DNA of 64,000 bases from Tetracentron sinense (Eukaryota > Streptophyta > Magnoliopsida > Trochodendrales > Trochodendraceae): assembly GCA_015143295.1 (NCBI GenBank), contig CM026568.1, positions 38,138,441-38,202,440 on the forward strand. Reading direction: 5' to 3'. Positions 1 to 64,000 of this stretch are shown piece by piece. A program made the translations under genes and the position numbers. Each line of letters opens with the position of its first letter. The stretch's first letter is position 1. The notes beneath the pieces were generated by a model that saw only the letters and a program-made list of their open reading frames with translations, searched no databases and was not told the DNA's origin.

Positions 1-64
1 TTAACCTTCACGTTCCTAAGCAAGCTGTAACAACACTGGTTAGATGCTAAATAAACCACCGCAC

Positions 65-270
65 CTTATACTTCACTTTCTTGAAATCTAACAACCGCAG
101 CAGTTTCAATTTATGGATCACATACAAGCGATAATTGGGCTTCTTTGTAATATTATTATCCAGCAGACTAAGGAACTGCAGCTTTGGAAGGGATGCAAGA
201 GGATCAATCTCCACCAAGTTGACAAGTCGGTTGTTCGTAAGAACAAGTGTGTGGAGTTTTGGCAAGTATT
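65..270 (-). CDS. U2A': U2A' exon 4
   Basis: The exon encodes [19 protein letters not shown] onward through LDFKKVKYK. It begins after a CAG acceptor (271-273) and completes a codon split with exon 3. It ends AAG before a GT donor at 64-63. Translation past the donor gives a non-conserved tail and stop, as expected for intron. Confidence 0.9.
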
Positions 271-3200
271 CTGCAAATTTAAGCTTTCATGAAACATTAG
301 AATAAGCTTGTTTAGCAAAAGTTAAGTACAACATTGAACATATCAAGGGTGGATTTTAACTCACCTCCAATATTAGGATTGATACGAGTGATTCTATTGT
401 TGTTCATAATCAGAGTACCCAGCCGACTTAGATAAGGAAAGTTTTCGAGCTTGACAATCTCATTGTCTGACAAATCAATGGTGTCAAATTGGTCCTGCCA
501 CGAGCCAAGGAATAAAGTATGCAGAATCATTACCATCAAATACAGAGTACTGGGAAGTTCCAATCTGTGTATAAACTATAAACTACATCTATCTACTTGA
601 AGTAATTTCATTACAGAACTAACCAACATGAGGATTGATACAAGAAATCCCCCAGGTGTTGAAAAAAGCAGTAATGCAGCTCAGCCATTATCCAATGTCA
701 TTATTATCGAAAGGTTGAAACTTCTATGTCACGAGTTTGATTACAGCTTCTCCACATTAATACAAAAACGTCAACAAAAAACAAGAATGACTTGAGCCAT
801 ATTTTTGCGGAATGAAGTTTCATTCTACTTTGATGTCATAAGTTTGATTACACTTGTACGCACAATAGATATGAAAATATATAATCATATATCAACAAAG
901 AACTAAAAAGATGTATTTTTTTTATGTACGTTATGAAGTTGATTGAAGACCTAAATGTTTTGCCAGTGGCAACAACTATGAGGGAGATCATGAGGAGACA
1001 GAAAGGGAAGTTCGAGAAAGGCGAGGCGAATTGATGAAGCCAAAGATGGAGGTCCATATGACGAAATGCATAAAGGCTCAATGAAGGGAGAATCAGAGTA
1101 TGGTATCAAATAATTAAAGACGTGGTTAGATTTGATACACGAGCATGCATTGGAAATATTAGTAGTGATTTCCAAAAAGATATTGGCTTTGGAATCCATC
1201 TAACCACATAGAAAATCAAATTTGGTTGTATCATGTATGGCAAATGTTAGTAGATATTCAATTTGCATGAAACAAACTATATAAGAGCACTTACCATTAT
1301 ATAAAGGGAGAGAACATTGTTATAAGAAATTCCTACTTTAATGCTAATCGTACGAGTTGCATGATTCTTCCATTGGAGTTGAGCGATTCCTCCAAGAGAG
1401 TTGAGCATTCCTCTCAATTGGATGAGTGTCTTCTCCAATATTTTATATTTTTTTTTTGGTGTCCAGTCTTTGGACCTTATCATCATCATCAAAGTAAATT
1501 TCAAATGTTCATCCTCTTCTCTTCACCTCCTCAACGGGCCACATCAATTGGTACTAGAGCAGGTTGCGGTTTGTGAAGGCTACAAAGTATCTTCATTTGC
1601 TTCAATTGAAAGTTGCATAGTACCCTTAGGAGCCTTCCGACTTAGTGCCCCCGACTACGGTGGAACCTGAACGATTAGGAAGTTGAAGATATGCAATGCC
1701 TCTTAAGCAAGGTTCTAAATGTCGATATCGCTCGACATGTCGAGCCAGGAAAAAAAGACATATCATTTATCAGTGATTTTTGGGAAAAAAATGGCATTAA
1801 AAAATGGAGCAAAACTTGAAATTTTGCAATAGAACTTTTGGAAATGTTAAAATAGATGTTAATAAACATTTGAAAATAAAAACACTTAAAAAAAAAACAA
1901 CAATGAACATAAGAGATACAATGGGAAGGGGGCAAAGATGTGTGTTGACAACCCCATGTATGATTGATTTAAATTATAACAAACATACATAAAATGTTTC
2001 ATCCATTTCTCAATCAATCATAAATTTATAGTTCATAAGATTCATAACAATATAAACATACACAATAATAATTCAACACACTCCAAGAACTACAATCAAA
2101 ACCAAAAAGAGTTACGCAAAGGCTCAACTGCCATCGGCACTGACAAATGAGGTTGTACACCTTTATACCCATATGGATGTGATTCATACAAAAAACATAT
2201 CCATATGGATATTGGCCCTATGATTGTGCATAGCTATGCTTCTGAGAGCACAATTGTCACTAACATTGTCAGATAAAGCTGAACCCCTCCCCAATACTCA
2301 TATCCATACAACTCATACCCAAAAATATATTCATATGATTTTTTTGAAATTTAAATTTGAAAGTATTTTAAATGGAAGGTACCCATAATATAATCAATTT
2401 TTTTTGTAAAGCTTGATTGTAAATTCTTTTTATGTTGAGCTATTAGTTGACCTTTTGGCTTTGTAGATGAAAATATTTTTGAAGACTAAAGTATGAGATG
2501 CTTTCACTGGACTTTTGGGTTATAATAATGTTTTGAATTTTTTATATGACAATTTATGAAATTTTAAGATTTGAGAAATACATTAACATTTGAAAGTTAA
2601 AATTCCCAAAAATGCGCTAAAAGCAGATTTTGTTCTTAAACTAAAAAGTTGACTTTGTCTTCTTCAAAATTTTGGATCTAGGGTAATATTTATTGAATTT
2701 AAATGGGGGGTATAGCCTTATATATATATAAATATCTTAAGTAAATGGTAAATATGCTTCACTCTCGTATCCTAAGGACAAAGCCTTAAAAAAAACAAAC
2801 AACCAGGCATTGGTCAATATTGCACGATATCGGCGATATATCCTCGATATGGTGTAAACAAAAATTTACCAGAGTGTAGATGTGTCGCCGACCACCGATT
2901 TTAATAAATATCAGCAATATATCGCCGATATTATCGATTTTTTGAACCTTACTCCTAAGTAGAATGAGTTCCTCTCCCAATGTTACTCGGGTTAGAAATT
3001 GTAGGTTTTGGTCAAAAAGAACACTGGACGATTTTTAGTGAGATCATTTCAATGTTTTAAAATGTGAAGGCGTGAAGCGAGGCGTTAGGACCTCAAGATG
3101 TGTGAGGCGTAAGCCTCACAAGAAAGCTTCATGCTCTTCCATTTTAACTAATAAATAAAATATAAGAAAAATTATAAAAAGATTCAAAAAGTAAATGAAT

Positions 3201-6200
3201 ATATATACATATTTAGAGAGAGATATACATTTATATGTGTGTGTGTTTGTGTGGGTGCACGCGTATATATAGGAAATATAAATCAGTTGAAACAATTAAC
3301 TTATATAAAAAAAAACCACTGAAGTCTCAGGTTGTAGCTAGAAACCTAATTCTAGTTAATGAATGAGACGTACATCATAGACATAAAGCGAGTTTCAAGG
3401 TTTGAGGCGTGTGCCTCATGAGGTTTAAGCCTCATGGTTGAGCCTCAAGGCGTTTCTCTGGCCCAAAGGCAAGCCTTGAGGCGTAAGCCTTATACGCTTT
3501 TTAAAACACTGGATCATTCTTATAGTCATTTGCCCGAGTATCATCGCACTATTTTTCCCAAAAGGCTGTTTGGTTCTCAGGAGTCTCATCCAAGGTATCT
3601 TTCTTCCATAGTCCACAACTCTGAATAAGATTCTTACAACATATCACTTAAAGAGCAGAGGGTGAAGTATGGCAAACCGATGTTATTTGTGCGTAATTGA
3701 GGAAGAGACAGTAAATTATTTGACCTTGCATTGTCCGGTTGTCTTTGGGATTTAGGCTTTCTTCCAGTCTCAATTAGGTGTGGAGTGGGCCTTCCATCTC
3801 TCCTTCCTAAGTTTCTTATAAGGTTGGCAATTGTTGTCACTAGTGGGAGCCAATGAAGCAATTTGGACTACGCTACCTAGAGCTATCTCTTGGAGTGTTT
3901 AGAAAGAAAGGAATAGTCGTGTCTTTGATAATTCCTCCCCTTCCAACCCTCGTATCTTAGCTCGTATTCGTCACATGCTTGTTGAATGGTCCTCCGTTTC
4001 ACAGTGGGGTGGGAAAGTGATCGGTGCTAATTGTTACACATTTATGCACCTCAAATTAAACTTGTTAGTTCTTTGGAGTTCTCTTTTAAATTGTTTTATG
4101 GTTCTCGGTTGCTTTTATCCCTTTTAGGTTCATGCGAGGAAAAGAAGATAAAACTGAAGATTTACAAACTTCAAAGACTCAAAAGAACCTCAACCATGTG
4201 AAGAACAAAAGAAATAAGAAAACTATAGAAAAAGTGGACTTGCAATCAATCGTAATGTACAATGTACACTATGGAGATCGATCGCAGTGTAATTGGCGAT
4301 CAATTGCCTGAAGACCAGTAACTGTATAAGAAATTCCCAATAGCTGTGATCCATCGCAGCTAACTGGCGATCGATCGTCCATCGGCCTTTTTGCCTCAAG
4401 ATGCGCGCACAAAAGTGAGGAGTTGGATCCAATTAGGGTTCCTAAAACCCTAATTAGCAAGGACTCTCTCTCTCTATAAATAGAAAAGCTATTACCCTTG
4501 AAAGAAGTTCTGAATTTTGGAAAATTGAAGAGAAAAAAGAACTATGGAGATCTGTGAAGGTGATGAGATGTGTTCTTTGTGTTTGTCGATGAAGACGGTG
4601 TTCTCCTCTCTCGCTATGAACTAATCTTTCGTTCTAGGGTTTAGATGAAACTCTAACCGAGTAATTGTATCTTTAATTGTATTTTACTTAGATTTTTCGA
4701 TTGTAAACATTGATTGCATAATAAGAGGGTTGTTTAACAACCCTTTTTAATGATTATATTTGATTTCAATAGATTTCTATCCTTGTCTTAAGTGTTATGA
4801 AATTGAAATTTAAAGCATTCCATTAATTTTCTGTGATAATTAATTGTGAATTTTATTCAATTGTATTAATTGTTCAAGAGATTAAATACTGGAATGTCTT
4901 ATGCTTAGGAAAAATGAGTGATTTCACAACCCTAGTTTAATGTGTATCACTCATGCTAACCACAGATAAGACATATTTAGGATTTGAACTCTTGCATCAT
5001 TCTAAATCTGTTGAGTAGGGACTTGTAGTCACTCTCACTTTAACTGCTTACACTTTGAGGAATTTGAGTAGATGCATTCGGGATCAGTTACGAGGATAGT
5101 GGTGGATTCAAATATCTTAGATCTTCTCTCCTTAAAATCACCAAAAACTCATTAGTTGATTCATTAATTAGAAATCATAAATTTAATTCATGTTTTAGTT
5201 TAATACAATTTAAATCAACTTTTATCACCCATTAATTTAGAAATAATATTGAGAAAAAGACGACGAAACCAGCGCAATCCTCTGTGGTTTGACACCCCTA
5301 CTAATCACTATTCTACGGAATTAGTGCTATTACGAGGTATATTAAATTGTAACGACCCGGAAGTGAGACATATTTTGTTGTGAGGAGATCTACTACTATT
5401 ATCATTCATTTGCTTTTTATTTCTTTATTCCCCTTCAGTTTATCCCCCTGTAAATTGTTGTTATTCTTCTTCACTATATGAATACACTTGATACTACCAA
5501 TCAAAAAAAAAGAACGATAGGTAATCTTAATCCTACAATTGTGCTATTTTGAACAACAATTCGTAGATTGGGACACTGTCAACTTTTTACGATTATTCAG
5601 ATGATAGTTCAAGGTTCACAACCAGATTTTTAAAGAGGAAAAATGTGTTAAGTTTTTTGTCTACCTATGATCATTCATTTTTATGGAATTCTTAAGACCG
5701 CATATGTTGTGTTGCTCTTTTCAAAAGCATCCGCCCAACGATTAGAAGATGTGTTCAAAAATCAAGCCAAGAAAACCATGTAAAAGAATTGCTATGGACC
5801 CATCCAATGCACAAGTGCAGGACAATGGATACTTGTTATTTGTTTGTGAGTAAGACAATAAAGACAAAAATGGGAATATTGAGCAAGTCAAAAACCAAAA
5901 ATCAAGCTCTGACTAAAGCCACAGCAATGAACTCAAAGGCAAGTTCTTTTCAAGATGTGGGATTGATGCAGCCCAAGATGTTGGGTCATAGGATGAAATG
6001 CAGAAAGGTCCAATGGAGGAGAAACATAGTATGGTATCTGTAAGCACCCAATTTTTACACCCTACTTAACCATGGTTAACCTCCGTTAATCATGGTTATT
6101 CTCGACCAAACCCTAATAGCCCTAGGTAGGCCATAATCCAAGCCCTAGTAGCCCTAGGTAGACCCTAATCCAAACTTTATTTAAACCTTAGAAAAAATTT

Positions 6201-9200
6201 AGAATTCAAATGGGTTCAAGACCCATTTCAAGTAAAATCCCTAAGCCCTAGGTAATACCCTAGTCTAACCCTAGGCTAACTCTACCTAAGCCCTAGGACT
6301 AACCCTAGGTAAACCCTAGACCTAACCCTAGGTCTAACCCTAGCCTAACCCTAGTCCAAACCCTAGGCAAAGCCCCATGGGCTAAGGGCCGGTCTCAAGC
6401 CCAAAACTCCAAAAAAAAAAAAAATTAAAACCTTGTTTGGGCCCAAGCATGGGCCCACTTAGCCCAACCCAAGTGGGGCCCACTTGTTGTTTCAAATTTA
6501 GAATTTGGGAGCCAACTCTAAGTAAGGTAAAACCCTTTTTGCTTTACCCTACATAGGTGAGGGTAGGCCCAAAAACATGAAATGCAAAAAAACAAAATAA
6601 TAATAATAATAAAAAATAATTTAAAAAAAAAAAAAAGGTTTTGATTGGGCACCAACCCCATGTGGCAAGGCCCACATGCGGGTTGGGCTCAAACAACCAA
6701 ACAGCAACCAAGTAAAAAACAAAATTAAAAACCATTTATCGTCCCTGACAATGGGACGAGCGTACAGACTAGCAGCTCCTGCCTCCCCTACCGCCTTGCC
6801 TCACCCTTCCTACCTTATCCCCCCACGTCTTCATCCTTATCCATTTTCCCCACCACTCCATCCTCTATAAAACCGACATCACAACCACGGTTTTGAGGAG
6901 CCTCAAATTCAAAAAAAATAAAATCTTGTCCCCATTCTCAATCCTCCAAGGTCTTTCCACACTAAGCCTCACCACCCTCTCCTCTCCAATACCACTTATC
7001 TCAATCCTCCAAGGCCACCGTCAGCCAGGGTTTGAAGAAAAAGGTTTTGAAATTTGTTTTAACAGTGAACTCGCCTCCTTCGGTACGTCGTCCACACTCT
7101 CTGAACTCTCCTGAGCTAGGCATTAGGCCATCTTTAGCCCTCCCAGAGCATCAGGCCTCACCAGCTTGCACCACAGTGGTGTTTGGATCACCACACCGCC
7201 TCACGCAGCCACAGCCGCACGAGAACACGAGGGTATATTTCCCTTTTTTCTTCCTTTTTTCTGCTGCTATTACCCTCATTGTAAGGGACCCCTGGTCCCA
7301 TTCCAGGGGTCCCATTTTGCCTTTTTTTTCTTTAATTTCGGATTCATAATCGTAGGTGGTTTCTCTTGAGGCGTGGCCACGGGCATAGCCCCCACCACCA
7401 TGAACCACCGTGGCAGCACTCCTTAGAGGTCAGGGGGGGTCCTCAATTCATGAGGAAACCCCCTACACTCTCAATGGTCAAGTCAAACAGCCCCAACGGA
7501 GAGTTTTTTTCAAAAAAAAATTTTCAGAAAAAATCATTTTCAGGCAGCCACCTTTAACCCTGGTTTAACCCAGGTTAGTCTCAACCCTGGTCGAAACTAG
7601 GGCCATGAGTAGACTCCCCACACATGGGGCAACCCTCCTGTAAATTTTCAGCCCCTGAATCCGCCATTAACCCAGGTAAAATCGACCCCAAAGTGGGGTC
7701 ACAGTGCAGAAAAACAGTTGCGGCGGAGCAACTTTGCACCTCTGTGGGGCCCACATCCAAACTCCTCTTGGGCCCCACGAAGGCTCAAACTGTTCCCCTC
7801 TTGGCCAACTTCGCAATTGTAATCTCGGATCCCCCTGGGGTTGAGTCAAACAGCGGCAAAATCGCTGCAAAGATCACCAAAAAACTGTTTGGGTCTTTTT
7901 GTTAAAAATCTATCATTTTATGTGGCCATTTTTTGGCCGACTTTAGACGGCCCACCCACAACATCATCTTGGGCCCCATTGCCCCACAAGGATCCAAATT
8001 ATTCATTACTCTTCAGGCTACCTCCTAGTATTCTCGGATTCCTGGGATTCCCTATTTAACCATGGTTAAACTTGCGTTAACTACGGTTAGAATTTGGATA
8101 AAATATGGGGTTTTTTCACATTTGCCGGACTTTGTAAGGGCCCAGACCAGGTAGGAGGCCAGTCTAGGCCCTGTCATGGACCCTGGACCCATTTTTGCCT
8201 CAGCCGGATCCTTAACCATGGGTAAACCCACTCATAGTTAACATTTAACCATGGTTAAGCAGCCCATGACCTCAGAAAATTCTGGAAAAATCATTTAAAA
8301 ACCACAAATATTCCTTGGATTCCAAAAATATTTTTTTTGATTTTTTTCATTGTGGTTAGGACCCTTAACCACGGTCAAAACCCCCATCCGGGTTGATTTT
8401 TAACCATGGTTAAACGACCCTCAACCAGAGAAAATCTGGAAAAATGCTCAAAATTTCCAAAATAATATGAGAAGTCCAAAAATGGTCTCACTTGGCCCTT
8501 TAACCCTGGTTAAGACCCTTAACCATAGTGACCTTCCCCCCCTTAACCGCGGTTAAGCATCCTTAACCATTGCGAAAAATCCCAAAAAAATCAGAAAAAT
8601 TCAAAAAGACCGAAGATACTGACTTTGGACTTTTTAATCATGGTTAGCACCCCTAACCATGGTTAATCACCTTTTTAACCACGGTTAACAACCCTAACCA
8701 AGGTTCAAAAAAACGGTTTCGGACACCGTAACGGACACGGCCGAAACCGTTACATAACGCCGTTACGTAACGGTTTCGGCCTTTACGGAGTTTTTTTTTT
8801 TGGCTTAAAAATTCAAAAAAATCACAATAAATAAAAATAAATAAATAAAATATGTAGGTGTAACGTAACGGTAACGGTGTTCACCGAAACCGTTACGTAA
8901 CGGGCGTTACGTAACAGTTTCTGCGTTTTTTAAAACCATGACCCTAACCCTTGGTTAAGACACCTTGGGCCTATCGGGCCTCACCCCTTGGCCTACCGGG
9001 CCTAACTCAGGCCTACAGGGCCAAACCAGCCTACCGGACTCCCTCATGGCCTACCGGGCCCAACACTAGTCTACCGAACTTACCCCAGGCCAAACTAGCC
9101 TACCAGGCCAAACTAGCCTACTGGGCTTCACCCTTGGCCTACCGGGCCCAACCCTAGTCTTCCGGACTTACCTTAGGCCTACCGGGCCCGAACCATGCAC

Positions 9201-12200
9201 TTTCACCAACTCCAATCAACCCAACCCTCCAAACTAGGCCCATTAGCCACCTTTGGTGCACACACACACCCCTAGCCTTGGCACGGGCTCATGTGTCAGA
9301 ACTACGCTCGGTCTGATTTCACCCCAATGTGAGTACGTAGGCAGCCAAACCCGGGTTCGACCCTAGTTTAGGATTTCTCCTTCTTAGATTAATATTATAT
9401 TAAACACTAAAGCATTTGATTAAAATTGAGATTAGTTTGGCTTAACCCTAGTAAGTAAGGAACCACTGAAAAGTGGAAGTGCCGAGGTGCCTAACCCCTT
9501 CCCCCGACTTAACCGAACATCTTACCCTAATCTCAATCGCAGACCAAGACCTTATCCAAATCTCGGGGACTTATCCCTTCTGAATGAATAGGTGGCGACT
9601 CTAAATTCTCTCCATGAGATTCAAATTAGGGTTTCCCCGAAACCCGCGCTCACAGTATCATATAATTAAAAGAGGTGGTTAGACTTGGGACAAGTGCATG
9701 CATTGAAAATATCAGTAGTGGCTTCTAACAAGATAATGGCTTCGGAATCCATCTAACCACATGGGAGGTCAAAGTTGGTTGTATGTGAAATGTAAGCAGA
9801 TTTCCAAAGTTTCATGAAGGAACTATATAAGAGCACTTGGCACCTCTTATGAAGGGAGAGACCATTATTATAAGAATTTCCTACCTTAATGCTAATCATG
9901 AGTTAAGTGATTCCTCCATTGGAGTTGAATGATTCTCTCAAAGAGTCGAACGATTCATCTCAATTGGGTGAGTGTCTTCCTCAATATTTTTTTTCCCTGT
10001 TACCGGGCTTTAGACTTATCATCATCAAAATAAATTTCTGATTTTCATTTTCATATCTTCTCCTCAATGGGCCGCGTCACAAGGGGAGGTCGTCGGGGTT
10101 ATCAATGACGATGAATATCATTTCATGGAACATTAGAGGGATGGTAAGTAGAGAAAATGATTAATGATTAAATAGTTGATCAAATTCAGGAAGCCTTCGA
10201 TTTTGTGCCTGTAGACTAAAGCAAATGAACGCCTTTATGATTCAATAGGTTTAGGGATTGCAGATTTCTTAGTGGATTGTTCTCCCTTCTATAGGAGCCT
10301 CAAGGGGTATTCTGATTGTTCGGAAAAAGAGGTCGTGAAGATGATAGATTTCAAAGTGGAGGCTTGTTCGTTGTCCATTTTATGCCAGAATGTGAACGAT
10401 AACTTTGATAGGGTCTTTACGAGGGTGTATGGGCCTAATGATAATACAAGAACTTCCAGGTTTCTTACAAGAGTTGGACAATATTTGCATGTGATGAGCT
10501 CTTATCACTTCTTTGGTGTATCACGCTTCATTTTTCTTACAGAAGTGGGTGTAGAGGGATAACCAAATGACACTGTTTTTTCTTCTTGTTAGGTCATCAA
10601 TCACTGAACTCTCGCTATTGTATGTTTTTCCCCTTCTTAATGCTTGACATTATCTGCTGACAACAAAATGAAAGGGTTTGGAGAGTTTGTGGACAAGTTT
10701 AAAGAAAATTCATCCCTAAACAGATCAAATGGATTCATTTTTTGTGATCTTTCGGAGGAACTTTTCTCCGCTATGGCTCAGCATGCCCTCACTAGGCCCA
10801 TCTCAGACCGTACCACCATTATGTAGAAATCTTTTTGGCCTTGGTTTGGTCCCTCCCACTTTAGGTTTGATGAGATATGGCTGAGATTTCTGGATTTTTC
10901 AGATGTGGTGAAGACTATCTGCTGGTACTATTTCTGCACTAAAACTTTGAAGTTGTTAAGCAAAGACTCAAAAGGTTGAACAATGAGAGTTTTAGGAATC
11001 TATCAGAGAAGAAGACCAAGATCCCTAAGGAAATTGACCAGATAAAGGAATCTTCTTCTCAGTTGGGGCCTCATTTGAAGAGATTAGGAAATCGAAAGGG
11101 GAATATCAAAGCTTGCTGGTTAGTGAGGTGAACAAATGGAGACAGAACTCAAAAGCGTAAGGTGGCTTAAGAAAGGGGATAAAAATACAAAGTATTTTCA
11201 TAGAATGGCCGATGTTTGGAGGTGGGCTAATCACATTTGAGTTTAAAGGTGGGGAATGTGTAGGTTGAATGTGAGATAGATGTCAGAAAGCAGATAGCTT
11301 CATTCTATCAGAGGCTTTATGAGGAAAATCACCATTATAAACCAAAGTTAGATGGAGTGGACTTTGACCACACATAGAAGAGAAAAGGAATTAGCTGGAA
11401 ATGCCCTTCCAAGCACAGTAGTTCGAAAATGATTCGGCTAGGGAAAATTTGGAATAAATCCGCAAAATCCTAGAAAAATTAGAAAAAATGTCAGTCATTA
11501 GATGAATAAATAATGAATAAAACTTTTTAATGATGAAAACTTATAAAAAAATCTATTTCGTATGTTAGATATTTATTCAAGATTTTTTCAAAAACTCCTC
11601 AATAATTCACAAAATTCGCGAGTTTTGAAAAGTCACAATTTTTCAAAAAGTTGTAACTACTTCGTGAATTAATCTTTCCAATTTGTTTGAGAATTTTTGA
11701 AAAAAATGAAGAATTTTGTTACTATGCTTCCAAGAGGAGGTAATAAGGAGGATTATCAAAGACATGACTGGAGATAAAGTTCCTGACCAGATGGTGACAC
11801 AATCCTATTCTATCAAAGCATTGGAATATCACTGGTGCTGATTTTATGAGCATTATGAAAGAATATTACAGCGTAGATTCTTTTGATCAAGTTCTCAACA
11901 GCACTTTCATTGCTTTCTCAGAAGATTGGAAGAGCCTGGGAGCTCAAGGATTATAGGCTGATTAGACTGGGGGCAGTATTTAAAAATCTTAGCTAAAGTT
12001 CTTGCCTCCGGGCTTAAATAGGTTATGGATATGATCATTTTGCCTCCACAAGTTACGTTTGTCAAAAAAAGAGATCCTTAACACCATTATAATAGCTATA
12101 AGTGCATGGATGGGATAACAGATAACTAGATCTAGTACCTCGAGCATTGTGTGTTGTAAATATAGGAGGCACACAATCATGTCCAATTGGGAGTTTCTGG

Positions 12201-15200
12201 AGAATATATTGAGGAGAATAGTTCTGGTATTAGATGGAGGGGTTGGATGAAAGCATGATATGCCTCGATATTTTTCATTCTTAACAAATGTTTGCCTAGT
12301 GGGTTTTTTAAGAGTCCACGGGATTTGAGGCAAGGTGACCTGTTTTCTCCCTTCCTCTTCATTATTGTCACGGAGGCATTCACTTTGAAGCAGTTTAATT
12401 TGTAATGCTGAATAAGTTGTTTGAAGCTTTTCGGTGGGTAGGGGCTTAAAAATCTCTCATTTGCAGTTTCAGATGATACCTTGGTGTTAATTAATGGTTT
12501 ATACACCACCTTAGATGTTGAGGTAATTGCAGGGCTAAGAATTACTTTCAATAAAAGTGAGAAGTTTGGAGAGGGAAAGTTCCCAATTTTGTAGAGTTGG
12601 CAAGCTGTCTGGGTTGTAAGGTTGGTCATTTCTCCGCAATGTACTCAGGTATGCTGCTTGTGACAGGATTCAAAGCAAATCTATTTAGGATCCAGTAGTC
12701 GAAAGAGTCAGTAGAAGATTGACGGCTTGGAAGCACTTGCTTGCATTAAAAGGGGGCATAATCACCCTGTTAAAGAGCTCGTTAGAAAGCATACCCGCCT
12801 ATATTTCATGTCTTTGCTTCCATCCCCGCTTTAGTTGGAGGTTAGAAAATATGACCTTGTAGAGTGGAAGGACGTTCGTAGCCCATCAAGGAAAGGGTGG
12901 GGTTAAGCCTCTCTGAGTAATGAACAGGCCCTGATAGGGAAATGGATGTAGAGGAACCAGAGAGAAAATTTATGAAGAACATTCTTGTAACCAAATATGA
13001 GGATAATTCGGTGAGGGACCGAAGGAGGTTAGGGGGTCTTAATGAATCAACTTGTGAAAAGTAATCAAGAATATTAAGGATGACTTTGTCAGACAAGTCA
13101 AATTAAAGGTAAACAAAGGAGATGAAGCTAATTTTCAAGAGGATGTTCAGTGTGGGTCAAATCCGTTGAGAAGCGAATTTTAGAATCTATATTATGCGGC
13201 ATTAAATAGAAGCTGCTTAGTGAACTTTTGTTTTGAGGTAACTAATAATGAGGTGTATAGGTTTATGAGGTTGGAGGGTTTTTAAGCTTGGGAGATAGAT
13301 GACTTCTCGATTGTTGTCTTAACTTGACTACGACGAATGTTCTTACTAGAGATGTTTTTATTATAGGTAATAGGATATTGCATTAAATCATCAAAAGGAC
13401 ACATACCGACAGAGTTCTAAAGATGGCTGAACTCAGATAAGACAAAAGCTACAGCAATAAAAACTACATGAACAATTAATATGTACTATAAGGGCTCGTT
13501 TGGTAGATCTTGTTTGATCTTGTCTAATTCGGACAGATCTAGCCAAAATATTATTGTGGGCAAAATATTTAGAAGAAATAGATCTGTAGACAATAAAAAC
13601 GTTTGGCAACGCACAATATAGACACTGTTTTTTTTGTAAAATTGTGTTTGGTGACATCATCTTATTGCATGGACATTTGATGTCATTTTCAAATATAGAT
13701 TTCCATTGGATAGTCAATTCAAACATAAATACATGCAGATTATTCATCAACCATTACAAATTCTTCATCCATAAACCTGTAATTTTTCCTTTTCTTGGAG
13801 TAGTAATAATACTAACAATAATTTTTTTTTGATTGGTAATAGAGAGATATATATTGAAAGATGAATAAGTACGGGGGGCTAGGGATCACAAGAGAGTGAA
13901 CCCATACCCAAAGCTAGCTAGAAAGTGATAATAATAATAAAGGAGCAAAACAGTAAAACAATGACGAAAATCTACATTCCATCGTCTACCCAAATAGACG
14001 CAAGTTTCTTTCACAAAAATCACATAAAAATTTGAACTTTATTTTTAGATATGATATGTAATTTGTCCTTTTTCTATAGCAAGCAGTTACCAAATAGTCT
14101 AAAAAGTGAAAACGTCTACCCGTGATAGACATATAGACAAGTAGACCAAATATAAAGACTTTCCAAATGGCACCTAAGACCTTAGCCAACAACAGACACT
14201 ATAAGGACTATGATTCTCCATTAGCGACCGAGCCCCTAGAGAGCCAAAAAGATAGGAAACTCCTCGAATTTGAGCATATTTGTGTGGGGTGCATTTCAGA
14301 CCACTCAAAAATAGATTTCGCTCCTTCCAAATGGACCAAACTATAGCCCCATGGAGGATAAACCTCACCTCTTCTAAATTACCACTCACCTTAACCAAGG
14401 ACTAACAAGATAAGTGATGAAGACGGGCCTGTGGGCCTCAAAGTGTACAACGGTAGGCCCAAAAAAACTCATGACAATCCATAAAGCCCATAAAATGGGC
14501 CCACAAATCTAAAAATCAAGTCATGCATTAAAGGGGTCTTCTAGAAAGATCAAGACTCTTTTTGGAAGTTGATAGAATACTCTAAAAAGTCAAAAAGTCA
14601 TTAAGGAATCTCTAGAATGTCAAGAACTTTCTAGAAAGTCAAGTTTTTAAAGAGTTTTCAAAAAGTTAAGAATCTTCTATATTCTCTAGATAGTCAAAAG
14701 TCATTTAGAATATTCTAAAAAACGTAAGGATCTAGAAAGTCCAAGAGTCTTAGTTGGTCCTAGAACCTTAATATCTTAGCATTTATGTAGAATGTTCTAT
14801 AAATGTCTATAAATAGAAGACCCTACGGCAATCTAAGGAATTCAGAATTGAAGTGAATGAAAGTTCTTCTTTAAGTAAGGTGTGACTCCTTGTATTGGTA
14901 CTGTGACTCCATCTTCGGACGCCTAAATTGGTGAGACTCTAATCTTAGGTATTCCATAGAAGTAGTGAGACTCTACTTCTCTTCTTTCTTTCTTCTTATT
15001 TCATTTCTCTTTAAACTTCGTATTCCCTTTATTATAATCTTGCATCATTCTTTCTCCGTACTACATCAATAAGAAGCCCCAAAAAAGTACGGGGAGAGAT
15101 ATAACAATTCCCCAACCAAGATAAACAAATGCCCCCAATCCAGAAGGCAAAATGCAAAAGAAGATGATCCACTAATTCCTCTACCTAGAGGCACATAAAA

Positions 15201-18200
15201 CAACCATGGGCCATTTTTCACCCTCTACTCATTAGATGGTCATAAGGAAGAATCTTGTCCGGCACTCCAGTCCATAAAAAAGGACACTTTGGAAGGATAA
15301 TTCTTATTCCACACAACCATATGGGGAAAGGGCATACCATGGTTACTCCTCATAGAAAAAGAGAAAGATGTCACTGAAAACCAACCCTTGACCAAATTCT
15401 CACACTTTAAGTTGAGGAAAAAATTTAGCAGAGTGATCGCAACCTAGTACACTAGACACACTAGCCAACTCCCAATCGTGAAGGTTGTGTCTAAACTTCA
15501 GGCACCATACTAAGGAATTGTCTACCCTCTCTCTACAGCATATGCGACTTCACTAAGACATTTCTATCAACAGATAGGGACCAAAGGTTGCTAAAATCTT
15601 CCTTTCAACTCAGCCTAACCACACCATCTATCTGACCAAAAACGAACCTCTCGCCCTAAACCTACACAAAAAGAAGTGTGTTTCAAGAACTAAGACCACC
15701 CCTTCAAAATGGCTTTCCAAAGGTCGCACCATGAGCGCCCTGGCTGATTTGAGATTCCAACACAATAACTCGACATATCTGTGATCACTTTTTCCACAAA
15801 CTCTCCTCTGTATCGAACATCCACATCCATTTGCCTAAGAGAGCTCGATTACAATCGATTAAAGAGAGAATATTTAGACACCCTTCCTCAAGCAGATTGC
15901 AAATGGAACCCTATTCCACCAAGTGATATTTCTTCATGTCAATCCTATCATTCCACAAGAAATGTCTTTGAAGTCTTTCTAAGTGATTAGCCACAAAATT
16001 TGGGATGCTAAACAGGAATAAGAAATATGCCGGTAGGCTATTCGCTACTAAGGAAACTTTTGAGAAGCACCAATCTCCCTCTTTTGGAAAGAAAGAAACT
16101 TCCACCTTGCTAACCTCCTAAAGAAACTATCATAGGATCTCACACCGCCTTATTCTAAAAACTCAACCACAAACCTTCCAAAAAAAAGATAGACCAAGAT
16201 AAGATCCGGGAGGGATCCTGGCTCGCATCCTAACACCAAGGCCAACTCAGGTAAATTCAAAACCTCACCTACGCCGAAATCTTACCCTTACATAGGTTAA
16301 CACGTAATCCAAATACAACTCCGAAGCATTAAAGGAGACATCTCAGAAGAGCTAGTTGCGAGATGCATTGCATAATACAAACTTATCATCTGCGAATTGA
16401 ATATGCGAGATAGAGAAACCCAACCTTCCCAGGGAGAATCCCTCTAACACAGTAACACTAACTCCTTTGACCTACAATACATTTTGCTCAGAATCCCAGT
16501 GACCAAAATGAAGGAGGGATAGAAGGTCACCTTGACGAAGACTTCTAGAGCTCCTAAAGTGACTCGCAGGATTGCCATTGATCAGGATAGACATGGATAT
16601 TGTTGAGAAACATGCCCTCATCCAACCTCTTCATCTCTCACTAAAACCCATTCTATCCATGATATATTCCCACGCAGGACCAACTAACATGATCGTAACC
16701 TTTTTTCCTAATCTATCTTACATATCACTCCAAGAGACTTTGATTTTAACCTCATCAACACATTCGTTAGCAATCAAAATGTCATCTAGAATTTGTCTAA
16801 GGCACCTTAGGATGGAGAAATGATAAAAGACAAGACAACCCTAAGTTTTGATGCTAAGACCTTGGCCAAAATTTTGTACACGCTGCTCAGTAGATTGATA
16901 GGACGAAAATATTTTAGACCTTGAGCATCCCTTTTTTTTTTGGAATCAACACTAGGAATGTGTTGTTCAAGACCTTATCAAAGCGACCCGAGTTAATGCA
17001 ATTCATTGAAAACCGAAAAAAGTTCATGGCCCAATATGTTCCAACGGGTCTTGAAGGAAGCCAAATCTTTAGGTCCTGGGGCTTTGCCCCCATCCATCTC
17101 CCTAACTATCCCCCAAATCTCATCCTTATCAAAAGGTCTTTCTGTAACGACCCAGAATTTTCATATAATAAAATTATGTGTTTATGGGTCCTTAATGGAA
17201 GTTAATTAGTTAATTATTTGTTAAATTGGTAAAAAGTGGATTTTGTTTTGGATTGGATTGTACTGGTAAAACTCTAGTATTTTTCCTCGAAAATCGTGCA
17301 CAATGTGCAAGTTGACTATCTGGACGATCACCTATCGTTCCAGTTCCATCGCGTATCGATTCGCAAGACCGCGGGAGTCTTAAATGTAAGAAAATCGAGA
17401 AAACCAGGAAATTCCAGATTTTTCCGGAATTTAGTGGGACTCCATAATTGTTGGGGATTCTAATTGAAATCCGTGCGGCTGGTACCACAGTGTGTCGGTT
17501 GGTCGTGAGGACGACCATCTGTCATTTCAGCAGTTAATTATCTCATATGAAAAAACGACAGCGTGTTTTGTATCCGAAATCAGAAAATTAGAGGGTATTA
17601 CAGTTTTCTTCCAAACTTACTTTTTACTGTCAAAACTCAATATTTTTCCCCGAGATTTCTACAACAGGTGTCGAACTGTCCCAAGTTCGGTCACCTGAAG
17701 TTTCGTTACTATCAGGTGTCATATAACAGGGTTTCGGATGGCATATGCGTGAAAAAATGAGAAAATCCGGTCAAACCGGTCAAACGGTCAAAGTAGTTGA
17801 TTCGGTCAACTAACCACTTTCCACACCAAAGTGGTCATGTGTTGTTGCACATGATCCTAGCCCTTGGGCTATATATAAGGACCAAACCCTCTCTCATTCA
17901 TTCGGTCACAGCAGTGGGAAGTTCCAAATTTTCTAGAGAGAATCTAGAGAGAGAAAGTGGTAGAGAGAGAAAGAGGAGAAAGAAAGAAGAGAAGAAAAAG
18001 GGAGAGTCCATCTTGACAAATTTCGATGCTCCTGATGCGTTGGCAGCATCTGATTTTCTCATCGGCGTCTCGTTTGGCGTGTAAAGAGAGAAAAAGGTAG
18101 AGAGAGAAAGTGAAAGTTAGAGAGGGAGGAGCTTTACCTTGGGGTTGATCGTCCTCCCGAACGTGTTGGCAGTGCCCTTTTTGCACTAGCTGCCTCGAAA

Positions 18201-21200
18201 AGCGTGAACCAGGCAAAACCCCTTTCTTTTCTTCTCTTTTTCCCCTTATTTTCCTATATTCTTTTATGTGGTGTATATGCATGTCTTTTGGCGTGAATGA
18301 AAAAGGGTCAGAGACCTCTATGTGATGTTGTGATTTTATGTGATCCTTCGGGGAGCCTAGATCGGGTCCCGAGTAAATTGTATCGTCACTCTATGGTGAC
18401 GAAAAGTTGTTTTGCAGGTCGTATAAGACTATGGACACATCCATTAGCCTGGAAACGTTCTCTAACAGGACGGTGTGTTACCGGATTTAGTTCACGGGCG
18501 CGAAGCCCAAATATTTCAGTTAATCAAGCGAGGCTTGGGTTAACTGGAGTTAACCTATGGTTAGAAAACCTAACCAGGGTTAAAAGTATAATCTGTGGTT
18601 CATCTTTGACTAAGTCAGGAGAAATGATGTCCAATAAGGCCCGGGGTTCCTCCGTGACTGATAATCAGGAGATGTCGGTCTGTTTGTTTAGGTCGTCCGT
18701 GGTGCCTCTTGGACTAGGTCAGGAGTGGCGGTGTCCTACATGGCCTGTGGTTCTTTCGTGACTGATAGTCAGGAGATGTCGGAGTCCTAGGGAGTTTAAA
18801 ATGGTTGAACATCAGATAATGTATAATCCGGGGTTCCTCTCTGGTTGGGTCAGAAGATGTCCGCACCATGTCTATCGGGGTCCCTTCTTGGTGAAACGTC
18901 AGGAGATGTCGGCATTGGTAAAGATGTCGGGGTTCCTCCATAAACTAGCCAGAAGATGACGGTAGGCAAGTTGGTCGAGGTTCCTTCTTGACTGAAACTC
19001 AGGACGATGGCGGCGAATACACGGTAGATGTTGTCAGTCAGTTGAATGGAAAAGTATGTCCTGATTTGGTGAATGTCAATGTTGTGTGTAAGCTTCGGAT
19101 ACGAAGTTATCTGAATCGGTATACTCAAGGTTTGTGTAATTGTCTGAGTTGGTGTACTCAGAGTTCGGTATAGAATCGTCGGATTCCAGGTGAGTTGGAT
19201 TGGTATGTCCAAAATTTGATCGTATTCGGGTGAAAGCCGGAATAGGGTGTCTGAGTCTAAATGGCTCTATATATGGTGATGATTGAGAGACTTTAAGCTG
19301 AACATTTGTGGGCTGTGGCCAGTTAATAGAGTCTCAGGACTCGAAATGAAACATGATTGATGATTGAAATGTGATAACTTGATAATATGAATACATTCAT
19401 AACTGAACCCCAGAATTGGAAAGTAATGTGAGGTCGGGAACCTCGGTTAGGGTGACGTAACCCTAAGTGACCTTGGGTCACAGATTATTATATACTGTTC
19501 TATTTTACTGTAACATGCAAATTGAACTGTTTATTATATCATTATGGATGCGTGTTATTATGTGGAAAATAGTTTAAAAGGACTGTGGTTTTATTGGGCT
19601 TCATAGTTTACTGACTTTTTATGTCAGCAGATCTCGAAGCTGCTGACCAGTAAGTGGAAAGTCCAACCGGACATTTTGGAAGATTGTACAAACTGTACCT
19701 GGCGTGATAAAGACGCCTACTTTTGTAAAACAGACTTGATGTAAATGATACAGGTATATGGTTTGTATGATAGATATTGTGATGACAAGTGTTATTTGCT
19801 TTTTGGAAGTATCTAATAAATGTTTAAACTTCCCGCATTTTCGCAGGTAAAGTCTTTTGCTTGCGTGATTTGACGAACGGGCACGCATCTCGGAACTTGA
19901 TTCCCTAGGCACGGGTTCGAGGCGTCACACTTTCCAACATGTCCATATGCTCTTCCAAGAAAGCTTTTCAAACTGAAGACCATCCACAACTAGTCTAAAA
20001 CCACCCAGTCTTTGTACAAATTGGAATAGAAGTCTATTGCGGAATCCCTAATTTCCTCTTCTGATTTCCCACCAAACTTCGTCAACTTTCTGACGGGATA
20101 TGAAATTGAGTCTTTTGCAAACATTTGCTATTTTTTTATGAAAGCGAGTGTTATTATCACCCTCCTGAAGCCACCTCACCCTCGACATTTGTCTCCATCT
20201 GATCACTTTCGATTTTAATATGGAATTCCGACTTCAAAGATTCTCTAAGACGAATTTCGGAGCCTATATCTTCTCTATTGCACCGATCAAATAAATTTCA
20301 CCTAAGATTCTTCTTTTGTTCTCTAACAGGTAATCAAAAACCTACTTCGGTAGGTTGGTTGAGCATCTAGGGTCACCTCCCCGTCATCTCAAGGCCCCGA
20401 TTGTAGAGTCTGGTCTAGAGGCAACAAAGGCTGTTTTTCAGTAAACTCACTACTACAGTCGCTTGGGTCGGGTCCAGCTGAACCATTTCCTAATTGGAAT
20501 GTGTGGAATCCTAGTATTCCTTCAAAAATATTCTTTTTCTATGGAATGCGGTTTTGAATAACATTCTCACTTTGACCCCCCTGAAGAATAGATGGTAGAG
20601 GATGGCAAATCGATGCTTCATGGCCTCCAGGTGAAAGAATCGATAGACCATCTACTCTTCCATTGTTCATTTGCTCGTGAGATTTGGAGTTTCTTTCTTT
20701 CTCAAGTGGGAGTGGAGTGGGTCTTTCCCTTTTCCTTTCACAACTTCTTATCTTGCTGGCATTTGACTATTGGGGATGACTCAAGGATGGTGATTTGGTC
20801 AATGCTGTCAAGTGTTATAGCATGGTCTATATGGAAAGAGCGGAATAGGAGAATGTTTGAGACTTTGAGGACTCTATCTCCTCCCTCTCTCGCGTCTATG
20901 TCAGATCCCGTTCGCTGATTCTGGAATGGTGCTCCATCAGACAAGAGGGATTGGATCTGGGTTATTGGCTTGTTGACTAGTTCAGAGGGGTTTAGGGGGG
21001 CTGTCATAGGGGCCTCCTAGGGATAGACTTGTTTTGTTTCCTATCTCTTTCCGATTTCAGTGTTCATGAGCTTGTTAACTCTTTTCTGGTTTGCTCTTGT
21101 TGTCTTTTCTTTTGCCTTATTAATACATTGCTCGTTTGATTATCAATCAAAATAAAAATTTTAAAAACTCATTGTTCCAATATTTAGCTTAAACTTGAGA

Positions 21201-23136
21201 GCATTCAGGTTTAGACCCAATCTGGTACTAGGGCTGCCCCAAAATAGAGAACCCTTCCACACCTCCTCCACTATTACCTTAAATCAGGGTGAGGTCAAGG
21301 AACATAGCTCATAGTAAGGTCCTCTTTTCAAACTCTTCGTGAAAGACCATGTCCTGCTTTTCCTTATCACATTGTTTGGATCCAGAAATTTCACTAAAGA
21401 TTTATTCCTTCAAACAACATCTTTGGATAAGATCCTTACCCTAAACCAGTGTAGTTAAAATGTTCGCCTAGCCTAGCCAAGATTGTGATCTAGGTAGGCA
21501 ATCATTAAACTTACATAATTTAAACAGGAAAAGTAAATTTTAGTCGCCTAGTCATCAGTTAAGCAACGCCTAGGCATCACCTCACCTAGGGAACCCTCTT
21601 TCGCCTGTCGCCTGGACGCTTTAACTACATTACTTTAAACCACCTATTAAACAAATGATGGAGGCCAGCTAATAGATGTTTTATGCATCTGTCAGAGGAG
21701 TACGTGGACCATGTTCCTTCATTTTCCTATACTCCTATTAGTTGGATATGGGGACCAATTCCTATTAGTTGTAGGCATCCAACGGTTTTTTCCCCACAGA
21801 TTTTTGGGCTTTAATCCCAGTCAGGTTATGCGATATATGGATGTTTCCACTAGTGTTGTATGAAATATGATATCAGGTGCTATTTGTTGGTGCATTTAGG
21901 AGGAGAGAAATAAGAGTGTGTTTGACAACCTTTTCCTTCCACAAGAGAGAAACTAATTGATCATCCCTAAGCTTTTTGCTTTCTCGGAGCTCAATTAGTA
22001 AAGGATTGTGATGCTCTCAATCTGACTAAATGTATTCCCCGGGTTAAGGGGTTGTTGCTCTTGGGATAGATCTTTGTTGTTATTTGTCTTTTCTTTATTT
22101 TGGATTCTCGGGTGACATGACCTATTCTGGAATCATTGGATATATGCTTAGGTAATGTTTGGAAATGCTTAATTTAAGGTCTTAATATACCTTAATGCTG
22201 GATTTTAGCAATTGAGCTTGTATGGGAACATATTATTTGCATGTCTTAACAAACAAACTAATACGCTTAATAGGTCTAACCTGTTAAGCTCACAGGTCCA
22301 TGCTTAATTAAGTAGTTATTTTAAGCTATTTCTAAAAAACAATCATGTGAATTAGAATTTTACTTAACAGTTCATAATTTATCCTTCAAATAATTTAAAT
22401 CCCATATATACCCTTTTAGAATTCAATTTGAATCCTAATATACATCTTCTTTCTTTACCAACACGGACTCTCCAAAAGACTAATGATCTCTCTCTCTCTC
22501 TAATGTCTAAATCATAGTTCAAAAACTCGATTCGACTCGGAAGTTAGCCTAATATTCGTCTCTTTCTTTACAAACACTGACTCTTCAAAACACTGATGAT
22601 CTCTCTCTCTAAAGTCTAAACCATAATAATATCTGAAACAAAAGAGTCCTCACTTTCCTTGCATTGGGGCAACAGCTTTGGGGGTGTTTCACGTGCATGT
22701 ACTAAACAAAGTCGGCTATTTCTAGGTGGTTTAAAGGTACTATGATGTAGATCAATAAATAGAAAGTAGCACAGTAGCACTAATTGATCAATTAGTGAAC
22801 CCATCTTGGAATAATTTTAAATTTATACCACTTTATCGATAAACAGAAAGTAGCACTAATTGACTAAATACTAACCAGCTAACGATGACCCGTACCAAAA
22901 AAATACATGACTTTTATAGAGCTTGCTTTGTTTGGAATTGACCCAAAATTGTAAGTAGCAATTCGCATGGGTACATACACCCAGTTGTGGGTGATAATTT
23001 TCTGAGCCAATATGCCAACCCACCTGAATTTTCACATGTTAGGTTTGGATTTCTCAAACCATAGAGAATAGGATTGAGTTTGGGTGCACTTCTCAAATTC
23101 AATGGGTCAAAAAAACTACTTAACTTATTAATATTA

Positions 23137-23198
<62 letters not shown>

Positions 23199-25363
23199 AG
23201 TGTGTGTGTGTGTGTGAGAACGGACGCGCAATTATATACTTAATATTTATTAAGTTTAAATGCTAGTATAATATAATATAAAACATAATAATTATGTTAT
23301 TTAATTATTATTTATTTAGTTTAAACATAATAGGCATGTGGGATATAGTTGAGGGGTCCTTTATTGGATTGGCTTTGTGTTTGGCCTACTTCAAAAGGCT
23401 GCTTAGTGCTTATTCTCCATCCATTCACCAAACAAGCTTTCGAATCTTATTTCAGAATTAGGTCAATGGCGTATCTAGCAGCAGCTCCAGTAGCACTAGT
23501 CTAAGCTTACCGCCCGAGAGACCAGTTTTCTTTTAAAGCCCACAGACTTAAGTTGACAGTCAATAATTCAGCTGCAAACTTTTTGGTTACATATCACAAC
23601 TTAACATTTAAGCATTGTTAAACGCTACCTTAATGACTCAAATAAGGAAATATTTTTAGGTTCAGATTCCATCATCATCTAACAAGATTGTCAGTGAAAT
23701 TCAACCTGTCTAAGAGGGACCACATCCATGCAGATTTTAACTGGACAAAGCCATCCATATTACAGGTAATCAGTTTCAAGTTTCAACCAGAAAATTTGAG
23801 ATTCCATCATTTATATTCATCAGTTTATAGATTTAAATTCATAACAATGTCCATTATCTAAATGTTAAAAGCAAATCACCACCTTCTTTACAGCTTATGT
23901 AACATGACTACATGAGCCTCCTTGATATGTAAATCGCAAGCTTAAACCATTAGTTTGAGAAAAAGATCCACAAATTTCTATGATTTTTAATCGATCCTTG
24001 TAGTTATCGTTAATTTAGTAAATTTTGTGTTCACCCAAGTATTTCTTTTTTGTTTTTGACTTTCTATAATCCCAATCCAGTTTGCCAGTCGGACCAATCA
24101 GATGACTCTGGTCAGTTTAGTCTCTAAGAAAGTGGTCAATTTTTTTATTCACCTCAATAATGATAGTGCAGAATTGTTAAAATTACTGGCATCCTTTGCG
24201 TTAAATGCTTTATGAACCCGTAATTAGAACACCTAGAAGACACTCTTTAACATCCAACCACTACAAAACGCCGAGCATCATTATAAGTGAAACCTTGAGG
24301 CCAACTGGCAGGGGCTGCTACACCATGGTAGAAACAATGAGTCTAAAAGGAACAACAAATACGAAACTATTGATAACTGGAACAAAATCCAGCAGAATTA
24401 GTGCATCACAAATGAACACAGTAACAAACATTAGCAGAATAGCAGCTACTGATTTATGATTGAGAAGGTTTTATGTAATTCTTTGACTTCATCTTTTATT
24501 TTCCAACAAACCAACCGCATAGTAGAGATAAAGCCATGACAAGCATAATCATAAATACTTAAAGGAACCTAAAACTCCAAAGACAAAACTGTCCATCAGA
24601 TAACAGCCAGAGCTTTAGTAAGTAAGCTGCAGTTGAGCATTCTATTGGAAATCATCTCTCCCGCATAACATTCAGTAATTCAGCTGTAGCTGAGCATTAC
24701 TATGCTTCCCCATCGTTACAGCCTACGGGTGTATCTATTAATCTTTTTCCTTTTTCCTTTTATGCAAGTGCCTTATGAAACCGCTGTTGCAGAGTGGAGA
24801 GACAAAATGGCACTCCACGAATATAATCAACAAAGGAATTATTTTTACTCCTTTTTATTTCCTCCATTATGAGAATGTTACGATCCTAAGTGATAAATAC
24901 CTAGATTGCACCCTTTCTCATCAGTCCGGGCTTTTGGGATCGATGGTTGCGTCTAGGTACGTATCAGAGAAGTCTTTAAAATTTTCATCAAAATAATGAA
25001 ATTCTAATTTATAGTTGGAAACTAAAAGAGAAGCAAACTGACCTCGGTTGCACCCAAGTTTTCTATTACAGGTATCTTATTTCCTGTGACAAAAAATAAA
25101 AATAAAAATGCAAATGTTTGTAAGGTTTCCGTGAAAATAAATAACAGACGAGAAACCCTAGCGGTGTCTTTCACGTATGAAGCATTAGTAAGATAAACCG
25201 AAATACAAATACTCTCGCCAAAGCAACTGATAGATACATAGACGTGCAAAAAAATTAGGGTTCCAGAGGGGGGGCGGTTACCTCGAAGATCTAACTCTCG
25301 CTCTCTAATGGCGTTGAAGAAATGAGGGCTTTTCCAAATCAAGTCCGCTGTTAGCCTCACCAT
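65..25363 (-). CDS. U2A': U2 snRNP protein A' (U2A'), C-terminus beyond left edge
   Basis: This is a leucine-rich-repeat protein of the U2 small nuclear ribonucleoprotein. In the family it pairs with U2B'' on U2 snRNA stem-loop IV and acts in branch-site recognition in the nucleus. Four exons on the minus strand join in frame: 25363-25282, 25083-25043, 494-365 and 270-65, giving 153 codons. All visible donors begin GT and all acceptors end AG. The start [13 protein letters not shown] is the conserved plant U2A' N-terminus, followed by [16 protein letters not shown], the LRR stretch with [24 protein letters not shown] and LLDNNITKK, and the LRR cap with YRLYVIHKL. Plant U2A' is about 250 residues, so roughly 95 C-terminal residues lie beyond position 65, where a GT donor is visible. 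Introns are 198, 24,548 and 94 bp. Exon reading frames are clean, so the gene is probably functional despite the giant intron 2. Confidence 0.93.
365..494 (-). CDS. U2A': U2A' exon 3
   Basis: The exon encodes [19 protein letters not shown] through ITRINPNIG plus one base. It starts after a CAG acceptor (497-495) and ends before a GTGAG donor (364-360). Its upstream partner, exon 2, is 24.5 kb away on the same strand. Confidence 0.92.
495..1019. other. Intronic sequence, nothing recognised
   Basis: This is AT-rich intron sequence next to U2A' exon 3. I see no repeat ends, coding homology or RNA gene here. Confidence 0.4.
1020..1562 (+). mobile_element. LTR 'E' copy 1 with degenerate primer-binding site
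   Basis: The sequence is homologous, same strand, to 5935-6038 plus 9655-10079. Shared blocks include the TATA region CTATATAAGAGCAC, a run of short AGTTGA/GATTCC words, and the end GGGCCACATCA (GGGCCGCGTCA in copy 2). Directly after the LTR end at 1546 comes TTGGTACTAGAGCAGG (1548 on), a decayed form of the initiator-methionine tRNA primer site TTGGTATCAGAGC. This copy therefore looks like a 5' LTR with the start of an internal region, broken at 1709 by a transposon. The left boundary is not resolved. Confidence 0.55.
1709..2951 (-). mobile_element. Mutator-like element M1 with CGATAT-word termini
   Basis: The element starts AAGGTTCTAAATGTCGATAT and ends in the inverted counterpart ...GATTTTTTGAACCTTA. 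Its termini are packed with TCGATAT/CGATATATCG words. The flanks are 9-bp near-duplicates, CTCTTAAGC (1700-1708) and CTCCTAAGT (2952-2960), 7 of 9 matching, as expected for an old Mutator-superfamily insertion. The interior (about 2380-2760) read on the minus strand matches the interiors of M6 (44040-44350) and M7 (46560-46880). It has no transposase reading frame, so it is non-autonomous. Orientation is set relative to M6 and M7. Confidence 0.72.
3051..3511. mobile_element. Mutator-like element M2 with GGCGTGAGGC-word termini
   Basis: It begins AATGTTTTAAAATGTGAAGG and ends CGCTTTTTAAAACACTG, an imperfect inverted repeat. The subterminal parts (3068-3112 and 3400-3500) are made of GAGGCGTAAGCCTC-like words. 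The flanks are GATCATTTC (3042-3050) and GATCATTCT (3512-3520), 7 of 9 matching in place. No coding capacity. It sits in a degraded LINE that resumes on the right. Confidence 0.7.
4100..5350 (+). mobile_element. LTR-like insertion 'F', boundaries unresolved
   Basis: The block interrupts the 3' end of a LINE. It has a promoter-like TATA box (CTATAAATAGAAAAGC, about 4474) preceded by GATCGATCGC words at 4275-4380. It ends with the block CTGTGGTTTGACACCCCTAC (from about 5283), typical of the 3' end of plant Ty3-type LTRs. TTAAATTGT occurs at both probable edges (about 4090 and 5345). I could not fix exact TG and CA ends. Confidence 0.45.
6090..6370. repeat. CCCTAGG-rich degenerate array
   Basis: Repeated CCCTAGGT, AACCCTAG and CTAACCCTAGG words cover this stretch of the solo LTR. 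It resembles an interstitial telomere-like array (plant telomere unit CCCTAAA) but the spacing is irregular and the core is the palindrome CCTAGG. I read it as LTR-internal word amplification, not a telomere relic. Confidence 0.6.
8700..8940. mobile_element. Mutator-like element M3 with GTAACG-word termini
   Basis: A 241-bp element lies between identical 9-bp direct repeats ACCCTAACC (8691-8699 and 8941-8949). It starts AAGGTTCAAAAAAACGG and ends in the inverted form CGTTTTTTAAAACCATG. Nearly all the rest is CCGTTACGTAACGG-type words on both sides of a short AT-rich centre. It is nested in the 6039-9654 solo LTR and so is younger than it. No coding capacity. Confidence 0.85.
8955..9195. repeat. 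CCTACCGGGCC tandem array
   Basis: GGCCTACCGGGCC-like units recur at irregular intervals of roughly 20-40 bp inside the solo LTR. The incidental open frame across it is not a gene. Confidence 0.6.
10100..13400 (+). mobile_element. Degenerate LINE (L1) ORF2, endonuclease to RT
   Basis: [13 protein letters not shown] at about 10107 is the usual start of the plant L1 endonuclease. A later segment has [15 protein letters not shown] (about 10400-10445). Around 11160-11200 lies [18 protein letters not shown]. At 11393-11405 plus 11726-11800 comes the pre-RT segment EMPFQEE...[13 protein letters not shown]. About 12280-12390 encodes SPRGLRQGD-like and [13 protein letters not shown] sequence from the RT domain. 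Stops and frameshifts are frequent. A 312-bp insertion at 11414-11725 splits it. Confidence 0.75.
11414..11725. mobile_element. 312-bp non-autonomous insertion in the LINE
   Basis: CCTTCCAAG (11405-11413) and GCTTCCAAG (11726-11734) flank the insert, 8 of 9 matching. Removing the insert and one copy restores a continuous LINE peptide (EMPF-QEE...), so the boundaries are well supported. The ends ACAGTAGTTCGAAAA and (inverted) ATAGTAACAAAAT are weakly similar. A 9-bp duplication suggests a Mutator-like element. No coding capacity. Confidence 0.65.
13492..14174 (-). mobile_element. Non-autonomous PIF/Harbinger element H1
   Basis: It begins GGGCTCGTTTGGTAGATC and ends CCAAATGGCACC, flanked by TAA (13489-13491 and 14175-14177), the superfamily's target choice. 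Its left 300 bp matches the left part of the larger Harbinger element H2 at 27797. A short minus-strand LINE tail (poly-T at about 13822-13830, then GATTGGTAATAG) lies inside it. No transposase remains. Confidence 0.7.
14415..15068 (+). mobile_element. Solo LTR (654 bp), target duplication ATAAG
   Basis: TGATGAAGACGGGCCTG starts and CTCCGTACTACATCA ends the element. ATAAG flanks it at 14410-14414 and 15069-15073. A TATA-like CTATAAATAGAAGACC lies at about 14809, followed by a pyrimidine-rich leader. Numerous TCTAGAA/AGTCAA words occupy the U3 part. It splits the C-terminal zinc-finger part of the minus-strand LINE. Confidence 0.82.
17143..19929 (+). mobile_element. Solo LTR (2.8 kb), target duplication CTTTC
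   Basis: The LTR starts TGTAACGACCCAGAATTTTC and ends GGTTCGAGGCGTCACA, with CTTTC at 17138-17142 and 19930-19934. Collapsing it restores the LINE peptide [11 protein letters not shown]. The length and the TGTAACGACCC start resemble long LTRs of Ty3-type chromoviruses; that family assignment is inference. TATATATAAGGACC at about 17869 may be its TATA box. A tandem array lies at about 18600-19250. Open frames inside are incidental. Confidence 0.88.
18600..19250. repeat. Degenerate tandem array in the solo LTR
   Basis: Units containing GGGGTTCCTC, a GACTGATA-like segment and GTCAGGAGATGTCGG recur at roughly 60-130 bp spacing with substitutions. They belong to the LTR; no coding function is evident. 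Confidence 0.6.
20441..21165 (+). mobile_element. 5'-truncated LINE, zinc finger to poly(A)
   Basis: The plus strand encodes [12 protein letters not shown] (about 20508), [17 protein letters not shown] (from about 20639) and [16 protein letters not shown] (about 20820), the C-terminal part of plant L1 ORF2. It ends in a 3' UTR and an A-rich tail after GATTATCAATC (about 21138-21165). It lies head-to-head with the minus-strand LINE ending near 20440. Confidence 0.72.
21448..21632. mobile_element. Mutator-like mini-element M4 with CGCCTAGG words
   Basis: The 185-bp element has ends AGTGTAGTTAAAATG and (inverted) ATGTAGTTAAAGCG. Both halves carry TCGCCTAG, GCCTAGGC and similar words. Flanks CCCTAAACC (21439-21447) and CTTTAAACC (21633-21641) match at 7 of 9. 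The same word family forms the ends of M5 at 43521-45620. Confidence 0.68.
21640..22130 (+). mobile_element. LINE ORF2 C-terminal scrap
   Basis: About 21880-21935 encodes [16 protein letters not shown] with TAG replacing a conserved Trp codon, matching the plant L1 C-terminal signature. Too decayed to bound precisely. Confidence 0.5.
22131..23140. other. Intronic sequence with CT runs, no gene seen
   Basis: The stretch contains two short (CT)n runs (about 22488-22502 and 22600-22612) sitting in locally similar sequence (ACACxGACTCTxCAAAA), so a roughly 110-bp imperfect duplication is present. I recognise no other element or gene. Confidence 0.4.
23141..23216. repeat. (TG)n microsatellite, 76 bp
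   Basis: A run of TG dinucleotides is interrupted once near 23198. The minus-strand frame of His-Thr repeats across it is not a gene. Confidence 0.97.
23220..25020. other. Intron 2 sequence near exon 2, nothing firm
   Basis: This 1.8-kb stretch upstream (in genomic order) of U2A' exon 2 has no transposon ends, coding homology or RNA gene that I can support. A 17-bp motif AGCTGCAGTTGAGCATT recurs imperfectly about 55 bp apart at 24625-24690. Confidence 0.4.
25043..25363 (-). CDS. U2A': U2A' exons 1 and 2
   Basis: Exon 1 (25363-25282) encodes [16 protein letters not shown] through ELDLR plus one base and is followed by donor GTAACC. Exon 2 (25083-25043) follows a CAG acceptor and encodes [14 protein letters not shown], then donor GTCAGT. 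Exon 2 ends in phase 0, matching the phase-0 start of exon 3 at 494. I chose the start because it matches the conserved N-terminus of the family. Confidence 0.93.
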
Positions 25364-25560
25364 CTCGCTCTTTCTCTGCTAGAGTCGGGGCTGAGAATGC
25401 AGCAGCGTAGCGTAGCGTAGCGTAGCGTTGCTGCTATTCCATTTCCGCCCGCCGAACTTCAAATAGGGTGGGTAGTCGTACGGTATCAGTGTTCGAGTGA
25501 TGTGCTTGCGTCACGCGGACTCATGGCCCGGCCCGGCCCGGCCCGGCCTAGACAGAACAA
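25364..25560 (-). promoter_or_regulatory. Presumed U2A' promoter and 5' UTR
   Basis: The region immediately upstream of the U2A' start is pyrimidine-rich (GAGAAAGAGCGAGATGG on the coding strand). It contains five AGCGT pentamers (25404-25428) and about five GGCCC pentamers (25525-25548). The whole block is GC-rich compared with its surroundings. No TATA box is obvious, as is common for housekeeping plant genes. Assignment is by position. Confidence 0.5.
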
Positions 25561-25734
25561 CCCACGGTCATCTTATCGAGGTGATTTTTGAAGGGTGGTG
25601 GTGGCACACTGGCACCCATGATAAGGGGGCAACATAGGCCAATAACAATTGATCAACCCATTGATAGGGCCCAAGTATCAGACACACACTAAATTCCTTA
25701 CTTTTATGTCATTTCGCCCCCTTTTTTTTTTCTT

Positions 25735-25880
25735 TTTTTTTTTTTTTGGGAAAATAATAATTCATTAAAGGTGCTCAAAAACAGACGGAGGGCTCCGTGA
25801 GGCCAAAATTCTCCGGCAAGTCCCGGGAGATAGATACTTAGTACAGTAGTCTTCTAAGTAGATTCATTTCGGCCCTAGAT
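25735..25880 (-). mobile_element. Short LINE 3' tail
   Basis: A poly-T run at about 25728-25747 followed by GGGAAAATAATAATTCATTA is the reverse complement of a typical plant LINE 3' UTR and poly(A). Heavily 5'-truncated. Confidence 0.45.
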
Positions 25881-25884
25881 CAAC

Positions 25885-26625
25885 TTAATTTTTGGTTAGG
25901 GGAGTGGTGCGAGCAATGAACGCAATTGTGTTCTGGTTCATATGGAAGAACCACAATGAAAATGTCTTCTATAATATTTTTCTGTCACTAACTCTTCATA
26001 GAGCTTCTTGTTTAATATGATAAAAGTGCCTCACCCTCACATCCAAGCCCAACTCCTGAACTTGAATCCCCTATTAGTGGAGTGGATTACTACTCCCCAA
26101 AGTTGGATTAATATAAACTGCGAAGGGTCTTTCGATCCATCCTCTTGCAAAGCAATACTCTGTATAGTAGCTCGCAACTTCCACGATCGAATAGTTGTTG
26201 AACTTACTAAGAAAGTTGTTGGTAGCAGTAGTAGAGACTCTGAAGCTCTGGCAGCAAAATCTGTCATCCATATGGCCATATTTGTGGAGTGGTCGTGTAT
26301 TTTGGTGGAAAGTGTTTATTAAAGCTTAATAGCCTCCTTTAATCAGCAATCTGATGTTGTCCACTGGGACATTAGGAGTATAGCCGAGGATATCTTTGTC
26401 TCTTAGTTACAGTGTCTCGTGTGTTTCCTTCAGATATGTTCCTAGGTCAACCAATGGTATGGCTCAAAATCTTGCAACCCAATATGTTAGAGCTCATTTT
26501 CTCATCCTGTATCTTCAGTTTTGTCTAGTTCGCGCTCAAGTCCTTCTTGGGACCTCCCTTCTAATCGGTCTAAGGCATCTTTATAATTGAAATACTTTTT
26601 GAGTCACCCAAAAAAATTGTGAGGT
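25885..26625 (+). mobile_element. LINE 3' fragment with RNase H domain
   Basis: About 25927-25968 encodes VFWFIWKNHNENVF. After a gap, 26095-26400 encodes WININCEGSFD, then VARNFHDRIVVEL and an EALAAKSVI segment, matching the plant RVT_3 (RNase H-like) domain found at the 3' end of some L1 LINEs. It ends in GTCACCCAAAAAAA at about 26600-26615. Stops are present. Confidence 0.65.
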
Positions 26626-27101
26626 TCTTAAGAAAAATAAAAATAATCTATGATAAGTACAAACAATTCGTTTCAATCAAAGAAATAGTTGACAAAGGTT
26701 CTATGTGTTATCTCTCATCACCAATAAGACAATTTTGAATTTAGGGTGGATCTATGACTTTGTGGTCGAAACATGTTTTTCAATGGAATCAATATTCAAG
26801 CAGATCAAGAGGTATGTAAATTTATTATTTAAAACTCATATAATATTTTTCCTTATGCATGATGATCTTATAGACATTATAGTGAAATTTCATGCAGTTT
26901 TTGCCTCCCTTTTTATTACATGTCCTCTTTAAGTCCTTGCAAAATTAAACCATAATAAAAATCCTAATCCAAAACCCTAACTCTTACACCATAGTAAATT
27001 AGACCATAGCATTAAACCACAACTAAATTAAACCCTATTTTTGTTTAATAAATGTTCATTTTTCAAGTCTTTATCCAAACTTTGCACTTAAAGGTCGGGC
27101 C
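26626..27101. other. Intergenic sequence, nothing recognised
   Basis: AT-rich sequence with AAACC(C)TAA-type words around 26945-27030. No gene or transposon boundary seen. Confidence 0.35.
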
Positions 27102-27539
27102 TACCACGCCCCGAAATCCATATACACAATATAACCTATATTTGTATAGGTTTCCGAAGCGTAAACCTAGGACAAAACTCAAAAGTGAATGCATTTTATC
27201 AACATATAAAATCATTTCAGATGTATACATGATGAGCATACTATAAAGTGTTTAAACAGACAATAAAGTGCAACTATGTTCTCAAAAAGATTATTCCCTA
27301 CAATCACTCACACTCAAAAAATGATAAAGAAATATTCTTCTATGCTCTCAACTCCTCAAGAGCTTCTATAAACCTTTAGATATCTCCTGAAAAGGTCAAC
27401 ATAACAAGGGTGAACACAGAGATCAGCAAATGAACGCGCATAACACATACAACACATGCAATCATATGTCATTATTATATTTTACTCAATATGCAATTTA
27501 ATGACAATGCAAGTCAATTCATTTTCTTCATTTAAATTT

Positions 27540-27740
27540 CTTGGTTCACATCCGGTGGTCCTCGACAACACCTCTTGGATCACACATCTAATCCCCTATG
27601 GCGGCCTTTAGTAATGCCTCACGGTACGATTTTGGGATTGCACACCTGTACCTATAGTTAGCGGCCCCCGGCAACACCTCAAAGGCCAAGGATGGCACAC
27701 ACACTTGTACCTCTAGTTGGCGGCCCCTGGCAACATCTCA
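27540..27740. repeat. Short imperfect tandem repeats, GGCAACACCTC
   Basis: About four units share GGTGGTCCTCGACAACACCTC/GGCGGCCCCxGGCAACACCTC-type cores at 55-65-bp spacing. They lie within LTR 'A'. Confidence 0.6.
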
Positions 27741-27796
27741 AGGCCAAGGGTGAAATCATACATCGTACACTTCAGGTTAAGTCACCTATAATCTAA

Positions 27797-29922
27797 GGGT
27801 TCGTTTGGTAGATCTTCTCTAATCTTATCTATTTCTGAGAAATCTAGTCAAACTAGATTAATGACAAAAATATTTATAAGAAATAGATCTGTAGACAGTA
27901 AAATTGTTTGGCAGCGCACAACAATATACAAAGCTTTATTGTAAAATTATGTTTGGTAACATCGTTTTATTGCATCTTATTGCAGGGGCAGTTGATGTCA
28001 TTTCTAAAAATATAGATTTTCATTGGGTACCTAAATCCACTCTCATATGAACACATGAGTTGCTGAAAATTTGGTCCCATAATCTATGATATTCATAAAT
28101 TCAAGTACTTTAACCCAAGAAAATCATGAATATTACATGCCATTTGAATGTCAACACCAATGTAAAAAAAAAAAAAACATCTTCATGCATTTATATATAG
28201 GACATCCGTGATTGCATTCCTAACTTCATCAATCTTCATATATGCACCTAAATCCGTATCTATGTTGATTGGTTCACTCTTATCCTGACCAAAATCATCA
28301 GCATCCAATTCTATGTTTTCATTCTCGTACAATGCAATTAACTTGTCTGCAATGGCTTCTTTTTTTATGAAGTTGTGCACTGTCATTGCTGCAACAACTA
28401 TATTTCTTTGTACAAGGAATAAGTAAGGAAGCATCCTCTTCAAAAATTTGAAACGAGCCTTCAATAACCTGACAGTTCGCTCAATCACATTTGTTTTCTC
28501 CTACACCACGACTCCACCATTAATATTGTTATGGTCGACATACAGTGATGATGATTAGGGGTTGTTGTGATCTGGATGAATGAGTGTAAGGGGTTGTAAC
28601 AAGTTGTGTCAACATGTACGAGATTGTGTGATGTGAGGGAGAAGGCAATTTGAAATAACAAACATAAAGATGGTTTGATGTTTATGACATATATACATTG
28701 TAATGCAACTAACAAATGTAATTTTCTATATTCCAATTACTCTATATTCATTCACCAATCACAAATAAATAGGCATGTGCAATTGGACTACTAACCAACA
28801 AAGCTCATTCTATATTTTTGGGAAGCTGCAATCCAATGCCCCAACCATTTTGGTTAAGACTAGTGCAATAGACACCAACTATTTTTTAACATGTCCATGT
28901 TTGCTTTCTAACAGTGCCAACCATTTGGACCCCTGTTTTCTTTCTAACAGTGAGCGATTGCTTTCTAACAGAGACCAATTATTAATATTGTAAGCTATCA
29001 AGTTGGGGAAGTTAACTAACATAGTTTTGTTGTGTGAGTTACATATCTGTTGGTGTAAGGGAAAAAAGAAATAGAGAAAAATCATGGGACAATGGGTGGG
29101 CTGCAAAGAGGAAGAGAAAATATGCTATTATTACAAATTGAGAGTGGAAGGAAAAAATATATCAATAGCAAGGTGAATTCAACAACCTTCTCATCAAGTT
29201 AGATGTTAATACAAGCTTTTGTCCTCCAAGCCAAAACAACTAACCATAAATCAGTCACTTTAGTTCAAGTAACACAAATGAAAAAAGGGGGAATCTCAAA
29301 AGACGATGATAGTAACCAGAATACCACTGCCGTATTCCAAATCCAAGAAAAAGAGATCATCTCCACAATATTTCTAGACAGAAAAACGATATCATAGAGT
29401 AGCAAATTATAATCAAAATTAAATCCAAAAGAGTGTAGAAAACAAACCTTGACGAAAATTTGTAAGCTTGAAGAAGAAGAAGAGAATCACCAAAAGAAAC
29501 TGAGATAGAATGGAGAGTTTCAAGACCTACTCCTTCCTCTTAAAGTCCACTGTAAAACTCTACTTTAAGGGTTTGGGGTAAACCAGCAAACCGAGGGAGT
29601 ACAAAAGCCTCATACAAGAAGAAGACGACTCTCTAGGATTTTGATGTGACTGATATGGAGCTGGAATAATGCAAAATATAAAGGGTAATAGAGTAAAAAA
29701 ATGCCTGAAAACAGGAGTCCCGTCTTCTACCCGTAGTAGACAAGTATGTCTTTTTTTAAAATCCTCATAAACTTGAAATTTTATTTTAGACACTAAATGT
29801 CTTTTTGTCCTTTTTTTAAAAAGAATCAGACACATTACCAAACACTCTAATTTATTAAAATATCTACTCGCAATAGACAATAAGACAAAAAGACCCAAAA
29901 TTTAGACATCCCAAATGGGGTC
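27797..29922 (-). mobile_element. PIF/Harbinger element H2 (2.1 kb, decayed)
   Basis: GGGTTCGTTTGGTAGATC starts and CCCAAATGGGGTC ends the element. TAA flanks it at 27794-27796 and 29923-29925. A minus-strand transposase C-terminus lies inside. The left 300 bp matches H1 at 13492. At 2.1 kb it is shorter than autonomous members and lacks most of the DDE domain and the Myb-like ORF. Confidence 0.78.
28183..28488 (-). pseudogene. Harbinger transposase C-terminal fragment (DDE_Tnp_4 type)
   Basis: The product begins MIERTVRLLKARFKFLKRM and continues LVQRNIVVAAMTVHNFIKKE, followed by an acidic tail. This is the conserved C-terminal signature of HARBI1-like transposases (ERTFG-x-LK-RF..., VHNF). 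Only about 100 of the usual 350-450 residues are intact; the catalytic DDE triad region is lost. It lies on the minus strand of H2. Confidence 0.75.
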
Positions 29923-30284
29923 TAATTGTTATAATTGTGTAGAAGAAATAAAGGCGTTATATCTTTCCCGCTATGATGTCTCATACCACATATAGTAAGA
30001 CCGATCTAACTGAAGTTATTATCCAAGTCATATTCTTCCCGTTATAGCATCATATATCACCATAGCAAGACTAATCTAACAAAGCTAGGTAAAGTCTACA
30101 TATTTTAAGTAATTCACTCAAGCATGCACATCAAAAGTGTAGAGACCTGAACTTTCTTTCATGACATTAATGTAAGTAGTAAGGATAGATTAGTCTTTGT
30201 TGTGTAATTATATAGGTTTAATTAAAACTAAATTGTGTGGGGTTTCTAAAATGCATAAGAGGTTAAGAGGGAGTGAAAGACAGA

Positions 30285-30510
30285 GCATGAGATCGATCAC
30301 ACTCAATCAAAAAGGGGAAAAAAGGCTTTGTGTGGATTGCGATAGATCAGCTCCAGGTGCGATAGATCACACCGGGAGCTGCGATCGATCGCAAACAGTG
30401 GAAATATGGCAGAAGCTTTTGGGTCCCTGTGTGACAGATCGCCATCAGGTGCGATAGATCGCAGTGTTGTGCGATCGATCGCAGGTGGTGTGAGATCGAT
30501 CGCAGTCGCA
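30285..30510 (+). promoter_or_regulatory. GATCGATCGC word cluster upstream of an LTR TATA box
   Basis: GCGATCGATCGCA, GCGATAGATCGCAG and GAGATCGATCGCAG variants recur here, ending about 45 bp before the TATA box of LTR 'D'. The same word cluster precedes TATA boxes in LTR 'F' (4275-4380) and LTR 'B' (38165-38360, minus strand). Position suggests a U3 enhancer; that role is inferred. Confidence 0.5.
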
Positions 30511-31479
30511 CCCTTTTTTTAAACAGTTACGGATTTGGGGTTTTAAACCCCTAGGCTATAAATAGAGATTATATTTTGAGGGTTTTAGTATTCTAAACAA
30601 TTTCTAACATAATTTGGCAAAGGAGAAGAGGAAACCTAGGGTTTTGAGGGAGAAATTTATTGGAGAAGAATGAGATAGCTTAGAAATTGCAAGAAAAGCT
30701 TGGAGACCTTCCTCAAATCTTCTTGGGTGCGATTCGGATCCAATGGAATGATCCCTAAGGTCGATAAACTCTCTAACTCAACCCTATTACTGATGTTTTG
30801 TGAATATTAATATAATATAAATGATAGAAATAGAGATTTGATATGTTTTCCCAATTACGTATGGATTAAGCTTATTAGAGATGGAAATGAGTTTTATACT
30901 ATGGATGGAATGTATGAAGGATCTGAAATACTATGGAGGATGAGATGAATGTATGGATGTGGATTATGTTTGGGTTGGATGGATGGATTATGGTGTAGTG
31001 GAATGTTAAAAATGGGAAATGGCAAAGCATCCATAATTAACACACTCAAGATGTTTGTTGAAATGCTTAAGAATGATGAATGCTTGTATGATGCTATTGA
31101 TTATTAAGAAACTAAGTTAAATGGATATCATTGTTTGTCATGATAAATTATGCCATATTTACTTATATGGTGATGGTATTCAGGTAGGCCAAATCTTAGC
31201 GGGAAGTTTTCTAAACCAGGAATTCTCTAACCATTCGGTATGAGATGTTATGGTGGAGTTTCCATGGTGGGAGATCGGAACCTAAGGGATAACTCATTTG
31301 AATTTCAATCATGACACTCAAGCACACATTCACTTGCATGATAAGTATTTAAGTCTCATGAGTTCACTTGTCTCACAAGCATGTATGCATTGGACACAAA
31401 CATATTGCAAAGCATTGGACACAAGCAGATTATGAATTATGCTATGAAAGAATGATCCTCAGTTACGAACACACCACTG

Positions 31480-31650
31480 TATGCATTGCCACGACTATGT
31501 TACCAAAACACTATGAATTATATGTTGCCGGGATAAAACCCTATAATTATGCGTTGTTGGGCAAACACACTATAAATTATGCATTGACGGGACAAATACA
31601 CTATGAATTATGCATTGACGGGACAAACATACTATAAATTATGCATGTAT
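31480..31650. repeat. Short tandem repeat in LTR 'D'
   Basis: Units of about 40 bp with AACACACTATAAATTATGCAT-like cores and a GACGGGACAAA linker recur about four times. Confidence 0.6.
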
Positions 31651-33197
31651 GAGTCTATGCATATGTTAAGTTCAAGTTCATGAATAAGAGTTACACAAGT
31701 ACACGAGTCAAGATGATGTTATGACGTGTTATATGCTCCATACTCTGATTATGCCTATGTTAAGTGAATCTATTACGGTTAAACATACATAAACTAATTA
31801 AGCTATGATATTGATATTGCTCGTGCTACTTTATGTTGTTGTTGGTTTATTTATCCATTGAGTATTTCATACTCAGTCGACCTGTCATTGTCTTCAGGTT
31901 TAGAAGATAAGCCGTGGACTGAGGAGGTTTTCACGGAAGATGGAGAAGAAGGTGAGTTTCCTGAGGAATGAGCTAAGGATGTAGATAATTATCCTTATTA
32001 CTAGTTAGTTGATTCAGTTTTAAAGGAATTGTAATGAACTTTTAGATGATGTTGCTTATTAGAATACTTTGCAGTTGGTACCAAACTATTTTTGTTTATG
32101 TAGGTTATGTTATGTTGGGCAAATGACCGTTGTACAGGATGGTTTGGTTTTATATAATCGAAATTTTATCATCCTCATTTTTTGGAGACTCGTGTTAGTA
32201 TGCCTTGTATGTTATGGATTTAAGCAGATTAAGGAAATGTGACGATTCCAAAGTCCTATTTTAACCTTGTAGGATTTTGGGGTTGTTACAAAAAGATCAT
32301 CATGGAGAATAATACAGATAAGAGATGGTAACAAGATATCTGAAATAGGGTAAAAGCATGAATATCAATTTAAAGGATAAAGAGCAGTATAGTTTTGATA
32401 GAAGAGATCTAACGTGCATAGTATCTAAGTTCCAAGAGAAAGGGATTATAATCATGCATCGTTTCTAAGTCATTGTGTAAAAGTATACATCACTGTTTGA
32501 ACGGTCCCATGATCTTTCAAACAGTCACCCCATCGTTCGAACGGCTACCCAACCGTTCGAACGGTTAACAGTTATGAACTTGGTAAGGTTCCCAAGCGTG
32601 CAATAGTGTACATAACCGTTCGAACGTTGGATATGCCATTCGAACAGTATGCTCGCAGATTTTGGGGAAAAACTCCATTTTCACCCAAAAAGCTTGCAAA
32701 TCAACCACATTCCCTCCTAGATCGATTATAAGCATTTATTAAAAATAATAAAGACATGAATTTAAAGCCTAACAAGGGTGTTCACTTACCTCAACCCTAA
32801 AGTTTTAGGGTTTCTAGAAGATGGAAAACCCCCAAATGGGTTTGCTTAAAGCTCTTGATCTTCCCTTAGCAAGAGCTCTGAATCTCAGGCCTTAAAACTC
32901 TTTCCCCAAAGCTCTCTTTCTAATTTAGGTTTTCTAATGAAATGAGAGATTAGGTTATCTCTACCTATTTATACTAAGACCCTTTTATGCCATTTTAACT
33001 TAAATACTCTCATTAGTTATGTTTGGTTACACTCAAGGCTAAACTAAAATGTTTCATGCTCATTTTAGATTATTCCACCTAAGATTATAATTATTCTCAT
33101 GGCCAAACATACGTTGAAATATTACTAAAATACTCCTATTCTATGAAATTACACAAATGCCCTTAATATTTAAATTATAAATTTCAGATTCGCTACA

Positions 33198-36100
33198 GGG
33201 GCCAGACATAAATAGTTCACGCCCTTCGAGAGTTAGTGCCTCACCCTTAGAAATAAGGATCGGGTCAATGATTCAGGTCGGGCCCCAAAATCCCACATAG
33301 GTAAAAGTGAGACATTGACACGTGACTTAACCATCATACCATCCTGTTAGAAGCATTTAAGGCAATCTAAAATACGAAACTAAATTTTTTTCCTCAATTA
33401 ATAGCAATTGATACTTCAAATTAGCATTTATTAAAAATTCATAACTAATCTAAATATAAAAATCCGAATCATCCATCGTGATTCTCCCGCATCAATTTAA
33501 CTTAACCTTAAATCCATAGCCAAATCTTAATTACAAATCTTCGAATTAAATCAAATACTAATCAATCAAAATCCATTGTACGACCAACGATCAAGATTCC
33601 ATTCCCCCTCTATATAATCATATGTCAGATCTTCCTCTACGTATTCTTCCCCTTCCCACGATCCAAGTGCACAAATATCGAATCCCGAACCTGTTGAAAA
33701 TAACAATTCGACTGAGTATTGAAAACACTCAGCGTATATGAACTCCTAACTAACAATATTATAAACATTAATATAAGACATAAACTATGGATTAACAATA
33801 CCTGTACATGTACATAAATCAGAGTGCAGAAACATCTTTTCTTTTTAATTCTTTCACGTGTTCACCTGTACTTGTCTTTCTTATGTTTCTAACTTGTCTT
33901 TCTTGTCTTCTTTGTCTGTGAGTATATTCAACAACATGCACGGTGCAATAACTTAAAGTAACTCTACCTCATATATGGGTAGACACTAACATATACTCTA
34001 CTTTTCGAGGTACCAAAGCTTTAGTATATTATCCGGTGCATACGGCTTAGCACATTATCTGGTGCGCACGAATTGCTTGTGATTAACTTGCTTGACTTTT
34101 CTTGCCTTGATCTTAGACTTATTGGTACTCGGGCAGTGCAAAATTCAATAATATATTCATGCTTGTGTACTTATATACTTGTGTAAGTACTTGTAATCGT
34201 GTTTTTCATTTTGCTTGTGTATATCCATTATCATGAGTGAGTGTAAATGAACGATGATAACGCTCGATTAAATCACAACCTAAATTATCAGTCAAAAGCT
34301 CTCGAATATTCATCATAATGACTAATGCCGCCATGATAATACTCCTAAGCCACACAACCATAACTCAACGTTTGTTTTAACCAATCATATCACTCATGCA
34401 ACTTGTAAATTATACATCAAATAAAACATATCATGAATCTCATGGTTGGTAAATTTAAAGCATGTTCGATAGGGTTTTTACAATAAATAATGAAATCAAT
34501 CGATCATCATACATCAATTCCAAACATGTAATCTCATAAATTTTGATTTGACAAAAGCCTTAATTTCACAACACATCACAATTTCTGCATCAATATCATA
34601 AGTGTCCCACAAATCCAACATTCATCCCTTCCTCCATTCTCAATTCATACATACACCACAAAACTATTCAATTTCCCCTTGTTTGATATATATAATGGAA
34701 ATCATAATGAGTACTTCTCTAAAAATCATGAAAATCTTAAATAAGGGATATACATAATATAAACATTGTAAGCACATAAATTTACCACATTTCCTCCCCT
34801 CTCAACTTTAAGTGTCAAGATAAGGTCCGAGAGTAGAAGAATAACGCTAAATTTATTCTAAGAGTCGCCATCTACTTAGGGGAAGTAGGATCCCAATATA
34901 AATCCAAAATAAGGGGTCTACGGTCCTGAGTAGTCTAGGTAAGAGATCCGTTTAGGTCCTGGGGAAGGGGTTAGGCACCCCAGGACCTTCATCCAATGAT
35001 GGTAACCTACTCATTAGGTCTAAGCCAAACATTTAAAATCACTTAAAATTTCCTAAACAATTACTAATTTTGCTAATCAAACACAAATCAATATGGGGTG
35101 TAAAAAGTTTATATTTGGTTGGGGTCGAACCCTGGTTTGGGCTGCCTACTTATCCGGTTAGTCGGAATCAGACCCTAATAGTAGTTCGGGGCGGTGACTG
35201 TTTTTATACTCGTTTCGGAGTGTGGTCACTTCCAACTCGTGCTTGAGTTGGGGGAAGCGGGGTTGAGATTTATGAATCTCACTCCGGGAGTTGGTTGCGT
35301 AGCTAGGCGCTCGTGGGGGAGCTCTAGGGGGCGTTCATTTATTAGGGTAAGTCTTTATTTGAATTTTGTGGGTTTTTTAAATGTTTTTGTTGTTTTGTAT
35401 TTTTTGATTTTTTTTGTATTTTTTTTAATTTTGGCAAGTTTAACTAGTCAAAAACTAACCTAAGTGCCCAAGGTAGGCGAAAAGAAAAATAAGGTCTAAC
35501 TGACTTAATTAACTTAAAGGCAAAGAGCAGGGCGGATCGAGCGGCCTTAAACCAAAAGGGGTTATGGTTTAAATACGGACCCTGCTCTAGGTCCCAAGGG
35601 GAGATAGACTAGTACCTTTAATTTATTTTGATATTTTTTTACAAATTTTCGATTTTTTTTTTGTAAGACTAAACTAATGGGATATGCCAAATATTTAGGG
35701 TTAAAAAAACCTACCTAAGTGCCAATGTAGGCAAAATAGGAAAAGAAAATTGTGGCCTAACCCTATTGCACACACATGGATAGTACATACATGCATGACA
35801 TGAAAAACAAAAGAAATGAGAAAGTTAAATTGAAATCAACTTAAGGGCCGGTGATAAGCTACTGTATCAAGGCCATTTAACCAATCATGGAAATTGGTTA
35901 TTTGGCTTCGACCCAGTAACGAACACTGGGATCAAATCTAAGACAAAAAAACGATATAGGGGCCACCACTCTTATGCCAAATATGCACACAGTACTGCCA
36001 GTGTTCTGGTTTTGAGCCAAACCTTCTAAAATAAGAACAGCCCCCACTTAGAATCATACACTAATATGTAAATACAGAAGAAAAGAGATAGGAAATGAGA

Positions 36101-38571
36101 GAAGACATACCTGCGAGGGTTGATGGGAGAATTGGCGATGATGATAGCTACTGATCCAGATGGAGAAGGAAACGGAAAATCTCTCACACTCACTCAATTA
36201 TACAGAATTTAGAATCAAAAAAGAATTGAAAAAGAAAGAAACAAAAAGAAAGGATTCTGGCCTCCTTGCACAGAAAAAAATCAAGAAATAATAAATATAT
36301 AAATAAATAATAATCAAATGAGATAGAGATGACCAAACAATGGTATAAGTTGCAGAGATTTAGAAATCCAGATCTAGGGATAAAGGAATGATGCGGAGTG
36401 ACCAGAGCATTACCTGAGAACGAAGAAAAATGAATTCGGGTGAAAAGGATCCGGTGTGTTGTTAGAGATTTGATCGGAAAAGGTGACAGAAGCTTGATTC
36501 TGTAACTCGCCGGAGAGGATGTTCGGAAGATAACTGATGAAAACTAGAGCATAAATAAACTCATAAATGAGAAGGAAATTAAAGAACACAGACCTGGATG
36601 TAGGAATCCTAGATTCGAATTTCTAGATCTCATGTTTAGATCTAGAAATTTCAAACCTAGAAAAACTGAGAGAAAATTTTTTTGATAGGAATCACTTGCC
36701 TTGATAGAACGATGAAGTAGAAAATGGCTGGGAAATAGCTATAAGCTAAGCTGAAAGTGGGGATAGAGGGAAAGGGAGCTGCAGACGCCGGATAGGAGCC
36801 GGTGATGATCGATGCAGGCGATCTGAGAGATGCTGGCTGAAAAAGGTCTTGATCTGGAGATGGACGGTGGTGGTTAGTCTGCAACTCGCCAGAAGGATCG
36901 CCGGAGATGGAGATGTTGGTCGGAGGGGACTTCTACTGCAAGTAAGATTTAAAAAAAACAAATGAACATAAATAGAAAGAAAGAGAATATAAATTCTAGG
37001 AATTCTAGATCTAGGAATTCTAAATCAAGAAGGAATTAGAGGAGAACACTAAGATAAAACCACAAAAAAAAACGAGAGATGGGGGGCGTTTACCTGATGA
37101 ACAGGAGAGCAATGAGCTGGCCGGAAATCGCAACTGAGGCGGAGCTGAAAATCGCCGGAGAAGGAAGAACGCCGGATTAGAGTCGACTTGGAGCTGTAGC
37201 CGAGGTGGTCAGTAAGGACGAGCCGCCGAAGGTGATGCTACCATGGTGAAGGGGACTGTCGGCCGAACCTCACAAATGAAGATGCTAGCGCCGGCGATGA
37301 GAACAAACGGATTTGGGCTACTGGAGTTGGTCTGCTGCTAGTGTAGGGGTGAGGTTTCACACCCAAGAGAGGGAAAAAATAATGAGAGAAATGAGTGAAG
37401 CTCTCTGCCGAAAATGAAGAGAAGGGAAAATGAGGTCATCTGACCTCATAAAGATTATTTATAGAGTGGTTTAAAGAAATTAGGGTATGAGGCTTATGTT
37501 ATGGGCTTGGGCTTTAAGCAATGAAAACTTTAAACAAGTTTTGGATCTCACTTGGGCCATAGGCTTTAAAATTCCATCCCTTAGAGGATTTAGCTTAAGT
37601 AAACTTGGGCTTGGGATCTTGAATTGGATTTTGTTTTGGAAACGTGGTGAGTCACGTGAATTGGGTTCTTGGCCAAGGGCTTACATGGGATTTCTCCTTC
37701 TCTCTCTCCATAATAAAATGAAAATAAAAATGAGTAAAATTAAAATAACTAAAAATAAATAAAAATAATAATAATAATAATAAAATAAAATAAAAGGTAA
37801 ATAAGATTTTAGGGGGTGTAAAAATGGGGTGTTCACAAACATGATTTGATTTGTTTCTTACTTTGAATCTAAACCTTTTATTCTTATTTATATCAATGAT
37901 TATCCTATTGATAGAAGAGAATCCATATTTACCTCTCTTGATCGCTTCCCTATGATCTTACACTTGTGAATGAGTCTCTGATCTTGATTTCCAAGCCCTT
38001 CTCTTCTTCTTCAATTGAAAACTCTAAGCAAACCCTAGGTTTTCCCTTATTTGTTTCCCCAAAACCCATAGGAAGCTTTTCTAACCATAAGTTCCCAAAA
38101 TAGGGTGTTTATATAGGTTTTAGAATTTTAACTCTCTTAAACTTCCAAATTCGCGACTATTCGCGTTTCCAGAAATGACCTATGATCGATCATCTGTTTC
38201 CTGCGATCGATTGCAGCTTCGACAATTTTCTAGGAACCTTTTGGGTTTCCCTACGATCGATCGTTTTTGTACCAGTGATCGATCGATACTAGTATCCTTC
38301 TTTCGCCAACTTTCTGTTATTCATGCAATCAATCATCTGACGCCTGCGATCGACCGCTACTGGTTTTTTTTTTATATAAAAGTCTTTTGCTACTTTTTTG
38401 ATAGCTTCGTTATCATGTACTTAAATCACAAAAATGGACTAAAATGAGCAAAATAATTAAGTGTTTCACATTAATTTTTATGAAAAATAATTGCATTATA
38501 AATTAAACACATTTTTATAGAGAATTAATTAAATAGCACAAATACCGAGAAAATAAATTCGGGTCTCTACA
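33198..38571 (-). mobile_element. Minus-strand LTR 'B', split by solo LTR 'C'
   Basis: In reverse complement the right edge at 38571 is TGTAGAGACCCGAATTT, matching the start of LTR 'D'. A minus-strand TATATAAACACCC lies at about 38110, with GATCGATCGC words upstream (38165-38360). After solo LTR 'C' (34767-37837), homology to the 3' half of LTR 'D' resumes, with an ACTGAGTATTGAAAACACTCAG-type motif at about 33708 and a GGATTTTGGGG segment at about 33280. The left terminus is not resolved. Confidence 0.5.
34767..37837 (-). mobile_element. Solo LTR 'C' (3.1 kb), target duplication AACAT
   Basis: AACAT flanks the element at 34762-34766 and 37838-37842. The plus-strand left edge is TGTAAGCACATAAATTTACC and the right edge GGGGTGTTCACA. 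Read in reverse complement, the right edge TGTGAACACCCCATTTTTAC matches the start of the 6039-9654 solo LTR. The two also share the AGGGGTTAGGCACCC, GAGTCGCCATCT and TCGAACCCTGGTTTGGGC blocks. No intact coding region; the open frames here are incidental. Confidence 0.82.
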
Positions 38572-40360
38572 GTTCACATGTTCTCATCCACATTATCCAC
38601 CGATGCCAAAACCAATCCTCCCCAATTATATTTAAGGAAATTATAGTAAACATTGTCTATATCGATTTTACATACGATACTATGAGTTTTTAGATATTAT
38701 CATTCACGCAGTTGTTAACAATAAGATTCGTCTATCACCAACAAAGGTGCCCTAAGATGGTGATATAATAGAGCCCAAAACTATCTTAAGTCTAGCTCTC
38801 AGGGTCTTCACTATAATTTTATACACACTCCCTATTAGGCTTATGGGCCATAAATTCTCCAGTTCAATGACCCATTATGCTTTAGGAATCAAAGGAATGA
38901 AGATGCTATTCATAACATGACCTAGGCTTCCATCCTTATGGAACTCATTGGCCACTCTATTATATTTTGGTCAAGAATTTTTTAACCACTTTTGAACAAC
39001 TTGATGAAGAAAACATCCAAACCTGTGCCTTATTTCCTTCCATCTCCTTTTATCATACCCATAATTTCCTCCTCATTGACTCTCTAAACTCTCTATAAGT
39101 TCATCTCGCAATGTCAAAGTGGAGTCCATCTAGCTTTGATCTACAAGGCTAGTCTTCTTTATAGATTTTTTCATAAAAGGAGACCACAATTTCTCTATTA
39201 CTCTCCTCACTGTCTTACCATTTATCTTCAACTTTTAGTTTAGAAATGAAATTGGCCATTTGAAGAGAGTTGTCAACCTTGTGATAGAAACAAGTATTGC
39301 AATCACCTTCATTCAACAACTTGGCTTCATACTTTTGCTTCTAACTCATCTCTTCCAATCTCAACAAGTATTGGTATTCGACCTTCAAATCTTCTATCTT
39401 CTTTATTTTGAACATACTCAATGCCCCAACTTCCTACTTGGCGGTGATTCCCTCTCATTGGTATCAAAAAATGAACCTATATAATTTACTTAACTTCGAG
39501 TTACTCTAAAAGTTGGATCGCGTGAATTAGGAACCGCTCACAGCACTCTTTGTGAGGCTATAATAAAAAATGAATTTCTCAAATGCCCTTAGAGGACAAT
39601 TTCTTTTGAACCCATCGCATACAAATCCTACACAGTTGGAATCTTCTCATGAACACAATGGGCCTCCACTTGTTTTTTTTTGGAAGGTAAGCTGGGTTAG
39701 GCAGACCACTACCATAGAAAACATAGGCAGAATTCGATCCCAGGTCCCTAGTATGACGCTAAGGGACTTTACCAACTAAGCTAGCTGGCACCCATAACCA
39801 CTTGTGCTCACATCGTCCAGTTGTTTCCAAAAAGCATGAGATTTGGGTGAATTCATCTAGCCATAAACCCTAACGAAGACCCACAAAGAATCATCATTCC
39901 AAGAACAACAAAAATTGTAGATGAAGTAATGACCCATATCAAAGTCCAAAACTTCTACAAATCCTCGATCTCACGCCATTAGAATGCCTCTAGAAGCACC
40001 AAGGGAGGAGACAACCACTCAATCTAAACAAAGAGACCCCAAACCTCCTGGACAATGGAGTTCGACATCCTTCCACGTTTGTTATCTTGGATACACATTC
40101 TAACTAGAGGGTTTTCTTTCTTTGATTAAATGTTTAATGATCAACTTCTTACTTGGATGACACACACCTCTAATGTTTCGTGATGTGATCCTTATAACCA
40201 TTTCTTACCACGAGCTCTCCCTCTAACCTGGACTCAACCAAACAATCTCTCACCAACCCCCCTATAGGTTGTTGGTTGCAGTCTATTGGACGCCAATTTA
40301 AGTCTATAGTGAGATCCCTTACAGGGATTTTACATGCCAACCCCAATTTTGACACCCTTT
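38572..40360 (-). mobile_element. Degenerate minus-strand LINE (L1), ORF1 end to RT
   Basis: Read leftwards: a possible ORF1 tail (about 40170-40355); an endonuclease stretch ending FIYNFCCSWNDDSLWVFVRVYG (about 39860-39960); and RT sequence IFIPLIPKA...ISLIGSVYKIIVKTL (about 38780-38910). The 3' part is cut off at LTR 'B'. A SINE has inserted at 39674-39797. Confidence 0.65.
39674..39797 (-). mobile_element. tRNA-derived SINE (124 bp), target duplication CCACTTGT
   Basis: On the minus strand the head reads GGGTGCCAGCTAGCTTAGTTGG, which holds an RNA polymerase III A box (TAGCTTAGTTGG). It is followed about 45 bp later by a B box (GGGATCGAATTC). The tail ends in poly(A) (plus-strand poly-T, 39674-39681). 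CCACTTGT flanks both sides (39666-39673 and 39798-39805). The A/B-box spacing, A tail and 8-bp duplication together define a SINE copied by LINE machinery. It sits in a LINE relic. Confidence 0.8.
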
Positions 40361-41160
40361 CATTATCTTTTTTTTTCTTGGGTAGATCCTTTCATTATCA
40401 GTATGTGTTATTAATACCTATATAGTCGACAAAAAATATAGTTGATAACTCACAATTAGCCGAAATCACACTCCTGCTACCAATCCTGTCTGTCACAATC
40501 GAGGATAATCCTGATTCGCATTGGAATCTAGTTTTTTTTTTGTTGAGAATAGGATCTAAGGGTTACTTCTAGCCACAATGTCTTTCTTTATTAAATTTTG
40601 TATCCTTAGTATATATCAGGTTGTGTTGGCACATCCTAATATTTGATGGGTACAACTCATTATTATTAGTTACACACTTATACATAAAAATTGATGACAA
40701 TGTCATTGGATTTAATATTTCCTCTTATTGTCATTTCTAAGAATCTGCCTATCTTCTTTTGTCCCATTCTCAATCTTATTCACTTATTTCGATCATCAAA
40801 GCTGCCACTTTTGCTAGCGCTGAACAACTTTTTTAGCTAATTGAACAATTTATGTCTCATCCAAATAGAAAAATGAAAGAAAAAAAAATCACTCTCTATC
40901 TATCTTTCTCACCCCCAAATTAGTTTGTTAGCTTAGCTAGCATGACTTTCCAAAAAATGATCAAACAAAATGTATGATGAAAAAAATTGGTAGTAGTACT
41001 TGACTTCTCCTTTCTTCATGACTATTTATATAAATAATTTAAAAACAAAAACCAAAGAATGTGGCTTATATTGGGGTGCCTAGGTGACATTGTTGGCTGG
41101 AATGGAATAAATGAAGAATGATCCGAATGGAGACAAGAGAAGACAAACTAATTAGGAGGG
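40361..41160. other. Intergenic sequence, nothing recognised
   Basis: AT-rich sequence without recognisable coding homology or repeat ends. Confidence 0.35.
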
Positions 41161-41164
41161 CATT

Positions 41165-41610
41165 ATTCTTCATCAAATCTCTAAACCTCTTTGGGGAGGT
41201 AATGCGCGAGTGGCTGAAGCGGAGGCAATTCGGCTTGGGCTCGTGATGACCTTGTCCAATAGATGGACCAAAATTATTATCGAATCAGATGCTAAAGAAA
41301 TTGACGAGATCATTTTCAGAGCCTTTGAGCAGCAGCATGGGGACATTCTTACCTTGGTGGCCGATATCCATCATGTGAGGGGCTCGTGTGAACCGGTTAA
41401 ATTCAAGTATATTCCCCGCTTAGCCAACTTTCTGGCCCACAATTCAGCCCAACAAGCTCTAAACAGTAGCCTTTTTGGACTGGACTCTTTTCTATCCTTG
41501 GGCCTTCCATGAAGGTCTCTTCCTCATGGAATACAAGGGATCCTGTAAGCAGTTTTTTTGGGTTGAATAAAATATCTCTTTACCAAAATAACAATAAAAA
41601 TTAGGATCCT
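41165..41610 (+). mobile_element. LINE 3' fragment with RNase H domain
   Basis: The frame at 41210-41512 encodes AEAEAIRLGLVMTLSNRW, then IIIESDAKEI and later FKYIPRLANFLAHNSAQQAL, the RVT_3 RNase H-like pattern (AEA-E..A, ESDA, R..N..A..LA). The 3' end ACCAAAATAACAATAAAAA (about 41582) resembles the tails of neighbouring LINEs. It lies 0.6 kb upstream of FRIGIDA on the same strand. This one domain is unusually free of stops. Confidence 0.62.
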
Positions 41611-41931
41611 TGGTCGTAAACAATAGTAAGAATAAAGGTTGAAGACAATGTCATTGTCATTTAATTTAGGTGTAGATATAAATATTTTAATAATGGTTGG
41701 AGCTATTAAACCTCTCAAGCTACAGAGAAGGTGCTTAAATTTTTAAAATTTGATTATAAAATAAAAATCGGGTTTAAAAGTATAATCTTAGGGTTAAAAC
41801 TTCTTAACCAGAGTTAAAAGAGGACGCATGTTGAGTTGTGCAAAAATAGAGAAAAGAGGACGGCTCTCTGGCTCCTGAAATTTTGGGATATTTTTTTTCT
41901 CTATTGTGTTCATATGGGTGTAGATTGGGAG

Positions 41932-42093
41932 AGGGGCGGAACCAGGGAGGACGTGGCTTTAGGCCCTCCTAAACTTTTGAAATAAATTTTTTTCCTTATA
42001 AACCGATACAAACAAAGGTGATGCCTCCTCCCAAAAAAAATATTTTGGGAGCTACGCCCCGAACCACAACAAGAGAATCCTGGCTCCACCCCT
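41932..42093. mobile_element. MITE in the FRIGIDA upstream region
   Basis: The inverted ends AGGGGCGGAACCAGG (41932-41946) and CCTGGCTCCACCCCT (42079-42093) match at 13 of 15. The element is 162 bp with an AT-rich centre. I see no clear target duplication. It ends 97 bp before the FRI start codon, probably in the core promoter. Confidence 0.6.
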
Positions 42094-42099
42094 GGCTAG

Positions 42100-42190
42100 A
42101 GACGGCTATGAATCAGTTTATCGCCAATCCATATAAATGCATACCTAATCGAATTTCTAGGGTATTATTTCAGGGACACTTGAAACGTTT
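42100..42190 (+). promoter_or_regulatory. Putative FRI core promoter and 5' UTR
   Basis: CATATAAATGCA at about 42131-42142 is a TATA-like sequence roughly 55 bp upstream of the start codon. That would give a leader of about 25-30 nt. Position-based and tentative. Confidence 0.35.
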
Positions 42191-43136
42191 ATGAAACGAA
42201 AGAAGCGGATGATTAGAAAGACGAATCCCATCCACTCTCCATCCCCCGTGAAGGTGGAAGAAGAGGAGGCTGCACCACTACCACTACCACTACCACCATC
42301 AGCAATGGTGTCATCAGCAATGGTGTCTGTGAAAGTGGAACGACAGGAGCTAACAATAGCAGGATCATTGGCAATTGCGCCAGAGAAGCAAGAAGGAGAG
42401 GCAGCAGCATTCAAGAAGAAAAAAGAAGAAGGAGAAGCTCTTTTTCTGAAATCGGTGGATGAGATTCGAGGCCTCGCCAGCGCTCTCTACACCTTCAGGC
42501 GCTGTTGGGATCATTTTCAGAAGCATATCGAATTCATCCAAAATGCCATCGACACCAGGTCCAAACAGCTTGACACCAATTCCTCTATTGCACCAATTTC
42601 CGCTGAAGAGTTGCCCGCTAAGTCCGAGCTCGAACTTCTCTGCCGGAATATGAGCAGCCGCGGCCTCCGCAAATACATCGCATCACGTCTTTCAGACATC
42701 TCCAAACTCCGTGAAGAAGCTCCTGCAGCTCTAAAGCGTGCCCCTAACCCCTCCAAGCTCGTCCTGCAATGCATTGGCCGCTTTTATCTCCAGGGGATCA
42801 AAGCTTACTGCAACGCTTCTCCCATGATTTCGCTCCGACAGGTGTCCCTTCTCATCCTGGAATTCTTTCTTCTCATGGATTGCACTGAGATTGAGCCCTC
42901 GGTCAGGGACGAAGCCGAGGTGGCTGCAATTTCTTGGAGGAAGAGGCTTGTCGGTGAAGGCGGTGTCTCCAATGCCAACGAGATTGATGCCCGCGGGTTG
43001 CTTCTCTTTGTGGCTTCCTTTGGTATTCCCACTGTATTTGGAAACGAAGATCTTCACAACCTGATTCTGTTGAGTAATCCGAGCGAAATTTCTGATGCCC
43101 TTCGCAATTCACATTTCCTCCTCGAGAGGGTTCCAG
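42191..43136 (+). CDS. FRI: FRI exon 1
   Basis: Encodes residues 1-315 plus one base of codon 316. The donor GTATTT follows at 43137. Reading on into the intron adds about 23 residues and stops at 43210, so intron retention would give a truncated protein lacking the second half of the core. The ATG was chosen as the first in a long open frame close to a TATA-like element. Confidence 0.9.
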
Positions 43137-46100
43137 GTATTTTACTACTGCTGGAAACTGTTTTCCATGCTTTTAAGTTTTATCTTCACCTCAATGTATT
43201 TACCTTCTAGGTGTTTCCTACCAGTCACCTATCACCTATAGATTAAAAGCTCTAGTACTCTAGCTAGTTGCTGAAAAATGCCGGTCTATCAGTGAAAGAG
43301 GGGCAGTTAAAGGAGTCACATATAAAGTGTTTTAAATGTTTTAAACGAGAGTTGTATCAAGAGAAAAAATATTCACAAGTGGTTGACCACAAAGGGAATC
43401 AACAAGCATAAAATAATGACTATCCATACAGGGAAATTGAACTAGAAACCCTCAAAACTATTGCATTTACAAGTTCAATTGCTTATAAAGAGTACTCAAG
43501 CTAGTTCATTGGTTCATCACATGGGTGTTAAAGGCGTTGCCTCAAGCGGTTGCCTAGGCAACCAGGTGCTCTCTGCTATGCACAAGTGTTTGTCCACTTA
43601 AGCAGTCATTATTAAAAATCTGATCTATGTAATATTTTATTATTTAAGGTTATGCAATTTTTGTTTGAAGACGACAGTTTGGTGCACAAAAAAGATGTTA
43701 TTTTATATGCTTCCCGTATTGTTTATCATATAATATATTAGAGTTTGTATATCCAACAAAAAAAAAAGGTTTGCAGACATGGTTTAAAATGTCGATACGT
43801 ATCGACCGATACGGGCCAATACGTATCCTGTTTGGAGCTACCCAGATACACTGGTATGCTGGAAAAAAAAACTCACCCGTATCAGACCGATACAGGCCCG
43901 ATATGAAAGATTTTTCAATTAATTTTTTCTCTCATTCCATTTACACTAGGATCACACAACTTATTTATATAAAATATTATTCAAGTAAATGATTTTAAAT
44001 TAATATCACTTTCATTTACTTAAAATATTAATATGCAAATAAGGTTATCCCCCATTTGAATTCAATAAAAAATATCTTGATCCAAATTCCTGAAGAATAA
44101 ACAGTCAACTTCCAGTTCAAGAATAAAATCCTCTTTTTAGTATCTTTTAGGGACTAGGTCAAAATTTCGACTTTCAAATAATAACGTATTTCTCAAATAT
44201 CAAAATTTCATAAAATTTATTATATCAAAAATTACCAAAACCCAAAAGTTTGGCAAAAAAAATCTCATAGTTTAGTCTTAAAAAATTCTACAAGGTCAAA
44301 AAGTCAATTAACAGTGTCACAGTTCAGTATAAAAAAGCTTAATGACTTACATTAAACTTAAAATTTATGATTGTAATTCAATATATTCTTATTTAACTAA
44401 TTGAATGTAAGGTTTTAATATCTAAATTATTTTTCTTATACTTAGCTAAGTGACTATGGTTTGTATTTTAATACCTTCTTATAAGCATAACATGCACGCC
44501 TTTTTTAACTTATAAAATTTTCAACTTTCAAATGTATGGTTATAAACATAATTGGAGACTTTCATTTAGTTTGTTAATAGCTTATATTTGCATTAAAAGA
44601 AATTTTATGCAAAATATCCAAAATTTTCATTTTGTATCCAAACATTTCTTAGTGTATCTTGATTTTTCCGCTGTATCCATCCGATACGGTTCGATACGTC
44701 AATACGTATCCTGTTTTGGACTTACCGATACAACAACCGATACCGATATTTTAAACCATATTTGCAAATAGAATAAAAAATATGAAGAAGTCATACGGTG
44801 TAAAGTATGTTTTCCTCATGTTAACCTACCATCTTCCTCGTTTAATAGGTAGACTAATTGGTCTCTCTCTCTCCCCCCTCTATCTGTGGGTGGAACATAT
44901 GATCATCTTCAGTTTTTAGCATACTGTTAAAAGCGTCGCCTAGGCGACTAGGCACACAATTGGACATAGACGGCCTAATAACAAAAGAATGTCTTTAAGT
45001 GCCCCAAAATCCTTCTAGGACCTCCAAAGCTCTCAGAAACTCCTCTTTAAAGGGTCTTTTATAATTTAAATAAGTTTAGGTATCATAATTATATATTTTG
45101 TACTTATTGTGTACTTTTTATTACTTTTCTTGCCTATAACCCTGAAGAATAAGGAAGAAAGAAGAAATGAGAAGAAGAGGTACGACCTTTTCCTCTCCCT
45201 CTCTCCCCCGTTCGACAGTCACAATTAAGGCTATTTTTTATGTTTTTTATTTGGTCTTGCTCTCCCACCCCTCTTTTGTCCGATTGTCATTATAGATTGT
45301 TATTTTTTTTAATCTCTGAGTCTCTCTCCCCCATTTCGACAATCATGGTAGACTGTTTTTTTCCTTCAGTACTTTGAAATCCCCATTTATTTTTCCTAGA
45401 ACTGTCTTTAAGGGTGGTTCTATCAAAATGCATCTTGACAATAAAGATTTTGCAATTTATATGAATTGTAGGATCCATTTTTTCAGGAAAATGTAGCATA
45501 TACAAATCGAATAATTGGTAGAGATTTTTGTTGCAAGGAGTTCATTAGGCGATGCCTCAGGCACCTCAGGCGCCCATGGGCTATGTCGCCTCAAGTTTCC
45601 CAATCGCTTTGACAATCATGGTTCATCACATGTCCCTAATAATATGCAGTCTCTATATTTAAGCTCTTCAGAAATCTTCAGTGAGAAATTTTGTGCAATG
45701 GTGGGTGTTAAGAAAAAGTACTATGTGGTCAAGTGAAGCATGATGTCTTTATTGAAGAAGTATGGTGGTTTGAGTTAAGTAGACTTATCACTATGAACAA
45801 ACTGTTGCTTGGAAAATGGTTGTGGATGTTTGGTATAGAAGAGATTTGTGTTGAGTCTTTCTCACTAGTTCAAGAGAAGGATTGATAATTGAAATATTAG
45901 GGAAGTTGCTTTATCTATTGTAGTAGGGGGTGTGGAAGGGAAACCTGAAGCAATTGACATGGTAAAAGAATTCAATTTAAAGTTAGAATGAGTGATAAAA
46001 TTAAATTTTGTGAAGAAGATTGGTGATATAAGTAATCAGCGTTACTTCTTGGAGACCAAACACGATTGCCAAGTGTCCTAGGGTCCATTTAGAAACTCTT

Positions 46101-49100
46101 GTCAAATATAATAAGATCTAAAGAACAAGCTTGAGTCTTTTTCTAGAGTTCAATTATTTGATTAATCTTTGGAAAATCCCTTTAATTAAATAGTATTATG
46201 TTTGGTAAAACCTTTAATTGTCAATTTTTTAGAGCTTGTTAGTTATTAAAGGAGCAAGATATGTCATTTTAAAAATTTGCAAGTAAGATCCCTCCCCTCA
46301 TCCATTGTTTCATGGGTTACCACCATGGATTGAAATGTCGACGATATATATCGATGTCGACATTTATCGACACATCTGCATGGGGTGATATAAATTTTAC
46401 ACCATGTCGCACGATATCGATGATATATCAACGATGTTGTGCGATATTCCGAGTAATGTTGATTTTTAAGCTATAAAACAACTATAAAACAAAGCCAAAT
46501 CCTATTTACAACTTATTTATATAAACCATCATTTAAGTAAATTTACTTGAGATATTTATATGTAATTTAAGGTTATACCTTCTATTTGAATCAAATATTA
46601 TCCTAGATCCAAAATTCGTAAAGAAAAAAGTCAACTTTCTAGTTCGAGAACAAAATCTATTTTTAGTGCATTTTAGGGATTAGGTCAAAATTTGAACATT
46701 CAAATGCTTAGGTATTTCTTAAATCTTTAAATTTCATAAATTCTTCCATATCAAAACATTACTAAAATCCAAAAGTCCGGTGAAAAAAGTCTCATATTTT
46801 AGTCTTCAAAAATATTTTCATCTAGAATCAAAAAGTCAACTAACTGGTCAACATAAAATGACTCACATTCAAGCTTTTCAATTTTTTAAGTATATTATGG
46901 GTACACTCTATTTGAAATACTCCCAAATTTAAATTTCAAAAGAATTATACAAATATGTTTCTAGGTATTAGTCGTATGAATATGAGTATAAGGAGGTGTA
47001 CAACCTTATTTGATAGTGTCAGTGACAATTGTGCTGTAGTACCCATAATATTCACTGATAAGAGTGTTGCTACATCTTTGACTAGATGACTTCCAACGCG
47101 ATGAACATGACTCATGAGTATACATCAATGTACCACAATGTGATGAACCGGGCACAATATTTTACTTATGTGGAGAACTAATACTATTGTCAGCCTAGTC
47201 AAGACAAAGATGAGTCGGAGTCTTTGCGTGACTCCATGTGGCTCTGATTGTAGTTTGTGGAGTGGGCTGAATTATGCTATCATTGATGTATTATGTATGA
47301 ACCTCTTTATTGTTATGAATGAAACATTTTATGTTATTATATCAATAGTGATTAATTATACATTTTCGTCACTCGTCAGCTCACATCTTTACTCCCTTCT
47401 TCTCATTGCATCTCTTATGCACATTGTTGTTTTAAAAAAATGTTTACTCTCAAATGTGTATTAACATATCTTTTAACTTTTCTTGGGGTTTTACTGTAAA
47501 ATTCCATGATTTTTCCTATTGTTTTCCATTTTTCCATCGATGCGTGGAAAATACCCGATAAACGATATAACTTGTGATATATCCCCGATATATCTTTATC
47601 CCACTGGTGCGCATGTTGTGCGATATCGACATTTAGAACCTTAGCTACCACTATCCCGAAGTATTATCTCGCCCCCCTTCACTGTTATGGGTCACCCCTA
47701 CCCCCTTCTCCACTGTTCTGGGCCACCACCACCACCACCGCCATCCGCCCATCCCCCACCCCCTCTCTACCAGAATGAGTCCCAGTTCATTGTAGTGACA
47801 CCCCTTCCCCTTCTTTCTCCTCTCCGTCTCTCTATTTGGCCTATTGACACCCTAGGCCCCTACCCCTCTTTCTCTCTCCATTGACATCGTCAAGTTTTAT
47901 TGTTAATTTTTTAAGTAAGGGAGTACATATATTAAGAAAATCAATGGGATTAGGGTATGGGGCCTTGGGGGTTCTAGGGCGTAGCCCCCGAATTTTTTTT
48001 TTGAGTACTAGGTCCATCGTGGTCATAAAATTTGTTAATGTTGCATTCCAAAAAGAGGTCCAGCAACAAGAAAATTAAACACGGGCCCTCTTATTTGATA
48101 GTCATTATATGAATAAAATTAAGGAAAATGTTTAACTTACCATGCATTTCCACTATGTAATGAAATGCTGGTCTTCATTGGTTCCTCCCACCTTTTTAAT
48201 ACCCATTAACTATAGTTAAGATTCACTCACTCCTAGGGTTCATCTATTTAACCTTGGTTTTTAGAAAAAAAAAAAATAACTTTACGTTGGTTAAGTTTAA
48301 CTATGGTTAAAGGGGATGAAATGGGAAGACATTTGATTATGTAGTCAAATGCGGGGTGGGTTAATCACTACTCTAAAATTACTAAATTTTTATATACTTT
48401 TTAAAAAAAGATTATGGAGATTGTTTTTCCACATGCGCGATCCGTGTTTAGTGGAACGTGCGTGTCTCCCTTGCTTGACATATGTCCCTTTTAACACCCG
48501 TTAACTGTGGTTAAGATTTACTCACCCATAGGGTTTATACATCTACCCTTTGTTTCTAATAATAAAATTAACTACTAAGATAATAAATCTTAACTAGGGC
48601 TAAAAGGGACACAAAAAGAATCAATCTCTTTATGTTATACATATAAAAAAAATTACAATATTTTTTGCGGGCCACTGTTTACAAAATTTACGTATGATGT
48701 ATATATTTTTAAAAATTTATACATATAATATATTAAACTTTGAAATTTTTTTTTTTTTGGGGGTGGGGGGGCATGGCCCTCCCTCACCCCCTGGCTCCTC
48801 CCTTGTGTGAACCCATAAGAGTAAAATGTGGGTAATGAAAATTTACATGTGTTTTTCATTTGCGAACTCTCACATATGCTTTGCATATATGAACTCTTAG
48901 GATGCTAGTTTGAGGTGGTTGCTGAGTAGGTAAGTTGGATCCCTAAGATAAGTAGGGGACTGAGTTATTAGGAAATAGATGATTATCCTAGACTGTTGGA
49001 CCATCTGAACTCTACGAACCCTAATATCCTGGTTAGAGATTAGAATTTGGACTGGGGAGAGTTAATGGGCATTCTCATACAGGGTTCAGGTCCTTCAGGA

Positions 49101-52100
49101 TGTCTTGGCTAGTTAAATACATTGGGGCTTGGACTCTTCCATGGAGATAGTATAGAGGATGTTCTCAAGTGCTATTTGCTGGAGCTAAGTAACCAAAGCA
49201 TAGACTGGGAGCGAGAATGCCAAATTGAAAAATTCCTTATTATCCAGAGCGCCTCTAGAGTGTCTATCTATATATATGAAGGTAAATTTTCTCCCTTATA
49301 TATATTGTTCATATATGCACAAGTTTATAATAATTATTTTTGTTTAAGTGAGTATTTATCATATATTTATCTTTTGTGCTATGACTTTATCTGTTATTAA
49401 TATTTAAAAGTAGTAATAAATAAAATTAATCTGTTAATTTAACGTTTAGTTAAGTTTTGTGCAACAACTTTATCTATTACTAATATTTAATAACAGTAAT
49501 AAATAAGATTAATTTATTAATTGAAATAAAATATATAATGCATCTGACATTAATAGTAGCACTTATAAAAGAAACGTCCTCACCATTTCTCTCCCCTTTC
49601 TCCCTATTCCACTCAACTATATTTAATGCAGTCACATCAATAAGTAGCTTTAAAGGAAACCACACTTGTACTCCTTACACAGTTACACAGATAATAATAG
49701 GCAGTTTTAATAACTTGCCATCTTATCAGACTTTTGTTTTGACAACCTAACTGGAAGAATCTCCTCCTCCTCCTCCTTCTTCTTCTTCTGCTCCTGTCCA
49801 TTGACAAACTAACAACATGAGGGACTTTCAGCATTTATAGGAGCATTCCAACGGATGGCCTAAGCTTCTTAGTCCATAGATTCACGAATCCTTTTACATA
49901 AGCTCTTTCATCATCTTCTTCTTCAAATTCCTGTCAGCGTCGGATTTTCCCCTATTTTGGGCTTTTTGCATTAAATAAATGATAACTTTGGTCAGAAGAG
50001 TTATTTTCTAAATGTGCTCTGAAGTTTTGAAAGCGCTCTCTTATAATTTCAAAACTGTGCTTTTATGGCAAATCCGCTTGAAACCTTGAAACTACGGTTT
50101 GAAAGCGATAGCAGTAGAACAGGTACTAAATGCTAAAGCGTTTGGGAGGAGAGGAACAAGAGCATTTTCATGGAGTTTTTTGTCCAATTGAGATTATCTG
50201 GACACAGGCTAAAATTTGTCTTTCTAACTTGTATACCATTAGGGAGCACTTTGGGAGCTTTGAATTGCCTTCCTTTTGCTGTAGGGGTCCGGTGGCCTTG
50301 TATTTTCATTCTAGTTGGTCTTTTCTCGTCGTAGTCCTTTTCTTGTGTTTACTTATTGGTCTGTACCTTATTTTATGCCGTTCCTTGTCGATACGGTGGG
50401 TGGTCCCCATCCCGCAATGTGTTCACTTATTGGTAAACCTGCTTGTACCTTATTTTATGCTGAATATATATGTTGATCTTACTTACCGATAAAAAAAATG
50501 TTTGTTGGAAACTTCAAAGGCCACATGGACCCTTCTCTATACTATTGGATTTGGAATCCAAAATGAGAAGTGCTTTTTGACATTTAAGATTTAACCTCAA
50601 ACCCATTATTAAAAAGATATTAAAAGCAATACAAAAATTAGGGTTAGTATATAAATCTTGTAGATCATCTTTAGGATTAACCCATTTCATTTTTTGAACC
50701 CTAAACTGAAGATATTTTTTGAAATATTAAAGATTTCTTAAATTTTCAAAAAAAGTGTTGAAAAATTGTCGATTTCTAAAAAAATGGCTCTATGGATTTT
50801 GCATAAAGTCAATAGAGCTACTGATTTTGGGTTGATTATAATCCATTTTCATGAATTTAAACAACTAAAATTGAAAAAAAATTAATGAAATTTTGCATAG
50901 CCTTCTAAAATTTGGAGAAACTCTTTCAATTTAAATGCTTAGATCTTCATTTCTTTTACATAAAATCGACAACAAAATTGTTGTTTTAAGCCTAAAAATT
51001 AATTAGATATTTTTTTTTGGAAATGGATTTTAGGAGTGTTCCGAAACACCAAAATGATGAATTGTCTCGGTTTTATCGTGTGTCGATGGATACTATTACA
51101 ATATTGGTTGACACAAAAAAAGAAAAGAGAAAAAGGGTATCAGTGGGTATCGGTATGATACCCTGGATTTTTTTTCCATTTTTTCGTGCCACCGAATCAG
51201 ATACCCAAATCTCGATACGTTTTGGGGTTATATGCCCAATATGTTCGATTCTTTAAAGTTTAAACCGTGCATGTAGGTTGCACCTAAATCTTGGACACCA
51301 TACCATGGTATTATCCATCCTCTCCTGACAGGATTCAATGAGGTGTTCCTATCCAAAGCTATAGACCACATATTTCTAAATTCATCTTTAAGTGTGACCT
51401 GACCACACTATTTGTCCGACTGAAAGCTGACCTCTCTACCACCTCCTACACGAAAGGCAATTTGTTTCGAGAATTCCAGCCACCCATTCGTAATATCTTT
51501 TGAAAGACCACATCCATGGGCACCCCAGACTTGTTTGGGATTCCAACAAGAAGCTTCACCATATTTGTGGAAAATTGCTTTTCTCCACAAACTCTCTCTC
51601 TGACCCAAAACTCTATAACCACTTGCCTAAAAGAGCTCTATTACAATCTACTAAAGGCATGCGTCCAGACCTCCCTTCTCTAGCGACGACTAACTTCCTA
51701 AAATTGGAAATCAACTTATAATTCCTAAATTAAAATATTCTGTTATTGAATCATGCTTAAGAATGTAAACATACTACACAAATAACCCAATCGAGATGGA
51801 AACAGCTAAACAAAAGATCAATTAAAGTTGGAAACATATTCTTAAATTAGAGACATTTGAGTAGACGACTTTCTAATACCAAAATTAAAACATGCATTCA
51901 AGCATTCAAAATTGAAATAGGAAAATTTCTAAAATTGAAGAATAGAATTAACCTTAAAGAAAACAAGCTAAAATAGAAATGAAATAAAAAATGAAATTGA
52001 CCTAAGGTTTCTACTTATGGCAGTTGAAACCGATTAGGGTTGAATACGAATCCACCAAAGTGGAATCAAGCAACATACATAGTTCCAACATGCAAGCAAA

Positions 52101-55100
52101 CAAGTAGACAAGCAAAAATCAAATTTTTTGTTAATAATTTGTGGATTTTTATGTATTTTTTAAATTTTTTTTTAAAGAACGGCTCGAAGTAGTGTAGGTT
52201 CATGTGAGTATGGAGCAAGGTGGGTAGCAAGCTTAGATCGAACCCCTAGTGCGTAAAAGGGTATGCAAAAAAGGCTGAAAAATGAGGAACAAAACAGTGA
52301 GAAAACTTCCAGAAACCAAAATCAGGATTGTCCAATCCAAATATCGAGAAAACAAAGAGCAAAAAACATGTTGGTGGTAGAGGGACTACGACAAGCCTGA
52401 AAATAGGCTGAAACAAAGCTGGCAGTAGCCCTTGTACCGCCATCTATGGAATTCCCGTTACTATGCTTTTTTATGTATTATATCAAGTTATAACTTATAC
52501 AGCCATAACTTGCTCTCCTGAGCTAGAATCTGGTGATATTTTATCCTGCGTGCTCCAAATTTAATGGGGAATATAATATAAAATTTTAGTTCAGAATTCA
52601 CTTTGATCAGATTGTGGAGCCCAATTAAAGTTTCGGATCCCTTCTATAGGTACTTTAAAATGACCTCGAATTCAGAATCTAAGTCCATTGATGGATTCAA
52701 AAGGTGGAAAAACCGCTGGATATAATTTTTTAGGCCAAAATTTGTCCAGTAAGGGGTTGATCAAGCCAAAGACCCCACTGGAGATTCATAATCTAAGTCC
52801 ATGAAAAGTAAATAAATCCAGACATAATCAACGGTGCAGAAAAATCAGAGATTCGTTTTGGTGGTTTGATTCTTTGGCAGTCCAAAGACCAAATTTGATG
52901 AGAATCGGATTTGATTTGCCTCCCTAGATCTGTTTTCTAAGTTTATGCCTAATTAGTTTTAAGTTCATTTTATTTTAAGGTCCATGCAATTTTTAATTAA
53001 ACTTTAAAAATCCCTCTAAAATCATCATCCATACACATGATTTCCATCAACCCAAACTTCAAACATGAGTCCCATCCTTCCAAAATAAATAAAAAAAAGA
53101 GGAGAGGAATAAAGAGATTAATTTAAGTAAAAATAAACCGAAGAAATTGAAAAAAGGATTACGGCTCTTACATGAAAATTAATCTCCCAAAAGGGAAATA
53201 AGAGATGTAATCTAAGCTCCAAAAATTCTCAGGATAATATTAACTTGGTCTTGAGCTTCTTCAATGAAGAAATAAGATTGGAACTCCTCTCGAGTTCAAG
53301 AAAGAGAAGTATATATATTGAGAGAGTTTCTACTTTACAAGCTCAGGATGAAGACATGAGACGCAGAGGTTCTTAAGTCTCCCTTCCAGGAGCCTAGGGC
53401 CCAACCCCAAAATAATTAATTAGTCATTCTCAAAGTCCTCCAAATTTGTAGTTGTCAAGCCCCCAATTAGGACTAGGAGACTTTTTTTTAATAGAGTTGT
53501 AAAGATGAAGGATTTGGGATTTACTAAATAGTAATTTGGACACTAGGAATTGTTGGTGTCAGTAATCTCATCAAGTTATTAAATTTCGGTTTCGGTATAA
53601 AGGTCGGTCGCTAAGGAAGTTGACATGTTTCGAGGAAGTTTAAGGAAGTTATGTAAAAATTGAAGAAGTTTAGGAAATTTTAAGGAAACATTTGAAATTG
53701 AAGATGAAACTTTAGAGAGTCAATATTTAAACATAAATATACATCTAGAATTCATTTATAAGTTTTGATTTTCCAAAATGCCCATATTTATCATTTTTTT
53801 TTAAAATTTCTTAGAATACCCTTGTTAAAATCAATTTTTTGATTTTTTAAATTATCCTCATTAATCACTCTTTCCATTGTCTGTTGTATAAATGCCTCTA
53901 GATTTTCGATTTTTTAGAATGTCTCGGTTAATTAAATTTTTTATTTCTTAAAATATTCTTGTTAATCAAATTTTTTATTTTTTAAAATACCTTTGTTACT
54001 CTCTCTTTTCACCCCACTATGTTAAAAATATTTGAAATTTGTGATAAATAATAATTGAAGAAGTAAACTTGCACGTGCAAGCAATCCCCAACTACTCAAC
54101 TAGTGGTTTATACTTTATAATAAAGATAATGCTAGCAACACCCTCTTTCAAGACACTTGTATTTCTCTTATGGGAAGACAGTAAGAAATGTCTTTTCTTT
54201 GAAGAAAGTGAGTTTAAAAGCGTGAGTTAACACATTACGACATTACTTCTTTAAATAAAATATTTTTCTCATTTCAAAAAAGAACTAGAGAAGTACCCAA
54301 TGAAGGAACATGAGAGTGGGAACAAATCTCTTGGAGTTTCGATGACACCAGTGGATGAAGAAAAAATAGACGACAACAACGGTATATATATATATATATA
54401 TATATTGTTTTCTCGGATGGTTATCTGCAAGTTTGCAACCATAAAACTACATTTTTACCGAAGTTTAGTGACTTTGGTAAACTTCCACCGAAGTTCGATA
54501 TTTTTCTATTAAATTTTTACTGTTCCGATCGACATTTACCAAAGTCTACCGAAATGTTTTGGATAATTTAGTATTTTTAATATACATGAGGATTTCGCTT
54601 CAGAGACCATTGAAGTTGATCGAAGTTTGACTTCATGAATCTCATTGCTGTTTGAAGACTGAAAAGACGTCAATAATATGAGTATCGACATCTTCATTTT
54701 GAACTAAAAAAGCGTATGGCAGTAAAAGAACTATTGCCAATTTTGAAATTATTGAGAAATTCTAAATCAGGTAGTTTTTGCTCTTTTCTTAAGCAACTTG
54801 ATGGTTTTTTTTTTTCATGTTTTTCGAAATAATATGGTGATGATTAGATTACAACCATGTATGGTGTAATTAGATCACAACCATTATAGATTTTTGCCCC
54901 AAGCCCTAATTTTTAAAATAATTGATCCTTGACTTCCACATATCACCCTATAAATGGTGGTTTTTTAAATGGTAAATAGATAATATATAGATCAAAGAGG
55001 GGAAGAACATTAGAGTGTCACCCTATGAATGGTTAAAAACATTTTCTACCAATAAAAAAATGGTTAAAAATATTTCCCCGTTTTGAAGGCTATTTTAGCT

Positions 55101-58100
55101 TTGAAAAAGGCCAATTTTAATAGAATGATTATTAATATAATTAGATAATAAGGACTTATTTCCCAAAAAAAGATAGGGGTATTTTAGTAATATTTAATCA
55201 AGATATTTTCGTAATATTTACAAAAGTCAAGGTATTTTTGTAAATGTTTTGGGGATTCTTTGGGAATTCTCTCATAGGTGATCTTGTAGGCCCTACATGC
55301 ATAGTTACCAATTACGGGTAATGATCCATTCAGGAAGTATGGGTGTTATACGGCAAAAACATGATAAAAGAACGAAAAATTTAAAAGTAATTAATAATTA
55401 TAAATAAATAAAAAATCATGATATAACTAATAACAATCATTTAATATGAAATATGCGTTTAATATGGTAAAAGGACGACAAAAATACACGTATTGCACGC
55501 GTTTAATACGTAATTCATGTATTAAATGGGTATTATATGGCGATATGCGTATAATACGTAACAAGACAAAAGTACGCAGGCGAACTCCCCTAAAAATATT
55601 ATACGGGTGTTTGGTAACTATGTTTCTAAGTAGGTTTGTCAATTTAGCTCTCATGTGAGGGTATCCAGGCTAGCCCTCAAAAGCCCGCAAAATCGAGAGC
55701 TTTTTTTCATTCATAAAGCCCACAAGCCCATGTGGGCCCGAAAAAACTAGGCCAACCCATTGACATGAGGGCCGGGCTTGGGCAACACCCCCTACAGCCT
55801 GACCCTCATTTTATATATATATATATAGAAGGACAGTGGACTGAAGATTAATGCTACAGAGGTCCGACTCACCACCACCACACACACCCTACACAGGGCT
55901 CTGATACCATTCACACCCAGGATGAGACAACCAATGAATCAAGAAGACAGGTTACCGCCTAGTGAATCTAAACTAAATCAATATAAAAGATACACTAACA
56001 TAGCAGCATGAGAGAAAGAGCTACATCCTAGAGTACATTTAAACTATCAAGTGTTTAGTTACTCATGATAAAACAAAACATCAACAATATATTTATTGAA
56101 AACTGAAATACATAAACAGTACGATTAAACGTGAACTACCAGTTCCTTAAACTGAGATGGTAGACGGACCGTTCTAAATATCCAGTATGGATAACCGAGG
56201 CTTACACGAGTCTACTCAGTTCAACATTTCCTTTTTTTCATAGTACATGTTAGAAAACTATTCTATATGATCACCATTGCTTGTAGGGAAACACTCCCAG
56301 CATAAAATACAACAAAAGCACACAAATAGAACTGGAAATAGCACATAGATAAATTGATAAATTATACATTAAGAGCTTTGAGAGATGATACAACATGCTT
56401 TGTTACCACATTGCTTCAAGTATGCATAACAAAAGTTCAACTGTTAAGAAGAGATTCCTCTAAACTCACATGGTTAGGTTTGTAGATAAACTGTTAAGTG
56501 TTGAGTGCTTACACCTACTGCAAGTAAAACAATGAATTACATGTCCAACATCATTTTCCGGATAAAAACGCCCTTTACTCTGCAGCCAAACATGCTCAAA
56601 TGAACTCCAAGAGACCCCAACAATATATGCGTGATTATACATTTGAAGTTCATATACATGAATCTGTGTATTCTCCATCTCAAACATCTTCATAGATATC
56701 ATCTCTATTAATATAAAGAGGATTCCTCTGTTCAAAACGTTGATTAATATTTGTTGTAATTCCAAAAATGCCATTTGACTTCTATCTAACTATTACTCTA
56801 TCAATGAGAATGCTACCTTTAAAAACGTAGACTAATTTTTTGAATTCCCAAATTGCCCTTATCATAATATGTATATAAGACAAAAATTTCATTAAATGTT
56901 TACTTAATTCCCGTACTACCCCTTACTCATTTGTACTTGAACTACAGTTATATATTCTTTAACTATGGTTAAGATTCACCCACCCCTAGGGTTCACCCAC
57001 TTATCTTTAGTTTTTAGGAAAAAAAAATAACCTTAAGAGTTAGTGAATTTTAACCAGGGTTTAAAAAAAATTAATATTTTTTTCTAAAATCAAGGATAAG
57101 TGGATGAATCCTAGGGATGGGTGAACTCTAGAGGTAGGTGAATCTTAACCACAGTTAAGGGGTGTCAAAAGAGACACATGAAACCCCTAGGGTTCACCTA
57201 CTTATTCTTGGTTTTTAGAAAACATATTAATTTTTTTAAACCCTGGTTAAAATTTACTAAACTCCTAGGATTAATTTTTTTTTTTCCATATTTTTTTTCT
57301 AAAAACTAAGGATAGGTGGGTGAACCCTAGGGGTGGGTGAATCTTAACCATACTTAAGGGGTGTCAAAAGAGACACATGCCAACCTCAAGGGCGTAACCG
57401 GACTCCAATTATGGTTAAGATTCACCCACCCCTAAAGTTCACCCACTAATCCTTGGTTTTTAGAAAAAAATCTTAATTTTTTTAAAACCCTGATTAAAAT
57501 TCAATAATTCTTAGGGTTAATTTTTTTCTCTAAAAACCAAATGGATGAACTTTAGGGGTGGATGAATCTTAACCACAGGTAAGGAGTGCTAAAGGGACAC
57601 ATGGCGACTTTAGTGGTGTAACCAGACTCCTCGCCCTCTTGGCAAAACGCTCCGAAAGAAGAACGTCTCGCCAAGGTCCCACCCCCCCTTTTTTTGCTAT
57701 ACCCAAATGCCCCTAAAGCCTTTTGAGTCTCAAAATATCCCTATGTCATATTTCTATAACCAACGTGTCCCTCATAATTTTTTCATATGGGATATCCAAA
57801 ATGTCCCTCAAGTTTCCATACCCAAAATATTTCTTAATTTTTTTTTTCAAATGACCTCACTAGGGTCCCTCTTCCCAGTCTCTCTCCCGTTCCCATCTCT
57901 CTCACGTGCATCACATGTGCTGCCCACTAGTCCCTTATAATGGAAGTTCCTTTCTTAACATATCCAAACTTCTTCAGAGACTAGAAGGCTATACTAACAT
58001 GTACTAGAAAATGACTGCAGCAGGTGGTGGTTTAGAGGAAAAAAATTTGATAAATATCATACGATTTTGTTTCTTTATCTTCTTTTCAAGCCAAGTTCCA

Positions 58101-60531
58101 GCTCCAACCCTGAGGGTAGGGCTTGGGTTAGGCCTTTCGAGGGCTACAAATCCTTACAAGTGAGGGCTGAGCCTAGACAGACACTGGCCCGGCCCATTGA
58201 CAGCCATACCTACAAGGGTGCAAAATTGGGTGCTTACACTATTCACTATTAAAGTTCATTTGCTTTTGTTCCAATCATACAATTCCTAAGGATAAAAGGC
58301 TCAAGGTGAAGGTAGTTTAATTCTTTGAACTTGGAAATAATGAAGAAGTTTCTATTAACTTTTGTAGATAATTTAGAGCTTTTCATACCTATGCGGGGGA
58401 GGTCGGAAGAGTTGGTTATCTCTTGCACATTCTTGTATCTTCTTTTCCCAACTTGGCAATTATGGGTGGTGAACATATCAAGGAAATCTGTATATTTCTA
58501 GGATTATCAGGTGAAAGGTAGTTATATTTTACCATTATCAGAATTTGGCAGCTTCGTGTCCTTTTCTGTGATTTTCTTTGTGAGTTGAATCACTTAAAAC
58601 TTGGTTATTCTAATTCTCGGGCTACCAACACCTATTGTCCTTTTCACATTTGAAGATGGCATAGAGGAATGGTTCCTAGCTATGGCGGTATAAAATTGCT
58701 GGATCATCAGTTTAACTATTACATTATTACCTTGTGGTAATGTCAAGAAACGTGGAGCTTTATTTGGCCATTGGTATTTTGATCTCCAAATATTGGGGGG
58801 GGGGGGGGGCATTTGGGCACAATTTGGAGCATGGACAAACCAATTTCAAATTGGCTTAGTTCCATGCCGAGTTTCTTGATTAACACTAACCTGTGCTTCC
58901 ATGAAAAGAAAAAGAACATCTTGTTGAATGAAGAAAGCAAATTACCGAAGAGTGAACATGAATTAAATAACTAAAACATAACCAATGGTATGCATTTAAA
59001 ATTAGATATAGTCCTGCAATTTTCCGAGAGAAAACTGAAATACATAAACTTAAACTGAAATGGTGAACTACTGTTCTATGGCCTGAGCGGTATGACGGTT
59101 GCTCTGAATATCCTGTGCGGATACAAGAGGCTTGCTACGTCTCTCAGTTGAACAGATGTGCTGTGTACATGAAGACTATCTTTCTTTCAAGTTTTGAACA
59201 TTCCTCCTATGGAACACTTCTCCAGTTGTAAGTTTTATTTTTCAAGATAGTCTTCATGTACACAACACCTCTGTTCAACTGAGAGACACAGTAAGCCTCT
59301 TGTTGATAATATTGCTTGTAACTCTGCTTATAACCCTTGAGTTTGCCTGGTTAGTTTTTAATTTTATGCCACAGGTATCATTCAGGGAATGGTGAATAAC
59401 AAAATGCATATTGAAGCTGTTGATGTTGCTTATACTTTTGGGTTTGAGGATAAGTTCTCTGCCAAGACAGTTCTGACCTCATTTTTACGTGAATCCAAAG
59501 AAGTTTGGAAGAATACAAGAAGAGAATCAAAGGCTTCACCTTCGGTGCTGGTATGATCTGTTTTCGGTCCCTGTCTCAAAGTTTACTAGGACTTCAATTT
59601 TTTGACGCTAAAACGTTGTGATGTTCTTCCACAGAAAGAAGCAAATGAAAAGCAAATAGCTGCCCTGAAATCAATAATCAAGTGTTTGGAGAATCACAAG
59701 ATCAATCCTGGGAAGCTTCTTTCAGGATGGCAAATTTATGAGAGAATAGCCAACTTGGAGAAAGATATTGCAGATCTTGATAAGAAAATAGAAGAGAAAC
59801 CAATGTCAAAGAGAAAAGCTGATGTAATTGAGTCTTCGATAAAATTGAAAATAGAAGAAGTGAAACGACCTCGGCCCACTGCCAAAGTTTCACCCCTGAT
59901 ACGTCCCGAAGTTACTGGGTCACAGGAAGAGAAGTCTGCTGGTCTCGCTGATGGCAAGAGCTTGTATGATGGTTTGGTGCCTAAGAACTTGCTACATGGT
60001 GGATTTCCAGGTTTGCTCAATGGGTACTCAGCTGTCTCCTCCATTACTGAGGCTGCAGTACCAGATGGGCGTGGTATGGGGCCATTAGTTGGAAATGTTT
60101 TTGATACAGTAGCAGGAATTAATGGTGGGCTTGCAGCAGCTGGGATATTGGCAGCAGGTGTTCTGCCCACAGGTCCACATGCTGGGATTGGTGGCAGATT
60201 GCCGTTAGGAGATGGGGTTGGTCAAATGACGAACAGTGGTGGGTCATATGGGTGGCATGAGGATGGAGCCTTCAATGACAACTCAGTGGGACAAAGCTTT
60301 CCTGGACAACCAGCATCCATGGGAAGAAGCTTGTTTAGGGCATTGCCATCTGTGGAACAAGGGCCCTCACCCACTCAATCCCTTGGCCTTGTGAACCAGA
60401 GCTCAGGCTCTGACCTTTACCGGTTTGCTGATTCTGTTTTTGAGGGCGAGCAGCATTACAGCAGCGGTTCCCGTGCGTACAACCCTATGCCTCCTGCTGC
60501 ATCTGCCCATGGCTCATCTTTCTTCTATTGA
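42191..60531 (+). CDS. FRI: FRIGIDA protein (three exons, 672 aa)
   Basis: FRIGIDA is a nuclear coiled-coil scaffold. In Arabidopsis it assembles FRL1, FES1, SUF4 and FLX on the floral repressor gene FLC; its role outside Brassicaceae is less clear. Exons 42191-43136, 59375-59550 and 59635-60531 join in frame with GT-AG introns. Residues 1-85 are low-complexity, with KVEEEE and an LPLPLPLPP run. Residues 86-127 form a probable coiled coil (FLKSVDEIRGLASALYTF onward). About 145-430 is the FRIGIDA core: SSRGLRKYI, VLQCIGRFYLQG, RQVSLLILE, SWRKRLVGEGG, DARGLLLFVASFG, HIEAVDVAYTFGFEDKFSA, SGWQIYERIANLEKD. KRPRP (451-455) may be a nuclear signal. The C-terminus is Gly/Ser/Ala-rich. These motifs match FRI more closely than FRL1-4. 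Arabidopsis FRI has 609 residues and also three exons. Confidence 0.92.
43521..45620. mobile_element. Mutator-like element M5 (2.1 kb) containing M6
   Basis: GTTCATCAC is repeated perfectly at 43512-43520 and 45621-45629. The ends ATGGGTGTTAAAGGCG and (inverted) CATGATTGTCAAAGCG are similar. The termini are built of GCCTAGGC/GCCTCAGGCG words. Another internal copy of the left-end motif (ACTGTTAAAAGCGTCGCCTAGGCG) lies at about 44925, so a second related element or a duplicated end may be nested here. M6 lies inside. No transposase seen. Confidence 0.78.
43779..44760 (+). mobile_element. Mutator-like element M6 with CGATACG words, nested in M5
   Basis: Starts ATGGTTTAAAATGTCGATAC and ends in the inverted form GATATTTTAAACCATA. 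Terminal words are CGATACGTATCG and variants. Flanks TTTGCAGAC (43770-43778) and TTTGCAAAT (44761-44769) match at 7 of 9. Interior 44040-44350 matches M7 (46560-46880) on the same strand and M1 (2380-2760) inverted. The small open frames are incidental. Confidence 0.75.
45735..45885 (+). mobile_element. LINE ORF2 scrap
   Basis: The plus strand encodes ITMNKLLLGKWLWMFGIEE (about 45788-45850), a plant L1 signature located between the RT and zinc-finger segments. Confidence 0.5.
46324..47643 (+). mobile_element. Mutator-like element M7 with CGATAT-word termini
   Basis: Left end ATGGATTGAAATGTCGACGA; right end in reverse TAAGGTTCTAAATGTCGATA. Its right terminus is nearly identical to the left terminus of M1, and the whole interior matches M1 inverted. 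Termini are dense in CGATATATCG and GTCGACAT words. Target duplication is not convincing (GGTTACACC versus GCTACCACT). No transposase. Confidence 0.7.
48187..48325. mobile_element. Foldback MITE, TTAACTATAGTTAAG family, copy 1
   Basis: The left arm has CCTTTTTAATACCCATTAAC and the right arm TTTAACTATGGTTAAAGGGG, with a poly(A) centre. It resembles the 48482-48612 element and the 57-kb cluster. Confidence 0.55.
48482..48612. mobile_element. Foldback MITE, same family, copy 2
   Basis: Ends ATGTCCCTTTTAACACCC and (inverted) TGTGTCCCTTTTAGCCC form a terminal repeat of about 17 bp. The next block is CGTTAACTGTGGTTAAGATT. About 130 bp long, no coding. Confidence 0.62.
48900..50100. other. Intronic sequence, no firm feature
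   Basis: AT-rich sequence; a polypyrimidine (CTC)n run sits at about 49760-49790. Weak LINE-like character near 48950-49200 could not be confirmed. Confidence 0.35.
50110..50500 (+). mobile_element. LINE 3' tail
   Basis: The plus strand begins with AKAFGRRGTRAFSWSF-like sequence and runs into a T-rich 3' UTR ending TTACCGATAAAAAAAATG (about 50484-50501), the usual LINE tail. Strongly 5'-truncated. Confidence 0.5.
51290..51720 (-). mobile_element. Minus-strand LINE ORF2 fragment
   Basis: The minus frame encodes ESLWRKAIFHKYGEASCWNP, GAHGCGLSKDITNGWLEF and IAFRVGGGREVSF, a plant L1 segment between RT and the zinc finger. The equivalent region of the 14-20-kb LINE at 15430-15900 is similar in sequence and strand. 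Confidence 0.65.
51721..54300. other. Intronic sequence, no firm feature
   Basis: AT-rich sequence with a few GGAAGTTTAAGGAAGTT-type short repeats (53610-53690). It may include an old LTR (52180-53480) but no reliable ends were found. Confidence 0.35.
54383..54405. repeat. (TA)n microsatellite
   Basis: About 11 TA units. Confidence 0.9.
55300..55622. mobile_element. Mutator-like mini-element M8 with TAATACG words
   Basis: A perfect 12-bp inverted repeat, CATAGTTACCAA (55300-55311) and TTGGTAACTATG (55611-55622), bounds a 323-bp element. The interior is rich in TTTAATACG, CGTATTAAA and TATACGG words. Target duplication is unclear. The small frames across it are incidental. Confidence 0.62.
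55895..56235. repeat. Repeat R, copy 1, beside a primer-site-like motif
   Basis: GGCTCTGATACCATT at about 55895 is the reverse complement of the classical plant retrotransposon primer site (ATGGTATCAGAGCC). Sequence from about 55940 to 56230 is homologous to 58930-59180, sharing AAAACTGAAATACATAAAC and a CTCAGTTxAAC end. Could be part of a minus-strand LTR. Confidence 0.45.
56236..56950. other. Intronic sequence, unrecognised
   Basis: A minus-strand open frame (56466-56774, about 100 codons) has no family I recognise and no flanking gene signals. I do not call it a gene. Confidence 0.3.
56951..57603. repeat. Tandem array of three foldback units (MITE family)
   Basis: Three hairpin units lie in a row at 56951-57168, 57184-57366 and 57407-57600. 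Each has a left arm with GATTCACCCACCCCTAGGG and GGTTTTTAGAAAA, and a right arm with the inverse (AGGGGTGGGTGAATCTTAAC). GGGGTGTCAAAAGAGACACATG separates the units. The family is that of the MITEs at 48.2 and 48.5 kb. Confidence 0.7.
57604..58929. other. Intronic sequence, no firm feature
   Basis: It contains a G-homopolymer of about 14 (58796-58810). No gene or transposon ends recognised. Confidence 0.35.
58930..59180. repeat. Repeat R, copy 2
   Basis: Homologous on the same strand to 55940-56230. Its right part forms the left arm of the inverted repeat ahead of FRI exon 2. Confidence 0.5.
59125..59301. repeat. 56-bp inverted repeat 73 bp before FRI exon 2
   Basis: The arms at 59125-59180 and 59246-59301 match at about 51 of 56 positions with a 65-bp loop. 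Most differences are C/T or G/A. In the pre-mRNA they would form a stem ending 73 nt before the exon 2 acceptor. Confidence 0.8.
59375..59550 (+). CDS. FRI: FRI exon 2
   Basis: Encodes GIIQGMVNNKMHIEAVDVAY onward to KASPSVL (residues 316-374). A CACAG acceptor ends at 59374 and donor GTATGA starts at 59551. Entry phase 1 and exit phase 0 fit exons 1 and 3. Confidence 0.9.
59635..60531 (+). CDS. FRI: FRI exon 3
   Basis: Begins KEANEKQIAALKSIIKCLEN after a CACAG acceptor and runs to TGA at 60529-60531. It holds the end of the FRI core, a charged helix (IANLEKDIADLDKKIEEK) and the Gly/Ser-rich tail ending AASAHGSSFFY. An 84-bp intron separates it from exon 2. Confidence 0.92.
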   Translation, partial: KEANEKQIAALKSIIKCLENHKINPGKLLSGWQIYERIANLEKDIADLDKKIEEKPMSKRKADVIESSIKLKIEEVKRPRPTAKVSPLIRPEVTGSQEEKSAGLADGKSLYDGLVPKNLLHGGFPGLLNGYSAVSSITEAAVPDGRGMGPLVGNVFDTVAGINGGLAAAGILAAGVLPTGPHAGIGGRLPLGDGVGQMTNSGGSYGWHEDGAFNDNSVGQSFPGQPASMGRSLFRALPSVEQGPSPTQSLGLVNQSSGSDLYRFADSVFEGEQHYSSGSRAYNPMPPAASAHGSSFFY

Positions 60532-61272
60532 GTGGACTCATTGTTGTTGAGCCTTTTATATAAATTTAAATATGCTCAATATATATTTAGGCCCACCGTT
60601 TGAGATATTTACAAACAAATGCCAACAGTGTTTAGGCCCCCACCATTTCGTATGTTTATCAGCCTTGCCAGTCTCATTTTTTTGAATGTGAAATAGGCAT
60701 GCAGTTGCTTTGTTAGCTTTAGTTCGTTCTCCATTGGGTGAATGCCAAATTGGTACACAATTGCAAAGAGTCCTGAAATTTTTTATCTGTTTCCAACACA
60801 GCCAATTTATCCTCCTGCTAATTAATTGAAACTAACGTGTTACAACAAACTAAGACACTACAATGTGCAGATAAGTCTGGCCTATGCCATGTTCTAACAA
60901 CTGAAGCTGGTCTCTTGGGGGCTGTTGGCCTCTACCTCTCATGTCCGAGTGGCAGTGCTTGTGCTTGTGCCACTAGCCTTCTCAGATGCAGTTTTCAATA
61001 CCATATGGTGCAGCTGATGGATGACATGTGACATTCTCGAGTCTCCACCTTACTGATGGTACATACTGTATGCAAGCGCATACAAGGCCACCACCTTTTG
61101 ATGACACCAACTTCTGGACTGTCAGAAATTAAAGGATATAAGAGCTCCAGGTAGCGGGGAGACTACACCAGAGGCATGGCCCATTTGAATATACCCTGCC
61201 AACCCTGAGAATCAACTGCCTGGGCTAGCCTATGCTCCCTAACAATTTCAAGAAACAGTAATCCAAAGTTGT
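60532..61272 (+). other. FRI 3' UTR and downstream sequence
   Basis: This is T-rich sequence after the FRI stop. No canonical AATAAA is visible within 200 bp, so the polyadenylation site is not placed. The short frame at 60837-61031 is incidental. Confidence 0.4.
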
Positions 61273-64000
61273 CACTACAAGAAATCAAGCGGATAGATAC
61301 GGAATTATTGACACGGAAAAATTTCCGTGTCTAATACCTATTTATGGACACGGAAATAATTCCGTAGCTAATATTCCGCATCTAATGTTGATTATAAGTT
61401 TGATAAATAATATATTTATGAGAGACGGAAATTTTTCCGTGTCTAATACTATTAGACACAGAATTTGACGTTAGTGATAGAAATATTTCGGTGTCTATTT
61501 TCAATGATCATTAGACACGGAAATATTTTCGTGTCTAATACTATTAATGTTATTTTCCGATTCCCTAACCCGCAAAACTCCATATTTCCCCCCCTTTTTC
61601 TCTTCTCTACCGCGTCTCTCTCTCTCTCTCCTTCTCCTTCGAGCTCCAACGACACCCGCCGGCCAGTACCAATCACCACCATCGTGTCAAGCTTGATCTG
61701 TCTGTCTTTCGTGCATTTTCTATGAATCGAAGGCTTAATCGACCTTGTTTCTGCAACTGATTCTCTAAATTTGCTCAGGTGAGTTTTTGTAATTTTTCTA
61801 GTTAGGTTGAGGTTGATTTGGTTGAAATCGAGTAATTTGGTTTGTTTTTTATGTTGTTTGAGTTAGAGTTGTTGTTATAGTCTCTTTAGTATAAGTAGAT
61901 GTTCTTGAGGGTTAATTTGCTGTCAATCTTAGGTAAATTGCTGTATTTCTGTATTTTTCAGGTTTTTTTTTCTGGTTATTTTGTGATTTGTGTTTTATTT
62001 GAGGTTAAAGTCTTAAATGTCTTTTGTGGTGCTCGATCTCTGAAATTTGCATATATTTTAGTTAAATCCAACTTTTTATGCACGTTCTTCTCATTTAAGA
62101 TCAAATCACTCGAATTAGTTCAGATTTCGGGCTTCTATGTTCAAGTTGTATTTTGCTTTAATAGAACTATAATTTTTACTTTTACTTTTAGTTATGGTGC
62201 AGAAGGAGTTGATTTGTTTGAAAACCTTTGCTTGATACCATCTTTTTTCAGCTTCTTTTAGGGGTGTATTTAGGGTTAGGTCACTAGAGTTTCACATTCG
62301 TGCCGTTTATTCTCATGCCGCATGTGTTTGAGGTTATTCATTGAGTATTGTCGGAACTTAGATGATAGGTTCATCGTCCAATATTGTGGTTTTTTTTTTC
62401 TTGGGATTTTCAGTTGCAAGAGTCATGGAAGAGCTTGGTCTTTACAATCCCGGATTTGTTTATTCGTCATGAAAGTGTGTTTTTTGGACATCAGAAAGTG
62501 TCATTATTGACCACAATGACAAAGAGATGCTTTGAATCTAAAAGGATATCTTCATCTTATTTGAAAGAAAACTAATTTTTTGAGTATTTGGATAAATTAT
62601 TCATTACCCTAAGAAGGGTATTTGGATAAATTACACATTACCCTAATACAGTATATTCCCTTCCCTCAACTGACTCTATTAGCCATACATTTGGGAAAAG
62701 ATAACCATACACTTGGGAAAAGAGAACTGGATCATTGATTGATCAAGAACAGTAGCATGTATATTGTGATGCCACATTAAGTTAATTAAAGAGGTTTATT
62801 ACTTTCTATAATTCGATAATATTAATAGGATTTTGCTAGCCCCAGTCGCAAATCTTCCAAAGACATAACTGGGGCCAAACAAATGTCCAACATTGTCTGA
62901 TGGATGTTTTATTTTATTTTTTAAAATAAGAAACATCTCCACGTGCTAGCCCCAACTTGCGACTGTGGAAAAATATGGAGTAAATGCAAGTGGGGCTAGC
63001 ACTCATATTAATATTATTATTTGTTTGTGGACCTATGGTGCCCTCAATTTCCAAGGGTTGTTGGGTTAGGCAATCTTGGATTTGAAATAGCAACATTAGT
63101 TTTATTTTTTTTGGTTGGGGGAGGAGGAATCATTTACCTACGGTTAATAGTATAACAACATTAGTAAGTTCCTATGGATCTTTATAGTATGCTTGGTTTC
63201 CGACTGAAAATAAGTGCAAACATAGAAAAGAAAAGAAAATTTGACTAAATACAACTAAGAATTGGATTAGAAATCCAAAATGTTTTATTCTTTTCCATGT
63301 TTTCACTTATTTTCTCGGCAACCAAATCAAGAGTGGGTTATCTATATCACTTTGTACATCCGAGATAAAATTAACCTAATTTATGATGTGGTTATGAGGC
63401 TAGCTTATTTGATAGTCACCAACCAATTGAAAAACATGCAGGACAACAAATGTAGCATAAATTCCTTTGCTTGGACAGTTGGATATGTGTTGGTAAATAT
63501 CCAACTGCTATGTTTATGGATAACTACTACTACCGCGTTAGGGTTGGTTGTGTTCTTGAGTCAGCACCCTGAGGGCACCGACAGTAGCACAGCCTGAAAT
63601 GAGGTATTCACCCAGGTGATGGGTCCAAACGGACACGGGCGTGTCTGCACTTATGGATTGGGTGTTACACCCTCACAGTTTCACGCTCCAAATGTAGATC
63701 ATTAGAGGCGGAGGGCACATGATGCTGAGGCAATGCAGCGGGATATGGAGGCTGCACGACGAGAGGCCGAGACAGAGCGACGGGAGGTAGAGGCAGCGTG
63801 ACTGGCAACGGAGGAAGCGCATAGGGCGACAGTGTCCAAGTTGGAGGGCGAGATGGCTACACACCGGCAGAACTTTGCAGAGATTGCACGATGTTTCCAG
63901 ACTGGCACATTCCCATCCTTCTCCAGTGGACTATCCCAGTCTGGAGCATTCCAATCCTACCCCGAGGGACCATCCTAGTTTCACACTGGGGGACCACCCC
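61273..64000 (+). mobile_element. CACTA (En/Spm) transposon, left part, runs off window
   Basis: CACTACAAGAAA at 61273-61284 is the classical CACTA terminus. Inverted and direct TTAGACACGGAAAT / ATTTCCGTGTCTAA words follow at 61319-61530, the expected subterminal transposase-binding repeats. No inverted TTTCTTGTAGTG end occurs before 64000, so the element continues to the right. A plus-strand transposase relic at 63.6 kb fits this orientation. A (TC)n leader at 61600-61640 and GGTGAGT at about 61779 may be its transcript start and first donor. Confidence 0.7.
63598..63960 (+). pseudogene. Decayed En/Spm (Ptta-type, Transposase_24) protein
   Basis: The plus strand from 63599 encodes EVFTQVMGPNGHGRVCTYGL and then GVTPSQF, matching the conserved VMG...GRVRGLG-G-(T/K)P signature of plant Ptta/En/Spm transposases. 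After a stop comes a long Glu/Arg-rich helix (DAEAMQRDMEAARREAETER onward), as found C-terminal to that motif, then a Ser/Gly/Pro-rich tail. In-frame TGA, TAG and TGA codons show decay. The reading continues off the edge. Confidence 0.65.

Follow-up and report, generated by a model that had tools for sequence, protein, structure and literature searches.

The window, a 64,000-nucleotide stretch of the Tetracentron sinense genome (contig CM026568.1), contains eight elements, lettered here by family, which as far as can be seen are very probably all non-autonomous members of several hAT families. Two of them belong to family D. The first (1708..2951, reverse strand) carries the word CGATAT and is flanked by the target-site duplication (TSD) CTCTTAAG/CTCCTAAG; it is a relative, in the opposite orientation, of the second (46324..47643, forward strand; words CGATATATCG and CGATATATATCG, TSD GTTACCAC/GCTACCAC), the two agreeing at 67% over 1153 nt. 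Position 46324 marks an inner CATGG tip, and another CATGG tip lies further out in fuller D copies. The other six elements are on the forward strand. The MITE of family C (3050..3511, TSD GATCATTT/GATCATTC) has the word GAGGCG, laid out as GAGGC and an inverted GCCTC with a gap of 4, and that of family B (8699..8940) has CGTTA-CG-TAACG, with the TSD ACCCTAAC on both sides. A MITE of family E (21447..21632) carries GCCTAGGC and the TSD CCCTAAAC/CTTTAAAC, matching in 6 of 8 positions. Element G (43520..45620, perfect TSD GTTCATCA) is interrupted by an inserted non-autonomous element of family A (43778..44760, word CGATACGTATCG, TSD TTTGCAGA/TTTGCAAA); the left end of G is GCCTAGGC-like and its right end is nearer to the GAGGC word of C. 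Finally, the MITE of family F (55300..55622) has a GGGTATAATACGG-type word and the tips CATAGTTACCAA, and this copy is without a recognisable TSD.

The first-pass annotation described eight elements of one design and proposed to collect their genomic copies, and the elements are indeed real. Six of the eight places, one for each of families A-F (46324-47643 for D), were used as queries against the 1.16-Gb genome and all six proved multi-copy, each being represented by its best 40 places (window copy included) out of 455 to 5794 first-look candidates. The words also exceed their controls genome-wide: CGATACGTATCG occurs 1654 times against 36 for the reversed string, CCGTTACGTAACGG 996 times against 1 for its control and CGATATATCG 2170 times against 379.

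Subterminal words at the two ends

Subterminal repeats of the hAT type are present near both ends of the elements, weakly so in G. Compared by 5-mer content across 9 families, the left and right ends of one family have a mean cosine of 0.57, as opposed to 0.11 for ends of different families (p 5e-6 by permutation; an earlier version, in which F was represented by its window copy only, gave p 5e-5). The same word is found at both ends in 8 of the 9 families, G being the exception, with a left end closest to E, a right end closest to C and a cosine of 0.22 between its own ends. The original observation that the word differs by element and agrees within an element thus largely holds. Inverted half-sites have a fixed gap in one orientation, of 2 bases in A (19/19) and B (101/101) and of 4 bases in C (31/37), and variable gaps in the other, while in D the gaps are not fixed. 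CGATA occurs 4.80 and 3.73 times per end in A, as compared with 0.01 in the body; the corresponding body counts of D come from two short stretches.

The description of these words as self-complementary stands in part. Exact palindromes of at least 8 bases with CG, GGC or GCC are enriched overall, with a density of 3.06 per kb within the elements versus 0.84 outside, but strict self-complementarity is weaker than first described: the excess over shuffles is clear only in 46324-47643 (reached by 0 of 300 shuffles), 1708-2951 (5 of 300) and 43778-44760 (11 of 300), and TAATACG is not a palindrome. The excess is weak in B, E and G (27-60 of 300 shuffles reach it), and 3050-3511 and 55300-55622 contain no such palindromes. 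Being weak for most single elements, exact-palindrome enrichment was rejected as a general test.

The half-sites of A and D are one base apart at both ends, CGATAC versus CGATAT, and the bodies of the two families are alike (77% over 318 nt, E 5e-59). Each end of A has on average 3.77 (left) or 3.33 (right) copies of CGATAC and 0.90 or 0.33 of CGATAT (30 copies), and each end of D has 5.00 or 2.60 of CGATAT and 0.25 or 0.20 of CGATAC (4 left and 10 right ends). These counts indicate that two related families with a common body have come to differ in their word, which would fit a diversifying recognition code. Could the D word instead have arisen from that of A simply by deamination of a CG (CGATACGTATCG to CGATATATATCG), the recognition site remaining the same? 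The A-to-D difference is indeed such a transition, transitions at C/G sites are 4.5 to 14 times those at A/T sites in A, B and C, and CGATATATATCG is present in the window D element. However, random decay would be expected to hit both CGs, whereas at either end of D only the inner CG of the half-site is gone and the outer one persists (5.25 and 3.30 CGATA per end), and we regard deamination as an unlikely explanation.

It is less likely still that the ends are alike as long terminal inverted repeats, maintained by descent or gene conversion, with the words having no function. The two ends are more collinear than shuffled sequences in families C, B and E and in T1, a transposase-bearing element described below (z 2.7, 3.2, 4.0 and 6.3, one copy each), so that terminal-repeat homology contributes there. 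Nevertheless, the ends have their word in common despite little collinearity in A, D, F and T2 (z 1.9, 1.1, 0.9 and 1.9), and the word recurs several times per end, with nearly none in the body of A. A hairpin-forming or methylation-avoiding design, also raised at first, is barely credible: the window copy of B as single-stranded DNA does fold well (-54.9 kcal/mol, z -6.5), but any inverted array would do so. The ends of A and B, moreover, are rich in CG, with observed/expected ratios of 1.89 and 2.78 (C, at 0.95, is neutral), and C/G sites decay.

Target-site duplications, tips and transposase-bearing relatives

In families A, B, C and F the identity between the two flanks peaks sharply at 8 bp, with values of 0.79, 0.93, 0.81 and 0.95 (30, 30, 20 and 10 copies), and is 0.20-0.36 at 5-7 and 9-12 bp (0.20-0.31 at 9 bp alone). 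Seven or eight of the eight bases match in 20/30 copies of A, 27/30 of B, where the TSD is perfect in 25, and 14/20 of C. Twelve copies of F were fetched, one of them without recognisable tips, and 10/11 match in 7 or 8 of 8. A TSD is present in both copies of E that were parsed (20 fetched) and in one more, and matches in 7 or 8 of 8 in only 2/4 copies of D assembled from both ends. The base preceding ATGG is a nearly fixed C (19/20, 26/27, 14/14 and 9/9 of the good-TSD copies of A, B, C and F) and is part of the element, the ninth flanking base being variable. The duplications, given as 9 bp in the first-pass annotation, are therefore of 8 bp.

With the edges as originally drawn, the flanking 9-mers of the eight window elements match in 9, 9, 7, 7, 7, 7, 3 and 1 of 9 positions; with the left edge shifted one base outward in six of them (46324 and 55300 were left in place), the 8-mers match in 8, 8, 7, 7, 7, 7, 6 and 3 of 8. 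The window copies alone barely separate 8 from 9 bp, and it is the genome copies that decide. A de novo scan for hAT-like pairs in the window and 60 fetched loci (L001-L060) gave 12, 27, 8, 1, 0 and 0 candidates for lengths 6-11, without excess at 8, and a window-only scan gave 28, 4, 7, 5, 1, 4, 0 and 0 for lengths 5-12; the former is helpful for single finds only, such as L039:648-994. The left tips in the window (CAAGG, CAATG, CAGTG, CATGG and CATAG) are alike across elements, as had been noticed, and hAT-type C...G tips are present; the hAT tip consensus is short and starts with C/T-A...G.

Relatives that carry a transposase together with the matching word, proposed initially as a check, were recovered for A (both ends) and C (one end). 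The A relative (G000:C1:19646374-19653091, 6.7 kb) has the perfect 8-bp TSD GTCTCTAC on both sides, contains CGATAC 13 and 5 times in ~220 nt of its ends and not once in 1500 nt of its body, and matches window element A at 79% over 204 nt and 85% over 126 nt. It encodes DUF659, in a frame of only 300 aa. Its sister on C19, considered as coding sequence only, has a hAT dimerisation domain, and the two agree in 1187/1210 aligned columns. No BED match was found in the A transposase stretch examined (L178), the BED finger lying outside it. The C relative (G000:C13:39875994; 68% over 156 nt to window element C) encodes BED and DUF659, the latter with a 582-aa frame and the domain scan being without the dimerisation exon, followed at the right end by GAGGCG words and the family tip CAATGTTTTAAAAC. 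For the C and H transposase genes, the latter with CGAGTC words, the DNA examined covers the right side. Altogether seven DUF659 loci were considered: those of A (C1 and the C19 sister) and C (C13), two with CGAGTC words (C16 and C7), and two in which no end was reached (L174 and L175). The C-terminal stretches of the DUF659-type transposases (A, C and two H genes) are 43-67% identical over 47-52 positions. Among the hAT genes and DUF659 loci examined, none proved to be a transposase partner of B, D, E, F or G; a D-like stretch 3' of a transposase fragment in L128 appeared by eye to be an insertion into LINE-like sequence and was rejected as a partner.

A second hAT clade is represented by T1 and T2, whose left tips are identical (TAGGGCTGTCAA) and which encode BED and hAT RNase-H domains; as in the transposase-bearing A, their 8-bp TSDs are perfect. 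They carry the words CGGAT and AGGGCC at both ends and their transposases are 44% identical. The DNA downstream of 20 hAT genes (out of 150 PF05699 places) contains a GGGCC array in 10, a CGGAT array in 2 and neither in 8, and in none of the 20 does it contain a word of A-G as the gene's own end. Ten further genes picked by similarity to T1 include two with a GGGCC-like array (L161 and L162) and eight with none recognised.

The elements had been classified as Mutator-like, with 9-bp duplications. This might seem plausible from the perfect 9-mer repeats at the original edges in two of the eight elements and the 7-of-9 matches in four more, and duplications of 8-9 bp as well as tandem repeats near the ends are known in some MULEs: mosquito Muta1 has subterminal arrays at both ends with duplications of 8 or 9 bp (PMC5225508). 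However, the TIRs of Muta1 are 145 bp long and its transposase is of the Mutator type, in contrast to the short tips and hAT transposase domains here; there is no signal at 9 bp in A, B, C and F; and the transposases associated with the words and tips of A and C have DUF659 (both), a hAT dimerisation domain (A sister) and BED (C). We consider a Mutator origin extremely improbable and, on these sequence features, are confident in assigning the elements to hAT. A duplication over-read by a single base can lead to a false Mutator class, which calls for caution.

A proposed recognition code for BED fingers

The most likely role of the words, by analogy, is as candidate binding sites, often in inverted pairs, for the BED finger of the transposase. 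The N-terminal BED zinc finger would bind a half-site, and two fingers would occupy one inverted pair, making the word appear palindromic. Several sites per end may load the transposase and aid synapsis of the ends. The conserved cleavage step would keep the tips near-constant. The words, in contrast, would drift alongside the BED finger as transposase lineages diverge, and since one protein would read both ends, the two ends would change together. We think it highly likely that these are hAT families with near-constant tips and with half-sites read by their own transposase's BED finger, drifting by lineage. The diversifying transposase-recognition code suggested in the first-pass annotation agrees well with the same-word ends in 8/9 families, the A-D switch and the transposase genes with a matching word.

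The word of maize Ac is AAACGG, and we take the tip of Arabidopsis Tag1, CAATGTTTT, to be the same as that of family C. That a protein reads the words is inferred from other hAT elements, described below. Housefly Hermes has the same 8-bp duplication, and its BED fingers bind subterminal repeats, two BED domains sitting on a quasi-palindromic subterminal pair (PMC10368747); unlike the dense family-specific word arrays at both ends here, its motif is AAGT and its ends are used asymmetrically. In medaka Tol2 both ends contain subterminal AAGT motifs, and the tip is followed by the perfect palindrome AAGTACTT (PMC10368747), but its word is another one and its two ends reportedly have different binding motifs (PMC3143072). 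In Tag1 short subterminal motifs are likewise read by the transposase, although they differ by end (TGACCC on the right, AAACCC on the left; PMC3143072), in contrast to the same word, often in inverted pairs, here. Mosquito Herves has one transposase-bound motif, CGATTCAT, at both ends; its word is again different, and a palindromic arrangement is not part of that description (PMC3143072). The Ac/Ds system resembles the present one in its subterminal sites, which lie at both ends and which the N-terminal region of the transposase reads (PMC10368747), and in its heterogeneous non-autonomous derivatives (PMC3260210), but the binding motifs of Ac, too, reportedly differ from one end to the other (PMC3143072). 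Given these reports for Ac and Tol2, a common word at both ends is not the rule for hAT elements in general.

A further step, on which our opinion is evenly balanced, is that the families of this one genome form many orthogonal systems of mobilisation within the same nucleus, each BED finger reading only its own word, with A-to-D as one re-specification step. Near-constant tips (CA..TGTT or CAT.GTT, then AAAA) would then be combined with mutually exclusive words, CGATAC, GAGGCG and CGAGTC, to which CGATAT, CGTTACG, GCCTAG and the F word may perhaps be added.

Differing short subterminal motifs read by hAT transposases are known, but from separate species, and in titles and abstract openings of the open-access papers searched (with few subscription journals) we found no treatment of plant hAT families switching words. 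In the present case a single genome combines several families that have related transposases and similar tips but different words. With two families that have transposase-bearing relatives and a pair one half-site base apart, the specificity of the BED finger becomes directly testable, and so does the joint change of both ends.

Target duplications and superfamily

Copies were extracted with their flanks and flank identity was computed for each duplication length, which revealed agreement at 8 bp: 0.79 in family A (window element 43778-44760, n=30), 0.93 in B (8699-8940, n=30), 0.81 in C (3050-3511, n=20) and 0.95 in F (55300-55622, n=10), against 0.20-0.36 at 5-7 and 9-12 bp. At least seven of the eight duplication bases match in 20/30 A, 27/30 B, 14/20 C and 9/10 F copies. 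Among these good copies the base at the element edge is C in 19/20, 26/27, 14/14 and 9/9, respectively, while the ninth base on the right is variable (C in 6/20, 9/27, 1/14 and 1/9). The elements had been described in the first-pass annotation as Mutator-like, several with 9-bp duplications; the duplication is instead 8 bp, and the ninth base counted there is a C belonging to the element, which speaks against a Mutator assignment. In family D (46324-47643 and, in reverse, 1708-2951), 7 or 8 of 8 bases match in two of the four copies assembled from both ends, and E (21447-21632) has 8/8 in both copies with two flanks and parsable tips (2 of 20 fetched); a third E copy lies at L039:648-994. The window elements themselves match at 7 (1708), 7 (C), 8 (B), 6 (E), 8 (G, 43520-45620, split by A), 7 (A), 7 (D) and 3 (F) of 8 positions.

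The window is at G000:C18:38138441-38202440 of a 1.16-Gb genome whose repeats suggest a flowering plant. The genome searches used one query each for A to F (46324-47643 for D), and the places scored were the best 40 of 455 to 5794 first-look candidates for each query, so that true copy numbers are larger. Comparison of 46324 with L144, L145 and L146 shows two left tips (extreme ends) in D: the outer resembles CATGG(T/G)TTGAAATATCC, and the inner is CATGGATTGAAATG or CATGGAATGAAATG. The inner tip is the start of window copy 46324 and, by eye, of L107 and L113, as if an internal copy of the tip served as an alternative end. At locus L147 (G000:C24:9583880-9584240) two D elements adjoin directly, right end to left tip, which suggests that one of them inserted at the other's edge.

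Subterminal words at the two ends

Inside the tips lie arrays of a short repeated word. The left-right comparison covered nine families, A to G together with T1 and T2, two transposase-bearing hAT elements elsewhere in the genome (30 copies of A, 30 of B, 20 of C, 4 of D, 14/20 of E, 11/12 of F, one each of G, T1 and T2). The outer 14 bases were trimmed (by motif in E) and the 5-mers of each end scored against dinucleotide shuffles. The mean left-right cosine is 0.57 within and 0.11 between families (permutation p 5e-6, the lowest value attainable with 200,000 permutations), and the diagonal is the peak in 8/9 rows and 8/9 columns. In G the left end scores highest against E (0.40) and the right end against C (0.39), and the two score 0.22 against each other; the proposal that both ends carry the same word holds for eight of the nine families, with G as the exception. 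As a check against ordinary long terminal repeats, collinearity of the two ends was scored in one copy per family: it is small in A, D, F, G and T2 (z 0.2-1.9) and present in C, B, E and T1 (z 2.7, 3.2, 4.0 and 6.3), so in these last four common descent of both ends contributes.

The words had also been taken for self-complementary; strict palindromy is looser than that, and what is found in A, B and C are inverted half-sites (the repeated units of the word) at set gaps: CGATA at gap 2 in A (19/19 pairs inside the searched range), CGTTA at gap 2 in B (101/101) and GAGGC at gap 4 in C (31/37). In the opposite orientation the gaps in these families are variable, and half-site spacing in D is irregular. 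This anatomy of ends and words is directly observed.

A and D are relatives, as shown by a common body sequence (77% identity across 318 nt, E 5e-59); for D and the 1708 element the figure is 67% across 1153 nt. The words of A and D differ by one base at both ends: A carries 3.77 CGATAC half-sites per copy on the left and 3.33 on the right, with CGATAT at 0.90 and 0.33 (30 copies), and D carries 5.00 and 2.60 CGATAT, with CGATAC at 0.25 and 0.20 (4 left and 10 right ends). The change from A to D is a C-to-T transition, the most frequent type of decay in these elements, but the D half-site keeps its outer CG, which is not expected from decay alone.

Other word-like repeats are found in the window. 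At 61274-61560 lies a CACTA-like start, CACTACAAGAAA, of the form usual in CACTA elements, and after it come several palindromic word copies, GACACGGAAA..TTTCCGTGTC; the subterminal style is that of the hAT families, but the superfamily is another. The palindrome CGTTCGAACG is clustered at 32490-32655, with three exact copies inside 100 bp, and GATCGATC palindromes cluster at 30291-30494 and 38182-38278, TGCGATCGATCGCA occurring twice among them. Dense nested inverted repeats on TTAACTATGGTTAAGATTCACCCACCCCTAGGG, with arms up to 98 nt, occupy 56956-57585.

Transposases associated with the words

A genome search for DUF659-type hAT transposases gave a match at 150/150 scored places, the best 150 of 1783 candidates. 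One such gene, G000:C1:19648954, sits 3.7 kb from a genomic occurrence of the word CGATACGTATCG, within a transposase-bearing relative of A (C1:19646374-19653091, 6718 bp) flanked on both sides by GTCTCTAC. Its ends (~220 nt each) hold 13 and 5 CGATAC half-sites, with none in 1500 nt of body, and matches to window element A in its 3' part span 204 nt at 79% and 126 nt at 85% identity. The DUF659 frame is 300 aa in this copy; a sister on C19, identical at 1187/1210 aligned columns, encodes 611 aa with the hAT dimerisation domain. The gene at C13:39875994 (582 aa, with a BED finger) has GAGGCG words downstream of it, together with the family C tip CAATGTTTTAAAACG, as read at that end alone. CGAGTC words with the tip CAGTGTT lie downstream of two more genes, one on C16, which encodes a BED finger, and one on C7. 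Over a C-terminal stretch of 51 residues, these two CGAGTC genes and those of A and C share 43-67% identity. Among the genes fetched, none could be assigned as a transposase partner to B, D, E, F or G.

The hAT dimerisation domain likewise matched at 150/150 scored places (best 150 of 1709 candidates). T1 (G000:C11:34316772-34320890, 670-aa frame) and T2 (on C7, 717-aa frame) are complete elements among these places, with BED and hAT RNase-H domains and perfect 8-bp duplications. Their left tip, TAGGGCTGTCAA, is identical and the right tip of T2 is one base off, whereas their words are unlike, CGGAT in T1 and AGGGCC in T2, each at both ends; their transposases share 44% identity across 494 residues. 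DNA downstream of 20 hAT genes contains GGGCC arrays in 10 cases, CGGAT arrays in 2 and neither in 8. Another type of hAT gene, at L161 and L162 (48-49% identity to T1), ends in a GGGCC/AAGCCC array with the tip TTGACACC(C/T)CTA.

Relation to known hAT elements

Hermes duplicates 8 bp, and its short subterminal repeats are bound by BED fingers, two on a quasi-palindromic pair (PMC10368747). The Herves, Tag1, Ac and Tol2 transposases each bind short, element-specific subterminal motifs, those of the left and right ends being unlike in Ac, Tol2 and Tag1 (PMC3143072). By analogy, the words are most simply explained as putative BED sites of their respective families, and we infer both that they are bound and that binding is exclusive between families. 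Near-constant tips with changing words would then mean that cleavage stays constant while recognition changes.

Subterminal motifs specific to a family are already known from hAT elements, and the present families add new members. More interesting, and without an earlier report among the open-access papers searched, is that a single genome contains several families whose transposases are related, together with a word that has switched by one base at both ends.
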